This document shows positions 1-64,000 of a DNA stretch of 64,000 nucleotides, in pieces. This stretch comes from Bacteroidota bacterium (GTDB lineage Bacteria; Bacteroidota; Bacteroidia; Chitinophagales; Saprospiraceae): the NCBI GenBank assembly GCA_020160935.1, contig JAIUPL010000017.1:62001-126000 (forward strand), given 5' to 3'. How positions within the stretch are numbered: position 1 is the stretch's first letter; each line of letters begins with the position of its first letter. A program made the translations under genes and the position numbers. Under the pieces are notes generated by a model. That model was given only the letters and a program-made list of their open reading frames with translations. It ran no database searches and was not told where the DNA came from.

Positions 1-202
1 AGAAGGCCAGGAAATCGGCATTTTTTTCAGGATTGTATTCTACCTGGCGATCTTTTACCAACTGGCCTACCAGTTTTACTTTTTCACCACTTTGAGCGGC
101 TTGCGCAAAATTGGCGTAGGTGGTAACATCCTTGCTCGCGCTGATCAGGATACCGATGGCAATAGCCAGAATACCGATGGCGAGAATATGTGTTTTTTTC
201 AT
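1..202 (-). CDS. ccmE: CcmE-like cytochrome c maturation heme chaperone (3' part outside window)
   Basis: This is the first 67 codons of a gene that runs off the left edge. The protein starts with a short basic end and one membrane anchor (about residues 5-20), then has a region with VKLVGQLVKD and YNPEKN, which matches the start of the CcmE OB-fold. CcmE carries heme on the outer face of the inner membrane and hands it to the CcmF synthase; a CcmF-like gene lies at 11390 in this window. The catalytic His lies outside the window and cannot be checked. ATG at 202 is preceded by a TAnnTTTG -7 element at 253-260. Confidence 0.75.
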   Translation of the reverse strand, partial: MKKTHILAIGILAIAIGILISASKDVTTYANFAQAAQSGEKVKLVGQLVKDRQVEYNPEKNADFLAF

Positions 203-252
203 AGAAATGGAAGGTTGAATATGTCGCTACACACGTAGCAACTTTCTGGCTG

Positions 253-260
253 CAAAATTA
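253..260 (-). promoter_or_regulatory. -7 element (TAATTTTG) upstream of ccmE
   Basis: The minus strand reads TAATTTTG, a perfect TAnnTTTG match, about 50 nt before the ccmE ATG. No clear -33 TTG is seen at the usual distance. Confidence 0.5.
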
Positions 261-321
261 ATACAATAAAAAACGCAGAAGAGTGAGCGGAGGTTGCCTT
301 TCCGATAATTTTACTCATTCT

Positions 322-1146
322 TTATAGTTTCGACACCTCGATCATGCGGTCTTCGACATGGCGCACTATTTCATTGAATTTGGCGCTGTGCTTCACTTCC
401 AGATCGCGGTTGAACGGCAGGTCTACTGACACGTGGTGTACAAAACGGCCCGGATTGGCTGCCATAATGTAAATGTCGTCGGCCAGATACACGGCCTCTT
501 CAATATCGTGGGTAACAAAAACGATGGTCGGTTGAAATTTCAGCCATACATCTTCCAGCAAATCCTGCATCTGTAGGCGGGTATTGATGTCGAGCGCTCC
601 AAAAGGTTCATCCATCAACAGGATATCCGGGCTTGCAATGATACTGCGAGCGATGGCTACGCGTTGCAACTGTCCACCGGATAAGGTGGGGTACACGGCG
701 TATTTATTTTCATGACCGTTCAAACCTACCAGGTCGATCATTTCCTGTGCCCGGCGGCGGCGTTCCTTGGGTTCTACGTTCTGGAATTCGAGCCCCAGTT
801 CCACATTTTCCAGCACGGTGAGCCAGGGGAGCGATGAGTATTGCTGAAATACCATACCTGCGCGAATACCCGATTGGCGAACAGGTTTGTCGCGCAGCAG
901 CACTTCGCCGCTGGTGGGTTCCTGCAAGCCCGCAATATAGCGGAGCAAGGTGCTCTTGCCACAGCCGGATGCGCCCAGGATCACCACAAACTGGCCCTGC
1001 CCGGGTTTGTCCTCAATCAGGAAATCAAGGTCTTTGATGATGAACTCCTTGCCGCCTGTGTAGGTCTGACTGATATTTTTCAGTTGAATGATATTCGGCA
1101 GTTCCGTATCTTTTACTTGCAACATAAGATGTTGTTTTTGACTCAC
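322..1146 (-). CDS. ABC transporter ATP-binding protein, nitrate/sulfonate/taurine type
   Basis: Cytoplasmic ATPase of an import system of the NrtD/SsuB/TauB class. Walker A is GASGCGKST (residues 58-66), the signature is LSGGQ (155-159), Walker B is ILLMDEP (D179, E180), and the H-loop is in FVTHD. Length 274 aa is normal. It follows the permease gene at 1211-2305 on the same strand with a 64-nt gap, so the two probably form one transport unit. No substrate-binding protein is present in the window, so the substrate cannot be named. The gap holds a short GGCAA-type word repeat seen again in the palindrome at 44830-45056. Confidence 0.9.
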   Translation of the reverse strand: MSQKQHLMLQVKDTELPNIIQLKNISQTYTGGKEFIIKDLDFLIEDKPGQGQFVVILGASGCGKSTLLRYIAGLQEPTSGEVLLRDKPVRQSGIRAGMVFQQYSSLPWLTVLENVELGLEFQNVEPKERRRRAQEMIDLVGLNGHENKYAVYPTLSGGQLQRVAIARSIIASPDILLMDEPFGALDINTRLQMQDLLEDVWLKFQPTIVFVTHDIEEAVYLADDIYIMAANPGRFVHHVSVDLPFNRDLEVKHSAKFNEIVRHVEDRMIEVSKL

Positions 1147-1167
1147 TTGAATAATTTGATTTTTTGA

Positions 1168-1202
1168 AACTCCTTGCCTTTTGCCCCTTGCCCCTTCTTT
1201 CT
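1168..1202. repeat. GGCAA word repeat, single-arm (unpaired) copy
   Basis: The gap between the ABC ATPase and permease genes holds CCTTGCC, TTTTGCC and CCTTGCCCC units in tandem. These are the same units that build both arms of the palindrome at 44830-45056. Here only one arm is present, so no hairpin forms. Confidence 0.6.
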
Positions 1203-1210
1203 CACCTCTC

Positions 1211-2305
1211 TTAAACCTTCTGCAATCCTTTCAACAACTTCACTTCTCCCATCAGAATCAGCCCGATAGCCGCCAGAACCAGCAGCCCTGAACCCTGCAC
1301 CAATATCGAATCGGGAATGGCTACCACCAATGGCAGCACCACTGCCAGCGCAAATACCCCCAACACGATATAGATACCGGTTTGCACCTCTTTGAGGCCG
1401 TCCACCTTGGTTTTGTAGTGTTTGTGCGGAAAAAGGCGCTTGTCGAGGTACACAAACAGCCGATCCTGCAAAATGCCGATCAGGATAATCAGCAACAACA
1501 CGGCAAACACCTTGTCGGTCTTGTCGCGGCGGGCAAGCCAGTAGATCAGCGAACCCAGGCCTCCCGTATTGTTCAGAATTTCAGCAATAATGATATACGT
1601 CCAGGAAATGGCCGTAAGTACCCGCAGATCTTCCATAAACTTCGACAAAACGGAAGGCAGGTACACCGAAAAAAGCGTCTGCAAATTGCCTGCGCCGAGG
1701 GTATACACAGTGGTCAGGTGTACATCCTCTACTTCCTGGATGCGTTGCACAATTACCGGAATCATGTAGACGAAAATGCCGAATGCCAGAAAGGCAACCT
1801 TCATATTATCGCCCAGCCCGAACCACAACATGAACAATCCTGTAAGCGCTGAAATCGGCAAATACCGCAGCGCATCTACCGGTCGCGCAAATAAACCCCG
1901 GAAAAGCGGGATAAATCCAATGAGCCCGCCCATCAACAAAGACACCAGAATAGCCCAGAAATAGCCTTTCAGGTTGAGCCAAATGGAATGCAGGGTATGC
2001 ATCGGAAGTTGATCCTCATTCATCAGTTTCGGGTATGCCTGCACGACATGAAGCGGCGTTGGCAAAATCTTGTAAATTTTTCCAACGGTTTTGGCATTTG
2101 CAAACTGAATGCTGTCGGCGCGAAGCAGAGAATCGCGGTTGAGGTGTTGCAGCGCCGGGTCGTCCAGGCTGGGCGCCCGGTAATCCAGTGCCGGGACGGC
2201 CAGCATTTCTGCCAGGAGCCACCAAAGGCCGATCAGTACGACAGCGCCCGTGATTCCGAGGCTGATATTTTGTAGTTTGGTCAGGTTTCCGCGCAGTTCA
2301 AACAT
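1211..2305 (-). CDS. ABC transporter permease, NrtB/SsuC-like, with extended ends
   Basis: Integral membrane subunit of the same importer as the ATPase at 322-1146. Residues about 100-275 match the BPD_transp_1 permease core, with the ATPase-contact loop around YTLGAGNLQT. Two parts are unusual. About 65 residues separate the first membrane helix (15-37) from the second, forming a sizeable external loop. After the core there is an extra pair of membrane helices (about 310-355) ending in a basic tail. At 364 aa it is about 100 residues longer than SsuC or NrtB. The added parts might replace a missing binding protein, but that is inference. Confidence 0.85.
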   Translation of the reverse strand: MFELRGNLTKLQNISLGITGAVVLIGLWWLLAEMLAVPALDYRAPSLDDPALQHLNRDSLLRADSIQFANAKTVGKIYKILPTPLHVVQAYPKLMNEDQLPMHTLHSIWLNLKGYFWAILVSLLMGGLIGFIPLFRGLFARPVDALRYLPISALTGLFMLWFGLGDNMKVAFLAFGIFVYMIPVIVQRIQEVEDVHLTTVYTLGAGNLQTLFSVYLPSVLSKFMEDLRVLTAISWTYIIIAEILNNTGGLGSLIYWLARRDKTDKVFAVLLLIILIGILQDRLFVYLDKRLFPHKHYKTKVDGLKEVQTGIYIVLGVFALAVVLPLVVAIPDSILVQGSGLLVLAAIGLILMGEVKLLKGLQKV

Positions 2306-2389
2306 AGGTGGTATGGGTATGGCTGATTTTGGGGCTAAAAGTACAGGTCAGACAACAAACTTGCTTTTTTACTTGGCCGTATTTTTGTG

Positions 2390-2397
2390 TATGTTTG
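2390..2397 (+). promoter_or_regulatory. -7 element (TATGTTTG) upstream of the receiver/AraC regulator
   Basis: Perfect TAnnTTTG, 58 nt before the ATG at 2456. The spacing to candidate TTG boxes (2361 and 2373) is not ideal. Confidence 0.45.
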
Positions 2398-2455
2398 CCC
2401 TTGAAAACCATTTCAAACCTGGCGCAAACGCATCGTGCTGACGACTACGACTCCC

Positions 2456-4009
2456 ATGTACCGATTTACCTGCATCCTCTTTTGCATTTTGATTGTTTTT
2501 GGACCCGCTTCCTTGTGGGCCCAGGCCAACCCTGTGCAGGATACCTTGTCCAATCGCATGGTGCTTCTTACCCAACTTTCCCAATCGGGCAGTTACGAGC
2601 AGGCTGAAGTAGAGGCGGAGGCCATGCGCGCCTTTATGAAACGGCATCAGGTGCCGTTTACACCAAAAATGGTATCCCTTTTATCCAGTATCTATCGGGC
2701 CAATCAGGACGATCGCAGCGCCACTCGCCTGCTGGCAGAAGCCGAACTGAGTGCCCGAAAAGATCCCAACTATGTAACCAAAGCGACCTTGCTGAAAACG
2801 CTGGTTGACGAATGCCGGAAATGGGATTTGCCCGATCAGGCGCTTACTTGCCAGCAATTGCTGGCCATCGCACAGGATTCCATCGACGCCCGGGATAGAA
2901 GAAATACAACGGCCAGTTTGCGCACGCAACTCGATTCCTTGTCTGCGCTGCGCCGCCTCGATGCTTCGGAGCAAAGCAAATACCTGCGCATCGAACGCGA
3001 ACAGGCCATGTTAATTGGTGCAGGAGTTGGTTTGTTGTTCCTGCTGATGTTCATCGGCTATTTCCGTTCCAACGATCGTTGGCGTAAAATAATGGAAAAG
3101 AAGGAGTTGGAGTGGGATATCATGCGTTCCAACCTGCAATATGAAGCGGAAATGCAGCAAAACGCGGCAGTGGTAGAAGCCACCCAGGCTGTCCCGATTT
3201 CCCAGCCTGTGCCGGTGAGCGTTCCCGATCCGTACACCCTGTACCAGGGCCCCAAACCGGAAGCCATTGCACTGCTGATCGAACCCAACCGACAGGTGGT
3301 GTTGTACCTGAAATCATTGTTGTCTGACCGTTTTCAGGTAGAAACGGCCAATACTTTTACAGAAGGCATGCAACTGGCCACTGAATTGTTGCCCGATCTG
3401 ATTGTCTGCGATGCCCTGCTGAATGGAAAAACGGGTATCGAGGTGGCCCGGCAAATCAAATTGTCGGAACGTACCAACCACATCCCGGTGGTGCTGTTGA
3501 CGGATAAATTTGGCAATGAAGGCAAACTCGATGCGTTGCGCGCCGGCGCCGATGCCTGGTTTACACGCCCCGTCATCGATGACGAATTCGATGCTTCCGT
3601 ACAACGGCTGTTGGATGCCCGCAAGATCAAACACGATCAGTTCAATCGTTTTATCCAATTGTATTTTACGGAAAACAGGGTTTCTATCGATGAGCCGTTT
3701 CTGCTCACCACCGTTCAAATGATTGAACAAAATCTTGCCAATCCGGATTTTATGGCCGATGATATTGCCCGAAAATTACAACTCACCAAAACGCACTACG
3801 TCAAAAAACTCAAGGTGCTGACGGGCAAGGAGCCCATACAACTCATTCGTGAAATGCGTCTGGAAAAAGCCAAGGTGCTGCTCGAAAAACGCGCAGGCAC
3901 TCCGCAAGCCATCAGCGAACTGGTGGGTTTTAGCAGCCCCGGCACGTTTGCGTTGGCATTTAAGGAGTATTTTGGGGAAAATACGTTGTTACTGGCGTAT
4001 AAGTCCTGA
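2456..4009 (+). CDS. Membrane-anchored hybrid regulator: N-terminal export signal, helical sensor, receiver, AraC-type HTH
   Basis: ATG 2456 was preferred over GTG 2435 because it gives a clean signal peptide ending at LWA|QA. Counting from the GTG form (subtract 7 for the ATG form): a helical TPR-like region at 30-180, a membrane helix at 193-210, a receiver domain at about 275-395 and an AraC HTH at about 415-520. There is no kinase domain. The receiver keeps the phospho-acceptor Asp (D326) and T356, but the conserved Lys is Arg (R378) and the acidic pocket reads EPN instead of DD, so phosphorylation may be weak or absent. The last two sense codons and the stop are made of the AGTCCTGAGTC unit of the palindrome that follows. 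Confidence 0.8.
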   Translation: MYRFTCILFCILIVFGPASLWAQANPVQDTLSNRMVLLTQLSQSGSYEQAEVEAEAMRAFMKRHQVPFTPKMVSLLSSIYRANQDDRSATRLLAEAELSARKDPNYVTKATLLKTLVDECRKWDLPDQALTCQQLLAIAQDSIDARDRRNTTASLRTQLDSLSALRRLDASEQSKYLRIEREQAMLIGAGVGLLFLLMFIGYFRSNDRWRKIMEKKELEWDIMRSNLQYEAEMQQNAAVVEATQAVPISQPVPVSVPDPYTLYQGPKPEAIALLIEPNRQVVLYLKSLLSDRFQVETANTFTEGMQLATELLPDLIVCDALLNGKTGIEVARQIKLSERTNHIPVVLLTDKFGNEGKLDALRAGADAWFTRPVIDDEFDASVQRLLDARKIKHDQFNRFIQLYFTENRVSIDEPFLLTTVQMIEQNLANPDFMADDIARKLQLTKTHYVKKLKVLTGKEPIQLIREMRLEKAKVLLEKRAGTPQAISELVGFSSPGTFALAFKEYFGENTLLLAYKS

Positions 4010-4121
4010 GTCGTAAGTCCTGAGTCCTAAGTCTGTAGAGTACACCTTTTTACCCTTGGCATTAACAACAGAAAATACCAAGGGTAAAAAGGTGTACTCT
4101 ACAGACTCAGGACTCAGGACT
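4010..4121. repeat. Palindromic element A (AGTCCTGAGTC units, TAGAGTAC core)
   Basis: Left arm 4016-4059 and right arm 4078-4121 are 44 nt each with one mismatch, around an 18-nt loop. The outer part is tandem AGTCCTGAGTC; towards the apex comes TAGAGTACAC and then CCCTTGGC. It fills the gap between two convergent genes. The left repeat begins inside the stop codon region of the regulator, and the right arm ends 3 nt from the stop codon of the SDR gene. The apex 11-mer CCCTTGGCATT (4053-4063) recurs in elements G and H. Confidence 0.9.
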
Positions 4122-4124
4122 CAT

Positions 4125-4772
4125 TTACCACACAACCTCCGTTTCCCACCTGTCCCTTGGCAACTCATACAACCGCCAGAATTCATCTGCGATGAGGTCC
4201 GGGTCAAATCGTGTGCCGGCCTTGACCATTCCGGTGATCGTTACTGTTGAAGCATGAATACCTAATGGCAAACCTTCCTGTGCAATGGAAAATACCAGGT
4301 TGCGCATGGCTGCTTTGCCCATTCCAAGAGAAGCCAGAAAAGCAGGGGCCTGAATGGCCGTGCCGCCTCCGGTGAAAAACAGGGTGCCATGGCCGCGCTC
4401 CTTCATTTGCGGGAAAACGGCTTGTGCAGATAAAAGTGCGCCTACCACATTGATATTCAGGTCGCTAAGTAATACCGATAATTCCAGTTGCGAAGGAGTT
4501 GCCGGATTGTACGAACTTGCATTGTAATGCAGTACTTCGATATCAGGGTGTTCGGATACTATGCGTTCCAGCACCTGTACAAACGACTCGGAGTCGGCAA
4601 TGTCAGCCGCGTAGGCTTGTGATTTTATTCCTGCCTGGGCCAGTTCGGCCACATAACTATTCAGTTTGTCTTCGTTGCGTGCTACCATGAGGATTTCAAA
4701 TCCTTCACGGCCAAAACGCCTGGCTATCGAAATGCCGTTGCCCGGACCGATACCAACCAGAAGTAATTTCAT
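4125..4772 (-). CDS. SDR-family protein lacking the catalytic Tyr
   Basis: Rossmann-fold short-chain dehydrogenase/reductase relative of 215 aa. The nucleotide loop is GIGPGNG (residues 7-13), and NVVGAL and FFTGGG follow the SDR pattern. The catalytic YxxxK is not kept: the Lys in GMGKAA is preceded at -4 by Leu, and the usual catalytic Ser position is Thr. The C-terminal substrate loop is shorter than in 250-aa SDRs. It may be a non-catalytic or divergent SDR. It lies 8 nt downstream of an aldo/keto reductase on the same strand, so the two are probably co-transcribed. Confidence 0.75.
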   Translation of the reverse strand: MKLLLVGIGPGNGISIARRFGREGFEILMVARNEDKLNSYVAELAQAGIKSQAYAADIADSESFVQVLERIVSEHPDIEVLHYNASSYNPATPSQLELSVLLSDLNINVVGALLSAQAVFPQMKERGHGTLFFTGGGTAIQAPAFLASLGMGKAAMRNLVFSIAQEGLPLGIHASTVTITGMVKAGTRFDPDLIADEFWRLYELPRDRWETEVVW

Positions 4773-4780
4773 GACTGTTA

Positions 4781-5800
4781 TTATTGTATGATTTGCTTGT
4801 ACAAGCCGCCGTAGATCAGTTCACGGACATTATCAGTAGATAAAAATTCATGCGGGAAACCCAGTTCAATGGCGCTGGCGGCTCTCAGTTCGGCAAGCGC
4901 ACTTTCGGGAATGACGACATCCAGGCAACCCAGCGATTCTTCCAGTTGGACAGCCGTGCGTGCGCCGATAATCGGGATAATAGGAACAGCAGGGTTGGTC
5001 TGACGCGTCCAGTTGATGGCTACTTGTGCTGCCGGAACGCCGAGTTGACTTGCCACATCCATTACTTTTTGGGCAATTCCGTTGGCGCGTTCGCTGCGAC
5101 GGGCGCTGTGTTCGACCACGCGACCCGATTCGCCTTTCAGGTATTTGCCTGTCAGTGCACCGCCACCGATAGAACCCCAGGCTGTAACGGCCATGCCGAA
5201 ATGCTGTGCCATAGGCAACAAGTCGCGCTCCGGTGTGCGCTGAAGAAGAGAGTATTCAATCTGCAAACCGGTGAAGGCTGTCCAGCCGCGCAATTCGGCG
5301 AGCGTATTGGCATGGCTCACCATCCAGGCCGGTGTATCCGACACACCAATATAATGCACCTTGCCGCTGCGAATCAGGTCATCGAGGCCTCGCAGCACTT
5401 CGTCGGCAGGGGTCAGATGATCCCAGGCATGTACCCAGAGAATATCCAGAAATTCGGTGTCGAGCCTTTTGAGGCTTTCCTCCACCGAGCGCATCATGTT
5501 TTTTCGATGGCTGCCTGCAAAATTGAGGTCGCCTGTCTGGTCGCGCAGGGTGAATTTACTGGCCACTACAAAATGATGGCGGTCACTTTTGATAAATTCG
5601 CCCAGAAAACGCTCGCTGGCGCCCTCCGTATAACGATTGGCGGTATCGAGAAAATTGCCGCCTTTATTAGCAAAAGTGTCAAAAATGCGCTGGCTTTCTG
5701 CCTTGTCGGCACCCCAGCCCCATTCGGTGCCGAATGTCATGGTGCCCAGGCAAATTTCGGAGACGCGTAGTCCCGATTTCCCAAAGAGTCGGTATTTCAT
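4781..5800 (-). CDS. Aldo/keto reductase
   Basis: NADPH-dependent carbonyl reductase of the AKR TIM-barrel family, 339 aa. The catalytic tetrad is visible: D52 and Y57 (LDTANRY), K82 (ASKF) and H124 (WVHAWD). The C-terminal cofactor loop PIIGAR is present. It resembles the tas/YajO-type branch, whose natural substrates are usually unknown. It forms a two-gene unit with the SDR-like gene downstream. Palindromic element B lies directly upstream of its start codon, so the promoter lies within or beyond that element. Confidence 0.9.
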   Translation of the reverse strand: MKYRLFGKSGLRVSEICLGTMTFGTEWGWGADKAESQRIFDTFANKGGNFLDTANRYTEGASERFLGEFIKSDRHHFVVASKFTLRDQTGDLNFAGSHRKNMMRSVEESLKRLDTEFLDILWVHAWDHLTPADEVLRGLDDLIRSGKVHYIGVSDTPAWMVSHANTLAELRGWTAFTGLQIEYSLLQRTPERDLLPMAQHFGMAVTAWGSIGGGALTGKYLKGESGRVVEHSARRSERANGIAQKVMDVASQLGVPAAQVAINWTRQTNPAVPIIPIIGARTAVQLEESLGCLDVVIPESALAELRAASAIELGFPHEFLSTDNVRELIYGGLYKQIIQ

Positions 5801-5804
5801 ATAA

Positions 5805-5932
5805 AAGTCCTGAGTCTTAAGTCCTGAGTCCTAAGTCTTTAGAGTACACACAAAAATTTCACGGATTAACTGAAAAAAAGCCAAAAGGTTTTAACGTGTA
5901 CTCTAAAGACTTAGGACTTAGAACTTAGGACT
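5805..5932. repeat. Palindromic element B (AGTCCTGAGTC units, TAGAGTAC core)
   Basis: The left arm, about 5805-5849, and right arm, 5896-5932, share the AGTCCTGAGTC/AAGTCT units and the TAGAGTACAC core with element A, with several mismatches between the arms. The loop is unrelated to that of A. It fills the gap between mltG (stop at 5941) and the aldo/keto reductase start at 5800, so it also serves as that gene's leader region. Confidence 0.85.
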
Positions 5933-5940
5933 GACGCCAG

Positions 5941-7050
5941 TCAAATCCCCCTCGTTTGCCGTACCCAGGCCTGGAAACGATCGGCATTTACCTTGTGCGC
6001 TGCAAAAGTCTCGGCAAAGGCATGGGTGCCGGTATCATCGGGTTTTGCGCAGAAATACAGATAGTTGTGTTTTTCAGCATTCAACACGGCATCCAGGGTT
6101 GGAATGGATGCCATGCTGATAGGGCCAGGAGGCAATCCTTTGTACATATAGGTGTTGTAGGGAGAGTCGAAGGTGGTATGATATTCGGTAACCCGACGTG
6201 CTCCGAAATCGCGGGTAGCAAATACGGAAGTAGGGTCGGCCTGCAATTTCATGCCAATGCGAAGGCGATTCAGATACACCCCTGCGATGGTGGCTTTTTC
6301 CGGATTGTAATTGGTTTCGCGCTCTACAATAGAAGCCAGTATGTACACCTGTGTTTCGGTAAGCCCGAGCGCCTGGGCTTTGGCGCGACGGTTGTTTTTA
6401 TCCCAGAATGAGGTGTTTTCCTTTTTCATGCGTTGCAGGAAGCCGTTTGCGTCGGTATTCCAGTACATTTCATAGGTATTGGGGATAAATCCTGCAATCA
6501 TGGTTTCCGGCGTCCAGTTGAATTGCGACAGCACGGAAGGGTTTCTGAAAGCGGCGAGCAGCGTCAGAGAATCTGCTTCGATGAAACGGGATACCACGCC
6601 AGCCACTTCTTCCGGCAGTCGTTCGTTGTTGAGCACGAGTTTTACAGGGGCCTGCTCGCCGGTGCGGAGGTGCTGAATCAGTTCACGGGTATTCCAGCCC
6701 GGTTTTACCTGAAAGCGACCAGCGCGCATTTTATCTTTTTTGTAATTCATCTGTCCGGCCAGCCAGCGGAACCCGGCTTCGTCCTTGATGATGCCTTGTT
6801 TTTTCAAAATGGCTACTACCTGGTCAAAATTGGAGCCTGTAGGAATACATACATACGGATCGGCTACTTCATTGGGAACGCCCGAAAAATAAATAGCATT
6901 CAGTGGCTGCCAGCCAAACCAGAGGCCGACAGAAATAGCAGCAATGACCACCCCAAGTACAAGGGTGCGTTTACCTGTTTTTTGTTGAGACATGTTATTA
7001 GAAGATTGTATGCCGGAGGGGGAAGGCAGCGCGTGGTTTATGTTTTTCAT
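5941..7050 (-). CDS. mltG: MltG-like endolytic murein transglycosylase
   Basis: Inner-membrane enzyme that cuts nascent peptidoglycan strands and ends glycan synthesis. A cytoplasmic N-terminus is followed by one membrane helix (about 30-48), a LysM-like region, and the YceG catalytic domain with ASIVERET (catalytic Glu in residues 243-245) and the LNRLRIGMKLQADP motif. Length 369 aa fits. A second Met at residue 20 is a possible alternative start. A TACCTTTG -7 element lies at 7071-7078, so it probably has its own promoter, although panB ends only 39 nt upstream. Confidence 0.92.
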   Translation of the reverse strand: MKNINHALPSPSGIQSSNNMSQQKTGKRTLVLGVVIAAISVGLWFGWQPLNAIYFSGVPNEVADPYVCIPTGSNFDQVVAILKKQGIIKDEAGFRWLAGQMNYKKDKMRAGRFQVKPGWNTRELIQHLRTGEQAPVKLVLNNERLPEEVAGVVSRFIEADSLTLLAAFRNPSVLSQFNWTPETMIAGFIPNTYEMYWNTDANGFLQRMKKENTSFWDKNNRRAKAQALGLTETQVYILASIVERETNYNPEKATIAGVYLNRLRIGMKLQADPTSVFATRDFGARRVTEYHTTFDSPYNTYMYKGLPPGPISMASIPTLDAVLNAEKHNYLYFCAKPDDTGTHAFAETFAAHKVNADRFQAWVRQTRGI

Positions 7051-7070
7051 ATCAGGCTTAAAAAAGTGCG

Positions 7071-7078
7071 CAAAGGTA
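7071..7078 (-). promoter_or_regulatory. -7 element (TACCTTTG) upstream of mltG
   Basis: The minus strand has a perfect TAnnTTTG 21 nt before the mltG ATG, in the short gap after panB. Confidence 0.5.
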
Positions 7079-7089
7079 AAACTGCCTGT

Positions 7090-7908
7090 TCAATACTGTT
7101 CCGTATCGTTTGGAAACTCTTTATTTTTTACATCAGAAACATATTGTCGTGTCGCATTGCCGATAGTTTCGAATAAATCGAGGTAACGACGCAAAAAGCG
7201 GGGTTTGAAATCCTTGGTAATACCCAGCATGTCATGTGTTACCAGCACCTGACCGTCGGCATGTTTGCCTGCGCCGATACCGATGGTGGGAATTTCGATG
7301 CTTTCAGAAACAATTTTGGTGAGCGAAGCAGGTATTTTTTCCAGTACAATGGCAAAACAACCCAGCGATTCGAGCAATTTGGCGTCTTCTCGCAGTTTTT
7401 GCGCTTCCTCTTCTTCCTTTGCTCTCACACTGTAAGTGCCGAACTTGTAAATGCTTTGTGGTGTAAGGCCCAGGTGTCCCATTACCGGAATACCCGCCAT
7501 CAGGATGCGTTTGATCGATTCCTCTACTTCGGCGCCACCTTCCAGTTTGACGGCATGTGCGCCCGATTCCTTCATAATCCGGATAGCGCTCGACAAGGCT
7601 ATTTCCGAGTTGGCCTGATAACTGCCAAATGGTAAATCCACCACGACCATGGCACGAGTGACGGCCCGTACGACCGATTGTGCGTGGTAAATCATCTGGT
7701 CGAGCGTGATGGGTAGGGTGGTTTCGTGACCAGCCATGACATTGGACGCCGAATCGCCCACCAGCAGGATGTCGATACCTGCTTCATCGAGCATACGAGC
7801 CATTGAAAAATCGTACGCGGTGAGCATGGCAATTTTTTCTCCGCGGCCTTTCATGGCCTGGATAACATGGGTGGTGACGCGTTTGACTTCGCCTGTAACT
7901 GCGGACAT
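7090..7908 (-). CDS. panB: 3-methyl-2-oxobutanoate hydroxymethyltransferase (PanB)
   Basis: First step of pantothenate/CoA synthesis: it transfers a hydroxymethyl group from methylene-THF to ketoisovalerate in the cytoplasm. The 272-aa TIM barrel shows the family signatures: [10 protein letters not shown] near the start, the metal-binding GDSASNV, VKLEGG, and [12 protein letters not shown] with its His and active-site context. No other pan gene lies near it. The next gene upstream is separated by element D and a terminator, so it is transcribed alone or with mltG. Confidence 0.95.
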
Positions 7909-7946
7909 AGAAAATTGGTCGGTGAGTGTGTAAGGGCAAAATTGCT

Positions 7947-8009
7947 AGAAACTGTTTTAAAACCCCTGACAAGCCTTTTCGGCCGGTGAGGGGGTTTAAA
8001 ACAGTTTCT
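7947..8009. repeat. Palindromic element D
   Basis: 20-nt arms (7947-7966 and 7990-8009, one mismatch) with sequence AGAAACTGTTTTAAAACCCC on the left. The loop contains a small GCC/GGC hairpin. It lies 38 nt upstream of panB in a 331-bp gap between two minus-strand genes. It is simpler than the other palindromes, without tandem units. The rest of the gap holds the terminator at 8069-8099 and a short TCGCC/GGCGA inverted repeat near 8150. Confidence 0.75.
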
Positions 8010-8068
8010 TAAGGCAAACCGGCGCTTGTCGTAGCAGAAAAAATGTGCAACACAGATCAGGAGTGCCC

Positions 8069-8099
8069 AAAAAAAGAGCCGCACCTCGTTTGGTGCGGC
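8069..8099 (-). terminator. Intrinsic terminator for the lipoprotein gene 8240-9274
   Basis: An 8-bp perfect stem GCCGCACC/GGTGCGGC with a 6-nt loop is followed on the minus strand by TC and a run of seven T. It lies about 140 nt past the stop of the lipoprotein gene. Confidence 0.9.
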
Positions 8100-8239
8100 C
8101 TTGTTTAAAACAAATTATATAATCCCATGAACATGTCAGAACAAAAGCCGTCGCCATGCAACGGCGATGAATGAAAAACAAAAACGTTTTTCAGTCAAAA
8201 ATGTTAGCATGTTATGAATTTTTTTGATGCGAAAGGGCA

Positions 8240-9274
8240 TTATCCCTTGAATTTCAGAACTGCTTTGCGCGTCGGATCTGCATTGAGGGAGTCTACCGTG
8301 CCCGGCCTCAAACCAAAATCATTGAAATGCCAGGTTCTGCGCGCAGTAAATATACCGTAGCCTTCCGACAAGTTGGTATACCGGGTAGAAATTTCTGCTC
8401 CGGTAAGCCCTGCGTTGATGGCTTCACTTTCCTGGTATTCGGCAATTTCCGGCCCTGCGCCCTGTATTTCAAAGTCGATGCCATTGAAATAGCGCGAACT
8501 CACGTCGTCGGGCGCCTGAATATGGCCCAGCAACGCCGCATAAAATGCCTGTGGTGAAAACGTGGTTTTGCCGCGGTACACACCTCCGCTGATGAGGGTA
8601 TTTTCTCGAACCACATTGCGGGCAACTTTCCAGCGGATGGAGTCGAGCGTCACATTGCCGTTGTTTTGTATTTCCCGATACCTGATTTTCATATAAACAT
8701 CAAACAACACACCGCTGGCACTGGTACGCCAGTCGAGTAATACCGAGTTGCCATAAATGGCCACCTGAGGTGGAATAGCCTCCGGGTTGGGCGACACCAG
8801 CATCAGGGTGTTGGGTACGGTGGTTTCGGCTGTGACAGGCGGACGGCCATCGGCGCGCTCGATTACAAGTTTGTATTTTTCACCCGGCTTGACAATGTCA
8901 CCCTGATGTACAGGTTTCACTTTGTAAAGCCAGTTGGGGTATTGGGCGAATGTACCCTGCTCGCGGAAATAACCTTCATTAGCGCCATTTACACGGTTCA
9001 GTTGGTAACGCTGTCCCGTACTAACCCGTTCAAGGAAGACCGAAATAGCGCCCTCGGCATAGTAAAGCGAATCGGGAATCAGCGCAATATCAAATGCGCT
9101 CGAGTCGGCATTGATAAATGCGCGTTCTACCCGGATATAATGCGCCGTATCATCGGGAGATATGATGCCATATACAACAGGAATGTCTTTGTAAGGGGCC
9201 GCCACATCAAACTCATTGGAGCATGCGCTCCACAAAAGGGCCGCCATCAGGCCCGGAAACCATAATTTTCTCAT
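8240..9274 (-). CDS. DUF4249-like surface lipoprotein
   Basis: A 344-aa exported protein with a lipobox (LLWSAC, Cys about 18) followed by a Ser and acidic residues. The early VVYGIISPDDTAHYIRVERAF region and all-beta composition resemble the DUF4249 family of Bacteroidota, often linked to TonB-dependent receptors; no receptor gene is adjacent here. The function is unknown. It has its own -7 element at 9304-9311 and its own terminator at 8069-8099, so it looks monocistronic. Confidence 0.7.
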   Translation of the reverse strand: MRKLWFPGLMAALLWSACSNEFDVAAPYKDIPVVYGIISPDDTAHYIRVERAFINADSSAFDIALIPDSLYYAEGAISVFLERVSTGQRYQLNRVNGANEGYFREQGTFAQYPNWLYKVKPVHQGDIVKPGEKYKLVIERADGRPPVTAETTVPNTLMLVSPNPEAIPPQVAIYGNSVLLDWRTSASGVLFDVYMKIRYREIQNNGNVTLDSIRWKVARNVVRENTLISGGVYRGKTTFSPQAFYAALLGHIQAPDDVSSRYFNGIDFEIQGAGPEIAEYQESEAINAGLTGAEISTRYTNLSEGYGIFTARRTWHFNDFGLRPGTVDSLNADPTRKAVLKFKG

Positions 9275-9303
9275 TCAATCGGGTGTTTTTACACAGGACG
9301 CTG

Positions 9304-9311
9304 CAAAAGTA
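9304..9311 (-). promoter_or_regulatory. -7 element (TACTTTTG) upstream of the DUF4249-like gene
   Basis: Perfect TAnnTTTG on the minus strand, 30 nt before the ATG at 9274, followed by GCAGCG. Confidence 0.6.
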
Positions 9312-9464
9312 CGGTTTTCATTCGCAGTAAAAATAAAAAGCCTTGCCAACCGGAGACGTTCTGCGCTTTTTAAAAACTTTAAGATTTCTTTAATGAAAGC
9401 CTAAGAAACCTGAACCACTATTCGGAGTCAAATAATCGTTCTCATTCAAAAAGGAATTTTAATT

Positions 9465-9986
9465 ATGAAAATGCACATGTCAATCCGATTGTTTCCCGCA
9501 CTGTTATTTGCTCTTTTCCTGACAACCACGGCCCATGCACAAAGCGACCCGAATCCTGCACCACAAAACAAGGAGCGTATGGCAGGTAAACCGGCAAAAC
9601 CTAAAAAACAGGATTTGAAACTGGAAGACGAGTTAAAACTGTCACCTGAGCAAAGATCCAAATTCAAGGCTGCCGATGCTGATTATCGCACCAAAGCGAA
9701 AAGTGTTCGCCAGGAAAATCGCGATGAGGTAAAACGCCTGCGCGACGAACAAAGACGCGCACATAAGGCTGCCCTGACACCCGAACAATCTGCTAAATAC
9801 GATGAAATCATGGCCCGCCGCGATGCCAAAAAAGCCGAAAAATCGCACCGTCCCAAAAAAGGCGACATGGATAAAATGAAAAAAGAACGTTCCGGTGAGC
9901 GCCATGAGCACCATGAAGGCGAATCGAACGGTGGAGAATCGCACGGCCGCTACGACGATCACAAAGAAAAGTCGGGCAACCGTTAA
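9465..9986 (+). CDS. Exported Spy/CpxP-like basic protein with LTPEQ motifs
   Basis: A signal peptide (cleavage near AHA|QSD, residue 26) precedes a highly charged helical protein of 173 aa. LSPEQRSKF and LTPEQSAKY are the paired LTxxQ-type motifs of the Spy/CpxP periplasmic chaperone family, spaced about 45 residues apart. The tail is rich in Lys, His, Gly and Glu, which might bind metals. An AAGGAA sequence about 10 nt before the ATG is one of the few ribosome-site-like stretches in the window. An intrinsic terminator follows at 10026-10062. Confidence 0.7.
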   Translation: MKMHMSIRLFPALLFALFLTTTAHAQSDPNPAPQNKERMAGKPAKPKKQDLKLEDELKLSPEQRSKFKAADADYRTKAKSVRQENRDEVKRLRDEQRRAHKAALTPEQSAKYDEIMARRDAKKAEKSHRPKKGDMDKMKKERSGERHEHHEGESNGGESHGRYDDHKEKSGNR

Positions 9987-10025
9987 TCCTGATTACCGAC
10001 CAATTTTTGGCATCTTTTTGATTCC

Positions 10026-10062
10026 CCGGGTTTTGCTTTTGTGGCGAAACCCGGTTTTTTTT
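10026..10062 (+). terminator. Intrinsic terminator of the Spy-like gene
   Basis: Stem CCGGGTTT/AAACCCGG (10026-10033 and 10047-10054) followed directly by eight T. Confidence 0.9.
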
Positions 10063-10080
10063 GGGGGCAGTGTATTTCCC

Positions 10081-10318
10081 GCAGAGTAGTTTTCCGTAGA
10101 GTAGTTTCCCGCAGATTAGTTTCCCGTAGATGCCGCAGATTTTCCCGCAGATTTTCGCAGATTTTCCCGCAGATTTACGCAGAACGTAGAGTACACACTA
10201 TTTTCGTTTTGAAGAAAAAGGAGTACTCTACGTTCTGCGTAAATCTGCGGGAAAATCTGCGGCATCTGCGGGAAACTACTCTACGTGAAATTACTCCGCG
10301 GGAAACTACTCTGCGGAA
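10081..10318. repeat. Palindromic element C (CCCGCAGATTTT units, TAGAGTAC core)
   Basis: The largest tandem-unit palindrome of this group. The left arm (10081-10196) is a run of TTTCCCGCAGATT-like and GTAGAGTAGTTT units; the right arm (10222-10318) is its imperfect reverse complement. The apex carries GTAGAGTACAC against GAGTACTCTAC, the same core as A and B. It lies between the terminator of the Spy-like gene and the methyltransferase stop at 10326, and with that terminator fills the 339-bp convergent gap. Confidence 0.9.
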
Positions 10319-10325
10319 AACAATC

Positions 10326-11273
10326 CTACTTCTTGATTTTGAAGCACTTATGTATCCGTTCATTCCGGAAATCTGCCGGAACCGTTTGCTTTGAAATGTC
10401 CTGAATGGATGTAGCCCGGATACCCTCCTCGTCGAGTTTAAACTTGCGGTAATTGGTAGAAAAAAACACCGTTCCGCCCGGTCTGCACAAACGCAGCACC
10501 ATATCGAGCAGTGCAACGTGGTCGCGCTGCACATCCAGGGTGCCATACATGCGTTTGCTATTGGAAAATGTAGGCGGGTCCAGCACAATCAGATCGAAGC
10601 GTTCGCCCGTAGGTTGTCGGAGCCATTGTAGCACATCTGCCTGCAGGAAACGGTGTTCGTCGCCGGTAAAGTCGTTGAGCGTCATATTCCGGTCGGCCCA
10701 TTGCAGATAAGTATTGCTCATGTCGACCGTCAGGGTGCCAGCGGCTCCGCCTGCTGCTGCATACACGGAAAATGAGCCTGTGTAAGCGAACAAATTCAGC
10801 ACCTGTTTGCCACGTGCTTCTTCCATCACCATTTTGCGGGTGTTTCGGTGATCCAGAAAAAGCCCGACATCGAGGTAATCGGCGGGTTTGATGACGAAAC
10901 GAAGCCCGTTTTCCCGAACGATGTATTCAGAATTGGTGCGTCCGAAACGTTCGTATTGTTGTAATCCGCTTTGTCGCTGGCGGAATTTCATATAAATCAG
11001 TTCCGGAGATATGTCGAGCACCTCACTGATCACGTCGATGCAGCCATCCAGCCAGGCCGCATGTTCGTCGGGCTCCATACCATGTGGTCTGGCGTATTCC
11101 GACACATGTGCGATGGATTCGTAGCGGTCGATCGCCAGCGGAAAATCAGGCATATCGTCGTCGTACACCCTGAAACAGGAGATATCCTGCTTGCGGGCCC
11201 ATTTGCCAATGTGGCGATACACCTTGCTCAGGCGGTTGCGGAAAGCATCGAATTTGGCAGTATCTGGTATCAA
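10326..11273 (-). CDS. rlmK: RlmK-like 23S rRNA methyltransferase (stand-alone)
   Basis: Class I SAM-dependent methyltransferase that closely follows the C-terminal half of E. coli RlmKL, which makes m7G2069 in 23S rRNA. Matching blocks are DYLDVGLFLDHR, the SAM loop NLFAYTGSFSV, TVDMSNTYLQWA, and the catalytic-region DPPTFSNSKRM. The frame is open to 11573, but that would overlap ccmF by 184 bp. TTG at 11273 is chosen because it gives the start expected for RlmK (IPDTAKFDAFRNRLSKVYRHI) and lies 28 nt after a -7 element. The protein then has 315 aa and no THUMP or RlmL half. Confidence 0.85.
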   Translation of the reverse strand: MIPDTAKFDAFRNRLSKVYRHIGKWARKQDISCFRVYDDDMPDFPLAIDRYESIAHVSEYARPHGMEPDEHAAWLDGCIDVISEVLDISPELIYMKFRQRQSGLQQYERFGRTNSEYIVRENGLRFVIKPADYLDVGLFLDHRNTRKMVMEEARGKQVLNLFAYTGSFSVYAAAGGAAGTLTVDMSNTYLQWADRNMTLNDFTGDEHRFLQADVLQWLRQPTGERFDLIVLDPPTFSNSKRMYGTLDVQRDHVALLDMVLRLCRPGGTVFFSTNYRKFKLDEEGIRATSIQDISKQTVPADFRNERIHKCFKIKK

Positions 11274-11300
11274 AATTTGGAAATATTCTTTTTTGCCGGC

Positions 11301-11308
11301 CAAAAGTA
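11301..11308 (-). promoter_or_regulatory. -7 element (TACTTTTG) upstream of rlmK
   Basis: Perfect TAnnTTTG on the minus strand. Transcription from here excludes the upstream in-frame extension and supports the TTG start at 11273. Confidence 0.6.
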
Positions 11309-11350
11309 GCCGTTTGAATCTTCGTTGGAAGATATTTTTTATGAAACACC

Positions 11351-11358
11351 TACTTTTG
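11351..11358 (+). promoter_or_regulatory. -7 element (TACTTTTG) upstream of ccmF
   Basis: Perfect TAnnTTTG, 32 nt before the ccmF ATG at 11390. It lies 42 nt from the opposite-strand -7 element, so the two divergent promoters overlap in their -33 regions. Confidence 0.6.
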
Positions 11359-11389
11359 CGCACCTCTCCCAACTCAGAGACATGATTGT

Positions 11390-14197
11390 ATGGAATATAT
11401 CGGTGAGCATCTGATTCCTGGCCAACTGGGCCACTTTTGCGTAGTTCTTTCATTTGTTGCCTCATTGCTGGCTGCATTTTCCTACTTTTTTGCCACCCAA
11501 AAAAGAGAAACGGCTGCTTTTGAGGGCTGGCGCAACCTGGGGCGCTTCGGCTTTTTGCTGCATGGGCTGGCACTGGCGGGCATCATCGGCACCTTGTTTT
11601 ACATTCTGTCAGGCAAGATGTACGAATATCAGTACGCCTGGTCCAACGTGTCGGATGACCTGCCGAAACAATACATATTTTCCGCATTCTGGAAAGAACA
11701 ACAGGGCAGTTTCCTGTTGTGGAGTTTCTGGCATGTGGTGCTGGGTATGGTGCTGATGCTGCGCGGCGGCAAGTGGGAAACGCCCGTACTGACCGTAGTG
11801 GCCCTCGCCGAAGCATTTATTGCCAGTATGATCCTCGGCCTTTATTTCGGCGATTATCGCCTGGGCGCCAGTCCTTTCGACTTGCTGCGCGATACCATGG
11901 ATGCTCCTATTTTCAACCAGGCCGATTATCTGGGGAAAATCAAGGGGAATGGCTTGAATCCGTTGCTGCAAAATTACTGGATGACCATTCACCCGCCTAC
12001 GCTGTTTCTGGGTTTTGCCAGTACAGTGGTGCCTTTTGCTTTTGCCATTGCGGGATTATGGACCCGCGACCACAAAGACTGGTTGCGGCCAGCGCTGCAC
12101 TGGTCGCTGTTTTCAGGCGCAGTGCTGGGTACGGGCATTCTGATGGGTGGCGCCTGGGCATATGAAGCGCTTTCCTTTGCCGGTTACTGGGCATGGGACC
12201 CTGTAGAAAATACCTCGCTGGTGCCCTGGCTTACGCTGGTGGCTGGCATACATACCAACCTCGTAGCCCGGTCAACGGGTTTTTCCATTCGAAGTACATA
12301 CTCTTTTTACCTGCTCACATTTGTGCTGGTGCTGTATTCGACCTACCTGACGCGCAGTGGTATTTTGGGCGACACCTCTGCGCATGCTTTTACGGAAATG
12401 GGCCTGGGAATACAATTGATCCTGTTCATGGCGGTGTTTTCTCTGCTGAGCATTGCACTGTGGCTGGTTCGATACAAGGAAGTGCCGGATGTAAAAGGAG
12501 AGGAGAGCGCTACCAGCCGCGAATTCTGGATGTTTATAGGTTCTCTGGTTTTGTTTTTCTCCGCCGTGCTGATTACCGGCGCCACTTCGCTGCCAGTATG
12601 GAATAAACTGGTGCAGATTTTCAAACCTGACTATATCGGAGCGGCCTTGAAAGACCCGGTAGAGCACCACAATCGGTACCAGTTGTGGATAGCGGTATTT
12701 ATGGGATTGCTGACGGGCATTGGTCAGTTTATGCGATATAGCGAACGGAACTGGAAACTGGTTTCCCGTAAATTTGCCATTCACATGGGCATTGCAGCCA
12801 CAGGTGCACTGGCACTTACACTGCTGAACAGGCTTTGGATCGATGTACGCGCCTGGCAGTTGTACGCTTTCCTCTTTGCTGCCATGTTTGCCGTAGTAGC
12901 CAACCTGGATTACCTGATTTCAGTTACAAAAGGAAATATCAAACTCGCTTCCTCGGCCGTTTCGCACTTCGGTTTCGGGGTGCTGCTGCTGGGTGTATTG
13001 AGCACGGGGCTGGGTAAAGCCTGGATTTCTTCCAATTCATTTGCCATGGACGGGCTGATTGAAGGCGCCAACAACGACGACCTCAATAAAAATGTGTTGT
13101 TGCTGAAACAGTCACCTATGCCTATCAAGGATTTCACGGCCACTTACCTGAAAGACACCATCGAACGCCAGACGCGCACATTTGCTGTGCAGTTTGGTCG
13201 CCGCGATGCTCAGGGCAACCCCACCGGCGAGCAGTTTACCCTGCACCCGAATGTTATGTACGACCGTCAGTTTTCCAAAGTAGTAGCCAGCAACCCTTCT
13301 ACCAAGCACTACTGGAACTACGATATTTTCACCCACGTATCGTCCTTGCCAAAAGCCGAACTCGACCCGGAATTTGCCAAACAACAGGAAGACAGCCTTC
13401 GTTGGGAAAAATACGAAGCCCGCATCGGCGATACTATTTTTACCAAACAGCACTTTGTCATTGTAGATGGCGTGACCAAAACGCCCGAGCACCCGGAATA
13501 CAAACCTGAAAAAGGCGACCTGGCGTACGGCCTGCTGCTGCGCGCCCGCTCCCTGGATGACCCGAATTCATACAATGCGGCGCCAATGTTGTACCTGCGG
13601 GTAGGGCAGGGCGGATTTACATTGCCGGCACAAATTGGACAATTGCAAATGAAAATCCGACTCACGGAAGCCTCGATGGCCAAAATTTTCGAGTCGGAAG
13701 AACAACTGAAATACACCAGTTTTAATGTGAAAGAAGGTTCGACCTTCGATTATCAGGGCTACAAAATCAGTTTTACCGGTGCTGAAAAAGAGATCGAAAA
13801 TCCGGCTTATGCCGCGCAGCCAAACGACATTGCCGTGGCTGCGGGCCTCGATGTCGTAGCGCCCGATGGTCGCAAAGCCCACGTGGCGCCCGTGTACCTC
13901 ATTCGCGACAACCGGCCTTTCAGTCTGAAAGATGAGGCCAGTGATTTTGGCCTGCATTTCCGCTTCGACAACATCGATCCCAAAGCGGGCGTGCTTACCG
14001 TCAGCGTAGCCAAAATGAACGACGAGGCCCGGAAAATTCCACTGGAAATTGCTGAAAACGCCGCCCGTTCCGATTATATCGTGCTGGAAGCCATTATTTT
14101 CCCTGGTATCAACCTGGTGTGGCTTGGATCGATTACCATGCTGCTTGGGATGCTGCTAGCGTTTATTAGAAGGGTGAGAAGTGGGGGGATGAATTAG
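11390..14197 (+). CDS. ccmF: CcmF/CcsA-type cytochrome c heme lyase
   Basis: Large polytopic inner-membrane protein (935 aa) that joins heme to apocytochrome c on the outer face. About 14 membrane helices are seen. The heme-handling WWD region reads WAWDPVENTSLVPW, and flanking His signatures IHPP and the CcmF TRSGIL motif are present. A large soluble external part (about 545-895) precedes the last membrane helix. It works with CcmE, whose gene starts at the left edge, and would mature proteins such as the diheme enzyme at 32825. The stop codon lies inside element E. Confidence 0.92.
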   Translation: MEYIGEHLIPGQLGHFCVVLSFVASLLAAFSYFFATQKRETAAFEGWRNLGRFGFLLHGLALAGIIGTLFYILSGKMYEYQYAWSNVSDDLPKQYIFSAFWKEQQGSFLLWSFWHVVLGMVLMLRGGKWETPVLTVVALAEAFIASMILGLYFGDYRLGASPFDLLRDTMDAPIFNQADYLGKIKGNGLNPLLQNYWMTIHPPTLFLGFASTVVPFAFAIAGLWTRDHKDWLRPALHWSLFSGAVLGTGILMGGAWAYEALSFAGYWAWDPVENTSLVPWLTLVAGIHTNLVARSTGFSIRSTYSFYLLTFVLVLYSTYLTRSGILGDTSAHAFTEMGLGIQLILFMAVFSLLSIALWLVRYKEVPDVKGEESATSREFWMFIGSLVLFFSAVLITGATSLPVWNKLVQIFKPDYIGAALKDPVEHHNRYQLWIAVFMGLLTGIGQFMRYSERNWKLVSRKFAIHMGIAATGALALTLLNRLWIDVRAWQLYAFLFAAMFAVVANLDYLISVTKGNIKLASSAVSHFGFGVLLLGVLSTGLGKAWISSNSFAMDGLIEGANNDDLNKNVLLLKQSPMPIKDFTATYLKDTIERQTRTFAVQFGRRDAQGNPTGEQFTLHPNVMYDRQFSKVVASNPSTKHYWNYDIFTHVSSLPKAELDPEFAKQQEDSLRWEKYEARIGDTIFTKQHFVIVDGVTKTPEHPEYKPEKGDLAYGLLLRARSLDDPNSYNAAPMLYLRVGQGGFTLPAQIGQLQMKIRLTEASMAKIFESEEQLKYTSFNVKEGSTFDYQGYKISFTGAEKEIENPAYAAQPNDIAVAAGLDVVAPDGRKAHVAPVYLIRDNRPFSLKDEASDFGLHFRFDNIDPKAGVLTVSVAKMNDEARKIPLEIAENAARSDYIVLEAIIFPGINLVWLGSITMLLGMLLAFIRRVRSGGMN

Positions 14198-14315
14198 GAT
14201 TTTGGGGACTTTAAGGATTAGAAGGATTCCCGTTGTGATGTTTAAATTTAAAAAAATTAATGCGGCATCACAACGGGAATCCTTCTAATCCTTAAAGTCC
14301 ACAAAATCCTAATTC
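14191..14315. repeat. Palindromic element E containing both convergent stop codons
   Basis: 50-bp arms (14191-14240 and 14266-14315) with a single mismatch and a 25-nt loop. Units AAGGATTAGAAGGATT and GATTTTG are visible. The left arm begins within the last codon of ccmF and includes its TAG; the right arm reaches into the TGA of the methyltransferase gene (14314-14316). The whole convergent gap is therefore one palindrome. Confidence 0.92.
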
Positions 14316-15114
14316 ACCCCCTCGCTTTTATGGAATACACCATCGGAATAATCCCTTCCAGCCCCTGAATCCTGTAATTCCCATCCTCCCCTTTGACCGT
14401 TTTATCAAAACAGTCGTAAGGCGAATAAGGATACTCGTTCAGAAACTCGATGCGCAGGCCATGCTGGATGAGGCTGTTGATGATTTCCGACAGGCTGTGA
14501 TTCCAGCCATATTCTTTGTATTCAATTTCGGCATATCGTTCCGCATAGGTACCTACCTGTTCGGTGAGGATTACTTCGCCGCCGTGGTAAGGATATTTCA
14601 GGTACTCCATGCGATCATCCAGCATCCACACAACCGGATGAAAATCAGCGATATAGAAAAAGCCGCCGGGTTTCAGGAAATGTGCGATCACGGCAGCCCA
14701 TCGATCCAGATCGGGTAGCCAGCCGATCGTGCCGTAGGAAGTAAAAATGATGTCGTACTGGCCTTCGAGGTGCTGCGGCAGGTCATACAGATTGCAACAT
14801 ACAAATTGGGCAGGCAATTGCAACTCCGCACTGAGTTCGCGGGCATACTCGATGGCTTTGTCCGACAGGTCGCAGCCTGTGACGGTTGCGCCCTGTCGAG
14901 CCCATGACAGGGTATCCTGCCCGAAATGACATTGCAGGTGCAAGAGGGATTTGCCGCGCACATCGCCCACTTCGCGCAATTCGATGGGAGTCAGGCTGTT
15001 AACGCCTTTTTTCCAGTCCTCGACGTTGTAAAAAGCGCTGTTTTTATGCACTTCTGTGCGGAGGTTCCAGCCTTCGCGGTTGGCCTCGAAATAGGTGTTC
15101 CAGTTGTTGTTCAT
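14314..15114 (-). CDS. Class I SAM-dependent methyltransferase
   Basis: A 266-aa cytoplasmic methyltransferase of the Methyltransf_11/25 type. The SAM-binding motif I region is LLHLQCHFGQDT, the acidic end of strand 2 is VTGCDLSDKA, and FTSYGTIGWLPDL corresponds to motif IV. The frame opens upstream to 15222, but the ATG at 15114 is used because it avoids overlap with the lipoprotein gene ending at 15137 and gives the usual start NNNWNTYFEANREGWN. The substrate is unknown. It lies 22 nt downstream of the lipoprotein gene, possibly co-transcribed. Confidence 0.82.
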   Translation of the reverse strand: MNNNWNTYFEANREGWNLRTEVHKNSAFYNVEDWKKGVNSLTPIELREVGDVRGKSLLHLQCHFGQDTLSWARQGATVTGCDLSDKAIEYARELSAELQLPAQFVCCNLYDLPQHLEGQYDIIFTSYGTIGWLPDLDRWAAVIAHFLKPGGFFYIADFHPVVWMLDDRMEYLKYPYHGGEVILTEQVGTYAERYAEIEYKEYGWNHSLSEIINSLIQHGLRIEFLNEYPYSPYDCFDKTVKGEDGNYRIQGLEGIIPMVYSIKARG

Positions 15115-15136
15115 GCGCGACAAAACCCCGATAGCC

Positions 15137-16441
15137 TCAATAAAGTTCCTCCCGACCGAGGTAGCCGCCTTTGGCTTGCCAGAGTGGGTCGGAATTTTGC
15201 AGGCGTTTTTGCAACACAGCATCGTAGCCGTTCAGGCGGGAATAGTTTTCAGCCCGAACATGCACCAGGTTGCCGAATTGATACAAATTCAACGGCGTAT
15301 AGCGCTGCAGGTCTTTGGGCAAATCGGGCAATCGCTGGGAAATGATGGCGTTGTTGGCCGGTTTGGCAATTACTTCCCAGGAAATATTCAACAAGTCGCT
15401 GTTGTAATTGCGGTTGAACGACAACAGATCGAAATCGCCTACGCAGCGCGCGGCCGCAATGCGGTTTTCAGACAACAGCGTCGGCTCGATGTCGAATGCA
15501 GGTGCATCGAGGTGATCGGGCAATTCTTCATAAAAATCGTCGCTGTAATACGTATAGCCCTCATCGCTGGAGCCATTGGCCTGAATCCTGAAACTGTGGT
15601 AAGGCTTCGGTTCGGGCATAAAGTCGGCGTTGGCTACGGGCTCGTACACATCCAGGGAACTCAGGATTTTTTCGGCGCCACCGGGCGCGCGTCGCAGGTC
15701 GCCCAAAGGTAAAAACTGCAATGTGGCTGTATCCACTACGCCATCCACCTTGTATTTCCAGGCGGCTGTGAACGGGAAAACAATATTCGTGGGATGCACA
15801 AAACTCAGCGTCATCAGGTTCACATCCAGGTTGCCGAGGTTGAGTGAAGCGCCTGTGATGTTGTCGAAGTACAGGTAGCGCCAGTGCGGGTCGCCGTTGG
15901 CCAGCAGCCGAAACCAGATGCGGCCTGTGTGTTCCACCTGATAGATGCCGTTGTAGCCATTGGTGACATGCGGCCGGGTGAAAGTGAGCCCGTCGGCCAC
16001 AATGATCGAGTCGAAAGAAGTGACATTCTGGAGCGTAAAACTCAGGTCGGTGGTGCGCACGTACGATAGGTTGCGCAATTGAATGGTTTGTCCGTCGGCC
16101 AGGGCCGTGTACGTCGTCAAGGTAATGGTCGTGTCGCGCACACCCGATCCCGGCCGTTCAAATCCGAATACGCGCGCTACCGTGCAGTCGAACACCTCAC
16201 CTTCCTTGCTGTCGGGCACTTCGATCTGGCAGGTGTCGGAGCCCGGCGCCCAGCGAAATGCGCGCACGGTGCCTTCATCGTCGCTCAGCCAAATGGCGTA
16301 GCGGCCTTGCAACTCATTGAGTTCGTTGTTGATATGAATTTTGTAGTGCTCGTCCTCCGGCAGAATCGGGCCGGGACTTGTTTTGTCGCAGGCGCTGATG
16401 GCCATGGCGAGCAATGCCAGGTAGAATATGTGTTTAGTCAT
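15137..16441 (-). CDS. Surface lipoprotein of unknown function
   Basis: A 434-aa exported protein with a signal peptide and lipobox AISAC (Cys 18). The rest is beta-rich, with repeated short strands and many Asp, Thr and Tyr. Its lipoprotein start and composition resemble DUF4249-type outer-surface proteins, but no diagnostic motif was recognised, so the family is not assigned. A perfect -7 element lies 32 nt upstream at 16473-16480. The methyltransferase gene follows after 22 nt. Confidence 0.65.
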   Translation of the reverse strand: MTKHIFYLALLAMAISACDKTSPGPILPEDEHYKIHINNELNELQGRYAIWLSDDEGTVRAFRWAPGSDTCQIEVPDSKEGEVFDCTVARVFGFERPGSGVRDTTITLTTYTALADGQTIQLRNLSYVRTTDLSFTLQNVTSFDSIIVADGLTFTRPHVTNGYNGIYQVEHTGRIWFRLLANGDPHWRYLYFDNITGASLNLGNLDVNLMTLSFVHPTNIVFPFTAAWKYKVDGVVDTATLQFLPLGDLRRAPGGAEKILSSLDVYEPVANADFMPEPKPYHSFRIQANGSSDEGYTYYSDDFYEELPDHLDAPAFDIEPTLLSENRIAAARCVGDFDLLSFNRNYNSDLLNISWEVIAKPANNAIISQRLPDLPKDLQRYTPLNLYQFGNLVHVRAENYSRLNGYDAVLQKRLQNSDPLWQAKGGYLGREELY

Positions 16442-16472
16442 GGGAATCGGTTGAATATTGATTATGGATGTG

Positions 16473-16480
16473 CAAAATTA
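16473..16480 (-). promoter_or_regulatory. -7 element (TAATTTTG) upstream of lipoprotein gene 15137-16441
   Basis: Perfect TAnnTTTG on the minus strand, followed by CACATCC and the ATG 32 nt later. Confidence 0.6.
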
Positions 16481-16594
16481 AGGGAAAGGCGGGGCTGTGT
16501 GTACTTCTCCTGCAAATTTTAAGCCCGTTTTCAGCGGTGTTAATTTCCCCTGTAAAAATTCCCCCAAGCATCCGATCTTGCCGCCCCAAATCAC

Positions 16595-16630
16595 CCGCCA
16601 CTCACTACTCACCACTCATCACTCACTACT
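16595..16630. repeat. ACTCA word repeat directly before a start codon
   Basis: Tandem units CACTCACTACT, CACCACTCAT and CACTCACTACT run without a gap into the ATG at 16631. No opposite arm is present. It is like the single-arm GGCAA copy at 1168-1202 and may affect translation of the LOG gene. Confidence 0.6.
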
Positions 16631-17197
16631 ATGAATTCCGTTGCCGTTTTCTGCGGAGCCAACAAAGGCGCACATCCCTGGTTTGAAGAAGCCGCCTATG
16701 AACTGGGCAAAACCCTTGCCGAGCGCGGTATCCGCGTCCTGTTCGGCGGCGGAAGCGTCGGCCTCATGGGCGTGCTGGCCGATGCCGTGCTGGCGCACAA
16801 TGGCCAAATCACGGGCATTATCACGCACCAGTTGGACGGTCTTGAACTCGGCCACCCCAGCGTACTCGATATGATTCGGGTAGAAAGTATGTCGGAACGC
16901 CGCGTGCTGCTCCTGCGCGATACCGATGGTGTGATTACCATGCCCGGCGGCTACGGCTCCATGGACGAACACTTCGAAGCGCTTACGCTGGCGCAGTTGC
17001 ACCTGTACCAAAAACCGATCGGCCTCCTGAATGTCCGCGGATACTACGACCCGCTGCTGACGATGATGGACAATATGGTGGATAACGGCTTTTTACGTGC
17101 CAATAACCGGAATTTGTGCCTGGATGCGCCGACGGTGGGGGAATTGCTGGAAAAGATGGAAGGGTATGAGTATAGCGCGTTGCCGAAGTGGCATTGA
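16631..17197 (+). CDS. LOG family nucleotide 5'-monophosphate phosphoribohydrolase-like protein
   Basis: A Rossmann-fold protein of 188 aa of the TIGR00730/LOG group, which removes the base from N6-modified AMP (cytokinin-type) or related nucleotides. The signature PGGxGTxxE appears as PGGYGSMDE (about residues 104-112), with Ser in place of Thr. VFCGANKGAHP at the start and FGGGSVGLMG fit the family's nucleotide loop. It stands alone between divergent gene groups; the ATG directly follows a tandem ACTCA repeat. Confidence 0.88.
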   Translation: MNSVAVFCGANKGAHPWFEEAAYELGKTLAERGIRVLFGGGSVGLMGVLADAVLAHNGQITGIITHQLDGLELGHPSVLDMIRVESMSERRVLLLRDTDGVITMPGGYGSMDEHFEALTLAQLHLYQKPIGLLNVRGYYDPLLTMMDNMVDNGFLRANNRNLCLDAPTVGELLEKMEGYEYSALPKWH

Positions 17198-17276
17198 GGG
17201 GGTATAGAGGATATTGGTAGTTGATTATGGAGATTTTCCTAGTCGAAAATAATAGGTAGTTATAGTTCGCCAATAA

Positions 17277-17642
17277 TTATTTTTTACCATGAATTGATAT
17301 TTCTGGGATAAAGTCGAAGTCCTTCAAATTATAGGTATATAGTGGAATTTGATACACAATAGATGTGGCTGCAATAATTGCATCTGGAATCTGAAGGCCA
17401 TGGCTAAGGCGATAGAATTCAATCAATTCGATTGATTTGGCAGAAACAGCACTGTCGATCTGGACAATATCGTAGAATTTGATGCGCTTCTTCATTTGAG
17501 CCATGCCCATTCCTTGGAGAAGTTCCATGACGGTAATTGCAGACTGTACGATTTCGTTCAGACCAATTGTATTCAATTGATCGATAGCGTCTTGCCGACC
17601 ATTAAAGGCGCTTATGAAAATATTGGTATCACACAGAACCAT
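17277..17642 (-). CDS. vapC: VapC-like PIN-domain toxin RNase
   Basis: Mg-dependent ribonuclease toxin of 121 aa. The acidic PIN residues are all present: D5 (LCDTN), E40 (VMELL), D87 (IPDAIIAA) and D108 (NLKDFDF). The start codon lies 3 nt after the original end of the antitoxin frame (17646), the classical coupled arrangement. The antitoxin has an in-frame stop, so the toxin may be poorly controlled, silent, or reliant on the shortened antitoxin. The region is AT-richer than its surroundings. Confidence 0.88.
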   Translation of the reverse strand: MVLCDTNIFISAFNGRQDAIDQLNTIGLNEIVQSAITVMELLQGMGMAQMKKRIKFYDIVQIDSAVSAKSIELIEFYRLSHGLQIPDAIIAATSIVYQIPLYTYNLKDFDFIPEISIHGKK

Positions 17643-17645
17643 AAG

Positions 17646-17882
17646 TCAAACATTCCAGTCTCGTTTCCAGTTTGCGGCCCTGATTGTTTAAAGGCTTCTC
17701 GGGTTGTCTTTCCAAATGCCAAAAAGGGCACGAGGGTCCACTTTTTTATTTCCTTTTGTAATCGAAGGCGCCTCCCCTGATGGCCTTGGAATGATCTCAA
17801 TATTTTTAATATTCAGGTTCTTTAATAGAAGAATAATTTTTTCAACTTCCTGAATATCAATGGCTTCAATTGTAATGCGCAC
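17646..17882 (-). pseudogene. vapB: VapB-like antitoxin interrupted by an in-frame TAA
   Basis: Starts with GTG at 17882. The open frame gives 64 aa ending DPRALFGIWKDNPRSL and then TAA at 17688-17690. After that stop the same frame continues with TIRAANWKRDWNV and a TGA at 17646-17648. The C-terminus normal for this antitoxin group is of the form FGIWKDNPRSLExIRxxxWKRDWNV, so one Glu codon (GAA) seems to have become TAA. The lost 14 residues are the usual toxin-binding tail. The N-terminal part could still bind DNA. A sequencing error is the other explanation. Confidence 0.8.
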
Positions 17883-17904
17883 AGGATGCTTGATGTTTGA
17901 CTTT

Positions 17905-17912
17905 CAAAATTA
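17905..17912 (-). promoter_or_regulatory. -7 element (TAATTTTG) upstream of vapBC
   Basis: Perfect TAnnTTTG on the minus strand, 22 nt before the GTG of vapB. Confidence 0.55.
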
Positions 17913-17942
17913 ATGGCTTTTAATGGGGTTTTTCATTTCTCT

Positions 17943-18200
17943 TCACGCTACCAACCCCAACTTCTCCTTCGCCTTTGCCAGCATGAGCGGACGAACATCT
18001 TTGAGCCGTTTGACCTCCTTGTAAGGAAGCAGGATCACGATATGGCGACCATTTTCATCAGACCAGTCGTCTTCTTCCTGCTCGTCCATCATGCAGATAT
18101 AAGTAAGCGCCACTTTGTCGATGTGGTTCAGTTGCTCCCAGACATATAAAGTATCGATCTTGTCTGAAATATCGCCTTCTACAATTTTTAAAACTTTCAT
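17943..18200 (-). CDS. Small acidic protein of unknown function
   Basis: An 85-aa soluble protein with no recognised domain. It has a central acidic stretch (DEQEEDDWSDENG) between two hydrophobic segments, and a helical C-terminus with KAKEKLGL. Its own -7 element lies at 18217-18224. It lies in an AT-rich accessory patch between vapBC and an orphan membrane protein, so a role linked to such modules is possible but not shown. Confidence 0.6.
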   Translation of the reverse strand: MKVLKIVEGDISDKIDTLYVWEQLNHIDKVALTYICMMDEQEEDDWSDENGRHIVILLPYKEVKRLKDVRPLMLAKAKEKLGLVA

Positions 18201-18216
18201 GGTGCCGATTTTGCTA

Positions 18217-18224
18217 CAAATATA
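18217..18224 (-). promoter_or_regulatory. -7 element (TATATTTG) upstream of gene 17943-18200
   Basis: Perfect TAnnTTTG on the minus strand, 17 nt before the ATG. Confidence 0.55.
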
Positions 18225-18248
18225 GTGGCGACGTTGAACTCCTGCAAG

Positions 18249-18764
18249 TTATTGCATCTTGCTATTGTAGGGTGGCCTTGGCAAACGGTTTTCGAGGGGG
18301 CGGGCCAGGTTTTCAGGAAGATATGGATAATTAAACAATTTCCTTTGTTCTTCTTTCAAGCATTCAGAAAGGGTGCCTCTAAACTCGGCTGTGTAAGAGA
18401 CATTCATAGATTCCAGATAATTAACACTGTAGCGCCTAAACTTTCCTTTTGAGGTCGTTCCGTATTTCCAAACCTCTCCGGCTAAAAGGAAAAATGTGGT
18501 TCGCCCGGAGTGATTACATGGATACCACCCATCAATAATTGCCACCAACGCGTACTGCTCTGAGTCATCAATTTCTTTTAATCGTTTTTGCAATTTGGCT
18601 TCTTCCTTCGGATCGAGGCTCATATCGCCCAAAGCATTGTTAACATCTATACGCTTAAACAACGCCACAATGACGAGCAGCACAATGGCCGCCATTAGAA
18701 AAGGCAGATATGTTGTTGACCGTTTAGGAGATTCCTTGCTTACTTTTGTCAAATCAGTTCCCAT
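18249..18764 (-). CDS. Single-pass membrane protein of unknown function
   Basis: A 171-aa protein with a short cytoplasmic start, one membrane helix (about 20-36), a charged helix with DPKEEAKLQKRLKEID, and a compact C-terminal part containing YPCNHSGRTTFFL and AGEVWKYG. Two Cys are present. The family is not recognised. It lies head to head with the XRE regulator gene, with a -7 element on its own strand at 18808-18815. Confidence 0.6.
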   Translation of the reverse strand: MGTDLTKVSKESPKRSTTYLPFLMAAIVLLVIVALFKRIDVNNALGDMSLDPKEEAKLQKRLKEIDDSEQYALVAIIDGWYPCNHSGRTTFFLLAGEVWKYGTTSKGKFRRYSVNYLESMNVSYTAEFRGTLSECLKEEQRKLFNYPYLPENLARPLENRLPRPPYNSKMQ

Positions 18765-18807
18765 TTAATGCAACTTTTCCCGGATTTACTTTTTTGGTAA
18801 CTTTCAG

Positions 18808-18815
18808 CAAAAATA
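18808..18815 (-). promoter_or_regulatory. -7 element (TATTTTTG) upstream of gene 18249-18764
   Basis: Perfect TAnnTTTG on the minus strand, 44 nt before the ATG, within the divergent gap shared with the XRE regulator. Confidence 0.5.
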
Positions 18816-18864
18816 TTCATAATTTGAATAAAATTAAAAAATAATCAAAAAGAATATTTGCGCT

Positions 18865-19245
18865 ATGCAACATTTTCACATTGACCACGGCATACGGCTA
18901 AAAAAATTGATGAAAGCACTTGATCTCAATCAGATAGAGTTTGCAAAGAGTGTTGGAGTAAGCCAGCCGAGTATCAGTAAAATTGTAAATGGAGAGAATA
19001 GCCTCTCTGCCGAACTGCTGACTCGTATGGCAGTTGAATACCCAACTTTGAATCTACATTGGTTGATTACAGGTAGTGGCGAGATGTTTTTTGATATACA
19101 GGCCGGCACTCATTTTTATGTGCAAGAAGAGTCTGCCCCATATAAAAGGACGAAGAAGGATAGCCTGGAAGAGCGGATGGAAAGATTGGAAGCCCTCCTC
19201 AACCGCCTTCTCGAAACCCTCCAAAACCGCCCCGCCCCTTTTTGA
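18865..19245 (+). CDS. XRE-family HTH transcriptional regulator
   Basis: A 126-aa DNA-binding protein. Residues 8-65 form a Cro/CI-type helix-turn-helix (QIEFAKSVGVSQPSISKIVNG is the HTH core). A middle part follows the pattern of phage-repressor-like regulators (LNLHWLITGSGEMF), and the C-terminal ERMERLEALLNRLLETL forms a short coiled coil, probably for dimerisation. It is divergent from the orphan membrane protein gene and may control it. An AATATTTG sequence just before the ATG is one base off the -7 consensus. Confidence 0.85.
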   Translation: MQHFHIDHGIRLKKLMKALDLNQIEFAKSVGVSQPSISKIVNGENSLSAELLTRMAVEYPTLNLHWLITGSGEMFFDIQAGTHFYVQEESAPYKRTKKDSLEERMERLEALLNRLLETLQNRPAPF

Positions 19246-19298
19246 TAACATTTAGGGTTAAAGTTCTTTTAAATAGTGCTCCCGGCAGGTGACGTTCA

Positions 19299-19330
19299 TT
19301 GGTTTTTCAGTTACAAGAATGCTACTTTTG
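19299..19330 (+). promoter_or_regulatory. Promoter of the thioredoxin-like gene (-33 TTG, -7 TACTTTTG)
   Basis: TTG at 19299-19301, a 21-nt spacer, and TACTTTTG at 19323-19330. This is one of the best complete Bacteroidota-type promoters in the window. The ATG is 36 nt downstream. Confidence 0.7.
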
Positions 19331-19365
19331 TTCACAGAATCAGAAACCGAACTGGAGAGAAGACT

Positions 19366-20241
19366 ATGTATAGATACCTGATTGTTTGTATAATCGCCCT
19401 TACTGCTGCGATGCTTCCGGCTCAGACGACGCCCCGGAGCGGCAACACGCCGTCTGCCAATTCCGGCAGAACCAGCATTGCGCCTTCCAGTGCCCGCCCG
19501 ACCCGCAGCAACCCGGCGGCTACCAGCCGCGACTCCAAAACACAAAAAACATCCGAGCGCTCCAGTGGCGCCACCACCACGCGCACGGAAACTTCCGAAC
19601 GCGGCACAAGCAGCGACGCAACCCTGACCGCCAAAGGCAGTTACCGCCCCACCACAGGCAGCGGCACCACAACGACCCGCAGCAACAGCACGCGCCCTGC
19701 CTACAGCAATCCGCTGACCAGCCGTAGCCTGCCATCGGCTGCCCCGCAACATAAAAAAGCAGCAGCCAAACCCGTAGAACGCGTCACTGTCAACTGGATG
19801 ACCCTGGAAGAAGCGATGGAGAAAAGCAAGACAGAAAAGCGCAAGATTTTTGTCGACGTGTACACCTCCTGGTGCGGCTGGTGCAAGCACATGGACTCCA
19901 CTACGTTCGTGAGCGGATCGGTGGCCAAATACCTGAACGACCACTACTACCCGGTGAAATTCAATGCAGAACAGCAAAACGACATCGTTTTCAAGGACAA
20001 AACCTACCGCTTCAAAAAAAGCGGCAATCGCGGCCACCACGAACTGGCCGCCGAATGGCTCAACAACCGCCTGACTTTTCCGACCACCGTTTTTCTGGAT
20101 GAAAACATGAACCTCATCCAGTCTCTCGGCGGCTACCAGGACGCGAATAAAATGGAGGCCATCATCAATTATTTTGGTACCGACAGCCACAAAAAAGTGC
20201 CCTGGGAATCGTACGAGAAGAAGTTTGTACCGCAGCAATAA
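19366..20241 (+). CDS. Exported thioredoxin-like protein with a long low-complexity linker
   Basis: ATG 19366 gives a signal peptide ending near LPA|QTT. Residues about 20-135 are a disordered Ser/Thr/Arg/Pro/Asn-rich segment. Residues about 140-290 form a Thioredoxin_7-like domain with the redox motif CGWC (C170, C173) in [11 protein letters not shown] and a cis-Pro region FPTTVF. It probably acts on disulfides outside the inner membrane; the linker may keep the domain away from a surface or simply be flexible. The stop is followed at once by element F. Confidence 0.85.
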
Positions 20242-20242
20242 G

Positions 20243-20359
20243 TGCAACACGGATTGCGCGGATATTAACGGATCACACGGATTTGATTTACATGTTAAGT
20301 ACCATTGCGTTGAAATCAAATCCGTGTGATCCGTTAATATCCGCGCAATCCGTGTTGCA
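20243..20359. repeat. Palindromic element F, perfect 47-bp arms
   Basis: Arms 20243-20289 and 20313-20359 are perfect reverse complements, with a 23-nt loop. Units ACACGGATTnnnCGGAT are visible and relate to the GCGGAT units in elements K and L. It starts one nt after the stop codon of the thioredoxin-like gene and ends 40 nt before aroC, so it separates two genes in the same direction. Confidence 0.93.
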
Positions 20360-20399
20360 AAAATTTGCGTCCTTTGCCGTCCAACCACACCAGGGATTC

Positions 20400-21479
20400 A
20401 TGAATACGTTCGGTACACTTTTTCGGGTCACTACTTTTGGAGAATCACACGGCGCTGCCATCGGCTGCATTGTAGACGGATGCCCGGCGGGGCTTGACTT
20501 TGATCTGGAATTTATTCAGCATGAACTCGATCGCCGCCGGCCGGGACAAAGCGCGATCGTTACGCAGCGCAAGGAAAGTGACACGGTGCAGGTGCTGAGC
20601 GGTGTGTTTGAGGGCAAAACCACGGGTACGCCTATTGCTTTCGTTATCCCGAATGAAGATCAGCGCAGCAAAGATTACGACCATATCGCTACGGCGTACC
20701 GGCCCAGCCATGCGGATTATACCTGGCAAACCAAATTCGGCCACCGCGATTTTCGGGGCGGCGGCCGCAGCAGCGCCCGCGAAACAGCCGCCCGCGTAGC
20801 GGCAGGGGCACTGGCAAAATTATTTCTGAAAACTCAAGGTGTTGATATTCAGGCATATGTGAGTCAGGTGGGCGCGCTTGCTCTCGATAAGCCTTACTCC
20901 GAACTCGATCTGTCGCTGACGGAAACCAACGATGTGCGCTGCCCCGACACTGCCCTTGCAGAACAAATGATTGCGCTGATCAAGGAAGTGCGCAAGGCCG
21001 GCGACACCATCGGTGGCGTCGTATCGGCGGTGGTGCGCGGTTGCCCGCCCGGATTGGGTGCGCCGGTGTTCGATAAATTGCATGCTGACCTCGGCAAGGC
21101 CATGCTCAGTATCAATGCAGCCAAAGGTTTTGAATACGGATCGGGTTTTGAAGGCGTAAAAATGCTGGGATCGCAACACAACGACCAGTTCAATCCGCCA
21201 CCACAGCAACCCGGCCATTTGACCGTCAGCAATTTCTCCGGTGGCATTCAGGGCGGTATTTCCAATGGCATGGATATTTATTTCCGCACGGCATTCAAAC
21301 CTGTGGCAACGATTATGCGCGACCAGGAATCGTTCAACGCTGCTGACGAACCCGTCACTGTGAGTGGGAAAGGCCGCCATGATCCCTGTGTGGTACCGCG
21401 TGCCGTACCCATCGTGGAAGCCATGGCAGCACTGGTGCTGGCCGATCATTTGCTACGCGCCCGGGCCAATCAAGTGTAA
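20400..21479 (+). CDS. aroC: Chorismate synthase
   Basis: Last step of the shikimate pathway: it converts EPSP to chorismate with reduced FMN. ATG 20400 gives the usual start [17 protein letters not shown]. Family signatures are present: FGESHG with its catalytic His, the FMN-binding [15 protein letters not shown], and the C-terminal [17 protein letters not shown] with the second active-site His. At 359 aa it is full length. It stands alone among unrelated genes, with palindromes on both sides. Confidence 0.97.
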
Positions 21480-21490
21480 ATGGGGATTTT

Positions 21491-21640
21491 GTGTTTTTGT
21501 GTTTTAGTATTTTTGTGTTTTGGTGTTTTTGTGTTTTGGAGGTACTTTGCTCATGGCATCATTGATTAAAATGCCAAGGGCGAAGCACCTCCAAAACACA
21601 AAAACACAAAAACACTAAAACACAAAAACACTAAAACACA
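21491..21640. repeat. Palindromic element G (GTGTTTT units, 48-nt core)
   Basis: Left arm about 21491-21541 made of GTGTTTTTGTGTTTTAG-type units, right arm about 21590-21640 its reverse complement. The centre 21542-21589 is a 48-nt non-repetitive core with a small TGGCAT/ATGCCA stem. The same core occurs inverted in element H (about 40 of 48 identical). It lies between aroC and the tocopherol-cyclase-like gene. Confidence 0.92.
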
Positions 21641-21654
21641 TAACCCGACCTTGC

Positions 21655-22617
21655 ATGGATACGCTACGCCGCTTGCGCGCTCTTTGGCACCCCGATGAAT
21701 ACCACGGCTGGGGCCGTACACACCGCTATTTCGAAGGCTGGTATTTTAAGGTGGTAAGCCGCGACGAACGTTGTGCGATGGCTTTTATTCCGGGCATTTC
21801 CATGGGGGCTCACGGCGAGCAACACGCCTTTGTGCAGGTGATGTACGGCTCGGAATGCCGCTCGGCGTACCATCGTTTCGCCGCCTCGGATTTTGTGCCG
21901 GCGCAGGACCGCTTTGAAGTAGCGCTGGGCAACAACTGGTTTTCTGCCGGCAGTATCGACCTCGACTTGCCGGGCATTTCCGGCACGATTCGTTTCCGCG
22001 ATACGCATGCCTGGCCTAAAATGCTTGGCGCACCAGGCATTATGGGCTGGTATTCTTTTGTGCCGTTTATGGAATGCAACCACGGCGTGGTGAGCCTGCA
22101 CCACCAACTCGAAGGCGTCTTGCAGATAGACGGCCAAGAAGTCGATTTTAACGGCGGCAAAGGCTACATCGAAAAAGATTGGGGTTCTTCTTTCCCGCGG
22201 GCCTATGCGTGGATGCAAAGCAATCATTTCGACACCTGCGATCGGGCATCGCTCATGGCCTCGGTGGCACATATTCCCTGGCTATTCAGCCATTTTATTG
22301 GCTATATCAGCGGTTTTTGGCTGGAAGGCAGGCTGTTTAAATTTGCCACCTACACCGGTGCACAAAAATTTCTAAGCATTGCCGATGACGGACTGGAACT
22401 GATTTTTAAAAGCGCGCGCAACGAATTGCGCATTGCGGCCCGCCAGGCGCCAGGCACTGCACTGGCTTCGCCACTTTCAGGAGATATGACCGGAAAAATC
22501 AATGAAAGCCTGCAGGCCACCCTGCGCGTAGAACTGCTGGAAAACAAACAGCGCATTTTTGAAGGCACAGGCCGCCATGCCGGACTGGAAGTGGCGGGCG
22601 ATACGAGGGTGTTGTGA
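21655..22617 (+). CDS. Tocopherol-cyclase-like protein
   Basis: A 320-aa protein of the tocopherol cyclase family (lipocalin-like beta-barrel pairs). The start HPDEYHGWGRTHRYFEGWYFK is the family hallmark, and GKGYIEKDWGSSFP is the second typical block. Plant and cyanobacterial members close the chromanol ring of vitamin E; bacterial relatives outside phototrophs have no known substrate, so the reaction here is open. It is flanked on both sides by copies of one palindromic element (G and H) in opposite orientation. The stop codon lies inside H. Confidence 0.85.
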   Translation: MDTLRRLRALWHPDEYHGWGRTHRYFEGWYFKVVSRDERCAMAFIPGISMGAHGEQHAFVQVMYGSECRSAYHRFAASDFVPAQDRFEVALGNNWFSAGSIDLDLPGISGTIRFRDTHAWPKMLGAPGIMGWYSFVPFMECNHGVVSLHHQLEGVLQIDGQEVDFNGGKGYIEKDWGSSFPRAYAWMQSNHFDTCDRASLMASVAHIPWLFSHFIGYISGFWLEGRLFKFATYTGAQKFLSIADDGLELIFKSARNELRIAARQAPGTALASPLSGDMTGKINESLQATLRVELLENKQRIFEGTGRHAGLEVAGDTRVL

Positions 22618-22771
22618 AGATGTGTTTTGGTGTTTTGGTGTTTTTGTGTTTTGGTGGTGCTTCATTCTTGGCATTCTAATTAATGATGCTATGAGCAACG
22701 TACTACCAAAACACTAAAACACTAAAACACCAAAACACCAAAACACAAATTCACAAAACACATCTTCACAA
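22612..22771. repeat. Palindromic element H, inverted relative of G
   Basis: Arms of GTGTTTTGGTGTTTTG-type units, with an outermost perfect block TTGTGAAGATGTGTTTT (22612-22628) pairing with 22755-22771. The core 22656-22703 is the reverse complement of the core of G. The left arm contains the TGA of the tocopherol-cyclase-like gene and the right arm the TGA of the bestrophin gene. Confidence 0.92.
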
Positions 22772-23773
22772 CACAATCTTGTTCACCGGTTGCAGTGGCG
22801 CAGGCAGTTCCGTTTCGCCCAGCATTTCCCGGAGGTCAATTTCTATGGTGCGGCTCATTTGCGAAATAGGCACGTCGTTGGCACTGCCTTCAAACGGGTT
22901 TTCGGTGCTTTCACCTACCTGTTCGAGCGACATAAACACCCACGACACCAGCACGCTGCAAGGCACAACGAGCCATACCATACAGCCTTGCAGGGGGGCC
23001 GTGAGTTGTTCGTTGAGTTTGTCGAATTCGCGGAGCATGCCAAAGGGCAGCAGGATGCAGAACAGTTTGATAAAGAAGGAGTTGATGGTTGCAAACTGGC
23101 GCGGGTACGGAAAGTTTTTGATGCGTTCACTGCGCCCCTGCTGGTCGTACAAGTCCTGGATGCTGCGTTGCATTTCAATAAACCTGAAATTGTCGAGCGC
23201 ACCGCTGTCGGCCAGATCGCGCAATGTCTTGGATTGCAGGCTCATCAATTGTGCTGCGCGATTTTTGGTTCTTAGGATGTATTGCAATTCTTGTGCTGAA
23301 ATATATTGCGCAAGTTCTGTCTCCAGAGGAGTCTGTTTTTCCGGAACGGTGTAATAACGGCTGAACTCGATGTTGTAAGGCTTGGTCTTACTTTCCCAGG
23401 CGCGCGGCTCCCGCATCTGGTAGCGCAGGGCTGTGAGCCAGGCAAAATGCCGGTAAATCAATTCCTTTGATTTTTCCGGGTCGTTGATAAAATCGCGGCA
23501 GCGCACGCCCCAGGTGCGGCTGCTGTTGAGAATGGCGCCCCAGATTTGCCGGGCTTCCCAGGTGCGGTTGTAGGTTTGGGTGTTTTTGAAACCGATCAAA
23601 AAGGCGGTGGCGGTGCCGAGCATGGCTACTACCGTCCAGGGGATGGCGAGCCAATACCACCCCAACATTTGATACAGCAATACAGGAATAATGGAAATGG
23701 GCAGCAACCAGTAAAAAGTGCGGCGCGTCCACAAAAGAAATTCGCTGATTTTATAGGCAGTTCCGGTGTGCAT
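22766..23773 (-). CDS. Bestrophin-family ion channel
   Basis: A 335-aa membrane protein of the bestrophin (UPF0187) family, pentameric channels for anions or, in some bacteria, cations. N-terminal helices at about 15-65, then the family motif FKNTQTYNRTWEARQIWG, and further membrane helices at about 235-285 with the conserved FxxP-like ILLPFGM. The extra C-terminal part is acidic and cytoplasmic. It is divergent from the YfcC-type carrier gene and has a -7 element at 23793-23800. Confidence 0.88.
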   Translation of the reverse strand: MHTGTAYKISEFLLWTRRTFYWLLPISIIPVLLYQMLGWYWLAIPWTVVAMLGTATAFLIGFKNTQTYNRTWEARQIWGAILNSSRTWGVRCRDFINDPEKSKELIYRHFAWLTALRYQMREPRAWESKTKPYNIEFSRYYTVPEKQTPLETELAQYISAQELQYILRTKNRAAQLMSLQSKTLRDLADSGALDNFRFIEMQRSIQDLYDQQGRSERIKNFPYPRQFATINSFFIKLFCILLPFGMLREFDKLNEQLTAPLQGCMVWLVVPCSVLVSWVFMSLEQVGESTENPFEGSANDVPISQMSRTIEIDLREMLGETELPAPLQPVNKIVL

Positions 23774-23792
23774 GAGGGTACATGATTTTCAG

Positions 23793-23800
23793 CAAACATA
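23793..23800 (-). promoter_or_regulatory. -7 element (TATGTTTG) upstream of the bestrophin gene
   Basis: Perfect TAnnTTTG on the minus strand, 20 nt before the ATG. On the plus strand the shared gap holds TACCTTCG near 23845, one base off the consensus, which may serve the carrier gene. Confidence 0.55.
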
Positions 23801-23888
23801 ATGCTTGTTTTTTGAGTATGTACGTGCTGTATCTAATTCGTGTTTTACCTTCGCCAACCAGGTTCTTCTTCATCAAATCGAAAAATCG

Positions 23889-25391
23889 ATGTCCGAAAAA
23901 AAATCCTTTCCCAGTCCGCTTGCTATCCTGATGCTGGTCATTGTGCTGGCTGCTGCCTGCACCTGGTTGTTGCCAGCCGGGCAATACAGCAAACTGTCGG
24001 CAGAAAAAGAACATTTTCTGGTGACCTCACCGGCCGGTGAGCGCACCTTGCCCCTCACACAGCGCACCCTCGACAGCCTGGGTATTCGTATTGCACTGGA
24101 AAAATTTACCGGTGGCGACATTCGCAAAGCCGTTTCCATTCCGGGCACATTTGTCGAGCAACCCAAAAACGGACAGGGTTTTCTGGCAGTGTTGCAGGCG
24201 CCGATCAAAGGCATTTATGACAGTATCGACATCATCCTGTTTATTCTGGTCATTGGCGGGTTTATGTATGTGTTCAACGAAACCGGGGCCATGGTGCAGG
24301 GCATTGCAGCGCTTTCGCATTCCATGAAAGGGCGCGAACCCCTGCTCATCGGATTGCTGACGGGTATCCTTTCCTTTTTTGCGGCGTCGTATGGCATGGC
24401 GGAAGAAGCGCTGGTGTTTTATCCGATTCTGGTGCCCTTGTTTGTAGCAGCCGGGTACGATTTGCTGGTGCCCCTGGCCATCATTTTCGGCGGCACTTCA
24501 GTGGGGTGTATTGCCTCATTTTCCAACCCGTTTTCCGTCATCATCGCTTCCAATGCCGCGGGCATCAACTGGATGGACGGACTCACGGAACGCCTGATCA
24601 TCTGGGTAGTGACTACCGGGCTGATGATCTGGTACATTCTGCGTTATGCTGCCCGGGTGAAAAAAGACCCTGCCGCTTCGCTGGTGTTGCAAATTGATGG
24701 CGCAGTGGCGCCACCTTACGAAATGGCCGTTTCAGATCAGTCGGACGTACCCGTTTTGCCTTTTAAATCAAAATTGCTCTTGTTTATTTACATCGCTACA
24801 TTTCTGGTGATGATCGGCGGCGTTGTCTTTTTGAAATGGTGGACACTGGAAATGTCGGCCCTGTTTCTGGGCGCTTCGGTCTTGCTGGCGCTGATTACAG
24901 GTATGAAAGAGAAGGTATTTACGGCCGAATTTATCAAAGGTGCCGAAAGCCTGTTGAGCGTGGCATTTGTGGTAGGTGTGGCGCGCGGCGTGACGGTGAT
25001 CCTCAACGACGGCAACGTGAGCGATTCTATTTTGTATTATACCTCTCAGGCCATTCAGGGCGTGCATCCGGCAGTATTTATCCTCATGCTGCTGGCTTTT
25101 TACTTTGTTTTTTCCCTATTTATCCAGTCGAGTTCGGGCATGGCTGTGCTGACGATGCCGATTATTGGCGCACTGGCTGTTATTGTAAATGTTCCGGGGC
25201 GCGAAATTGTGAATTCGTATCTCTACGGCATGTGCATCATGTCGTTCATAGCGCCTACCGGTCTTGTATTGCCATCGCTGACGCTGGTGAATGTTAGCCT
25301 GAAAACCTGGCTGCGGTTTATTAATCCTTTTTTGGTGATGCTGACCTTGATATGCGCGCTGTTTTTAGTCGTGGGCATCTACTTGCAATAA
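23889..25391 (+). CDS. YfcC/DcuC-family (C4-dicarboxylate-type) inner-membrane carrier
   Basis: A 500-aa polytopic protein with about 12 membrane helices. The start PSPLAILMLVIVLAAACTWLLPAGQY is typical of the YfcC family, and the two symmetric re-entrant regions GGTSVGCIASFSNPF and QSSSGMAVLTMP match the DcuC/YfcC ion-transporter fold. The family exchanges or takes up dicarboxylates, or in some cases amino-acid-like compounds; the substrate here is not determined. ATG 23889 is chosen as it gives the normal N-terminus. An external loop of about 90 residues follows the first helix. Confidence 0.87.
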   Translation: MSEKKSFPSPLAILMLVIVLAAACTWLLPAGQYSKLSAEKEHFLVTSPAGERTLPLTQRTLDSLGIRIALEKFTGGDIRKAVSIPGTFVEQPKNGQGFLAVLQAPIKGIYDSIDIILFILVIGGFMYVFNETGAMVQGIAALSHSMKGREPLLIGLLTGILSFFAASYGMAEEALVFYPILVPLFVAAGYDLLVPLAIIFGGTSVGCIASFSNPFSVIIASNAAGINWMDGLTERLIIWVVTTGLMIWYILRYAARVKKDPAASLVLQIDGAVAPPYEMAVSDQSDVPVLPFKSKLLLFIYIATFLVMIGGVVFLKWWTLEMSALFLGASVLLALITGMKEKVFTAEFIKGAESLLSVAFVVGVARGVTVILNDGNVSDSILYYTSQAIQGVHPAVFILMLLAFYFVFSLFIQSSSGMAVLTMPIIGALAVIVNVPGREIVNSYLYGMCIMSFIAPTGLVLPSLTLVNVSLKTWLRFINPFLVMLTLICALFLVVGIYLQ

Positions 25392-25571
25392 AATGACTGG
25401 GTTTGTATGATTTCTACCTGTTTTTTTTAATCTTTGATAAAAAACAAACACATAATCCGGGATTCAGGCAATCGAGTGATGCACGTTAGATCAACTCAAG
25501 GCGAAATGGGTCGCATTGGAATGAAAATCTGCATGGATCGCTTTGGTGTTGTTTCCCTCACACTTTTCCAC

Positions 25572-26813
25572 ATGAACTATTCCTTCACGTGCTTTCGTGA
25601 TACCTTGCTTATATGGGTATTTACAAGCGGCATTACCTGTTGCCTGTACGGAGCCGATGGCTTCGACAACAACTACGTAGGCGGCGATGCCAACCAGTTG
25701 TATGTGACGATCAATGGCTTGAATCACGCCGTTTTGTTTGGCCCGGGCGCCATGTCGACCGGCAGTTTTTTTATCGGAATCCCCAATGGAACGAGTAACA
25801 ATCAGGGCGTTGTGTCCTCTTTCGTGCTGACAGGGGCGGCTTCTTTTTTGCGCTCCGCATACTTCGACCGGGTAAATAGGACTACGCTGTATTATCGCAT
25901 TTATCCTGCATTAACTACACCGCCCGGCTGGAGCACTCTGACATTGCAAGCGCAATCAAGTCTCGTTCCGGGCACCTGCTACACTTCCACACAAAGCAAT
26001 AACTGGCAAATTACACAATCGCTCGATGTGTTGCAGGGACTTTCTAACGGCTCCTACGTACTGGAATTTTATATGCAATCGGAACTTTATGACGTGGGGC
26101 TGGAAGATGGCTCCTGTACGGTGAATGCCCTGGAGCAATGCAATACGGCATACGTACACCCGGGCCGATACATCAGTTCCCGATTCAATACCACCGATCC
26201 TGTTGCCTGCGATCTGGATAATACTATTGCAACACAATCGGCGCTGGCACGTATATTTTTCGATGTAACAAATGCTCCGCTACCCGCAGAGATCATTTTC
26301 TTTAGCGCAAATGCGGTAGCGTATCAGGTCGAATTAAACTGGAAAACGGCACAGGAGCATGATGTGTCGTATTTCCGACTGGACCGGAGCGCCGATGGGT
26401 ATTCCTGGCAACCATTTGGCAGCGTACCTGCAGCCGGAAATTCCACACATTCAACATCTTACCGCTTTCCGGATAAGCATCCCTTGTCTGGAAAAAATTA
26501 TTACCGATTACTTACTCTTGGAACCGGCGGACTCGTCGATGTGTCCCCCGTCGTTGAACTGGATGTACAAGAAACAGTGCCAATTGTACAGGTTTGGCCC
26601 AATCCGGTATCAGACAAGTTGTTCATTTGGGCAGAAACCGCTGCTGGTGTTTTGACAGTATTTGATACGAACGGGCGCCTTGTGATTCAGCAGGCGCTTG
26701 TGGAGAATGGCATTCAATCTGTTGAAACGGAGTATTGGAAAACAGGGGTGTATGAAATTTTGATTTCGGATGTTTCGGGATTTTATCGTACTGCAAGAAT
26801 TTTGAAGAATTAA
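25572..26813 (+). CDS. Secreted protein with C-terminal T9SS-type sorting domain
   Basis: ATG 25572 gives a hydrophobic signal segment (about 8-27) ending near CCLYGADG. The frame is open further upstream, but those residues are not signal-like. The middle part is a beta-sandwich-like domain of unknown function. Residues about 245-330 look like a fibronectin-like module (YQVELNWKTAQEHDVSYFRL). The last 75 residues match a type A T9SS sorting domain (VWPNPVSDKLFIWAE, GRLV, KTGVYEI). It is exported by the Por machinery and probably surface-bound or released. The function of the passenger is unknown. Confidence 0.78.
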   Translation: MNYSFTCFRDTLLIWVFTSGITCCLYGADGFDNNYVGGDANQLYVTINGLNHAVLFGPGAMSTGSFFIGIPNGTSNNQGVVSSFVLTGAASFLRSAYFDRVNRTTLYYRIYPALTTPPGWSTLTLQAQSSLVPGTCYTSTQSNNWQITQSLDVLQGLSNGSYVLEFYMQSELYDVGLEDGSCTVNALEQCNTAYVHPGRYISSRFNTTDPVACDLDNTIATQSALARIFFDVTNAPLPAEIIFFSANAVAYQVELNWKTAQEHDVSYFRLDRSADGYSWQPFGSVPAAGNSTHSTSYRFPDKHPLSGKNYYRLLTLGTGGLVDVSPVVELDVQETVPIVQVWPNPVSDKLFIWAETAAGVLTVFDTNGRLVIQQALVENGIQSVETEYWKTGVYEILISDVSGFYRTARILKN

Positions 26814-26821
26814 GCGCCTGT

Positions 26822-27532
26822 TTAAAGATTGGTTTTTTGCCAGGCTACCTGCCCACATGTATCGCATGCAGGCGCTTTGGTTTTCTGTTTCAGGGTGCGT
26901 GTGTCGCCACATTCCCGACAGAAATAAACACTTGTGGCCGGTATTTTCATGGATTTATTGATAAATAGTGTGTGAGTGTTTTCACTGTCGGGCAGCACCG
27001 ACAAGCCCTTTTTTACATTTTGGGCTGATTGAAACAGCACGGAAATTTGCCCATTTGTTTCAAAAAATGCTTTTTTTACCTGCCCCAGGTGTTCCACATC
27101 CTTGCTGCGTAAGGCACGAAACAAGTCTTCGCGCGACAGGTTGTTTTCCAGCAGGTTTTTCCATTGAATAACACCGTTGTCGACCACCAGATTTGGCTCT
27201 CCTTCCATCAATACTTCGACTTTTTTATTGGTATTGATCAGTTTTTCCAGTCCGATCTGGAAAATTGCAACAACGGTAATGGCTACTACGCCGTGTAAAA
27301 TAGGCATGTCACGCCCGATCATCGGGTCGCCTACAGCCGATCCAAAGGAAATAAGAATCGCAAGTTCGAGTACGGATAATTGCCCAATGCCTCGTTTGCC
27401 TAACACCCTTAGCAAAAGGATGGTGTATCCATACATGATAATGGTACGGAATACTATTTCCAGAAAAAAAACAGGAGGGGCGTCGCCAATGAAGATCCTG
27501 TGAAAATCAAAAACCTGAAAATCCTTGTCCAT
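26822..27532 (-). CDS. DUF421/YetF-like membrane protein with a C-terminal zinc ribbon
   Basis: A 236-aa protein. Three N-terminal membrane helices (about 15-110) are followed by the soluble DUF421 domain (VLMEGEPNLVVDNGVI, SREDLFRALR). The C-terminus carries CxxC...CxxC in FCRECGD and ACDTCGQ, a rubredoxin/zinc-ribbon-like module that YetF proteins normally lack. DUF421 function is unknown; in Bacillus it has links to spore or envelope quality. The gene is convergent with the T9SS cargo gene (8-nt gap). Confidence 0.85.
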   Translation of the reverse strand: MDKDFQVFDFHRIFIGDAPPVFFLEIVFRTIIMYGYTILLLRVLGKRGIGQLSVLELAILISFGSAVGDPMIGRDMPILHGVVAITVVAIFQIGLEKLINTNKKVEVLMEGEPNLVVDNGVIQWKNLLENNLSREDLFRALRSKDVEHLGQVKKAFFETNGQISVLFQSAQNVKKGLSVLPDSENTHTLFINKSMKIPATSVYFCRECGDTRTLKQKTKAPACDTCGQVAWQKTNL

Positions 27533-27609
27533 AGGGAAAAATGGGTTGATTATTGCTCATCCCATCTTTCTAAAAAAACAATACCGGGGAAAAGTGTGGT
27601 ATTTACGGA

Positions 27610-27649
27610 GCGTTCGGAGGCTGATACTTATAAAACAGCCTCCGAACGC
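27610..27649. repeat. 13-bp stem-loop downstream of the carbonic anhydrase gene
   Basis: GCGTTCGGAGGCT (27610-27622) and its perfect reverse complement (27637-27649) around a 14-nt loop. No T run follows on either strand, so it is a possible transcript-end hairpin but not a standard terminator. Confidence 0.7.
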
Positions 27650-27687
27650 ACTATATTAATCGAAATTGATCCAGTTATTTCTTCAAC

Positions 27688-28470
27688 TCAAGCCTTGTGG
27701 TGTTTGATCGTCCGGCCTTCCAGCGCCTGCACCGGACGGGCGTTTTCGTGCTCCAGCGCTTCGAAAGCGTGGATTTGTTCCTCTGTTGCTTCGATGTGGT
27801 GCTCCAGCACAATCCAGGTCACGATTTCAGAGCAGGGTGGGGTAGTGAGAGAGCCTGCGTAGGTGTAATAACTCAGGTCGGAAGGCATCAGATCTTGTGC
27901 CGTAAAACTGACTGCACCTTCGTAGGTAGCATCTTTTGTAGCAGGCAGGTGATCGACAAAGTGTTTGAGGATCGGATTTTCGGCGCCCTCTTCCACAAAT
28001 ACGCCGATGACAGCCAGTTTGCCGGTGGTAGCATTTTTGTGAACAAAGTGAATCTCCATCGGAGCCGATACGCCGCCTACGGTGTGCTCGCTGTGTGTAT
28101 GTGTGTGAAACTGAAGCAGTTCGTACGATTCTCCATTTACTACGATCGTGCTGCCACCGTCGTAATTGAACTGGATGGTATGGCCTTTATTCACAATGTG
28201 GGTGCCTGAATTGGAATACGTGCGAGCAACAGCAGCCAGTGAAGCATCGTCTACAGCATTCGTAATGTCGACAGGCGACTGCACTTTTCCACCGCAATCC
28301 ACATAATCTACACAAAGTTCGCTCCAGTGTTCAGGGCCGTCGGCGCCTTCGTACTCATAGGTTACGCCTTCGCAGGAGGGCAGGGTTTTGTCGTCTTTAC
28401 AGGAAACGGCTGTCAGTACCAGCACAAAACCAAAAAAGGGCAGCAAGGAGTGTTTAGCAAGGAAGTTCAT
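27688..28470 (-). CDS. Alpha-type carbonic anhydrase lipoprotein
   Basis: Zinc enzyme for CO2 hydration, exported and lipid-anchored. ATG 28470 is used (260 aa) since it gives a signal peptide with lipobox LTAVSC (Cys 24). QSPVDI, the first Zn His pair in QFHTHTHSEHTV and the third in MEIHFVHK, and LTTPPCSE near the end are all alpha-CA hallmarks. The exposed His run HTHTH is unusual for the first motif, which normally has an aromatic or Pro in between. It may help bicarbonate supply at the cell surface. Confidence 0.93.
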   Translation of the reverse strand: MNFLAKHSLLPFFGFVLVLTAVSCKDDKTLPSCEGVTYEYEGADGPEHWSELCVDYVDCGGKVQSPVDITNAVDDASLAAVARTYSNSGTHIVNKGHTIQFNYDGGSTIVVNGESYELLQFHTHTHSEHTVGGVSAPMEIHFVHKNATTGKLAVIGVFVEEGAENPILKHFVDHLPATKDATYEGAVSFTAQDLMPSDLSYYTYAGSLTTPPCSEIVTWIVLEHHIEATEEQIHAFEALEHENARPVQALEGRTIKHHKA

Positions 28471-28632
28471 TTCTTTTGTAATGTTTAGAAGGTTTGATAA
28501 TTGTGCGCCTGTCAATTGAATCAGCAGGCGCTGTAATATCATATCCCGAAAAGGAGGATTTGGTGACCCTGTTGTAGAAAATTTTTTCAAAAAAAAATTC
28601 GTATCCTTTGTAATTCGTTGAAAATCAACTTG

Positions 28633-28662
28633 TTTGCCGTGTAATTTTTTTATCTACATTTG
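28633..28662 (+). promoter_or_regulatory. Promoter of the sigma/CHAT operon (-33 TTTG, -7 TACATTTG)
   Basis: TTTG at 28633-28636, an 18-nt spacer and TACATTTG at 28655-28662. The ATG of the sigma factor gene is 26 nt downstream. It looks like a housekeeping promoter rather than an ECF-type one. Confidence 0.65.
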
Positions 28663-28687
28663 CGCAGGTTATTCTTATTAGCCAGTG

Positions 28688-29287
28688 ATGGAAAAAGACG
28701 AATCAATTTACATTCAGGGAATACTACGCAACGAGACGCGGACGCTGGAAGAAATCTATCGGCGTTTTCTTCCGCCTTTGTATAGTATGCTTCGAAACAA
28801 CCATGCCTCTTACGACGATGCCTGCGATGTGTTTCAGGAAGCACTGGTCGTGATTTTCCACCATGCCGCCCGCCCCGATTTTCAACTCGCCGCGCCTTTT
28901 CAGGCCTACCTCATGGGCATCGGGCGAAACATTTGGCTGAGACAATTGAAAAAAAACAGCCGAACGGAGGTCACTTCCAGCCCGGAAGAGGGATATGATA
29001 TAGATGCCGACCTTGAATTTCAGGTGATTGAATTGGAAAAACGCAACCTGTATCGGGAAAAATTTGAACAACTCGGCCCGGATTGCCGGCAGTTGCTCCA
29101 GCGTTTTTTCGATCGGGAGCCGCTGCAGTCCATTGCTGCCGATATGGGTTTTACTTCCGATTATGTCAAAAAGAAAAACAAGGTGTGCAAAGACAAACTC
29201 ATCCAATCCATCCAAAAGGACGAACGATTTCATGAAATGAGTACCACTTATCGCACAAACAAAACCGATACCAGCGCATATGAATAA
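28688..29287 (+). CDS. ECF-type RNA polymerase sigma factor
   Basis: A 199-aa sigma-70 family protein. Region 2 covers about 10-90 (YDDACDVFQEALVVIF, then the -10 recognition helix with FQAYLMGIGRNIW); region 4 covers about 120-185 (CRQLLQRFFDREPLQSIAADMGFTSDYVKKKN). It overlaps the next gene by 8 nt and heads a three-gene operon with a membrane anti-sigma-like protein and a CHAT-TPR protease. The layout suggests that the sigma factor is held at the membrane and released by a signal, perhaps through the protease. Confidence 0.87.
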   Translation: MEKDESIYIQGILRNETRTLEEIYRRFLPPLYSMLRNNHASYDDACDVFQEALVVIFHHAARPDFQLAAPFQAYLMGIGRNIWLRQLKKNSRTEVTSSPEEGYDIDADLEFQVIELEKRNLYREKFEQLGPDCRQLLQRFFDREPLQSIAADMGFTSDYVKKKNKVCKDKLIQSIQKDERFHEMSTTYRTNKTDTSAYE

Positions 29288-30119
29288 CGAAAGCCTGGAT
29301 GACCTGATTCACGATTACCTCAGCGGTGTGATGGATATCGAAACCCGGAAGGAATTTGAAAGCCAGTTGGCTTCCCATCCGGATATGGCGGAGCGTGTTC
29401 GTTTCGAACGGGAACTGTACAACGCTATCGGCCAATCTCCGGAAAACGATTTGCGTGCCAACCTGCAACAAATTACCCGCCGCTTCGACCAGACAGAGTT
29501 TGTTTCCGTCCCAGTTTCAACAGAGAAAACCTCCCGGAAAAGACTATGGCGAGGTGTTGGGATCCTGGCGCTTTTAGGAGCACTGGTTTTGTGGTGGATT
29601 ACACAATACCGCATGAAACCAGACGCCACGCCTGCGCCTGCCTCCGAGCCCGTTCAAATCATATCGACACCAACTATCGAACAAACACCGGCCGTACAGG
29701 AAGCGCCGCCACCACAAGCCGTTCAAAAATCACGTCCTGTGGCTGCTTCTTACGAACCAATCCCGGCGCTGGAAACCTATGTCGGCTCCCAATATAGAAG
29801 CCAGGATTGGAAAGTAACTGTAGAGGAACCTTTGCCCAATGCCCAACTCCCTGCCAAAAACGGGCACTTGTCGCTTCGCATTTCCGGAAATATTCAAAGT
29901 ACTGTTGTGGCCGAGCCCGGTTTGCGTGTGTTGATTTTTAACAACGATCTCAAATCCTTTGAAGCCATGCAGCCGATTGCGAACGCTGCACTAAAAGTCG
30001 CTCCGGACGGTAATTTTTTATTTGAAAAAGTAATGGTTTTTAAACCCGGGTTGTACTATTACCTGATCGAAGACGAAGAATCGGGCAACTGGCTGTTCGT
30101 TGGTAAATTCAGGATGTAA
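29280..30119 (+). CDS. Single-pass anti-sigma-like membrane protein
   Basis: A 279-aa protein with a cytoplasmic helical domain (1-70; HDYLSGVMDIETRKEFESQL is like the N-terminus of anti-sigma factors, without zinc ligands), one membrane helix (91-107), a Pro/Gln/Thr-rich linker (about 112-155), and an outer beta-rich domain. The ATG overlaps the sigma stop (ATGAATAA), which implies translational coupling. The role as anti-sigma is inferred from place and topology. The outer domain could sense a ligand or be a substrate of the CHAT protein. Confidence 0.75.
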   Translation: MNNESLDDLIHDYLSGVMDIETRKEFESQLASHPDMAERVRFERELYNAIGQSPENDLRANLQQITRRFDQTEFVSVPVSTEKTSRKRLWRGVGILALLGALVLWWITQYRMKPDATPAPASEPVQIISTPTIEQTPAVQEAPPPQAVQKSRPVAASYEPIPALETYVGSQYRSQDWKVTVEEPLPNAQLPAKNGHLSLRISGNIQSTVVAEPGLRVLIFNNDLKSFEAMQPIANAALKVAPDGNFLFEKVMVFKPGLYYYLIEDEESGNWLFVGKFRM

Positions 30120-30130
30120 AAACAATCGTC

Positions 30131-32821
30131 ATGTCCTCCTTCTTGCTGAGACAAGTTATTTTTTGTAGTTGTTTGATACTGAGTGCAGTGGCTTCTGCGC
30201 AGTCGCCTGAAAAAAACTTTGCAGCCATGAGTTGCGATGAATTGTCGGAAGAAATTGCCGTGTTATGCGGTTCCGGCAAATTTGCCGAATCAATTCCTTT
30301 AGCCCGCCTCATGGTGGAAAAAGCCAGGCGCGATTCATCTGAATCAAATGCCATACAAGGCAATAGCCTCGACATGCTGGGTTATGTTCTCCACCATAGC
30401 GACATGTGGGCCGAAGCGCAAACGTATTTGCAGGCCGGTGTGGAGCACTCAATTAAATACCTGGGCGAACAGCATGAAGACTATATGACGCACCTGTCCA
30501 ACCTGGCCATGCTGCACTTGGATATGGGAGAAAATGCAAAGGCGGTGTCCGAACTTGAGACCACTGTACGTCTTGCGAAGCAATATCTGGAGCAAGACAA
30601 TCCGTATCTGCCCATTATGGTCAATAACCTTGGCTTGGCTTACGAGCAATCCGGCGCTTTTGACCGGGCGCTGGAAGAATATGAGCAAGCCAGGCAGTTA
30701 ACGGAAAGCACCCTGGGAAAAAATCATTTGCGTTATGGTTTGCGCCTTTCCAACATCGCTGCCTTGTATAAAAAAATCGGCAAACCCGCCCCTGCGCTCG
30801 AATTGACCCTGGAGGCAAAAAAAATCGTGGAGAACTCGGTGGGGCATAAGCACTATTATTATGCCGTCGCGATTAGCAACCTCATGAATAACTATTTGCT
30901 GCTGAATCGCAACGAAGAGGCGGCTGCTCTGAGTCCTGAATTGTTGGATATGTTGGAAAAACCGGCCATTCGCAATACGGCCGACGCTTTCAACCTCGCT
31001 GCTGTCATGGGGCAGTTGTACCTGGCAACCGGGCAATATGAACGTTGCGCTGCTTACATGCAGGAACAACTCGACCGATGTTTGCAATTGTATCCGCGTT
31101 TGTACAGCAAGCATACTGTATTGGCAGAGTATGCCATGAAGGCACTGGAGGGAAGTGGCCGGATGGAAGATGCTGCCCGGCTGGCTATCCAGCATAATGG
31201 ATATTCCCTTCTGGAAATAAGGGAAAACCTGATCGATTTCAGTGAACGCGAGCAATTGCAGTATTACAATACTACTTTGAAATGGCGGCACCGCTCCTTC
31301 ATGCAATTTGCCTTGCGACACCCCGAATTTCCGGAACTCGCCGCCGCGGCATACAATTATGAAATGACGGTGAAAGGTATATCACTCATGAGTCGCCGCC
31401 AGTTGTTTCAATCGCTGCGCAACAACCCGGATGCCCAACTGAATGCACAATTCGAGGCATGGCAGGCGCTTCAGAAAAATATTTCCCGGCAATATGCACT
31501 CCCTCCGGAAAAACGGATGTCGCATGTAGACAGTCTGTTAGCGCGCTCAAACGAACTGGAACGAAATCTGGCGCTGGGCTCCAATATGTTCAGAGAGGCC
31601 AGTAGTGCAACTTTGTGGAAAGACGTTCAATCGGCTTTGGGGCCCGATGAGGCGGCTATCGAACTTGGAATGGTCGACAATATTTCAGGCGACAGCACCT
31701 GGTATGTAGCCTGGGTGATACGGCCTCGGGAAGCAAATCCGCAGCAGATTGTGCTGTTCGAAGAAAAAGAATTGCGTTCGATGTCGGCCATTCGGAAATT
31801 ATATTCCTCAGAATCCAATCCTTCGGATGGGAAAAACCTGCGGGAATTGCTTTGGAATCCCTTACAGGCTTCTTTGCAAGGTGTAAAATCGTTGTATTTC
31901 GCTCCTGCCGGCTTCCTGCATCAGATCAATTTTGCCGCCATTCCAGTGTCTGATCAGCAGGTTGTATCCGACCTGATGCAGGTGCACCGGCTGATCAGTA
32001 CGAATCAGGTGCCTGATTTGAAACGATCGACACGTGTAGCAGCGTTGCCGGTGAGCGCACTCGTCATGGGTGGCATTCTTTATGATGCGGACCACATTTT
32101 GCAGAATGCTTCTTCAGGTATGCCCGATACGACCACATTTGTTATACGAAACAGAGATGGTGTGCCTTACACTGACTGGGATTATCTGCCTGGCTCGCAC
32201 CAGGAAGCAAAACAGGTGCAGGATCGCTTAAAGAAGACAGGCATAGACGCTGTTTTTGCCGATGGCCGGAATGCCTCCGAAGAAATGTTTAAACAGGCCA
32301 TTCAACCAGCGCCCTCATTACTACACCTCGCTACACACGGCTTTTTTATTCAAACACCTGTGCCGGGTGCTACCAACGGTTTTGCTTCGGCCGACAATCC
32401 GATGGCCCGTTCCGGGCTGGCACTCGCCGGCGCCAACCGTGTCTGGAAAGGGATGGCTGCACCCGAAAATAAAGAAGACGGTATCCTGACTGCTTTGGAA
32501 ATCAGCCGCCTGGACCTGAATGGTACGCAACTTGCCGTACTGTCGGCCTGCGGAACTGGCCAGGGAAAAATGGAAGGGGCAGAAGGCGTTTTCGGGCTGC
32601 AAAGGGCATTCAAAATGGCGGGCGTACACTATGTTATCATGACACTCTGGAGCATTCAGGATACGCATGCACAGCAGTTTATGGACTTTTTTTACGATGC
32701 CTGGCTGCAACAGAAACAGAACGTACCAGATGCTTTCCGATTGGCGCAGCACCAAATGCGTCTGTTGTACGCCAAACCCAATCAGCCCATGGCCTGGGCG
32801 GGGTTTTTGTTGCTGGAATGA
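30131..32821 (+). CDS. Exported TPR-CHAT protease-like protein
   Basis: An 896-aa protein with a signal peptide (cleavage near ASA|QSP). About 60-470 are tetratricopeptide repeats (for example NNLGLAYEQSGAFDRALEEYEQA). The C-terminal CHAT domain (about 590-896) is a caspase-fold cysteine protease relative with both dyad residues: H736 in LATHGF and C807 in LSACGTG. The domain is thus active by sequence and located outside the cytoplasm. It is the third gene of the sigma operon, 11 nt after the anti-sigma-like gene. A close relative is encoded at 45056-47926. Confidence 0.9.
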   Translation: MSSFLLRQVIFCSCLILSAVASAQSPEKNFAAMSCDELSEEIAVLCGSGKFAESIPLARLMVEKARRDSSESNAIQGNSLDMLGYVLHHSDMWAEAQTYLQAGVEHSIKYLGEQHEDYMTHLSNLAMLHLDMGENAKAVSELETTVRLAKQYLEQDNPYLPIMVNNLGLAYEQSGAFDRALEEYEQARQLTESTLGKNHLRYGLRLSNIAALYKKIGKPAPALELTLEAKKIVENSVGHKHYYYAVAISNLMNNYLLLNRNEEAAALSPELLDMLEKPAIRNTADAFNLAAVMGQLYLATGQYERCAAYMQEQLDRCLQLYPRLYSKHTVLAEYAMKALEGSGRMEDAARLAIQHNGYSLLEIRENLIDFSEREQLQYYNTTLKWRHRSFMQFALRHPEFPELAAAAYNYEMTVKGISLMSRRQLFQSLRNNPDAQLNAQFEAWQALQKNISRQYALPPEKRMSHVDSLLARSNELERNLALGSNMFREASSATLWKDVQSALGPDEAAIELGMVDNISGDSTWYVAWVIRPREANPQQIVLFEEKELRSMSAIRKLYSSESNPSDGKNLRELLWNPLQASLQGVKSLYFAPAGFLHQINFAAIPVSDQQVVSDLMQVHRLISTNQVPDLKRSTRVAALPVSALVMGGILYDADHILQNASSGMPDTTTFVIRNRDGVPYTDWDYLPGSHQEAKQVQDRLKKTGIDAVFADGRNASEEMFKQAIQPAPSLLHLATHGFFIQTPVPGATNGFASADNPMARSGLALAGANRVWKGMAAPENKEDGILTALEISRLDLNGTQLAVLSACGTGQGKMEGAEGVFGLQRAFKMAGVHYVIMTLWSIQDTHAQQFMDFFYDAWLQQKQNVPDAFRLAQHQMRLLYAKPNQPMAWAGFLLLE

Positions 32822-32824
32822 TGC

Positions 32825-33844
32825 TCAGCGCCTGAATTTTGGATTTTTTGCAAATGCAGTATCCGTCAGACTTTCCAGAAAATCAACCAGGTCGGATTGC
32901 TCCTGTGCGCTCAGATGCAGGGGCCGGATCAACGGACTTTTATGCGGGTGCGGCTGGCCGCCTGCGTTGTAGTGTTCTACCACTTTTTCCAGCGAGGCAA
33001 TGGAGCCGTCGTGCATATAAGGCGCAGTGAGGCCCACATTTCGCAAGGTCGGCACTTTGAACCGTGCCAGATCGGTCGAATCAAGGGTCAGTCGATAGCG
33101 CCCCGGATCGTGGTATTCTTCGTATAATCCATTGTTTTCAAATGCGTAGTTGCTGAAATTGAATCCTGCATGGCATTCAGAACAGGATGCACGACTGGAA
33201 AAAAACAATTCCATGCCGCGGCGTTGTGCGGTTGACAATGCCTGTTGTTTTCCCTGAAATACATACTGATCGTAAGGGCTGTTCCCGGAAATCAAGGTGC
33301 GTTCGAAACAGGCAATGGAGCGGGTGACGACGAATGCATCGGGCGCTCGGTCATATGCTTCCCTGCACAAACGCACATATGCAGGATCGTTTTTTATACG
33401 ATCTAAAATGCGCAACATGTTGAAATTGAATTCATTGTGTTCCTGAATCGGCACCAGTACCTGCATCTCCAGGGTGGGTAATCCGCCTTCGCGGGTGTAG
33501 TAAGGCTGGTACGCGACATTACTCAATGTCGGCGCATTTCTGACGCCAGGCGCGCCTCCGACACCTGGCGACAGCGCAACGGAATCAGAAAATGCATGTG
33601 ACGGATCGTGGCACGACGCACAGGAAACCGTACTGTCGAGCGACATGAGCGGGTCGAAAAACAATTTTTTGCCCAGTGCAAAACGCGCGGGCGTGAGTTG
33701 ATTGTCTGATGGAAATTCCGGTGTCGGAAAACCTTCGGGCACTACCAAAAGCGGCTCCGGTTGTATATCGACAGGCGTTTGTGTTTCTTTCCGGCACGAA
33801 ACCAGAAAAAATACAAAGACATAGATGATCGGCGCTGCTTTCAT
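32825..33844 (-). CDS. MbnH/MauG-like diheme cytochrome c enzyme
   Basis: A 339-aa lipoprotein (lipobox FFLVSC, Cys 17) of the bacterial diheme cytochrome c peroxidase/MauG family. Heme motifs are CASCH (C75, C78, H79) and CSECH (C220, C223, H224), with LRNVGLTAPYMHDGS near the C-terminus. It lies directly after an MbnP-like gene (10-nt gap), the pairing known from MbnH, which oxidises a Trp of MbnP to kynurenine to make a copper site. That role is therefore favoured over a plain H2O2 peroxidase. Heme attachment would rely on CcmF/CcmE. Confidence 0.88.
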   Translation of the reverse strand: MKAAPIIYVFVFFLVSCRKETQTPVDIQPEPLLVVPEGFPTPEFPSDNQLTPARFALGKKLFFDPLMSLDSTVSCASCHDPSHAFSDSVALSPGVGGAPGVRNAPTLSNVAYQPYYTREGGLPTLEMQVLVPIQEHNEFNFNMLRILDRIKNDPAYVRLCREAYDRAPDAFVVTRSIACFERTLISGNSPYDQYVFQGKQQALSTAQRRGMELFFSSRASCSECHAGFNFSNYAFENNGLYEEYHDPGRYRLTLDSTDLARFKVPTLRNVGLTAPYMHDGSIASLEKVVEHYNAGGQPHPHKSPLIRPLHLSAQEQSDLVDFLESLTDTAFAKNPKFRR

Positions 33845-33854
33845 GCCAGGGCCC

Positions 33855-34838
33855 TTACATGCGCATCAGTTTTTCAGTAGCCACAACGCGGCCGTTTTGC
33901 CACAATTGCACCCAAAGCATTCCAGAAGCAGGAAGACCTTCCAGCAGCATAGGAGAAGAGGAATTTTCATCGATGTTCAAGCGAAGTAATACTTGGCCTA
34001 ATGCATTGGTAACCAATATATTGTATGCGGCTTTTTCAGGTAAAGAGAAAAAAGCCTGTGGTGTAGCACCTCGTTGTACCGGATTGGGCGACACATAAAA
34101 ACTGCCAGAAAATTCGGGAGAAACAACCGCGGTGACCGCTTGTGCCGAAAAAACATAGTTTTTAAAATTGAAGAGCATAGTAGCCGGAATACCCGTGGTA
34201 CCATGTTCGATGGCGCCCTGAGAAAGGTCGATATTTCGGGCTGCCTGCGCATAGTCGGCATTCAGATGTATTACTTTCATTCCCGGATTCGTCTGTTCGG
34301 CAGCAACAGCAATCGTTTGGCTTTTGTAGTTGTTATCGCCCAGTCCATGCACTTCGAAAGCCTGCCCTGCATTGTCGCCGGCTACACCTTCCATCACCGC
34401 AAAGCGATACCCGCCTGCCCAGCCCCAATGCATGGAAGGGTCCTGGAGAGCCAGCGGATGCCCGGCAGGCTGTAGAGAAGGGTCGGCGTGGTTGATCGGC
34501 TGTGGTACGCCCACGGAAAAACGGATGGCTTCCACATTTTCAATGCCCGGATATTGACCCAGGTTAAACATGGAATCGGTAGCAGGGCGCACCAGCAGGT
34601 AGACATCCGTGCAGGGTGTCTCCTGCCCGCCATCGTGGGTAATTCTTATATCGGAAACATAAAACTCATACCTGGAAAACTGCATGGGATAAGCGCCATC
34701 CGGGTGGTTTACAGGCGTGTTCAGGGCAAATGGGTGACTGCCAAGGCGTGGGGCCAGGTGCAGCCACAATTCATTTTGTGCATGGGCTGAAAAAATGGAT
34801 GCACAAAAAATTAAAAGCAGGAGTGAAAAATTTCTCAT
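33855..34838 (-). CDS. MbnP-like copper-binding protein fused to a T9SS sorting domain
   Basis: A 327-aa exported protein (signal peptide to AHA|QNE). Residues about 22-235 match the MbnP family: FSRYEFYVSDIRI, then DPSMHWGWAGGYRF (H137, W138, W140), the conserved Trp-rich block. MbnP proteins bind Cu(I) through a kynurenine formed by the partner MbnH. The last 80 residues (YVSPNPVQRG, NALGQVLLRL) look like a type A T9SS sorting domain, so the metal carrier is probably displayed on the cell surface. It is co-transcribed with the diheme gene downstream. Confidence 0.85.
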   Translation of the reverse strand: MRNFSLLLLIFCASIFSAHAQNELWLHLAPRLGSHPFALNTPVNHPDGAYPMQFSRYEFYVSDIRITHDGGQETPCTDVYLLVRPATDSMFNLGQYPGIENVEAIRFSVGVPQPINHADPSLQPAGHPLALQDPSMHWGWAGGYRFAVMEGVAGDNAGQAFEVHGLGDNNYKSQTIAVAAEQTNPGMKVIHLNADYAQAARNIDLSQGAIEHGTTGIPATMLFNFKNYVFSAQAVTAVVSPEFSGSFYVSPNPVQRGATPQAFFSLPEKAAYNILVTNALGQVLLRLNIDENSSSPMLLEGLPASGMLWVQLWQNGRVVATEKLMRM

Positions 34839-34957
34839 ATATCAGAAACGCGCTGCGAATGCGTTCAATGACGCAAAAGAACAACTATTTTGCTGATCGT
34901 GCGCTGAGAAATGTATGATTGAAATGGCAAATTGTATCTGTGAATTCAAAATTTGCC

Positions 34958-34965
34958 TACCTTTG
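34958..34965 (+). promoter_or_regulatory. -7 element (TACCTTTG) with no protein gene downstream
   Basis: Perfect TAnnTTTG on the plus strand. The expected start site, about 6 nt further, falls at the 5' base of an 11-bp closing stem (34971). A TTG at 34932 is 23 nt upstream. Confidence 0.55.
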
Positions 34966-34970
34966 CAACT

Positions 34971-35156
34971 CCACAGGCGCCTTCTTTCTGCGGCGACTCG
35001 AACACTTTAACCTTTAGGGGTACGCTACCGACTCAAGGAAGCAGTTTGCCGTTGACTTGTCCGGCTTTCGACTGCACGCCCAACCCCGGTTCTGCCTGCT
35101 CCGCCTTGTCAACTTTGCGAAGTCTGACTTGCACAATCGGGCGCCTGTGGTTTTTT
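34971..35156 (+). ncRNA. Candidate structured ncRNA of about 186 nt
   Basis: The ends pair as an 11-bp perfect stem: CCACAGGCGCC (34971-34981) with GGCGCCTGTGG (35140-35150), followed by six T (35151-35156), as in an intrinsic terminator. Inside are GCAGT/ACTGC enclosing GCCG/CGGC, GGTA-CGC-TACC, and a GTCA/TGAC hairpin with CTT/AAG. A -7 element sits just upstream. No convincing protein is encoded. Size and the long closing stem are like 6S RNA, but no sequence signature was recognised. The T run touches the stop codon of the convergent HEAT-repeat gene. Confidence 0.5.
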
Positions 35157-35790
35157 ACTTCAGTTTTTTCAGTACTTTTTCCACTCGTTTTTTCTGGCTG
35201 TCTTTTTCCAAATCGATCATTCTGGATCGAAGGGTGCGCACAAATTCTTCTTTTTGTGCTGCTGAAACACCCGGCGCTGCCTTTTCCACATACGAGGGAA
35301 ATTGATTGACGGGGCATTTCAATAATTGTTCTATCAGCAAGGGAAATGCTACTGCATGGTGTTTTTGGTGCCGCAGCAGTTTGGCCAAAATGCCCACCGC
35401 GTGGTCGCGCGTAATCACCGAACCATGGTCGGCTGCATCCATAATAGCAGGCAAGTGATCGAATACGCCATCGGGATCGACCGAGGCAATGGCGTCGAGG
35501 GCAGTCATGGCGCCCCACTGCAAGCGGTTGTTTTTGTGGTTTAGCAGTCCTGCAAAGGTGGAGAGATGCGGCGCCAGCAAAGCAGGTTGAATATATCCGG
35601 TTTCATACAAGGCCTTGATACAATCGCTTTGAATAGCACTGTTTTTACCCTTCAGGTGCTCGACCAGGATGCTCACTGCCTCCTGATCCATGGACGCCGC
35701 TATGGATTTTGCCAGTTCAATATTCGCGTTTTCGTCTCTCAGGCCCAGTGATGTAGCCAGGCGACCGATGATCATTTCTGATTTTTCCAT
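35155..35790 (-). CDS. HEAT-repeat-like protein
   Basis: A 211-aa all-helical cytoplasmic protein with repeated helix pairs of about 38 residues, for example EHLKGKNSAIQSDCIKALYETG and LLNHKNNRLQWGAMTALDAIASVDP. This fits HEAT/armadillo-like repeats, which bind other proteins. The C-terminus is very basic (KKRVEKVLKKLK). It overlaps the upstream zinc-ribbon gene by 19 nt, so they are translated together. The function is unknown. Confidence 0.75.
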   Translation of the reverse strand: MEKSEMIIGRLATSLGLRDENANIELAKSIAASMDQEAVSILVEHLKGKNSAIQSDCIKALYETGYIQPALLAPHLSTFAGLLNHKNNRLQWGAMTALDAIASVDPDGVFDHLPAIMDAADHGSVITRDHAVGILAKLLRHQKHHAVAFPLLIEQLLKCPVNQFPSYVEKAAPGVSAAQKEEFVRTLRSRMIDLEKDSQKKRVEKVLKKLK

Positions 35791-36038
35791 CTTTCCAGTT
35801 TGGGAATGCCGTTGCTGAATATTTTTGCCAAAAAGCCGGGGAAGCCCATCTCTTTCAGTTTTTGTTTGACAAAATCCTGCATTTCCGAGGCGGTCATATC
35901 AGGCTGCAGGAATGCGCCATTTTGATAGCAAAGGCTGCAATACATATTGCTTTTGGAGCCGTCGGTATTGGTGCCTCCGCCAGCAGGGTCTTTTTTCAGA
36001 GGCATGGAGCAACTCTGACATACTTTGTAGGTTTTCAT
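35772..36038 (-). CDS. Small zinc-ribbon protein
   Basis: An 88-aa protein with four Cys in CQSCSMPL and YCSLCYQNG, matching the putative zinc ribbon family (Zn_ribbon_2-like). The C-terminal half is helical and amphipathic. The function is unknown; family members often accompany small stress or regulatory genes. It is the first gene of a pair with the HEAT-repeat gene. A perfect -7 element lies 20 nt upstream. Confidence 0.8.
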   Translation of the reverse strand: MKTYKVCQSCSMPLKKDPAGGGTNTDGSKSNMYCSLCYQNGAFLQPDMTASEMQDFVKQKLKEMGFPGFLAKIFSNGIPKLERWKNQK

Positions 36039-36057
36039 ATCGAAAAAATTGATGCTA

Positions 36058-36065
36058 CAAAGGTA
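36058..36065 (-). promoter_or_regulatory. -7 element (TACCTTTG) upstream of the zinc-ribbon gene
   Basis: Perfect TAnnTTTG on the minus strand, 20 nt before the ATG at 36038. Confidence 0.6.
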
Positions 36066-36114
36066 GAAGCGCTTACTGACAACCTATTGTCAGTGCACCC
36101 ATACAATTCCCGAA

Positions 36115-36480
36115 TTATCTGGAAAACTGCCCGAAATGCCAGAGAATACCCGAGGGATCGTGCACAAAACACTCCCGACCCCAGTCCAAGGTTCGAATGG
36201 GCTCGATCCGCACTTGCTCGTATTTTCCGGGTAAATCAAGTGCCTGAAGCGCGTTCCAGAATTGCTCTACGTCTTCTACTTCCATAAAAATCATGGTGTT
36301 GTCTACCCAGTCGCGGACGTAAGCGTCTTGCAGATAAAACCCCAGGTTGCCGGATTGGAACAAGGACATGTTGGGTGCGATTTTGCGCTCTTCAAAACCC
36401 AGGTCAGTGTAAAATCGGCAGGAAAGTTCAAAGTTTTTAGCGCCAATGAAAGGGCGGATGGAGCGGGCGTTGTGTGTCAT
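36115..36480 (-). CDS. VOC-family (glyoxalase/bleomycin-resistance-like) protein
   Basis: A 121-aa cytoplasmic protein with the vicinal oxygen chelate fold: FIGAKNFELSCRFYTDLGF at the start, FMEVEDVEQFW in the middle and FVHDPSGILWHFGQ at the end. The metal-ligand positions are only partly conserved, so it may be a binding protein of the bleomycin-resistance type rather than an enzyme. It has its own -7 element at 36513-36520. Confidence 0.87.
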   Translation of the reverse strand: MTHNARSIRPFIGAKNFELSCRFYTDLGFEERKIAPNMSLFQSGNLGFYLQDAYVRDWVDNTMIFMEVEDVEQFWNALQALDLPGKYEQVRIEPIRTLDWGRECFVHDPSGILWHFGQFSR

Positions 36481-36512
36481 GTTTTATCAAACTTGCTTGT
36501 TGTGGATGCTGG

Positions 36513-36520
36513 CAAATTTA
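36513..36520 (-). promoter_or_regulatory. -7 element (TAAATTTG) upstream of the VOC gene
   Basis: Perfect TAnnTTTG on the minus strand, 33 nt before the ATG. Confidence 0.55.
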
Positions 36521-36563
36521 AGGTATTTGAAAAATTTAAACATATTGTTTTTAAAATAAAATC

Positions 36564-36667
36564 AACACAAAGTTTTTTAACCACGAAGGACACAAAGGGC
36601 TGCACAAAGGGCGCAAAGTATTGATTACAAATACTTTGTGTCCTTCGTGGTTAAAAAACTTTGTGTT
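36564..36667. repeat. Palindromic element I, perfect 34-bp arms
   Basis: Arms 36564-36597 and 36634-36667 are perfect reverse complements. The loop has a nested CAAAGTATT/AATACTTTG stem and tandem CACAAAGGG, CGCAAAG units. It ends 13 nt from the stop codon of the DUF2306-like gene. Confidence 0.92.
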
Positions 36668-36680
36668 AAAATGAAATGTG

Positions 36681-37169
36681 TTAAGTCGCATACTTGCTCA
36701 ACATATCCACTCTTTTCAGCAAATCCGGAATTCTGTACGCTCCCGCCATTTGTTCCACGCCTGCTGCTGCCTGGTCGAGGTCGATGCCCGCCGCCGTGAT
36801 GAAAAGCGGTTTTTTGCTTTCTCTTCTGTGGCCACTCACATATTCGTCGGGTGTATCGAGTATTTCCTGCAACACCAGCGTCGGTTCGGTGTTGCTCCAT
36901 TCGGGGAAGCCGAGGTGTAGGAGTGGCTTGCTGTTCCTGATCTTTTTACTGAACTGAATCCAGCCGACGAGCAACGCCAGTCCGCCAGGAATGATATGCC
37001 CGTAAAAACCAATATTCCAGAGCATATTATTCAGCAATTCCGGGCTTTTGGATGACAGCAGGCCGAATGTCCGGTCAATCATGAAATAAAGGGAAGGGTA
37101 CAGGCCGATCACGATGCACAGAAGTGCAAAAATCCACCAAGAAATAGTTTTAACTGCGGTATTCAACAT
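36681..37169 (-). CDS. DUF2306-like membrane N-terminus joined to an unrelated tail (possible chimera)
   Basis: ATG 37169 (one nt after the upstream gene's stop) gives 162 aa. Residues 1-90 match the start of DUF2306 membrane proteins: a first helix ALLCIVIGLYPSLYF, MIDRTFGLLSSKSPELL, then NIGFYGHIIPGGLALLVGWIQF. The remaining five or so helices expected in DUF2306 are missing. Instead a soluble, charged sequence follows from about residue 92 (NTEPTLVLQEILDTPDEYV to the end KRVDMLSKYA) that looks like the C-terminus of another cytoplasmic protein. A deletion fusion is likely; a natural two-part protein cannot be ruled out. Confidence 0.6.
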   Translation of the reverse strand: MLNTAVKTISWWIFALLCIVIGLYPSLYFMIDRTFGLLSSKSPELLNNMLWNIGFYGHIIPGGLALLVGWIQFSKKIRNSKPLLHLGFPEWSNTEPTLVLQEILDTPDEYVSGHRRESKKPLFITAAGIDLDQAAAGVEQMAGAYRIPDLLKRVDMLSKYAT

Positions 37170-37170
37170 T

Positions 37171-37578
37171 TTAATAGCGATGAAATAATTGTTTGGATGT
37201 TTTCCATTCGAACCTGGCAAGTGCCACAACAATCGGTATCTCCACTATGAAATACAACACACTCCATAGTGTAATGGAACTGAAATGGCGAATGACTAGC
37301 ACTGCAGTAATACCGCAATACATCAGGTTGGCAATGGCAATTGTTTTCAAAAACGGTCGCCAATTCGCAGGAAAAAACAAAAAACACCCCAATGAATACA
37401 CGGCAAAAAAACTTGCTGTTCCGGACAAAAGCCACAACATGGAAAGCGGCACCCGGAAAATCGTTTCAAATTTAGACAGTACCAAAATCAAAAAAGTCGC
37501 AGTGGCGAGTGCGCCAATAGCCTCGAAGAGAAACAGCAGACGCGGTTGGTGCTGCAGTCGTTGTAGTACTCTGCTCAT
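37171..37578 (-). CDS. Four-helix membrane protein of unknown function
   Basis: ATG 37578 is chosen because the upstream open stretch is not protein-like and overlaps the DUF1572 gene. The 135-aa protein has four membrane helices (about 14-34, 45-65, 78-95 and 100-120) and basic ends. The pattern resembles small DUF-type integral membrane proteins of Bacteroidota with no assigned role. It is placed between the DUF1572 and DUF2306-like genes on the same strand with tight spacing, so it is likely part of one transcript. Confidence 0.7.
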   Translation of the reverse strand: MSRVLQRLQHQPRLLFLFEAIGALATATFLILVLSKFETIFRVPLSMLWLLSGTASFFAVYSLGCFLFFPANWRPFLKTIAIANLMYCGITAVLVIRHFSSITLWSVLYFIVEIPIVVALARFEWKTSKQLFHRY

Positions 37579-37604
37579 TGCGTGAATCAAATATCGTTGT
37601 GTTG

Positions 37605-38158
37605 TTACAAACCTTCCGTGAAATGCTCGCGTCGCGGCGGTTTGGCAAATTTTTCTGCATTGAAGTCCCTGGAGCCACCTCGGGGTATGGAAAGCGATTG
37701 CCAATCTGTCGCGCACATTTTCGCGATAAAAACAATTTGCCCGACATGATAGGGGTAATGTGCCAACTGCCGGTTGATGGCCTCCTGCACCGTATGTCCC
37801 TGATTTCGAATGTACACCACAGTATCGAGGTCGGCAGCGCTCAGGCTGCGAAGGGCATTCAGAAAAACGGCCCATCCTTCTTCCCATTTTTCCAGCATTT
37901 CTGCCCGCGTGCTCCAGTCATTTTCAAATTCGGATTCGCGGTCGCGCCAGGTTTTTTCGCCATCCGAGTGTAAAAATCGGTCCAGCGGCTGCGCATATTT
38001 CCCCACAAGTGTTTTACAATGGTGGCGATGCTGTTGCTGTCTTCGTTGCATTGCCAGAACAAATGTTCGTCCGATACCTGGGCGAATGCCTTGTCGCCCA
38101 GCGACTTGTAATATTCAAATTGCTTGATTACGCTGTTCAAATAGTCGTTGTTTTCCAT
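37605..38158 (-). pseudogene. DUF1572/DinB-like protein with a 1-nt frameshift
   Basis: ATG 38158 opens a frame that encodes ENNDYLNSVIKQFEYYKSL to SRWTDF and then turns to nonsense. The neighbouring frame continues exactly with SDGEKTWRDRESEFENDW through to EHFTEGL (stop 37605). Joined, the two parts give one normal DUF1572 protein of about 184 aa. The shift falls at a T5 run (minus strand, 37972-37976), which should be six T to keep frame. DUF1572 is a DinB-like four-helix fold with metal-binding His. The frameshift may be real or a homopolymer sequencing error. Confidence 0.82.
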
Positions 38159-38171
38159 GTTGTCGGCTGCG

Positions 38172-38678
38172 TTATTGATATTGATAGGGCTCCTCGTTGT
38201 AAGCCATTTGCCGCACATTTTCCAGCACTCGTTTCATGTAAACAGGCCAGAAAGCACGGGCGAAAAGCCAATTGAAAGGGTATAGCCAGGCAGAATCGGC
38301 ATACAGGGTGTAGGTATAATCAATTTGTATGCGGTTCGGTTCCAGTTCATGGGTAGCCCATTCTCCTGTAAATGTTGTAAAGTTGAGCATCCAGGCTTTA
38401 AAATCGCTGACCTGGATTTTCCAGTACCGGTTTTCGATGCGTTCCAGCACAGTGTCCACCGAACTTTCTCCGCCTTTAAAAGCAATCGATGGTGCAGCGA
38501 ATACTTTTTTGCTTCCGCCGGGTTTGCCCCAGTTTTCATCTTCGGTGCAATGTGTGATGCGCGGCATGATGCCAAACCCTGTGTGTACTTTTGAAATATC
38601 ACACAACATGGGCGTTTTGAAGGCGCGTTCCAGCGAGCAGTGAAAGATGGTGGAAATGGATATCTTGAAGGATGGCAT
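38172..38678 (-). CDS. SRPBCC (START/polyketide cyclase-like) protein
   Basis: ATG 38678 gives 168 aa. The N-terminus SFKISISTIFHCSLERAFKTPM is the typical first strand and helices of the SRPBCC hydrophobic-ligand fold, and TGEWATHELEPNRIQIDYTYTL fits the central sheet. The C-terminal helix contains FWPVYMKRVLENVRQMA. The ligand is unknown. It lies 13 nt upstream of the frameshifted DUF1572 gene and probably heads the operon 38678-36681. Confidence 0.8.
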   Translation of the reverse strand: MPSFKISISTIFHCSLERAFKTPMLCDISKVHTGFGIMPRITHCTEDENWGKPGGSKKVFAAPSIAFKGGESSVDTVLERIENRYWKIQVSDFKAWMLNFTTFTGEWATHELEPNRIQIDYTYTLYADSAWLYPFNWLFARAFWPVYMKRVLENVRQMAYNEEPYQYQ

Positions 38679-38743
38679 TGGATGAGATGGTGAATGATTG
38701 GAGGTGGAAAAATACAAATTCAGGATTTTTTGCAAGATAGATT

Positions 38744-38878
38744 GTTCGGCTTCGCCTCACAGTGGGGGACTTGGGATTGGGCGGAAAAAGCGGATTTTAT
38801 TGATTTTCGTGGCCTTGCGGCCACATGTTTTGATTTTTATGCCCAATCCCAAGTCCCCACCGTGAGGCGAAGCCGAAC
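38744..38878. repeat. Palindromic element J (TTCGGCTTCGCCTCA family)
   Basis: Outer 17-nt blocks GTTCGGCTTCGCCTCAC (38744-38760) and the reverse complement (38862-38878), middle block around GGGGACTTGGGATTGGGC, and apex GTGGCCTTGCGGCCAC (38809-38824). It shares outer and apex modules with elements K and L. It lies between the divergent SRPBCC and M15 peptidase genes. Confidence 0.9.
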
Positions 38879-38911
38879 GGCCCCTGTGTCCATGAAGTGG
38901 CCCATCAGCAC

Positions 38912-38919
38912 TATCTTTG
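38912..38919 (+). promoter_or_regulatory. -7 element (TATCTTTG) upstream of the M15 peptidase gene
   Basis: Perfect TAnnTTTG on the plus strand, 22 nt before the ATG at 38941, outside element J. Confidence 0.55.
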
Positions 38920-38940
38920 CATTCCTCTTAACGACCGACC

Positions 38941-39813
38941 ATGCGCTATTTTTTATTCATCCTGCTGATTATCAATTGTTTCGATGCCCGTGCTCAAATG
39001 GCGCTGCCTGTGCCTGTTGGCGCCCAAAGGCTTCTCGAAGCCTATCCCCAACACTTGAAAGGGTACCATGAAAACCATTTGATCTGGAAAGACGGCTCAA
39101 AAATACAGTTTGACGACGGCCGTATCAAAACCGAGGACGAGGCATTTGATTCTACCGATCTGGAAGACCAGATGCATGCCTTGTTGTACACACCTGGCAC
39201 ACCGCTCGACACACCGACCTACAACTGCGACCCGGGCACCCTGCGCTGCGTCGAGTTTTTTAAAAAAATGTACGGAGAAAACGAAGCGCAGGTGCGCAGC
39301 CGCCTCGTCCCTGTCGTCTGGCCTGGAACCAAAGCCGGGCGTACCAAACGCATCTGGGTGACTTCGGTGAATGGCGTCGATAAACACCTGCAGGCAGTAG
39401 CAAAAGAACTGATGGCACGCCCGCACTTGCGTCCCTACGTGACGAATATTGGCGGCACCTTCAACTGGCGACCTATTCTGGGTACCAATCGCCTGAGTCC
39501 ACATTCATTCGGCATCGCAATCGACATCAACACCAGCCGATCGGAGTATTGGAAATGGGATCACAAGGACGACTGGATGCAGGATTCTGTGGAAACAGTG
39601 CTGCAATGGCGCAATTCAGTGCCGCTGGAAATTGTCGATATTTTTGAACGCCACGGCTTTATCTGGGGTGGCAAATGGTACCACTACGACACCATGCACT
39701 TCGAATATCGGCCCGAAATGTTGCCTCCCCGGAAGGCTGTGAAAAAAGCGGCTGCACCGAAGGCGACTGTAAAAAAGAAAAGTCCGGGCAAGGCAACGGG
39801 ATCAAAATCCTGA
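38941..39813 (+). CDS. Exported M15-type D-Ala-D-Ala carboxypeptidase-like protein
   Basis: A 290-aa protein with a signal peptide (cleavage near ARA|QMA). The catalytic part shows the M15 zinc pattern: SPHSFGIAIDIN (H188 and D195, HxxxxxxD) and YDTMHFEYRPEM (H253). Family members trim peptide stems in peptidoglycan. A pair of Cys (C96, C103) could form a disulfide. The C-terminus (about 262-290) is Lys-rich and disordered. Elements J and K bracket the gene. Confidence 0.85.
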   Translation: MRYFLFILLIINCFDARAQMALPVPVGAQRLLEAYPQHLKGYHENHLIWKDGSKIQFDDGRIKTEDEAFDSTDLEDQMHALLYTPGTPLDTPTYNCDPGTLRCVEFFKKMYGENEAQVRSRLVPVVWPGTKAGRTKRIWVTSVNGVDKHLQAVAKELMARPHLRPYVTNIGGTFNWRPILGTNRLSPHSFGIAIDINTSRSEYWKWDHKDDWMQDSVETVLQWRNSVPLEIVDIFERHGFIWGGKWYHYDTMHFEYRPEMLPPRKAVKKAAAPKATVKKKSPGKATGSKS

Positions 39814-39825
39814 TTAATGTTAGAA

Positions 39826-39969
39826 CGCTCGGCTTCGCCTCACTTGTTTTATTTGGGATTTTGCGGATCAGGTGGATTTAACAGATTATGGCCTGTCGGC
39901 CATAAAAATCCATACAATCCGCCTGATCCGCAATATCCCAAGTCCCATATTCATGAGGCGAAGCCGAAT
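39826..39969. repeat. Palindromic element K (TTCGGCTTCGCCTCA family)
   Basis: Outer blocks CTCGGCTTCGCCTCA (39828-39842) and TGAGGCGAAGCCGA (from 39954), a middle block with TTGGGATTTTGCGGATCAGG and its complement, and apex ATGGCCTGTCGGCCAT (39888-39903). It lies between the stops of the M15 gene (39813) and the acyltransferase gene (39989). The GGATTTTGCGGATC unit is shared with L. Confidence 0.9.
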
Positions 39970-39988
39970 GGAGTAAAAATCTCCTACG

Positions 39989-40654
39989 CTAATCCCTGCT
40001 CACATTCCTGAAATACCGGGCCGGCGAACCCGCCCAGATTTGCCCCTCCGGAATGTCTTTTGTGACCAATGCCGCAGCGCCCACCACTGCGTAGTCGCCA
40101 ATACTGCGTTTTTCGATCACGGTGGCATTGATACCGACATCCGCAACTTTACCGATGTGGATGCGGGAGCCTACTACGCAGCGGATGGCCATGTGAGACA
40201 AAGGCCCTACAACGGAATCGTGCCCAACAAAAGCATGGGAGGCAACCAGGGTGCAGGCGCCGATTTCAGCCCCTGCGCCAACATAACCGTTTACCAATAC
40301 ACAGGCCCCGGGCTTTAGTATGGCATTGTGTGCTACAAAAGCCCTTTTACTGACCACATTGACCAGCAATTCCTGCGGCACATTTACCTGATGGAACAGT
40401 TCTTCGGTTTTGTAATTGCGGCCCAGCATATGGATGGCGTACACAAAATGATATCCCTGTTCGGCAAAATGCGCTACTTCATTGGTGCCACCCAAAACCG
40501 GAAAAGTATGGATGGTTCGGCCGAGTTCCATATCATTTAAGAAACCGGCTACTTCCAGGCTCATATCTCCGAACGTGTGCCGATTGTCTTCTATAACAGC
40601 AGCAATAGGGCCTCCTTTGCCTTCTCCACCGATGATAATTACCTTTTTGGTCAT
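39989..40654 (-). CDS. NeuD/PglD-type sugar O-acyltransferase-like protein
   Basis: ATG 40654 gives 221 aa with a clean N-terminal nucleotide-fold domain (TKKVIIIGGEGKGG), as in PglD/NeuD. The C-terminal part is a left-handed beta-helix of hexapeptide repeats (FVAHNAILKPGACVLVNGYVGAGAEIGACTLV) with the usual end GDYAVVGAAALVTKDIPEG and GSPAR. Such enzymes acetylate amino sugars for surface glycans. No other glycan gene is near, so the target is unknown. Confidence 0.85.
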   Translation of the reverse strand: MTKKVIIIGGEGKGGPIAAVIEDNRHTFGDMSLEVAGFLNDMELGRTIHTFPVLGGTNEVAHFAEQGYHFVYAIHMLGRNYKTEELFHQVNVPQELLVNVVSKRAFVAHNAILKPGACVLVNGYVGAGAEIGACTLVASHAFVGHDSVVGPLSHMAIRCVVGSRIHIGKVADVGINATVIEKRSIGDYAVVGAAALVTKDIPEGQIWAGSPARYFRNVSRD

Positions 40655-40689
40655 GTTTGTTTTATATGCAAGAGATGGAACAAGATTGT

Positions 40690-41265
40690 TCAGCCAGGCG
40701 ACTTTGTATTTGTTTTTAAAGCATCCAGCCGCAAATTCAAAATGGCGTCCAGATCGTCGTTCAGATAGTGGTGAAAAATGACGGCTCGCCTTAGAAAAAT
40801 ATATAGCATTACGAAGGCGCCGGCAATACAAGCCATCCACGCTTTATCGTGGAAAAAAATAAGTTTAAGTATGGAGGCAAAGGCAGCGACAAGGCAAACT
40901 GCACTGAGATTTTGTGACAAGGCGCGCAAGGCATACCAGCGTTCCAGAATAGCGATGTGCTTTTGACCGTACTCTCTTACAAGCGCCCATTTCTCCTGGA
41001 CATCACTTTTAGCATACTTTCTGATCTTTCCGAATCGGTACAAATCATACAAAGTGTCGCCAAGTGCATGCAACACAAAACCGGCAATATAAGCCAGCAG
41101 CAAGCCAATGAGCAGCGATTTGTTGTCCAACTGGTGTATCGAATCATACACCTGCCAGATCGTCTGCACCTTGCCATCACCGCCAATCCAGAGCACCATC
41201 AGCAAAGCGGAGCCCGGAATCAGGTAGCCCAGGACATCAAAAAAGTCGACCCTGATTTTATCCAT
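40690..41265 (-). CDS. Four-helix membrane protein of unknown function
   Basis: A 191-aa protein with an N-terminal hydrophobic segment starting FFDVLGYLIPGSALLMVLW, helices at about 12-26, 48-68, 115-135 and 142-160, and a cytoplasmic charged loop between the second and third (YDLYRFGKIRKYAKSDVQEKW). The family was not recognised. It has a -7 element at 41292-41299 and may be transcribed with the acyltransferase gene (35-nt gap). Confidence 0.65.
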   Translation of the reverse strand: MDKIRVDFFDVLGYLIPGSALLMVLWIGGDGKVQTIWQVYDSIHQLDNKSLLIGLLLAYIAGFVLHALGDTLYDLYRFGKIRKYAKSDVQEKWALVREYGQKHIAILERWYALRALSQNLSAVCLVAAFASILKLIFFHDKAWMACIAGAFVMLYIFLRRAVIFHHYLNDDLDAILNLRLDALKTNTKSPG

Positions 41266-41291
41266 TGTTTATTGTTGGGAGCGTATGTTGG

Positions 41292-41299
41292 CAAAGTTA
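41292..41299 (-). promoter_or_regulatory. -7 element (TAACTTTG) upstream of gene 40690-41265
   Basis: Perfect TAnnTTTG on the minus strand, 27 nt before the ATG. The plus strand of the same gap carries TACTTTCG (41319-41326), one base off, in front of the DUF2269-like gene. Confidence 0.55.
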
Positions 41300-41371
41300 C
41301 ACAAATCAGTGTAAATCACTACTTTCGTTGCCGACAATGCCTTGTTGCATTTTTACTTACTACTACTGAAT

Positions 41372-41929
41372 ATGGCAATGTCAAAAGTTACCCTGCTGGC
41401 TCTTATGAACGGCATTTTGCTGTTGGCACTTACCCTCGCCGATTTTTTCCATTTCCTGCATTTCAACCTTGTTTTTTCCTATCAATGGCATAAAATCCTG
41501 CACCTTGTCGGGGTAGTGCTTATGATGGGAAATATGGTGGTTGGCCCCATCTGGTTTTCCTATGCCTACTATTCCGGCGACAAGAAATTGTTTGTTTTTG
41601 CCGGACGTTTGCTTCAAATCACAGACATGTGGCTGACCCTTCCGGGCATATTTTTAACCGTCATCAATGGTTTGTGCCTGGCTGCTGCATTTGGCGGAAC
41701 GCGCAACGGCCCCGACTGGCTTTTCTGGTCGGTCATAGCGCTTATTGCCATGTGGGCCTTGTCCATGCCGATATTGTTCCTTCAGGAAAAAATGTACCAG
41801 GCGCTTGCTGAAGAGCCTTCGGATGACCTGAAAATCAGGAAGTTAATTGTCCAGTGGGGCATTTGGGGAACGCTCGTGATGCTGCCGCCTACCCTGATTT
41901 TTTACTGGATGGTGATGAAGCGTGTCTGA
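41372..41929 (+). CDS. DUF2269-like integral membrane protein
   Basis: ATG 41372 (or 41378) gives about 185 aa. Four membrane helices are seen, with HKILHLVGVVLMMGNMVVGPIW and ITDMWLTLPGIFLTVINGL matching the DUF2269 pattern of predicted integral membrane proteins. Conserved His and Asp near helix ends may bind heme or metal, but this is not shown. It is convergent with pckG, with a terminator between them. Confidence 0.78.
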   Translation: MAMSKVTLLALMNGILLLALTLADFFHFLHFNLVFSYQWHKILHLVGVVLMMGNMVVGPIWFSYAYYSGDKKLFVFAGRLLQITDMWLTLPGIFLTVINGLCLAAAFGGTRNGPDWLFWSVIALIAMWALSMPILFLQEKMYQALAEEPSDDLKIRKLIVQWGIWGTLVMLPPTLIFYWMVMKRV

Positions 41930-41951
41930 TTGTTTGATCGGCAAAGCGATT

Positions 41952-41987
41952 AAAAAAAATCCCGCAGACCTTTGAAAGATCTGCGGG
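41952..41987 (-). terminator. Intrinsic terminator of pckG
   Basis: Stem CCCGCAGA/TCTGCGGG (41961-41968 and 41980-41987) with partly paired inner bases, followed on the minus strand by A and eight T. On the plus strand the T run is absent, so it mainly serves pckG. Confidence 0.88.
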
Positions 41988-42019
41988 TAAATAATGCTCT
42001 TTGCTTTCGCTCAATCATT

Positions 42020-43870
42020 TTACTCCCATTCCGGCGCCAGGCTCCATTTCTCCGGAGAACGCCACAGCGCGGAAAGCAGCAATTCGCGCATGAACAAAAA
42101 CTCTTTCGGCAGTCGATCGTATGCTTTTTCAAAGAGTTCTTCGTGGCCCAGCAGTTCCTGTTTCCAGAGTTCGCGATCTACGTGCATGATTTCGTTGAAT
42201 TCTTCGCGGCTGAATCCTTCCATACCTTCCCAGTCCATATCGCGGTAGCGCGGGCGCCATCCGATGGGGCATTCTACCGCGCTGGCGCGGCCTTTGCTGC
42301 GTTGTACGATCCATTTCAGCACGCGCATATTCTGGCCGAAACCGGGCCATGCAAAATCGCCGTTTGCCGTTTTACGGAACCAGTTGACCCCGAAAATACG
42401 CGGGGCATTAGGCAGGTCGCGGCCAAATTGCAGCCAGTGGTTGAAGTAGTCGCCCAGGTGGTAGCCCAGGAACGGCAGCATGGCAAATGGGTCGCGGCGC
42501 ACCTTGCCGAGTTCGCCGAAAGCCGCGGCGGTCATTTCGCTGCCCATCGTGGCGGCGAGGTACACGCCGAAGTTCCAGTTGAAGGATTGATACACCAGCG
42601 GCACAGCAGAACTGCGCCGGCCACCGAATACAAAGGCTGTAATGGGCACGCCGTTCGGGTTGTCCCATTCCGAATCGATCACCGGATTTTGTCCGGCAGG
42701 CGCCGTGAAACGCGCATTCGGGTGCGCCACTGGTTTGCCGCTTTCTTTGTCCCAGGGCAGCCCGTTCCAGCCGATCACACCTGCGGGCACTTCCTTGCTC
42801 ATGCCTTCCCACCACACATCGCCGTCGGGCGTGATGCCGACATTGGTGAAAATGGTATTGGCACGAATACTGGCCATGGCATTCGGATTGGTTTTTTCAT
42901 TGGTGCCCGGCGCCACACCGAAATAGCCTGCTTCCGGGTTGATGGCATGCAGACGGCCGTCGTTGCTTTTGTGTATCCAGGCAATATCATCGCCAACAGT
43001 AGTAACCTTCCATCCATCCATTTCCTTCGGAGGAATGAGCATGGCAAAGTTGGTTTTTCCACAAGCGCTGGGGAAAGCCGCGGCGATATAACTTTTTTCA
43101 TGATGTGGCGACTCGACGCCCAGAATGAGCATGTGTTCGGCCAGCCAGCCTTCTTCGCGGCCCATGACACTGGCGATGCGAAGTGCGAAACATTTTTTAC
43201 CCAGCAAGGCATTGCCGCCATAACCGCTGCCGTATGAAATGATGAGGCGGTCTTCCGGAAAATGGCTGATGTATTTGATGGTCGGGTTGCAGGGCCATTT
43301 TACATCTTCCACGCCAGGTTTGAGCGGCGCGCCCAGTGTATGTACACATTTGACGGTTTCGTCGTTCAGGTAGGGAAGAATCTGGCTACCCATGCGCGTC
43401 ATGATTTTCATATTGATCACCACGTATTCCGAATCGGTGATTTGTAAGCCATAACGCGAGAGGCTGGAACCCACCGGGCCCATACAGAATGGAATGACGT
43501 ACATGGTACGGCCACTCATGGCGCCCTGGGTAAGCCCTTCGAGAAGGGTTTTCATTTCTTTCGGCTCCATCCAGTTGTTGGTAGGGCCTGCATCTTCCTT
43601 GCGCCGACTGCAAATGAAAGTTCGGTCTTCTACACGGGCCACGTCGCTGGGGTCGCTGAAACACGCAAAACTGTTGGGTCTTTTTTCAGGATTGAGTTTG
43701 ATAAAGGTGCCCTTCTCTACGAGCAAGTGGCAAAGTCGGTCGTATTCTTCTTGTGTTCCGGTACACCAATGCACGTTTTTAGGCTGGAAATGCTGGGCCA
43801 TCTGATCGACCCAGTTGCTTAGATCGGTACTGGCATTCAGTTGAAAGGCAGTTTTGTCGGATTCGAACAT
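42020..43870 (-). CDS. pckG: Phosphoenolpyruvate carboxykinase (GTP-type)
   Basis: Converts oxaloacetate and GTP to PEP and CO2, the entry to gluconeogenesis or, in reverse, an anaplerotic step. ATG 43870 gives a 616-aa protein of normal length. Signatures: [13 protein letters not shown] with the P-loop and hyper-reactive Cys, [19 protein letters not shown], and the catalytic GDDIAWIH. The frame is open for another 46 codons upstream, but these are not family-like. The GTP form rather than the ATP form is common in this part of the Bacteroidota. A terminator follows at 41952-41987. Confidence 0.96.
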
Positions 43871-44042
43871 CGCTCTAGTTTTTGAAGTGAAGAATGGGCT
43901 AGGACTTTCAAGGCCAAAAATCGCATTCAAGGTATTAAAAAATGAGTGAGCAATGTCATATCTGGAGGGAATTTTAAGCAGAGCGCAACTACCTCTCTGT
44001 TTCAGCAATTTTTCTTTGAAATTCGCTTCTGCAAATCATTTA

Positions 44043-44672
44043 CTAGAGGTATCGAAATTTTTGAAATGGCGGCATTCTCGACGTTTTTTCAAAAGACTTG
44101 CCGTTCAGCGACTGCGATATTCGATTGGACGGCCGCAGCGCTTGCAAGCCGGTCTGCTGAAAGTACTGGAAAAGGTGTAGTAGGGAGGGGGTGAGGTTGT
44201 TCATTCCCGACATTCCGTAGAAGAGATTGTTGGGTGCGCCCGACTGGCAGATGCAAACGCTGCTTTCTGCTGCTTGCGCCGCGCGCATTTCATTGGCACG
44301 TGCCAGTTGTGTTGCGGAGCAGCCGCTGCCCATCGTACCGATACTGGCCAGCATAGCCAGCAGCAAGAGCAAATGCCCCTTTGTGTTCCTGGTATTTTTA
44401 TTCAGGTCGGCACAAGTCCTGAGCACGTAGGAAATCCAGGCGATTCCAACCAGGGCAGCAGCACCCAGCAAAAACAGGAGTGCGCTGTATTCCAGTTGCC
44501 CGAGCACGTTGCCCAATTCTGACTGGCTGTGATCGAAAGCCTGGCTGTTGTCGATGGCGGAGAAATGTGTCTGGGCCATTCCTGCCAGCGGGCTAGAGAG
44601 CAGCGCTATTGGCAAAGCCGTGGTAGCCAGAAGCGCACATGATTTTTGTCTGCAATACAAAATGGTTTTCAT
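44043..44672 (-). CDS. Exported two-helix membrane protein of unknown function
   Basis: ATG 44672 gives 209 aa: a signal peptide (to GMA|QTH), a membrane helix at about 63-83, a second at about 98-115 containing a Cys in MGSGCSATQLA, and a soluble end with Asn and Gln stretches and a basic tail. No family was recognised. It lies 172 bp upstream of pckG on the same strand. The last 60 residues look poorly conserved and might have been altered by a recent change. Confidence 0.55.
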   Translation of the reverse strand: MKTILYCRQKSCALLATTALPIALLSSPLAGMAQTHFSAIDNSQAFDHSQSELGNVLGQLEYSALLFLLGAAALVGIAWISYVLRTCADLNKNTRNTKGHLLLLLAMLASIGTMGSGCSATQLARANEMRAAQAAESSVCICQSGAPNNLFYGMSGMNNLTPSLLHLFQYFQQTGLQALRPSNRISQSLNGKSFEKTSRMPPFQKFRYL

Positions 44673-44733
44673 AAAATGTTTTTGATTTGATTTCAATGAA
44701 TGGGATCATCGGGGGAGGCATGCGGGTTTCCGG

Positions 44734-44766
44734 GGATGGAAGGGCCGATGAACGACCGTTCCATCC
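44734..44766. repeat. 8-bp inverted repeat
   Basis: GGATGGAA (44734-44741) and TTCCATCC (44759-44766) around a 17-nt loop. It lies in the 359-bp gap that also holds element M. No T run on the minus strand. Confidence 0.5.
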
Positions 44767-44829
44767 TTTATTGCAGACACAGGAGGAGAGGTAAGTAGAA
44801 AAGGGAGATTTTTTTGAGGGAGGATGGAA

Positions 44830-45056
44830 AGCAAAGGGGCAAGAAGCAAGGGGCAAAAGGCAAGGGGCAAAGGGCAAGGGGCAAAAGGCAAGAAGCAAAA
44901 GGCAAGGGGCAACAAGCGAAATGGGGAAATAGTGGTTCTGCCTTTTGGAGCCTTTTGCTTCTTGCCCCTTGCCTTTTGCCCTTTGCCCCTTGCCTTTTGC
45001 CCCTTGCCCCTTGCCCCTTGCTTTTTGCTTCTTGCCTTTTGCCTTTTGCCCTTTGC
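44830..45056. repeat. Palindromic element M (GGCAA units), touching the CHAT stop codon
   Basis: The left arm (about 44830-44917) is a run of GGGGCAA, AGGCAA and AGAAGCAA units; the right arm (about 44950-45056) is its reverse-complement style with a different unit order. The right arm runs into the first base of the CHAT gene stop (45056-45058). Different unit order and number in the two arms suggest expansion after the palindrome formed. Single-arm copies of the same unit lie at 1168-1202. Confidence 0.9.
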
Positions 45057-47926
45057 TATTCCACAAGCACAAATCCCGCCCAGACATACGCATCGCCATA
45101 TTTGGCACGCATGTCCGATTGAGTAGCGCGGAAAGCATCGGGCACCGACATTTTGCCATCGAGCCAATGCTTGTAGAACGTGCTCATGAACACCTGCGTT
45201 TGAAAATCAGGTACTTGCCACAGCGACATGATGAGGTAGCGCACGCCTGCTATTTTGAAAGCGCGTTGCAGACCATACACGCCTTCATTGCCGTACAGAT
45301 CGCCGAGGCCGGTTTCGCAGGCCGACAACACGGCGAGTTCTGTATTCGACAGGTTCATCTGACTGATTTCATAGGCAGTGAGGATACCATCTTCCATTCC
45401 CGGACTGGCAGGTTTGCCTGTTTTCCAGGTGTAGTTGCCGCCGGCCAGCACCAGTCCCGATCGAATCATGGGTTGATCCGACACTTTGAAGGCTTTCTCT
45501 TCGCCGGTCTGTTTGTTGTTTGCCTGCACATTTTTGGGATCTGGAAAGAAAAAGCCGTGCGTAGCGATGTGCAGAATACGGGGCGACGGATTGTGTTCGC
45601 CGAGGGCTTTGAAAGACTCTTCGGTGGCGTCCGTACCTTCTTTTAAGGCAGTGGCGATCCCTTGTGCACCCATGATTTTGGCGGCTTCCTTGATTTCAAC
45701 ATCTGTCCAGCGGAGGTAATTCCAGTTATCAGCGCGCAGGGTGGAGTCGTTTTCCGCAAAACTGGAACTTCGTGGTGTGGCTGCCCCGTCGGTAGACGAA
45801 TCGTCTGATGCGCCTGTATTCACCAGACCGTACTGAATGCCGCCATACAATTGAGCCGTATTATTGGCGATTTGAGCGGGTGCCTGCTCTGCAACCAGTT
45901 GGCGGGTGCTGCCCACGATGGTCAGGTGGTATTTCTCGGCAATCGTTTTTCCATCCGGTGTGGGTATCGCCCCCAGGTTGAGTCGATACAATTTGCCTGT
46001 TTCCGCACAATATACGGTGGTGTTTTCAGGCAAAACGGCCGCAACGGGTTTCCAGATCAAATTGTACAGTTGGTCGCCTTTTTTGCTGCTGGCGTACAAT
46101 TCGTTGTAAACAGCAGGACGTGGCTGGCCTTCGAATTTCAGTACAGCGTTGAGTTGATCTATTTCAAAAAGCGGGATAAAAATAGGCTTCGTTGTGCCGG
46201 ATTGCAGTACCAGGGCAGCGTAAAATACGCTGTCGGTACTGTGTTGCGCACTTTTGCTGTAATAAGCGAAACGAACAAATTCGACGGCAGCCTCGCCAGG
46301 TTTCAATTGTTGCTGCACATCCTGCCAGCGCACATTGCGCCTGGCTTCGGCATAACCGGCAATGTTGCGGGCAAGGCCTTTTTCAAGGTCGTTGGCCTGG
46401 GTTTCGAGGCTTGCGATCGAAGCACTGTCGCGTTTTGCGGTCGGCTTTGAGTAGGCATCTCCCAGGCGTCGTTGTATGGATTTTAACAGGATCACCTGGT
46501 CTGCATCGGCCTGATCGGCAGCAAGAAGATTTCGCGCACGCACAGCAGCATTGAGCAGAAAACCTTTTGAATAAAGCGCATTATCGAAACAGATAGCAGC
46601 AAGCGATGAAGGCGAGGGTGGGGCCGGGCTGGTAACCTGCGCCATCGACAGGGCACAGTCCTGGAAGTAGGAATATTTATCCACATAATCCCGGGTTTCT
46701 TTTTCTGAAAGATGGTGCAAGGCATTGTCCATCAATTTCTGGAAGATGTTGGACAAACGCAGGTGCAAGGCCTCTGATTTCCCATATTGCTTCATGTTGT
46801 TGTACAGGATGGCCAGGTTTATCAGCGTAAATAAATTTTCAGCATTATCGGGACCGAACAAGGTTTCTGTGGTTCCCAGGGAGTTTAGCAGCAGTGGCTC
46901 CGCTTTTTCAAATTCGCCTGTTCCAATGTACAACACCCCAAAGTTGTTGGCCGTAGATGAATAACTCCAGTTGTCTTTACCGTATATTTTTTCCTTTTTG
47001 GCGAGCGCTTCCGAAAAGTATGCCTTGGATTTTTCAAGTTGATTTGTTTTGGAATACAACGTTGCCAGGTCGTGCAGTACTTCGACATACTGCCTGTCGT
47101 CCTTTCCAAACGCTTTTTCATAAATAGACAAAGCCTGCAGGTAGATTTGTTCCGATTTTTGGAAATCATTGAACCTGCCGTATGCGCTGGCGAGGGTTTT
47201 CAAACTATTGGCATAAATCGGGTCGTTTTCGCCTGTCAACCTGAGCGACAAATCCGTGGCTTCCTGTGCGTATTGGAGTGCTTTTTTGTAATTCCCCATT
47301 CGTAAATAGAAATGAGAAACATTGGCTGTTATCATTGCATATTCCTCCGTCTCCTTTCCGCCGACTTGTCCATTGATCTCCCGTGCTTCCAAGAACATCG
47401 CCTCAGCCTCCTCCGTTCTGCCGAGTATGGTATTGCAGATGGCCAGGTTGTTCAGGTTGCCGCGATACAAACTGTTGGTCTTGCCATCCGTTTTTTCAAT
47501 AATCAATTTTGTTTCAAAGGCAAAATTAACGGCTTTTTCAAATTGGCTCAGTTGCATGTAGCCGTACCCGATCATATACAGGGTTCTGGCATATTCCATG
47601 TGCATTCTGCCAAACACCTTTTCCTGTATTCCCCTGGCCTGATTCAACCACCGGAATCCTTCGTCCACATTCCGGCTCAACATACAGATCCTGCCGTGAT
47701 GGTAGCAACAGGCAGCATAAGTAGCCGATTCGGGCCCCAGTTTTTCCAGTGCAATGGTTTCGGCTTGCTTGTTCAATTCTATGGCATGGACAAAGTCTTT
47801 CTTGTTACTCAAAGCCTTGGAGGCTTGAAGAAGGCTGTCTGCCTGACGAACAGCGACGGAGTCAATGGCCTGCGCAGCGAGGCTGCAGGAAGTGAAGCAA
47901 AGAATGAAAAATAACAGTTTTCGCAT
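45056..47926 (-). CDS. Exported TPR-CHAT protease-like protein
   Basis: A 956-aa protein with a signal peptide (near SLAAQA), ten or so tetratricopeptide repeats (about 60-400; for example NNLAICNTILGRTEEAEAMF), a helical linker, and a CHAT domain (about 630-956). The caspase-like dyad is intact: H790 in IATHGFF and C870 in LSACETG. It is a close relative of the 30131-32821 protein. Upstream on the same strand are a TPR membrane protein and an ECF sigma factor, so both CHAT proteins in the window are tied to a sigma factor, though the order is different here. Confidence 0.9.
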   Translation of the reverse strand: MRKLLFFILCFTSCSLAAQAIDSVAVRQADSLLQASKALSNKKDFVHAIELNKQAETIALEKLGPESATYAACCYHHGRICMLSRNVDEGFRWLNQARGIQEKVFGRMHMEYARTLYMIGYGYMQLSQFEKAVNFAFETKLIIEKTDGKTNSLYRGNLNNLAICNTILGRTEEAEAMFLEAREINGQVGGKETEEYAMITANVSHFYLRMGNYKKALQYAQEATDLSLRLTGENDPIYANSLKTLASAYGRFNDFQKSEQIYLQALSIYEKAFGKDDRQYVEVLHDLATLYSKTNQLEKSKAYFSEALAKKEKIYGKDNWSYSSTANNFGVLYIGTGEFEKAEPLLLNSLGTTETLFGPDNAENLFTLINLAILYNNMKQYGKSEALHLRLSNIFQKLMDNALHHLSEKETRDYVDKYSYFQDCALSMAQVTSPAPPSPSSLAAICFDNALYSKGFLLNAAVRARNLLAADQADADQVILLKSIQRRLGDAYSKPTAKRDSASIASLETQANDLEKGLARNIAGYAEARRNVRWQDVQQQLKPGEAAVEFVRFAYYSKSAQHSTDSVFYAALVLQSGTTKPIFIPLFEIDQLNAVLKFEGQPRPAVYNELYASSKKGDQLYNLIWKPVAAVLPENTTVYCAETGKLYRLNLGAIPTPDGKTIAEKYHLTIVGSTRQLVAEQAPAQIANNTAQLYGGIQYGLVNTGASDDSSTDGAATPRSSSFAENDSTLRADNWNYLRWTDVEIKEAAKIMGAQGIATALKEGTDATEESFKALGEHNPSPRILHIATHGFFFPDPKNVQANNKQTGEEKAFKVSDQPMIRSGLVLAGGNYTWKTGKPASPGMEDGILTAYEISQMNLSNTELAVLSACETGLGDLYGNEGVYGLQRAFKIAGVRYLIMSLWQVPDFQTQVFMSTFYKHWLDGKMSVPDAFRATQSDMRAKYGDAYVWAGFVLVE

Positions 47927-47987
47927 GGCACAATTAATTTAGGATTTGCGTTCGTTTTTGTGCCGAAGGAGGATTGAAAAGGCTGGA

Positions 47988-48845
47988 TTACTTTGTTAAA
48001 AGTCCCACTGCTTTCTTCGCCTGTTTGTAATAAGGATGTTGGGGGCGGGCGGCCATCTGCTGGAATAGTGCCAGCGCCTTTTCCTGTTCGCCGGTCAATG
48101 TTATGGCCAATCCTCGATACCACTGCAATTGGGCATCCCAGGCGGCATGTCGACCTTCCAGAGAAGTCAGATAAGCCTGTGCCTCAAGTCCTTCGCCCAT
48201 TTCCAGCAGGCAATAGCCTTTCAGGTAGCGCAGGGTATCATTTTTGGGAAATTGTCCTTCCAAACCGTCTAATTCGACATAAGCAGCGTTGAAATCACGG
48301 TTTTTAAGGCTTGTATGTGCATTCAAAAATGGTTCTTTCACACTCAAACCCGTCAGCGGGTAATGCGTATACCAAATCTGATCGAGCAGTTTTTTCAGGC
48401 TTTGGCTGGTTTGCTCTTCCCCCCGAAATGAAGTTGCATCAGGGGCCGGATAGCGTGGATTGGGAAGGCGCTCATCGGGGTTCAATTGTGCGACGGGCCT
48501 GTCAATTTTTTTGCTGTTTGTGTTTTGAGGCGGTATGTCCTGGCTTCTGCCCGGCACGGACGGATTGCTTTGCTGCTCGATAGGCTGCCCCGGAACATTG
48601 GGGGCAGCAGGCGAACTTTTTTTTCCAAAAAACAGGTATGCCGCGCCGACGACCAGCATCAACGCGACCACTGCAAGGAGAAAGCGTTGCCAGAACATAC
48701 GTCGGTACAGGGCAGCCCTTTCGAGGGCTACTTCTTTCACTTTGGCCTGGAGCCGAAGTTCGGAAAGGCCATCCATTACCTTTCTTGCGGCACGGCGTTC
48801 CTCTTTGTCGCCAGGGTCGTTCAGATATTGTTCGTACTCCTCCAT
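47988..48845 (-). CDS. Single-pass membrane protein with outer TPR-like region
   Basis: ATG 48845 gives 285 aa. A cytoplasmic charged helix (1-50) is followed by a membrane helix (about 56-73), a Pro/Gln/Asn-rich linker and an outer part with TPR-like pairs (SLKNRDFNAAYVELDGLEGQF, QWYRGLAITLTGEQEKALALF). It overlaps the sigma gene by 25 nt and precedes the CHAT gene by 61 nt. Topology and place suggest an anti-sigma-like link between the outer CHAT protein and the sigma factor, which is inference. Confidence 0.75.
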   Translation of the reverse strand: MEEYEQYLNDPGDKEERRAARKVMDGLSELRLQAKVKEVALERAALYRRMFWQRFLLAVVALMLVVGAAYLFFGKKSSPAAPNVPGQPIEQQSNPSVPGRSQDIPPQNTNSKKIDRPVAQLNPDERLPNPRYPAPDATSFRGEEQTSQSLKKLLDQIWYTHYPLTGLSVKEPFLNAHTSLKNRDFNAAYVELDGLEGQFPKNDTLRYLKGYCLLEMGEGLEAQAYLTSLEGRHAAWDAQLQWYRGLAITLTGEQEKALALFQQMAARPQHPYYKQAKKAVGLLTK

Positions 48846-49429
48846 TTTTGAGCAATTTGTATCAGTTTTTTCATGCAATCGCTTCGTTTTATCTTGAGCG
48901 AATCGGTGGTGGTGTAGCGGGTCCAGCCCTGCCGCACCACTTCATCATCGGTATAGCCGTCGATATGATGCAGCCGGATGACTGTTTCACACGGATCGCC
49001 CATTTGTCCTAAAAACTGTCGAACGAGTTCGGCTGATTCTTGCCGGCGTTGGGCAGCCTCCACGTCCTGATCGTGCAAATCGTGGTGATTATCAATGGTT
49101 TCGTGTGGTTTTTTCAGGTTTCTGGTTTGCATCAGTGCCACACGCCGGATAATTTCTACCAGGTAGGTAGATGGTGCGTGGCCCTGAAACTGATAGGAGC
49201 CGTCCTGTATTTTGCGCAAAAAAATGAGCGTACCCTGGTTTAGCACCTCTTCTGCGGCATTTGCCTCCAGGCCATACTGACGAGCAAATTTGTGCGCCAT
49301 CGGCAAGGCCTTGGCTTGTACACAAAGAATAGCCGAGTTGTCCAACCTTTTCAGGCCTTCAAACAATTGTCCGTTGTCTCCAAACCGTCGACAAGGACCG
49401 GGCGAGGCTAACCACTCGGTTATGCGCAT
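48821..49429 (-). CDS. ECF-type RNA polymerase sigma factor
   Basis: A 202-aa protein. Region 2 lies at about 40-110 (ARQYGLEANAAEEVLNQGTLIFL, APSTYLVEIIRRV) and region 4 at about 130-195 (CETVIRLHHIDGYTDDEVVRQGWTRYTTTDSLKIKRSDCMKKL). It is divergent from the other ECF factor at 28688, but has the same neighbours: a membrane TPR-type protein and a CHAT protein. The sequence TACCTTGA upstream near 49457 is one base off the -7 consensus. Confidence 0.85.
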   Translation of the reverse strand: MRITEWLASPGPCRRFGDNGQLFEGLKRLDNSAILCVQAKALPMAHKFARQYGLEANAAEEVLNQGTLIFLRKIQDGSYQFQGHAPSTYLVEIIRRVALMQTRNLKKPHETIDNHHDLHDQDVEAAQRRQESAELVRQFLGQMGDPCETVIRLHHIDGYTDDEVVRQGWTRYTTTDSLKIKRSDCMKKLIQIAQKWRSTNNI

Positions 49430-49561
49430 GGTGCTGATGATTTATTGCATCTCTTGGCCTTCAAGGTAAGCGGTTTTTGAAAAAATATTTTTCAAGGCCT
49501 TAATTAGTACAGGGCGCAGGTGCATTATCGCCATGGGAACAAACGTACTGCGCAAAACAGA

Positions 49562-50209
49562 TTACTTTGGATAACCTGGGTTTGATTTTATTCTACGTAT
49601 CTGATTCAAATGCCTTTCCGTATGCGCAATCCAAAGCAAGGTATATTGGTGCAAATCTCTGATATGCCATACTCCCCAGTCTGCGGGCCTGAAAATAAAG
49701 TGAAGCCTGAAATCAACTTTTGTGTCTTGCACCAGGGTTATTACTTCCCTGCGAAAGCCTGTAAAGAAGTGAATAAGGTCTTCCTTTTCTTTGAACCGTC
49801 CCAAAGGTTTTGCTATCAGAGGGGCCTGCCCTTTATTAGGATCAGTAGCATAGGCAATCATTACACTGTCTATGCCCCGAACGGAATCTACAAGATCAGG
49901 TCTCTCATCCGTATATTGATTGTTCACCAGGTCCCAATAGAGCAGTTCTTCATATACACCGATATGTTCCATTACTTCTGCAACAGACCATTGGCTGCTG
50001 TCGGGCTTAAAATGTAACTGCTCATTGCTCAACCCTTCGACTTCTTGTAGAAAATCGGATTCGGTTTTTTTCAAGCCGTTTAACAAGTATTGCCGATCGG
50101 CCGGTTTCCAGATTTGCTCCTTGCCTTGTGTGAATCCCAGGTAGGGCAACAAGATCATCCAACAAATACATAAGTTTGGGTTCATTTTTTCCGACATATT
50201 TCTTTTCAT
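49562..50209 (-). CDS. Exported DinB-family protein
   Basis: A 215-aa DinB_2-like four-helix protein. The metal-binding His pattern is kept: VMEHIGVYEE in helix 2 and IAHTERHLNQI in helix 4. Unlike most DinB proteins, it starts with a hydrophobic export-like segment (LCICWMILLPYLGFTQ). Its ATG overlaps the TGA of the upstream FecR-like gene (ATGA), so translation is coupled. DinB relatives are often thiol-dependent metal enzymes; the activity here is unknown. Confidence 0.8.
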   Translation of the reverse strand: MKRNMSEKMNPNLCICWMILLPYLGFTQGKEQIWKPADRQYLLNGLKKTESDFLQEVEGLSNEQLHFKPDSSQWSVAEVMEHIGVYEELLYWDLVNNQYTDERPDLVDSVRGIDSVMIAYATDPNKGQAPLIAKPLGRFKEKEDLIHFFTGFRREVITLVQDTKVDFRLHFIFRPADWGVWHIRDLHQYTLLWIAHTERHLNQIRRIKSNPGYPK

Positions 50210-51138
50210 TTCACTTTGACTGCTTCCCCCAACATATCCATCCGCGCCAAAAACGCCGCATACACCCTGCGCAGCAGCAAATTATCGGGCTGTGCGCTGT
50301 GCAAGGCCGAATAAATCTGATACGCATTCTGATAACAACCAGCCTCTTCATACGCATAGGCCAGCATGAGTTGTTGTTCGTCGGGCGAGGCAGTTTTGTA
50401 ATTAGCCTGATGTGTGGTGTTGTTTTTTGTAGCATCCACTACGGATGGCGCCAGCATGATCGTCGCAGCGGGCGATTTGGCGGCGCTGCCACGCGTGACG
50501 CTCCATTCATATTCCTCATCGGGCAACAGGGCTACCTGACTCAGGTCGAGTGTGAGCATCGTGTCGTTGACGGGCACTTGCAGCAGGGCGCTACCACCCG
50601 GTTCGGCAATGGAAAATGTGTATGGGCCCTCGCCTTGGGCGCCCCGCCATTGAAAGGTGACGGGTGCAGCGGGCATTTTACCCGTAGAAATGAGAAGAGG
50701 ACGTATGGCATACGCCTGACTGGCGTACCCTTTTACGCCACCGCTGGCTTTGTTCATGTATTGGCGGTGGTGCTCTTTGAGTTTTTCATCTGAATCGCCT
50801 TCCTTCACGCTTTCTTCCACAAAATTCAGGAAGCGATTGGTAAAACCGCTGTTGCTTTCTCCGCCTTTGGCGCCTGCCAGGTCCTGCAGGTCGCGCATTT
50901 TACTGCCCGAAACGAGGATGGTTTTGCCATTGCTAAGCAATTTGGCAGAAGAAGAGGCTTTACAACGCACCTTTCCTTTCATGTCCAGTTCCATGCCGGG
51001 CGACAGCAGTACAGGCTTCGCGCCATGTTGAGAGTAGTATTCCACTTGTCCGCTGACGTGTAAGACATGGGCACTGCCTTGGGCGCTCAGATAAAGGCTC
51101 TGAAGAAATAATAACAACGAGGTGGAGAAAGTTTTCAT
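50206..51138 (-). CDS. Exported FecR-like/TPR protein
   Basis: A 310-aa protein with a signal peptide (near LSA|QGS). Residues 22-80 have a FecR-like beta pattern (VLHVSGQVEYYSQHGAKPVLLSPGMEL, then KVRCKASSSAKLLSNGKTILVSG). The middle part is beta-rich and may form an Ig-like domain (TFQWRGAQGEGPYTF). The C-terminal 60 residues form TPR-like helices (YAYEEAGCYQNAYQIYSALHSAQP). It lies upstream of the DinB gene and downstream of a CHASE2 gene; FecR and CHASE2 genes are often neighbours in other bacteria. Confidence 0.75.
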   Translation of the reverse strand: MKTFSTSLLLFLQSLYLSAQGSAHVLHVSGQVEYYSQHGAKPVLLSPGMELDMKGKVRCKASSSAKLLSNGKTILVSGSKMRDLQDLAGAKGGESNSGFTNRFLNFVEESVKEGDSDEKLKEHHRQYMNKASGGVKGYASQAYAIRPLLISTGKMPAAPVTFQWRGAQGEGPYTFSIAEPGGSALLQVPVNDTMLTLDLSQVALLPDEEYEWSVTRGSAAKSPAATIMLAPSVVDATKNNTTHQANYKTASPDEQQLMLAYAYEEAGCYQNAYQIYSALHSAQPDNLLLRRVYAAFLARMDMLGEAVKVK

Positions 51139-51194
51139 TGTCGTAGAGTGTTGATTTTCATTTTGTTATAAAGCAACTTGGCGGCCAGAAGCGA

Positions 51195-52493
51195 CTATTT
51201 TTTGCTGTCTTGGGGGAGCTGCGGTTCTTGCTTGGCGGCTTTTTCTGGTTCGGGTTTTTCCTCCTGCTTTTTTATTGCCTGCGGTTTACGGGGTGGGGGA
51301 GTAAACTGATAGGGGATTTTGCCGAGATGTGAAATCCTTTTCCGGATAACGTTGTCGTAAAACTTGATGACATCGAAGGCCAGGGCCAGCGAGGCAATCC
51401 AGTAGGCGACATCCAGTTTTACACGGAATGACCGGAACATCCAGGCTACAATGAAGAACAGGATGATGATTTCACCCAATTGCAAAAAGCGTGTTACAAA
51501 ATGAAAGGGCGTGCTGACACGGCGGAAAATTTCGTAGAACAAATGAATGTTCAGGTAACAAAACAAAAAAGTCAGCAAAAACTGCGCAAAACCGGATAGT
51601 TCGGTCACATAAGTGCCGTTCAGGATCATTTGAATGATATTGGCATGAATCACCATTCCATACATATCGGGTGTGTTGCGTCCCGTGTAGCGCTCGTTCA
51701 GAGGCGTGTAATGCCGATCGAGCATGGGTTTGTCCCAGGCGTAGGTACCCAAAAAGCCGACCAGCACGATTTTGTCCTGAATCTGTTTTTTCAAATCGAT
51801 GGCCGGGCTCAGGATGTCTTTGCTTTCGTATTGAATAAACTGATCGCCGTTTCCGGTGTAGTATATTTCTTCCAGTTTTTTGTCGCGTTCGAACAGGCGC
51901 TCCGTCGCTTGTGGGTCGTATAGTTTGGCGGCTTGCACCGGTAATGAAAGGCATTCGCCGTCGGTCGTCATTTCCCGGGGCGAAAAATAGCGAATGGTGC
52001 TGTTAGAGTCTTTGGAAATAAAATTGATAAAGCCAGTGTACACGTAATTGCCAAAAAACGTGTCGCAACCCACCTGCATCTTGAATTTTCCATCCTCGTC
52101 GCTGTAGGCATCGAGTTCTGTGGCAAGCACTACTTTTTCGATGCGGGTGAGTGCCGCCCGCAAGAGCGAATCGGTGTGAGCGTTTTTCCGGCCCTCCAGC
52201 AGCACGTCGAGTGCCACCACTTTTGCCCCTGCGTCGATCAGGCGATCTACAACCATTCGTATGGTATCGCGGTCGGGTTTGCCGGTATTGACCAGCACAA
52301 CGTTGTTGTCCAGTATGATGCGATGATCGCGCAGTTTGGAATACACAATATCAGTTACCTCGTAATCGCGGATGGTTTCCTTGAATGGATTCAGGAAATG
52401 CGCATTGATCCGCACAAAGTTGAGTACCCCGATGAGTAGGAACACCAGGCAGGTAACAATAAGGCTATGAGGGTAAACGAGTTTTCTCCACAT
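51195..52493 (-). CDS. CHASE2-domain membrane sensor without a known output domain
   Basis: A 432-aa protein. One N-terminal membrane helix (about 9-28), then an extracytoplasmic CHASE2 domain (about 35-320; NNVVLVNTGKPDRDTIRMVVDRL, KIVLVGFLGTYAWDKPMLDRHYTPL, PDMYGMVIHANIIQMIL), then three membrane helices (about 325-405) and a short cytoplasmic tail rich in Pro, Lys and Gln. CHASE2 proteins normally carry a cyclase, kinase or phosphatase at the C-terminus; none is present here, so the signal probably passes to a partner protein. Confidence 0.87.
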   Translation of the reverse strand: MWRKLVYPHSLIVTCLVFLLIGVLNFVRINAHFLNPFKETIRDYEVTDIVYSKLRDHRIILDNNVVLVNTGKPDRDTIRMVVDRLIDAGAKVVALDVLLEGRKNAHTDSLLRAALTRIEKVVLATELDAYSDEDGKFKMQVGCDTFFGNYVYTGFINFISKDSNSTIRYFSPREMTTDGECLSLPVQAAKLYDPQATERLFERDKKLEEIYYTGNGDQFIQYESKDILSPAIDLKKQIQDKIVLVGFLGTYAWDKPMLDRHYTPLNERYTGRNTPDMYGMVIHANIIQMILNGTYVTELSGFAQFLLTFLFCYLNIHLFYEIFRRVSTPFHFVTRFLQLGEIIILFFIVAWMFRSFRVKLDVAYWIASLALAFDVIKFYDNVIRKRISHLGKIPYQFTPPPRKPQAIKKQEEKPEPEKAAKQEPQLPQDSKK

Positions 52494-52563
52494 GGTTTAA
52501 TGCGTGGAAAGATAAGTGATTTGTGAAAAAATGTAGGTTTTTTGTTGGGGGCCGGGGGGGAGG

Positions 52564-54273
52564 TCACTTCTTCACCAGCACCCATCTTTCCAGCACATCC
52601 CCATCCAGCACAAACATTATTTCTGGATAGGCCATTATCAAACCTGTTGGAGTCAGAATCGTACGCGCTGCAAACCCGTATTTGCTTTCAATATCTACCC
52701 GTTTTTGCCCAATTTTGATGCCTCTTGCCGTAGCACCGGAATAGTCCGGTACGGTGCTGAGAAACAGGATATGGACATTGCCGGAAAGGCGATGGAAATA
52801 CAACCGCGAAAACTTGCTTTGCCGGGTGTTTTCATAAAAGGTCAACAGTTCGTCGATAGGAAGCATCTTGTCGTCTTCCGGATACAGCATAGCGGATACC
52901 TCCTGCCCATCGATGCTTTCCTCCTCGAAAAATTTGTTGCTGCCGGGGTCGGGCGGTGCAGCGGGTAATGGTGTCCCCTTTAAAACGGCCAGATTGAACG
53001 TTGCCAGCCCGCTTTTGTCGGTAGCAGCAGCCAGTTTGAAGTGTGCCTCCGCATTGGCTGCACCTTCCGCGGTATTCAATCCGGCATCCAGAATACCTAG
53101 CAGGATTTCCACTTTGTCGAGATGATCGGCATAGCGGCCTTGGGAAGCACGGCGGGCTTCCACGTCGGCAAAATACCTGGCGCGGGTTCGGTCGCCCAGC
53201 AGTGCCAGCGCGCAGGCTTTGTTCAGGTATGCGGGGGCATAATCGGGGTCGAGGCTGATGGCTGCATCGAAATGCTGTATGGCTTGCCGGAGCAGTTGAA
53301 TGCGGATGGAGTCTTCCTGCGGGCCCCGGCTGCTGGCCATTTCCAGGTCGATTTGAATGGGATAGCGAAATTTTAGTTCGTCGGCACGAGTGTACTTTTT
53401 CATGGCATGCATCATGGCAGCCGCACCCACATTGTTGTACAGTTCGCGGCTTTGATATTCTACCAGCACTTTTCGGTAGTAGCGATAGGCTGCCTCGTAC
53501 TCTTCCGCTGCGCTGAGCAGGTTGGCCATTTCAAAAATATCGGCCAGGTCTTTCATTTTTTGTGCAGACTTGCGGCTCATATCCTCCCGTTCGCTGCGAC
53601 TGATGTAGCCGGGCAGGTTGTCGGGCAGGCCGAATTCGTGGTATAGTCTGCGAATAAGTTCGTCGCCCTGATCGAAGGTTCCGTACCCGGCAGAATACGC
53701 CAGAAAGCCGCCGAGGTAATCCGACTGGAGTTCCATCGACGCATCCGCTAATTGGCGGGAAAGGGTGTCGAAGCGTAGCAGTTTGCTGCGCAGTTCGGGC
53801 GTGCCGGCCGTTTCCAGCATGTTGCGGTACAGTCCCTTGAGTTCTGTGGAAAGGCCCAACTGCTCGTTTTCAACAGCAAAATTGCCGCGCCAGGCGTGTT
53901 TTTCGTAATAATGCGTTAGTTCGTGCCCCAGCAGGAAGGCAATGGCTGCTTCCGATTGTGCTCCAAAGGATTCGCATACGTCGAATGCTTTTTCTCCAAG
54001 AAAAATAGTGTTTTCGCGGTAATTCATTTCCGCTACCATTTCCTTCTTCGTCAGGTAAAAGGTGGGTACGGGGTATCGGTAATCACCGCGGGCTTCGCGC
54101 AGGCGCTCGTACACGCGCAGGGCTTTATCGTAGGCGGGTGTGCCTTTTATTTTGTTGGCAGGCGCATTTCGTACTGTCGATGATTTGGGCGGTATCATGG
54201 GAAATTCGCCCCAACTGCCATTCTGGGCGAGGGTGGTGGTGGCGAGCAGGAGGAAGAGGATTGATATTTTCAT
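52564..54273 (-). CDS. Exported M48-like metalloprotease with TPR repeats
   Basis: ATG 54273 gives 569 aa with a signal peptide (TLA|QNG). The zinc motif HELTH (H117, E118, H121) lies in a helix FLLGHELTHYYEKHAW, and MELQSDYLGGF about 95 residues later holds the third ligand Glu, as in M48-type proteases. The middle part is TPR-like (YRYYRKVLVEYQSRELYNNVGAAAM, SLDPDYAPAYLNKACALALLGD). The C-terminal 130 residues are a separate beta-rich domain. It probably works in the periplasm as an envelope quality-control protease. The upstream gap holds element L. Confidence 0.83.
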   Translation of the reverse strand: MKISILFLLLATTTLAQNGSWGEFPMIPPKSSTVRNAPANKIKGTPAYDKALRVYERLREARGDYRYPVPTFYLTKKEMVAEMNYRENTIFLGEKAFDVCESFGAQSEAAIAFLLGHELTHYYEKHAWRGNFAVENEQLGLSTELKGLYRNMLETAGTPELRSKLLRFDTLSRQLADASMELQSDYLGGFLAYSAGYGTFDQGDELIRRLYHEFGLPDNLPGYISRSEREDMSRKSAQKMKDLADIFEMANLLSAAEEYEAAYRYYRKVLVEYQSRELYNNVGAAAMMHAMKKYTRADELKFRYPIQIDLEMASSRGPQEDSIRIQLLRQAIQHFDAAISLDPDYAPAYLNKACALALLGDRTRARYFADVEARRASQGRYADHLDKVEILLGILDAGLNTAEGAANAEAHFKLAAATDKSGLATFNLAVLKGTPLPAAPPDPGSNKFFEEESIDGQEVSAMLYPEDDKMLPIDELLTFYENTRQSKFSRLYFHRLSGNVHILFLSTVPDYSGATARGIKIGQKRVDIESKYGFAARTILTPTGLIMAYPEIMFVLDGDVLERWVLVKK

Positions 54274-54309
54274 AGTGTGATTGATTGGACAAGGAGGGAA
54301 AGGATTTTT

Positions 54310-54626
54310 GGGCCTTGTTCGGCTTCGCCTCACTGCGGCTGGGGGAAAAGGATTTTGCGGATCGTGCGGATTAAAAGGATTTTTTGTGGCCTGACGGCCA
54401 CTTTGTTGATAGTTTTTTATGATTTGAGCCAGATATGATCTTGTTTGCAAGAGTAATAATTTGACATTCCGGAATCAAGGAATAATCGTCTTGTGGTTTT
54501 TCCACATTCAGAATTCTCAAAAAATCAAAAAAAGTGGCCGTCAGGCCACAAAAAATCCCTTTAAATCCGCACGATCCGCAAAATCCTTTTCCCCCAGCCG
54601 CAGTGAGGCGAAGCCGAACAAGGCCC
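54310..54626. repeat. Palindromic element L, 92-bp arms with a 132-nt loop (TTCGGCTTCGCCTCA family)
   Basis: Left arm 54310-54401 and right arm 54534-54626 are near-perfect reverse complements. Each arm ends inward with GTGGCC-GACGGCCAC-type apex blocks (GTGGCCTGACGGCCAC), so the apex module of J and K is present twice. Other modules are TTCGGCTTCGCCTCA, GGATTTTGCGGATC and GGGGGAAAAGG. The long loop 54402-54533 is AT-rich without a clear gene. With the tail at 54631-54683 it fills the 430-bp gap between the M48-like and caspase-like genes. Confidence 0.93.
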
Positions 54627-54630
54627 CATT

Positions 54631-54683
54631 CTCAGCAGTGAGGCGAAGCCGAACAAGGTTCAATATCCATAAGCCGAAGCCGA
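54631..54683. repeat. Extra single-arm units next to element L
   Basis: A further AGTGAGGCGAAGCCGAACAAGG copy (54637-54658) and an AAGCCGAAGCCGAAC run follow the right arm of L. They are tandem duplicates of the outer module only and reach to within 21 nt of the caspase-like gene stop. Confidence 0.8.
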
Positions 54684-54703
54684 ACCCCCAAACATCCGTT
54701 CCC

Positions 54704-57700
54704 TCATATCCTCCCCATCACCTCCGACATAATCGACCGCACCAGCCCGGGCAAATCATCCTTCACTCCGTTCACTTTGAATTCCTCTCCCACGAGCGTT
54801 TTGCCTTTAAAAAGTCGCACACGCACTTCCACGGCATTGCCCGCGATGCGGTACCGGCCTTTCATGGAATAGGCGTTTTCGTATTCTTTCACATCGACAT
54901 AGATAATTTTGGAAGGGCCGCCTTTAGAGGTCATTTTGCGGAATTGCTGCTCCAATGCATCGGTGAGGCCGAGCACGTCTTCAAAGGCGTCGTCGTCCTG
55001 GAAATTGTTTCGGATGAACACCGGTTTCACCTGCGCCAACGGGATTTTTACCTTTTCGTTGACGATGCCGATATCGAAACTGCTGCCATTGGCCGGAAAA
55101 GCCAGGATGGGCGTTTGAATCCCGTTGATACTTTTGGCCATTTCGGGCACTTTATCGCGCGAGTACTGGAAAAGTGTCATCACATCCACCCGTTTGTCAG
55201 GCGCAAGTGCCAGACCGCTCATCCCTTCCAGCAGGCTGTAGGTGAGCAGACCCTGGCCAAACTGGCTGGCTTCGTAACTCACCTTATTGGCGGCGCTGCC
55301 TGTGAGTATAAACATGCCGGTGCGGTCTTTCATACGGTCGAGTGCGCGCACCTGCGAAGGATTCAGTTCTTTCTGGCCGATGGCAGCGAGGCTTTCCACA
55401 ATTTTGCCCGAATTGCAGGCATCCAGAATGAGTACCTGTTTCAGGGCGGGTATTTTTTTGATCCATTCCGTCAATTCCTCCGAAGAAATGGTAAAATTGG
55501 AACGCACTTCGGGGTCGCTCAGGTCTTCGGAAGCGATGTCTTTGCTGAGGTAATAAAACTGTGCCTTTTCCGCCTCGCCGTAGGTGACACCATGGCCAGA
55601 GAAATACAACAGCAGCACATCCGTGTTTCGGGCTTCTGTTGCCAGTGTTTCAAATGCCCGGCGAATGTTGGTTTTGGATGAAATCTGATTGTTGGCAGGT
55701 GTTGCATTTTCGCCGAAAATGCCCGTTGAAAACAGTTGCACCTGCACGCCATCGCCAAACAGTTCTTTTCCGGCCGCCGTAATAGCCACCGCAATGGACG
55801 CTGCATCCTGATCGGCGTATTTCAGGTCCAGTTTATCGCCACTGTAATCGGCCGTGCCTACCACCAGGGCAAACAGGCGCGGCTTGGCGTCGCCCAGCGT
55901 AGGCGCATCGCCCGCATCGCCCTGGCCTTTTGCGCGCACATAGGTGTAAGGCAACTTGTATGCCTGACTTTTCAGCCAGCCCTCGGCGTTGTAGGCCCGC
56001 AGGGCGATGGTATTGAGCGTATCAGTTCGGTAGTATTTTTCCCAGGTTTTGAGGTGGATGCTCAGGTTCGTCTGGCGCTGCGGATTGATGTCTTCCTCCA
56101 CTTCCTTGCCGTTGACGAACAGGCTGAGTTTGCCGACGCCGCCGTTTTGGGCTTGCAGGTGGATAATGAGTTTGTTGTCCGCCACTTCCGCCTTGATTTT
56201 TGGATACAGCGCCAGGTTTTTGAACTGTTCTACATTGCGCAATTCCCCGCTTGCCAGGCCCATTACTTTTGACAACAGCCCGGGTTCGTAGTAGCGCTCT
56301 TTCAATTGTTCCAGTTCAATCACCTCATCGCCGATGATAAAATACATGAGTTCCATGGCGCCGGGCGAAGCGTCGAACAGGCCGGAAGGCGTAGTCACTG
56401 CCCAGTCCTGCTCGTTGAGGTGGATGATTCGGGCGATTTCCACTTTTTTCTCTATGTCCCAGATACGCAAGGTGTTGTCATAGGAAGCGGAAATCAGGCG
56501 TCGGCAGTCGGGCGAAAAATCAAGGAAATCTACATAATTATCGTGCCCTTCAAACAGGTGTATGAGCCGGGGCACTTCACCCGAATCACAGCGCCAGAGT
56601 CCTATTTTACTATTGGAAACCGTGGCAGCAAACCACTTTTTGTCGGGGCTGCAAGCAATGCCTCTGCCGTAGGAGGAGACCGAGATGGAATCGGAAGAGA
56701 TCAATTTTTTGGTTGCAATGTTCCAGAAGTCGATTTTTCCATTGTTACTGGTTGCCAGTCTATGGTTGTCCAGAAACACCACGGATTCATATCTATTCAT
56801 GAAATCCTGCGCAAGAGAATCCCATTTTTGTGTTTCAAAGTTCCACAGAATCAAGGATTCTGATGCAGCAACGGCGAGGTACTTGTTGTCAGGGCTATAA
56901 GCGGCATCATGTGCAATAAAACTGCCGTACATGGAATCCACCCTGCTTTCACTGGCAACCTTCCAGATAGCAAGGAAGGGCGGCCCGTCGTAGGAGCCCC
57001 AGGTATTACCTCTGGCGTAGTACTGACCATCGGGCGAGATGGCCAACACATTTCGATACCATTGAAGTGGATATATACCATAGACTGTGGAGAGTTCCCT
57101 GATTTGTTGGCCAGTTGCTGCGTCGCGAACAGCGCCGTAGTAGTTATCAGTTACGGAAATGATTTTCTGTCCATCAGGCGTTATTCTGGTGTTGCTGATT
57201 CTCCCTTGCATGCCCAGGATGCGTTTGGCAAGCACACTTTGCGAGAGGTTCCACAGGAGCAGGTTGTTGTCGCTGCTGACCACTATTCCTTCTCCCTGTT
57301 GCGTAAAAGAGGCACATTGTACGGGCAGGGCATAGCCTTTCAGAGCAAATTTTAATTTGCCCGTTTCTACATCATATATTTCAGGTGCGCCTCCGACCGC
57401 ATTCAGGAGTAATCCTTTGCTGTCAGGTGTAAAATAACCGCCCTGTGCTTCCATGATCATGGGCCCGTCAGAAGGCGGCGGTGTGGCCCGAAAAGTGCGA
57501 ACGGGGGCGCCATCCAAATGGTCTGATGAGTACAGATATCCATCTCCGCGCCGGAAAATGCAGGTCCATTTCCCGTCAGGTGAAAAGCGGATAGAATAAC
57601 CGTCCAGTTTTTTGATTGGAATGGCATCTTTTACGCTCCATAAGGTGATGCCATTATCGCCCCAATCGGTGACGGTAGCCAGCACTTTTCCGTCTGCTGA

Positions 57701-58327
57701 AAATTCCAGGTCGCTCGGTATTTTCCCGCTTGCTTCAAACAATCGAACTAATTTGCCAGATTTTATATCCCATATTACGGCGGTTTGGTCCTGGGAAATA
57801 GTTGCAATCTGTTTGCTGTCATGTGAAAACCGGGCAGACACAACAGCGCCGGTATGGCCTGTGAAGCGTTGCAGAATACTTCCTTTGACTGCGTCCCAAA
57901 CCAAAGCGGTAGAATCGAGGGAGGTTGTTAAAATCATACGGCCATCGGGTGACCAGCATGCATGTTGTACGCCCTGCGTATGCCCTTCCAGGGTGGCTAT
58001 TTCTTTGCCGGTTTCGGCATCCAGTATCCAGATTTTGTTTTCCAGGTAGTTGCCTCGGGCCAGAATGCGGCTGTTATCGGGCGACAGTTCAAGGTTCTGG
58101 TATTTCAAATCCGGTGTATGAATGGTGCGGATTTCTTTGCCTTCCTCATTCCAGAATTTGATGAGGTTGTCGCTGCCCAGTGTCAGGAAATATTTCCCGT
58201 CGGCCGATGCCATAAACGATTGAATGGAACCAGAGTGACCCGTAGGTACCACCAGCAAGGGTGTTTGCGCAGAAAGCCCGGCGGCTGTGGCAAGGAGCAG
58301 CAGGAGCAGCATGTTTGTTTTCTTCAT
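54704..58327 (-). CDS. Exported WD40-repeat caspase-like (C14) protease
   Basis: ATG 58327 gives 1207 aa with a signal peptide (near LSAQTP). Residues about 30-640 contain at least two WD40 propellers (for example GHTQGVQHACWSPDGRMILT, GHDNYVDFLDFSPDCRRLIS). The caspase-like domain (about 815-1080) starts RLFALVVGTADYSG and keeps both catalytic residues: H912 in YFSGHGV and C971 in LDACNSG. The last 130 residues form a separate domain ending KVNGVKDDLPGLVRSIM that looks like a FlgO/CsgG-type lipid-side fold. It is the largest gene here and closes a minus-strand cluster of exported sensors and proteases. Confidence 0.9.
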   Translation of the reverse strand: MKKTNMLLLLLLATAAGLSAQTPLLVVPTGHSGSIQSFMASADGKYFLTLGSDNLIKFWNEEGKEIRTIHTPDLKYQNLELSPDNSRILARGNYLENKIWILDAETGKEIATLEGHTQGVQHACWSPDGRMILTTSLDSTALVWDAVKGSILQRFTGHTGAVVSARFSHDSKQIATISQDQTAVIWDIKSGKLVRLFEASGKIPSDLEFSADGKVLATVTDWGDNGITLWSVKDAIPIKKLDGYSIRFSPDGKWTCIFRRGDGYLYSSDHLDGAPVRTFRATPPPSDGPMIMEAQGGYFTPDSKGLLLNAVGGAPEIYDVETGKLKFALKGYALPVQCASFTQQGEGIVVSSDNNLLLWNLSQSVLAKRILGMQGRISNTRITPDGQKIISVTDNYYGAVRDAATGQQIRELSTVYGIYPLQWYRNVLAISPDGQYYARGNTWGSYDGPPFLAIWKVASESRVDSMYGSFIAHDAAYSPDNKYLAVAASESLILWNFETQKWDSLAQDFMNRYESVVFLDNHRLATSNNGKIDFWNIATKKLISSDSISVSSYGRGIACSPDKKWFAATVSNSKIGLWRCDSGEVPRLIHLFEGHDNYVDFLDFSPDCRRLISASYDNTLRIWDIEKKVEIARIIHLNEQDWAVTTPSGLFDASPGAMELMYFIIGDEVIELEQLKERYYEPGLLSKVMGLASGELRNVEQFKNLALYPKIKAEVADNKLIIHLQAQNGGVGKLSLFVNGKEVEEDINPQRQTNLSIHLKTWEKYYRTDTLNTIALRAYNAEGWLKSQAYKLPYTYVRAKGQGDAGDAPTLGDAKPRLFALVVGTADYSGDKLDLKYADQDAASIAVAITAAGKELFGDGVQVQLFSTGIFGENATPANNQISSKTNIRRAFETLATEARNTDVLLLYFSGHGVTYGEAEKAQFYYLSKDIASEDLSDPEVRSNFTISSEELTEWIKKIPALKQVLILDACNSGKIVESLAAIGQKELNPSQVRALDRMKDRTGMFILTGSAANKVSYEASQFGQGLLTYSLLEGMSGLALAPDKRVDVMTLFQYSRDKVPEMAKSINGIQTPILAFPANGSSFDIGIVNEKVKIPLAQVKPVFIRNNFQDDDAFEDVLGLTDALEQQFRKMTSKGGPSKIIYVDVKEYENAYSMKGRYRIAGNAVEVRVRLFKGKTLVGEEFKVNGVKDDLPGLVRSIMSEVMGRI

Positions 58328-58400
58328 GGCAGGATTGGTTGGACAAAACTGCTGAAAAAACGGGGAATCTTGTGCGTATGGAGAAAAATATTTTGAAATA

Positions 58401-58871
58401 CTACTTTTCAAAAAACTGTATCAGATGGCCATCAGGATCAGCTATCAGGAAAGTCTTTCTTTTGTCAATAGGGTCTGTAACTATTCTTCCTACAAACTGA
58501 ACCTTCTTTTCGGCCAGTTCGTCATGTGTTTTGGAAATATCCGTCACATAAAACCCGAATTTGAAGAAACCAAGCGCCTGTGCACCTGGCGGAAATTTGC
58601 CCAGCAATGTGTCAACAGAAATACCCGTTTCAAATTCAAGCAGTTCGATCATTGTTTCTGAATTGTGCAGAACGGCTTGTTTGACACCCCTTTCTAAGTT
58701 GTCAGTGCGGTTGCGGACTTGAAGATGAAGAACGTTGGAATACCATTGAATGGAAGTGTCGATATCCGCAACAGTAATGGCGGTAAATGCTGGTTGCAGG
58801 GTAATGGATTGAGATTTTGCAGCATAAACAAAAGAGAATGTCAAAAATAAGGCAGGCAGTATTTGTTGCAT
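58401..58871 (-). CDS. Exported VOC-family protein
   Basis: A 156-aa glyoxalase/bleomycin-resistance-like protein with a signal peptide (near AAKSQS), which is unusual for this mostly cytoplasmic family. FTAITVADIDTSIQWYSNVL, the metal-ligand Glu in MIELLEFE and FLIADPDGHLIQFFEK match the VOC fold. Ligand or substrate unknown. It lies 73 nt upstream of the caspase-like gene on the same strand. Confidence 0.83.
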   Translation of the reverse strand: MQQILPALFLTFSFVYAAKSQSITLQPAFTAITVADIDTSIQWYSNVLHLQVRNRTDNLERGVKQAVLHNSETMIELLEFETGISVDTLLGKFPPGAQALGFFKFGFYVTDISKTHDELAEKKVQFVGRIVTDPIDKRKTFLIADPDGHLIQFFEK

Positions 58872-58927
58872 GATACAAGTGTAGGTTGTGTTCGTGTTGT
58901 TTATTTGTAGCCAAATTTACACTATTT

Positions 58928-60043
58928 ATGAATCGCGTCCTTCTTCTACCATTGCTCTTTCTGTGCTCACAGCATTTGTCGGCCCAACACCACCACACCC
59001 ACGACTGGGTAGTTCGCTTCCCTGATGTGCCGGGTTATCATGTGTTGGCTTGCGATTTCCACCAGCATACCGTGTTTTCCGATGGCTCCGTTTGGCCGGA
59101 TATTCGGGTGCAGGAGGCGTTGCGGGATAGCCTGGATGCCATTTCCCTGACCGAACACCTGGAATACCAGCCGCACCAGTCGGATATTCCGCACCCCGAC
59201 CGAAACCGGGCATTTCAGATAGCACAGGAGGAAGCCAAAGGCAGCAACCTGATCGTGGTGAATGGCTCGGAGATTACCCGCGATATGCCACCCGGCCACA
59301 CCAACGCCATTTTCCTGACGGATGCCAACAAACTGCTGCATGACAACCCGATGGAATCGTTTCGCGAAGCCAAACGCCAGGGCGCTTTCATTTTCTGGAA
59401 CCATCCCAACTGGACAGCCCAGCGCCCCGACGGCGTGGCAACACTTACCGACATGCACCGTAAAATGATTGCGGAAGGGCTCCTGCACGGCATCGAAGTG
59501 GTGAACGACGTCAATTTCTCCGACGAAGCGTTTCAGATTGCCCTCGACAACAACCTGACCCTCATGGGCACGTCTGATATTCACGGGCTCATCGACTGGA
59601 ATTACCAAGTGCATGAGGGGGGGCACCGACCCGTTACGCTCATATTGGCCCGGGAACGTTCGGCAGAGGGTATTCGGGAGGCTTTGTTAGCACACCGCAC
59701 CGTGGTGTATATCAACAATACACTGGCTGGCCGGGCCGAACACCTCTTGCCCCTGCTGAATGCCTGTATTCAGGTAAAAAGCGCTGAATATGAGGAAAAT
59801 ACGAGCGTGTTGAAAGTGACTTTGCGCAACCTCGGCGATTCGGACCTGTTGCTTCTAAATCAAAGCGACTATACTTTTCACCACGATAGCGGCATCGTCG
59901 ATCTGCATGGAAACAGCGAATCAGTAATACAGGTAAAAACCCGCGAACGCCTGAAATCGGTGGAATTGCCTTTCGATGTTTTGAATGCATTTACAGCGCC
60001 GGGTAAGGCGGCTTCTGTTCGCTTGCGTGTCGATCTGCGTTAA
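58928..60043 (+). CDS. Exported PHP-domain metal-dependent phosphoesterase-like protein
   Basis: ATG 58928 gives 371 aa with a signal peptide (LSA|QHH). The PHP signature is clear: CDFHQHTVFSDG, then ISLTEHLEY, NGSEITRDMPPGHTNAIFL, FWNHPNW, and GTSDIHGLIDW, giving the His and Asp/Glu ligands of a trinuclear metal site. Members hydrolyse phosphodiesters or nucleotides. The C-terminal 90 residues form a beta-rich domain. It is convergent with the delta-60 gene and overlaps it by 4 nt at the 3' ends. Confidence 0.88.
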   Translation: MNRVLLLPLLFLCSQHLSAQHHHTHDWVVRFPDVPGYHVLACDFHQHTVFSDGSVWPDIRVQEALRDSLDAISLTEHLEYQPHQSDIPHPDRNRAFQIAQEEAKGSNLIVVNGSEITRDMPPGHTNAIFLTDANKLLHDNPMESFREAKRQGAFIFWNHPNWTAQRPDGVATLTDMHRKMIAEGLLHGIEVVNDVNFSDEAFQIALDNNLTLMGTSDIHGLIDWNYQVHEGGHRPVTLILARERSAEGIREALLAHRTVVYINNTLAGRAEHLLPLLNACIQVKSAEYEENTSVLKVTLRNLGDSDLLLLNQSDYTFHHDSGIVDLHGNSESVIQVKTRERLKSVELPFDVLNAFTAPGKAASVRLRVDLR

Positions 60044-61347
60044 TCCTGTTTTGAAACCAGCACTTTTCCGGCAAATACCTGTTCGTTCGTGAAAATCCGG
60101 GCGGCCACGATTTTTCCATCGCCTTGAAGCGCCACGCCATTGAATTCGTGGTTGCTATCCTGAAAAATTTCGAGTGTTGCCAGCCCGTCTGTTCCGAAGG
60201 ACGTGTCTGCTGAACCGTCGCTCAGGTAGCGCCATACAGCAAATTTTTTGGGAAACAGGAAGTCGCCCGTACCGCCCACAGCCACGATCTTTCCGTCGGG
60301 TTGTATCACCAGATCGTTACATACGTCATAGGGCGTATTGTCGTACAGCACGAAGCCGTTTTCACCAAAATTGGTATCCAGTTCGCCATTGGGTGTGTAT
60401 CGCAAGATAGCCAGGTCGAACGACAGGGTAACAGGCTGCGTCGTAAAACCACCCACCACGATGCTGCCATCCGTGTCGATGTCAATCCCGAACGCATCGT
60501 CAATACCGCCGTAAATTGCAGTAGTTACCTTGCCTTCCGTGCCAAAACCCGCATCGGGTGTGCCCTGTTCGTCCACTTTTACCACCAGAATATCAAAATC
60601 GGTAGCGCCGGTAAATGTGTTCATATAGTGCCCCGAGGCCACGATTTTCCCATCGGGCAGCACGCGGCAGGAATTCATTTCGTTGTCGATGGCGACAGCA
60701 GGGAAGCGCGTCACTCCGTCGGTTCCAAAACTGGTATCCACTTCTCCATCGGCAGTAAAACGCATGATAGCAGGCGTATTGAAAATATCGAACCCGGAGA
60801 TGTCTGACACCGTGCCGCTCACAACAATTTTTCCATCTGCCTGCACGTCCATTCCTTGCAGGAAATCATCGAAATTGGTAAAGGAGTGAATGACTGTGCC
60901 GCCATTTCCAAAGTCGGTATCCAGGGTGCCGTTAGCCTTCAGGCGCAGCAATAAAACGTCGGCATAGCCGGTATTCAGGCTAATGGAAATGCCGCCGATG
61001 AGCAGTTCTCCTGTTGGCATTTCATGTATTTCATATCCATAACTTTCAGCAGGAGATGTGTAGGTAAAAACACCACCTGTACCAAAGGATGCATCGGGCG
61101 TACCATCGGGGTTGAGTCGCACTACAATCAATTCGCCCTGAAAAGCGCTGCTTAGCGCCACGCCGGTGACCACAATCTTGTTGTCAGACTGTATCAAGAC
61201 GGCATTCAGGTTGTCGTTGAAACCAAAATCCTTGACCCAATAGCCGGCGCTATTAAACGAAAGATCAGGTGCGCCTTCACCCTGGGCATGTAACAGTTTG
61301 GAAGAAAATCCGATCAAGTGCAGTGCAAAGAGAAAAATGCGGGTCAT
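60040..61347 (-). CDS. Exported delta-60 repeat beta-propeller-like protein
   Basis: A 435-aa protein with a signal peptide (near LHA|QGE) and about seven delta-60 repeats of 50-55 residues, each with a GxxDxSFGxxG turn and a VQxDGKIVxxG strand (for example GTPDASFGTGG, VQADGKIVVSG). Such proteins form surface propellers in Bacteroidota and Myxococcota; the function is unknown. No T9SS tail is seen. Its own -7 element lies at 61381-61388. Confidence 0.88.
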   Translation of the reverse strand: MTRIFLFALHLIGFSSKLLHAQGEGAPDLSFNSAGYWVKDFGFNDNLNAVLIQSDNKIVVTGVALSSAFQGELIVVRLNPDGTPDASFGTGGVFTYTSPAESYGYEIHEMPTGELLIGGISISLNTGYADVLLLRLKANGTLDTDFGNGGTVIHSFTNFDDFLQGMDVQADGKIVVSGTVSDISGFDIFNTPAIMRFTADGEVDTSFGTDGVTRFPAVAIDNEMNSCRVLPDGKIVASGHYMNTFTGATDFDILVVKVDEQGTPDAGFGTEGKVTTAIYGGIDDAFGIDIDTDGSIVVGGFTTQPVTLSFDLAILRYTPNGELDTNFGENGFVLYDNTPYDVCNDLVIQPDGKIVAVGGTGDFLFPKKFAVWRYLSDGSADTSFGTDGLATLEIFQDSNHEFNGVALQGDGKIVAARIFTNEQVFAGKVLVSKQD

Positions 61348-61380
61348 AGTAGTGTTTTAGTAACAGGATAATTTCAAGGC

Positions 61381-61388
61381 CAAAAGTA
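61381..61388 (-). promoter_or_regulatory. -7 element (TACTTTTG) upstream of the delta-60 gene
   Basis: Perfect TAnnTTTG on the minus strand, 34 nt before the ATG at 61347. Confidence 0.6.
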
Positions 61389-61437
61389 AGAAAACACTTC
61401 GTTGGAAGAAATTGGCTTTATAGTCGGCAAAACTTTG

Positions 61438-63264
61438 TTATCCTCTACCATAAATCAGTATCCCGTATGCAGGCAAATTAACTTCGGCCACAATACCTTG
61501 CTCTGTCGCTACTGCCATGGCGTGGGTGGCAGTACTTTCATCGTTGTAGTTGGAGTATCCCTCCCAGCCGCTGTTGAACAACAAATTCCAGTCGCCTTCC
61601 GAGGGAAAATTCAATGAATACGCTTCATAATCTACATTTTTGTAATTCATGATTACCACAAGCGAGTCGGAATCCGTGCCGCCAGCAGCATCGTAGCGGT
61701 GAAAAGCGATGACCTTGTCGTCATTATCGAGAAACAGGGTTTCAGAAGACTGACAGCGCAAACCTGAACTTTTGTTGTGGAAATTGCGGCGCAAGCGAAC
61801 CAAATCGCGCACACTCAGCGCAAATTTGTGGTTGTCTTTTGCTTTGTGCCAGTCGAGCGGATCGGTATCCTGAAACCAGCGGTCTTCCAGAATGGCCTGC
61901 CCCTGAAACAGCATTGGAATACCCGGGGCTGTCAGCACGGTCGCTAATCCCAGCAAAGCACGTTTTTCTGCATAGTAGTTGTTGCCATCCTGGCCTGGTG
62001 CAATATCTTCTACGATGCGCGCCTTGCCATTGGCTACCTCATCGTGTGATTCCGTATATACAATTCTGTTGAAAGCATTATTGCCATAGCGGAAATGAAA
62101 TGCTTGTTCAAGTGCAAGCATATCCCGTTGTTCGTCTGCTGCTGCTTTCAGAATACCCTGCATCGGGTGTACGAATTGCGCGTCCCATTGTGCGGAATAG
62201 CCGAAGCCGCCTTCCTCCACACTTTCAGTAATTTGCGACATAGAATGCATGTCTTCTGCAATGGTAATCTTGTGCGGGAAATGATGGTGTATCGCTTCGT
62301 TGATTTCACGGATAAGCGTATAACCCGCTTCCAGGTTGTTATCTGGATTGCCATCGGCATGTACATTTCGGATATATGGCACCATGTCCATGCGCAAGCC
62401 GTCGCAACGATATTCTGAAAGCCACATCAATGCATTTTCCATCAAGTAGCGACGCACTTCGGGGCGGCCATAATCGGGGCGGGTGTCACCCCAGGGCGTT
62501 TCGGAGCGCCAGTCGTTGTAAAAGTAAATGCCGCCTTTGTCATTTTCACTCCAGCCGTCAAATTGCCAAAGGTCCAGATCGGAGGGACCAAAGTGATTGT
62601 ACACCACATCCAGAATCACGGATATGCCGCGTGCATGGCAGGCTTTTACAAAGGTTTTAAAAGCATCAGGGCCTCCATAAGCCGTTTCGATGGCAAATGG
62701 GTTGGCAGGATTGTAACCCCATGACAAATCACCTGCAAACTCAAAAGGTGGCATTATTTCAACCGCATTGATACCCAGCCATTCCAACCAGTCGAGTCGC
62801 TCAATGGCCGTCAGGAAAGTACCCGGGGTATTTTCGTCCTTCCTGTTAAAGGTTCCAATGTGCATTTCATAGATAATCAACTCGTTATGAGGGGACATTA
62901 CAAAAGTATCATCTTCGCCCCAGTCGAAAGAGTGCGGGTCATATACCAAACTGTTTCCAACAGAATTGGTTACGGCGCGTGCATAAGGGTCGTTGCGATG
63001 CAGGTGTTGTTCGCCGTTTACAATCACGTATTTATATTCGTCTCCGGCCTTGGCTTCTTCTACATGAATAGCCCAATAGCCGCCTTCCTCGGGCAGCATG
63101 GAAGTTTCATAAGGTTTCCATTTGTTGAAATCGCCTGTCAGAAATACACTTTGTGCATTTGGAGCCCATACGCGAAAGGTTACGCCTTGCGGGGTCACGG
63201 TAGCGCCCATTGCGTGGGGCTGGACATGGGCAGTGTCCAACGCTTTCCGGTTTTTCTTTTTCAT
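61438..63264 (-). CDS. GH13 alpha-glucan branching-enzyme-like protein
   Basis: A 608-aa cytoplasmic protein with an N-terminal CBM48 domain (about 18-105; GVTFRVWAPNAQSVFLTGDF) and a GH13 catalytic barrel. Catalytic residues: D293 (GLRMD) as nucleophile, E337 (TIAED) as acid/base and D408 (ESHDE). The barrel start EMHIGTF and the domain order are like GlgB or maltooligosyl-trehalose hydrolase relatives; the 608-aa size fits a GH13_9/10-type enzyme. It acts on alpha-1,4-glucans, probably in glycogen branching. No other glg gene is near, so the exact reaction is not fixed. Confidence 0.88.
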   Translation of the reverse strand: MKKKNRKALDTAHVQPHAMGATVTPQGVTFRVWAPNAQSVFLTGDFNKWKPYETSMLPEEGGYWAIHVEEAKAGDEYKYVIVNGEQHLHRNDPYARAVTNSVGNSLVYDPHSFDWGEDDTFVMSPHNELIIYEMHIGTFNRKDENTPGTFLTAIERLDWLEWLGINAVEIMPPFEFAGDLSWGYNPANPFAIETAYGGPDAFKTFVKACHARGISVILDVVYNHFGPSDLDLWQFDGWSENDKGGIYFYNDWRSETPWGDTRPDYGRPEVRRYLMENALMWLSEYRCDGLRMDMVPYIRNVHADGNPDNNLEAGYTLIREINEAIHHHFPHKITIAEDMHSMSQITESVEEGGFGYSAQWDAQFVHPMQGILKAAADEQRDMLALEQAFHFRYGNNAFNRIVYTESHDEVANGKARIVEDIAPGQDGNNYYAEKRALLGLATVLTAPGIPMLFQGQAILEDRWFQDTDPLDWHKAKDNHKFALSVRDLVRLRRNFHNKSSGLRCQSSETLFLDNDDKVIAFHRYDAAGGTDSDSLVVIMNYKNVDYEAYSLNFPSEGDWNLLFNSGWEGYSNYNDESTATHAMAVATEQGIVAEVNLPAYGILIYGRG

Positions 63265-63420
63265 ACATTTTCAGGTCAAAAACATGGTTAATGCCGACCA
63301 CTGAAAATACTTGTGCCGGGCGCTGGAAGTGCCTGTTTGCACAAATTGGGGAAGATTTTGGACATGTAGCCATTCCAAAAACGAAACATTGTGGGCTATA
63401 AATGAAGCCTTTTTTAACGC

Positions 63421-64000
63421 TTACTGGTACATTTTCATGTTTTTGATGGCATTTTGATTGCCCTGCTCTGCTGCCTTTTGAAACCAGTATTTGGCGCGGA
63501 TGTAATCCATTTTCACGCCCAGGCCGTTGTGGTAGAGCACGCCCAGGTTGTTTTGAGAAAATGCATCACCCTGTTCGGCTGCTTTTTCATACCAGTACAG
63601 CGCTTTTTTATAGTCTTTCTTTACGCCATGTCCGGTGTCGTACATAAAACCCAGGTTGCTTTGCGCTTCCATATAGTCCAGCGCAGCGGCCTTTTCGTAC
63701 CAGTACAATGCTTTGTGAAAGTCTTTGGTTATGCCCTGCCCGCTTTCGTACAATACACCCAGTTTGCACTGGGAAAAAGCATCATCCTGCGCAGCGGCTT
63801 TTTCGTACCAGTACAGCGCTTTGGAGTAGTCTTTTAGATAGTAATTGTACAGGGAACCGAGTTTTCCTTGCCAAAATGCGTCACCGCTTTCTGCCGCGGC
63901 TTTCACAGCGTCGAATGCCTTTTTGGCGTGCTCAGCGGCCTTGAGGTCGTCTTTGGATGACGACAGATGGCTGTAATAACTCCACAAGCCGTAGTGGCAT
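63421..64000 (-). CDS. Sel1-repeat protein (5' part outside window)
   Basis: The frame is open to the right edge of the window, so the start codon and any signal peptide are missing. At least 190 residues are visible, with five Sel1-like repeats of 36 residues (ALYWYEKAAEQGDAFSQNNLGVLY and variants). These form helical solenoids that bind other proteins. The neighbouring branching-enzyme gene is separate (156 bp gap with no evident feature). Confidence 0.85.
   Translation of the reverse strand, partial: CHYGLWSYYSHLSSSKDDLKAAEHAKKAFDAVKAAAESGDAFWQGKLGSLYNYYLKDYSKALYWYEKAAAQDDAFSQCKLGVLYESGQGITKDFHKALYWYEKAAALDYMEAQSNLGFMYDTGHGVKKDYKKALYWYEKAAEQGDAFSQNNLGVLYHNGLGVKMDYIRAKYWFQKAAEQGNQNAIKNMKMYQ

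Follow-up and report, generated by a model that had tools for sequence, protein, structure and literature searches.

The window, a 64,000-nucleotide stretch of a Saprospiraceae genome (contig JAIUPL010000017.1), holds palindromes at 13 intergenic sites. All of these had been named in a preliminary description (12 long inverted repeats and a simpler one at 7947), and an inverted repeat is present at each: at seed 7 and a score of at least 14, the window yields 14 repeats, namely the 13 named sites and a small hairpin at 27610. As described, the arms are strings of short units, mostly words of 7-11 nt. The elements are listed below, with gene ends taken from a home-made gene caller and with the state of the corresponding gap in the sister genome G043 (arm columns are mirrored if changed identically in both arms).

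4016..4121, unstranded: palindrome of AGTCC words, its core TAGAGTACACC and its tip CTTGGCATT, across a convergent gap (gene ends 6 and 3 bp away); arms 48 nt, 2 mismatches; element of the same family in G043
5813..5932, unstranded: AGTCC-word palindrome with TAGAGTAC core, 3' of a YceG-like gene (3' end 8 bp away); arms 37 nt, 3 mismatches; orthologous element present in G043
7947..8009, unstranded: simple hairpin without tandem words, GAAACTGTTTTAAAACCCC arms of 21 nt, 1 mismatch; gene 3' end 230 bp away; G043 gap without such a hairpin
10075..10320, unstranded: palindrome of CGCAGA words with GTAGAGTAC core; 10 mismatches in 87-nt arms; ortholog in G043 shorter
14185..14321, unstranded: GGATTAG-word palindrome overlapping the two convergent gene ends (13 bp at one, 8 bp at the other); 2 mismatches in 56-nt arms; G043 ortholog differing in 7 mirrored and 7 one-sided columns (4-nt flanks included)
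20243..20359, unstranded: palindrome of CGGATT words, flanked by the chorismate synthase gene and another gene; 47 of 47 pairs; 5 mirrored and 4 one-sided columns against G043 (4-nt flanks included)
21490..21640, unstranded: GTGTTTT-word palindrome with GGCAT tip, on the 3' side of chorismate synthase; 9 mismatches in 70-nt arms; G043 element with an extra stretch in the loop
22612..22756, unstranded: GTGTTTT-word palindrome in a convergent gap, overlapping one gene end and 9 bp from the other; 4 mismatches in 45-nt arms; ortholog present in G043
36564..36667, unstranded: CACAAAG/CACGAAG-word palindrome (a word family recurring across phyla); 34 of 34 pairs; gene 3' end 13 bp away; no alignment of the gap to G043 possible
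38744..38878, unstranded: composite palindrome with TTCGGCTTCGCCTCAC outer arm (24 nt, 1 mismatch), GGATTGGGCGG words and GTGGCC..GGCCAC core, in a gap called divergent; orthologous element in G043 longer
39820..39970 (outer limits by eye), unstranded: composite palindrome with TTCGGCTTCGCC outer arms; best-scoring block is the inner 39853-39941, with block arms of 26 nt and 2 mismatches; no element in G043, whose called genes there have a 4-bp overlap
44834..45019, unstranded: GGCAA-word palindrome with many pairing registers; arms 70 nt, 6 mismatches; ortholog in G043 shorter
54310..54626, unstranded: composite palindrome of TTCGGCTTCGCC, GGATTTTGCGGAT and GTGGCC..GGCCAC with a long loop; arms 76 nt, 3 mismatches; in G043 a second palindrome, built of CACAAAG-type words, lies in the loop

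A canonical hairpin with a T-run is also seen by eye at about 10028-10057, upstream of the 10075..10320 palindrome.

The observation of word-built palindromes is confirmed and extends genome-wide in the host, i.e. the genome that contains the window. A laxer finder gave 183 long inverted repeats (score at least 20) in 1.128 Mb, mostly at gene ends and none of them (0/183) gene-centred. An earlier set comprised 130 inverted repeats of score at least 20 in 864 kb, whereas two 300-kb order-3 Markov copies gave none. With the laxer finder, three intergenic order-2 Markov copies of 189 kb gave 0 repeats of score at least 16, and 600 kb of joined coding sequence gave 1 of at least 16 and 0 of at least 18. 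Units are indeed reused at other loci: the genome has 34+35 copies of TTTCCCGCAGATT and none of its reversed control. Several families have tandem heptamer arms and others have periods of 8-11 nt, with both senses present as palindromes, and some palindromes are nested in others. No match was obtained in an Rfam search of the window (at gathering score) or in a plasmid search with the 36560-36672 element as query, and a literature search on word strings, Saprospiraceae and heptamer palindromes returned nothing relevant.

The supposed enrichment at gene ends is found genome-wide. Among gaps of at least 60 bp in the host (1.13 Mb), 66/92 convergent gaps hold an element against 19/133 divergent ones, with tandem gaps at 87/352; this amounts to about 2.2 (convergent), 0.8 (tandem) and 0.4 (divergent) occupied gaps per kb of gap. 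In the 864-kb set the median distance is 11 bp to the gene 3' end and 82 bp to the 5' end. Within the window, where most elements had been said to touch a stop codon, 8 of the 13 overlap the 3' end of a called gene or come within 13 bp of it and 10 lie within 50 bp, but 7947 and 54310 are farther away and 38744 is in the gap called divergent. Where an orthologous gap has an element in either species (host against G043), both are occupied in 33/43 cases, and by eye the word family has been swapped at 8 of these 33 common sites; the single-species sites are 6 host-only and 4 sister-only.

Such placement is compatible with selection for a hairpin at transcript ends, as had been suggested, and the elements are perhaps terminators without a U-tract; purifying selection alone can also produce it. 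Intrinsic terminators, including hairpins without a U-tract (PMC8355165), are similarly strong hairpins just 3' of stop codons, but the host elements are far longer (median folding energy -92.8 kcal/mol for 179 elements), consist of repeated words and have few T-runs (after the stem in 18/230 transcript-direction ends). It might be argued that they are selected terminators: each transcript end would require a strong hairpin, built and kept by point mutation, slippage and compensatory selection on RNA, with word likeness as a by-product. The occupancy of convergent gaps and of orthologous gaps in both species is in line with this, as are the 8 sites that keep a palindrome despite a different word family, and next to an element, convergent gene ends less often have a canonical terminator (13/132 against 13/52, Fisher p 0.017). 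At tandem ends, however, there is no such deficit (17/88 against 39/267), and the mismatches on the transcript strand show no G-T excess and no RNA-pairing signature (G-T 83, A-C 115, other 121, in the 107 tandem-gap elements from host and sister). T-runs are few as well. Unlinked sites have words, polarity and some loops in common, which pairing selection alone leaves unexplained, and we consider this reading rather unlikely. A wobble 'control' with canonical terminators was rejected, because that finder prefers G-T pairs by construction.

The two arms of an element change together beyond chance. In 18 orthologous elements (host against G043), both arms show the same change in 58 of 741 arm columns (against a mean of 9.6 and a maximum of 18 in 1000 shuffles), and in 57 a single arm changed; one-sided changes are about half of all arm changes, and are undercounted since the finder prefers matched arms. 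These elements represent 18 of 30 orthologous pairs with a score of at least 20; the 12 others had fewer than 25 columns or an identity not over 0.7, and include both swapped families and some pairs of one family (C35:72075 and C24:102569, for example). A first comparison with 4-nt flanks included (45 mirrored against 127 one-sided columns, 17 elements) was redone without flanks. For 124/149 host elements the closest match of arm 1 is the element's own arm 2, with 12 further ties, a likeness to which the finder's preference for matched arms also contributes. A process acting on both arms keeps them alike, and template switching is consistent with it. Mirrored changes that keep stems paired are likewise reported for template-switch hairpin maintenance (Monttinen and Loytynoja 2022, PMC8794818), but that account describes RNA genes and leaves dispersal, polarity and spelling by species unexplained.

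Template switching had been proposed earlier as a way of building palindromes locally, from nearby words. The mirrored changes agree with the switching itself, and there is published precedent for hairpin creation by this route (PMC8794818), but three observations speak against the building from nearby words. Family words within 1 kb outside the elements number 32, against 31.9 expected around elements of other families; a single polarity is found for 379 of 394 common (overlapping) 12-mers; and distant copies share loops in two families, with likeness in both orientations (CGCAGA, 45/66 pairs; GTTGATG, 24/55). Loop likeness is weak in AGTCC (16/190 pairs) and most other families. The polarity counts against local building since this predicts both polarities, unless the process is strand-biased. 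Overall we regard local building as distinctly unlikely; given the lack of nearby word enrichment, the single polarity and the loops common to unlinked sites, the palindromes rather appear to have been dispersed as such. Two copies, C14:32208 and C24:103983, are 96.7% identical over 150 bp. Of the 16 listed unlinked copy pairs, only 4 lose their likeness within 10 nt of the palindrome edge on both sides, and in the remaining pairs it runs 11-59 nt past one side or stops inside, so that the absence of fixed ends mostly holds.

Bacterial MITEs are non-autonomous copies at unlinked sites, and the host elements resemble them in this respect. At the 10 single-species sites, whose flanks are too diverged for a firm reading, no target-site duplication or clean insertion junction was seen by eye, and none of five proteins scanned from between long-spaced arms is a transposase; an absence of target-site duplication and transposase had been remarked upon before. 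Long-spaced arm pairs number 14 in 1.56 Mb, of which 6 have called genes inside; the scan took its proteins from 5 of these 6 (it left out three genes at C24:154465), and they are a GH18 protein, an ABC protein, a DUF4129 protein, a HAD hydrolase and one without a match. REP, REPIN and BIME elements with RAYT are also dispersed, intergenic, hairpin-forming and present in many copies with species-specific variants (PMC3733652), whereas the arms here are tandem words of 7-11 nt, in many families per genome and with some palindromes nested. The view that the family is unlike REP or MITE elements is half right: the dispersal looks similar and the anatomy differs.

Membership of the REP/REPIN superfamily proper, with movement by resident Y1 (RAYT) transposases, appears highly unlikely. 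Y1_Tnp (RAYT-like) matches are present in 10/13 genomes tested (two in the host genome, G000, which is included), GTAG occurs in the GTAGAGTA core (27/183 elements) and a few families (GACAAGG, GGACTTTAGTCC) are REP-like in appearance. However, GTAG in host elements sits inside paired arms, and the short stem with an unpaired GTAG or CGTC tag is not found: arms measure 21-87 nt in the 13 window elements, against stems of 6-9 bp in most tagged REPs (PMC3733652). RAYT locus L265, the one examined of the two G000 matches, is flanked by a AGGGCGTTGCCC palindrome and not by word palindromes, and lends no support to Y1 transposases as movers. No mobilising enzyme was found among this Y1 locus and the five proteins from between long-spaced arms.

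Intergenic tandem heptamers also occur in cyanobacteria, as STRRs. TAACTGA direct repeats are intergenic heptamers of Bacteroidetes, Cyanobacteria and Beggiatoaceae, with no mechanism evident in that report, and in one Beggiatoaceae genome they lie mostly just before starts (MacGregor 2015, PMC4679880). Several host families share tandem heptamers between genes with both, and GTTATCAG words contain the reverse complement of TAACTGA; unlike the direct repeats, both arms here form palindromes at gene ends. Repeated intergenic stem-loop families, which are similar in this regard, were described from 40 bacterial genomes in a study whose abstract names no tandem-word arms (Cozzuto 2008, PMC2267715). 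Triplex repeats (PMC4666352) were set aside as a different motif, going by their description.

That the palindromes are neutral litter, i.e. simple words expanded by mutation and tolerated only in non-coding DNA, is very improbable, as this would suit the absence of gene-centred elements and the C24:31110 copy, which has a decayed appearance in both species, but not the intergenic 3'-end bias or the conserved occupancy of orthologous gaps.

To the remaining explanation we assign about even confidence: the elements would be non-autonomous hairpins of a REP/MITE-like kind, scattered over the genome, whose palindromic form is maintained by template-switch correction and which persist at transcript ends. 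Many families would spread genome-wide as palindromes, as REPINs and MITEs do, which we infer from the fixed polarity, the shared loops and the lack of local donor words. Template switching or hairpin conversion during replication would copy changes, slipped words and tip replacements between the arms of each element, so that arms stay alike while words drift; this inter-arm copying is supported by the mirrored changes, with a presumed enzymatic step. Continued copying and replacement would give each species its own spelling. Hardly any would persist outside intergenic DNA, and most would be found at gene 3' ends, where they would do no harm and may terminate transcription in both directions, or form barriers at the 3' end, without a U-tract. 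Weighing against this explanation are the search for a mobilising enzyme, which turned up none, the lack of clean junctions at the single-species sites, copy likeness that seldom stops at the palindrome edges, the weak loop likeness of most families, one word of variable polarity, the one-sided share of arm changes, the scarcity of T-runs, and a placement that purifying selection alone could produce.

Word spelling differs by species: CATAG-type words are found in 17/22 G006 matches and CTAAG-type words in 4/4 G021 matches. The palindromic AGTCC pattern, searched over 392 genomes of the phylum, occurs in its own genome only, a lower bound because the gap limit of 20-50 is narrow. In a family survey, one word family (CACAAAG/CACGAAG) recurs as hairpins in many phyla. 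Tentatively, and with a little less than even confidence, the elements might form a so far undescribed class of hairpin repeats that spans phyla and is mobile or convertible, and whose words recur in distant phyla, are respelled per species, nest, replace each other at fixed gene-end sites and spread by new machinery. The published TAACTGA repeats may then be one member of a wider word vocabulary, and the question is raised why the same short words occur in hairpins of unrelated phyla. In this natural series of orthologous long palindromes the correction of arms is also directly readable, and template switching becomes testable as a force that shapes bacterial gene ends. Polarity is not fixed for the recurring family and is the reverse of that in other phyla: in the host, CTTTGTG is outermost in 13 elements and its complement CACAAAG in 3.

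Inverted repeats were found by sequence analysis in the window at the places listed for it in the preliminary description, and the placement at gene ends claimed there holds genome-wide. The host genome measures 5.84 Mb in 51 contigs, with the window at bases 62001-126000 of contig 35. In the 1.128 Mb that we analysed, window included, 183 inverted repeats reach a score of at least 20, which extrapolates to about 950 for the whole genome. None of the 183 is centred in a called gene, within the limit set by our home-made gene caller. Of the gaps of at least 60 bp, 66/92 convergent ones are occupied against only 19/133 divergent ones (tandem: 87/352); the sister genome G043, covered over 0.43 Mb, gives 19/27 convergent, 19/155 tandem and 5/34 divergent. 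Within tandem gaps of the first 864 kb, 49 elements are closer to the upstream stop and 13 closer to the next start. The predicted fold is very stable, with a median energy of -92.8 kcal/mol for 179 of the 183 elements (those above 300 bases are left out).

Most arms are built of tandem words of 7-11 nt, such as AGTCCTG, AGTTATG, GTTATTGG, GTTGATGAGG, GTGTTTTG, CGCAGATTT, GTGAGAGG and GGCAAAA. Using hand-picked word lists, 160 of the 183 elements fall into 19 families and 23 are unplaced; 13 of the 160 (TTTGACAA, GACAAGG, GGACTTTAGTCC) represent hairpin repeats and not strings of words. Inner pieces can be common to different families, namely GTAGAGTA (27 elements) and TGGC close to the tip (45 elements). 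Read from outside to inside, most words keep a single polarity: of the 394 12-mers found in at least 4 elements, which overlap and are thus not independent, 379 have no occurrence in the opposite sense. The CACAAAG word breaks this rule in the host, where CTTTGTG is outermost in 13 elements and CACAAAG in 3; through the TTTGTG and CACAAAG families this word has palindromes of both polarities, unlike the other common words. In their arms, 134 of the 183 elements have an excess of G over C, 36 an excess of C over G, and 13 equal amounts.

Other forms are seen as well. Palindromes on host contig 51 (positions 8313, 67794 and 68731) carry two small hairpins per arm (GGACTTTAGTCC plus GCGCCATTTATGGCGC, and variants) and look like true REPINs alongside the word palindromes, and at 50455-50708 of that contig a tandem pair of TTTGACAA hairpin units is identical over 222 bp. 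The congener G021 has one-sided direct arrays of TTTCCCGCAGATT (e.g. contig 23, 147895-148211), so palindromes are not the sole form. On host contig 42 a AGGGCGTTGCCC palindrome with 41-nt arms lies directly upstream of a Y1 (RAYT-like) transposase gene (locus L265); this is a REP-like family of its own, apart from the word palindromes.

Synteny with G043 covers the window as well as parts of contigs 24 and 35, and the orthologous-gap comparison with this sister, proposed earlier, could be made for 148 adjacent gene pairs (element score at least 16). Elements are present in both species at 33, in one only at 10 (host 6, G043 4) and in neither at 105, and their arms change jointly. For 18 same-family orthologous elements the arms differ between species by 12.6 and 13.0% over 741 columns, of which 58 show the identical change in both arms (against a mean of 9.6 and a maximum of 18 in a shuffled control), 57 a change in one arm and 13 another pattern. 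Among the 149 host elements that have an assigned family and arms no shorter than 30 nt, arm 1 is nearest to its own arm 2, over every other arm, in 124, with 12 ties. The joint change fits DNA-level correction of one arm by the other, as in template switching, better than stepwise selection on RNA pairs, although selection is compatible with it too, as any one mismatch may do little harm to a very long hairpin. Across 107 elements from the tandem gaps of host and G043, G-T is not over-represented among transcript-strand mismatches (G-T 83, A-C 115, other 121).

Related copies are found at unlinked sites. Loops, the non-palindromic part of the elements, resemble each other above the between-family 95% level in 45/66 CGCAGA pairs and 24/55 GTTGATG pairs (AGTTATG 13/120, AGTCC 16/190, little in the remaining families), with strong pairs in both orientations (22 to 18 for CGCAGA, 11 to 12 for GTTGATG). 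A CGCAGA palindrome of contig 14 and one of contig 24 share 96.7% identity over 150 bp, the contig-24 member being nested within additional words of this family. A GGATTAG palindrome of G043 is placed symmetrically within GTTATTGG arms and has a near copy at another site; the host ortholog retains the GTTATTGG tip. Among the 40 pairs listed of 982, 16 are unlinked and loop-spanning; in 4 of these the likeness ends at most 10 nt from each of the two palindrome edges, and in the others it overruns an edge or ends inside. A clear fixed terminus is thus lacking. The suggestion that palindromes are built from nearby words fails, as the 1 kb around elements holds no excess of the words of their family (32 observed against 31.9 expected, 160 elements). 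A mobilising or converting activity is inferred, as is template switching as the step that corrects one arm from the other.

Host and G043 have different word families at 8 of the 33 shared sites, and an inner palindrome is replaced or added at 3.

Sites differing between host and G043 (by eye; host contig:position)
C24:11522, 14917, 18788, 23056, 58607; C35:26645, 41533, 46310: different word family
C24:5700, 85791; C35:116310: inner palindrome replaced or added

In tandem gaps, unlike elements co-occur more often than independence predicts (4 gaps with both, 4 and 2 with a single one, 84 with none; p 0.0003), a weak test because this class pools operon-internal gaps and true ends. Words are also spelled by species: among matches of the pattern ACCACNNAGGNCACNNAG in 8 genomes, a CATAG word is present in 17/22 in the congener G006 and in none of 33 in the host, CTAAG words in 4/4 in G021, and 2 of the 8 genomes have no match. 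Clear word palindromes are seen in 4 of 10 congeners (G005, G006, G021, G023) in 20-kb stretches, several of which were picked for their closeness to known hits of words or of chorismate synthase. Four genomes from three other genera of the family have no score-20 repeat (20 kb each). For the order, six genomes were covered, three over 20 kb and three over 4-8 kb; one of them has a single repeat, apparently not word-built.

The word of the window element at 36564, searched as CACRAAGGNCACRAAGGNCACRAAG, occurs in at least 119 stretches of GTDB species genomes. The 80 loci listed carry record names from Acidobacteria, Chloroflexi, Planctomycetes, Verrucomicrobia, Proteobacteria, Cyanobacteria, Spirochaetes and others, some being isolates. 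Of their 86 arrays (not independent, as several come from one genome), 50 have the complementary word downstream only, 6 upstream only and 30 neither, against 3 and 1 for a reversed-word control; 13 of the 86 lie in frames of at least 250 codons. The commoner polarity in the host is the opposite of that in these loci. The 84 array sites placed fall into convergent gaps (15), divergent gaps (4), tandem gaps (29), frame interiors (18) and edges (18); given 42 convergent and 26 divergent gaps in these loci, the gene-end excess is slight. Of 54 arrays on IMG/VR contigs, some of them near-duplicates, 18 have the complement on the downstream side, 2 on the upstream side and 34 have none nearby. On four of these contigs (L266, L267, L294, L304) the CACRAAGG arrays that lack a complement are often of one sense, in L304 directly before an ATG and in L267 and L294 beside further word strings (GTGAGCAGTGAGTAG, TCAGTTATCAG).

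The elements may have a role at transcript ends. A T-run follows at only 18 of 230 transcript-direction ends, which speaks against a classical terminator. Canonical terminators are found at 13/132 convergent gene ends with an element against 13/52 without (p 0.017), a deficit that counts for some role; at tandem ends there is no deficit (17/88 with, 39/267 without). Both occur together at 30 of 220 element-bearing ends, the element starting 8-29 nt past the T-run start in 12 of the 30 and before the T-run in 13. Word palindromes starting shortly past such a T-run are seen e.g. at window 10028-10075 and in the C24:18788 gap.

Inverted repeats enriched after bacterial stop codons (PMC13155455), REP families (PMC3733652), stem-loop repeat families (PMC2267715), heptamer repeats (PMC4679880) and template-switch hairpins (PMC8794818) are already known. 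In the small part of the open-licence literature surveyed we found no description of tandem-word-arm palindromes with prevailing polarity and species spelling, and we file the elements as a variant of dispersed intergenic hairpin repeats rather than as REP or MITE. As to proteins, one host protein has a secretion-system sorting domain (Por_Secre_tail), a domain that points to Bacteroidota, and three window products give weak matches below the cut-off.

Window proteins with weak matches
54707-58411, minus strand: 1235-aa protein, EACC1-associated caspase domain, below family cut-off
30131-32818, plus strand: large protein, likeness to FxSxx-COOH system TPR protein, below cut-off
45059-47926, minus strand: large protein, same likeness, below cut-off
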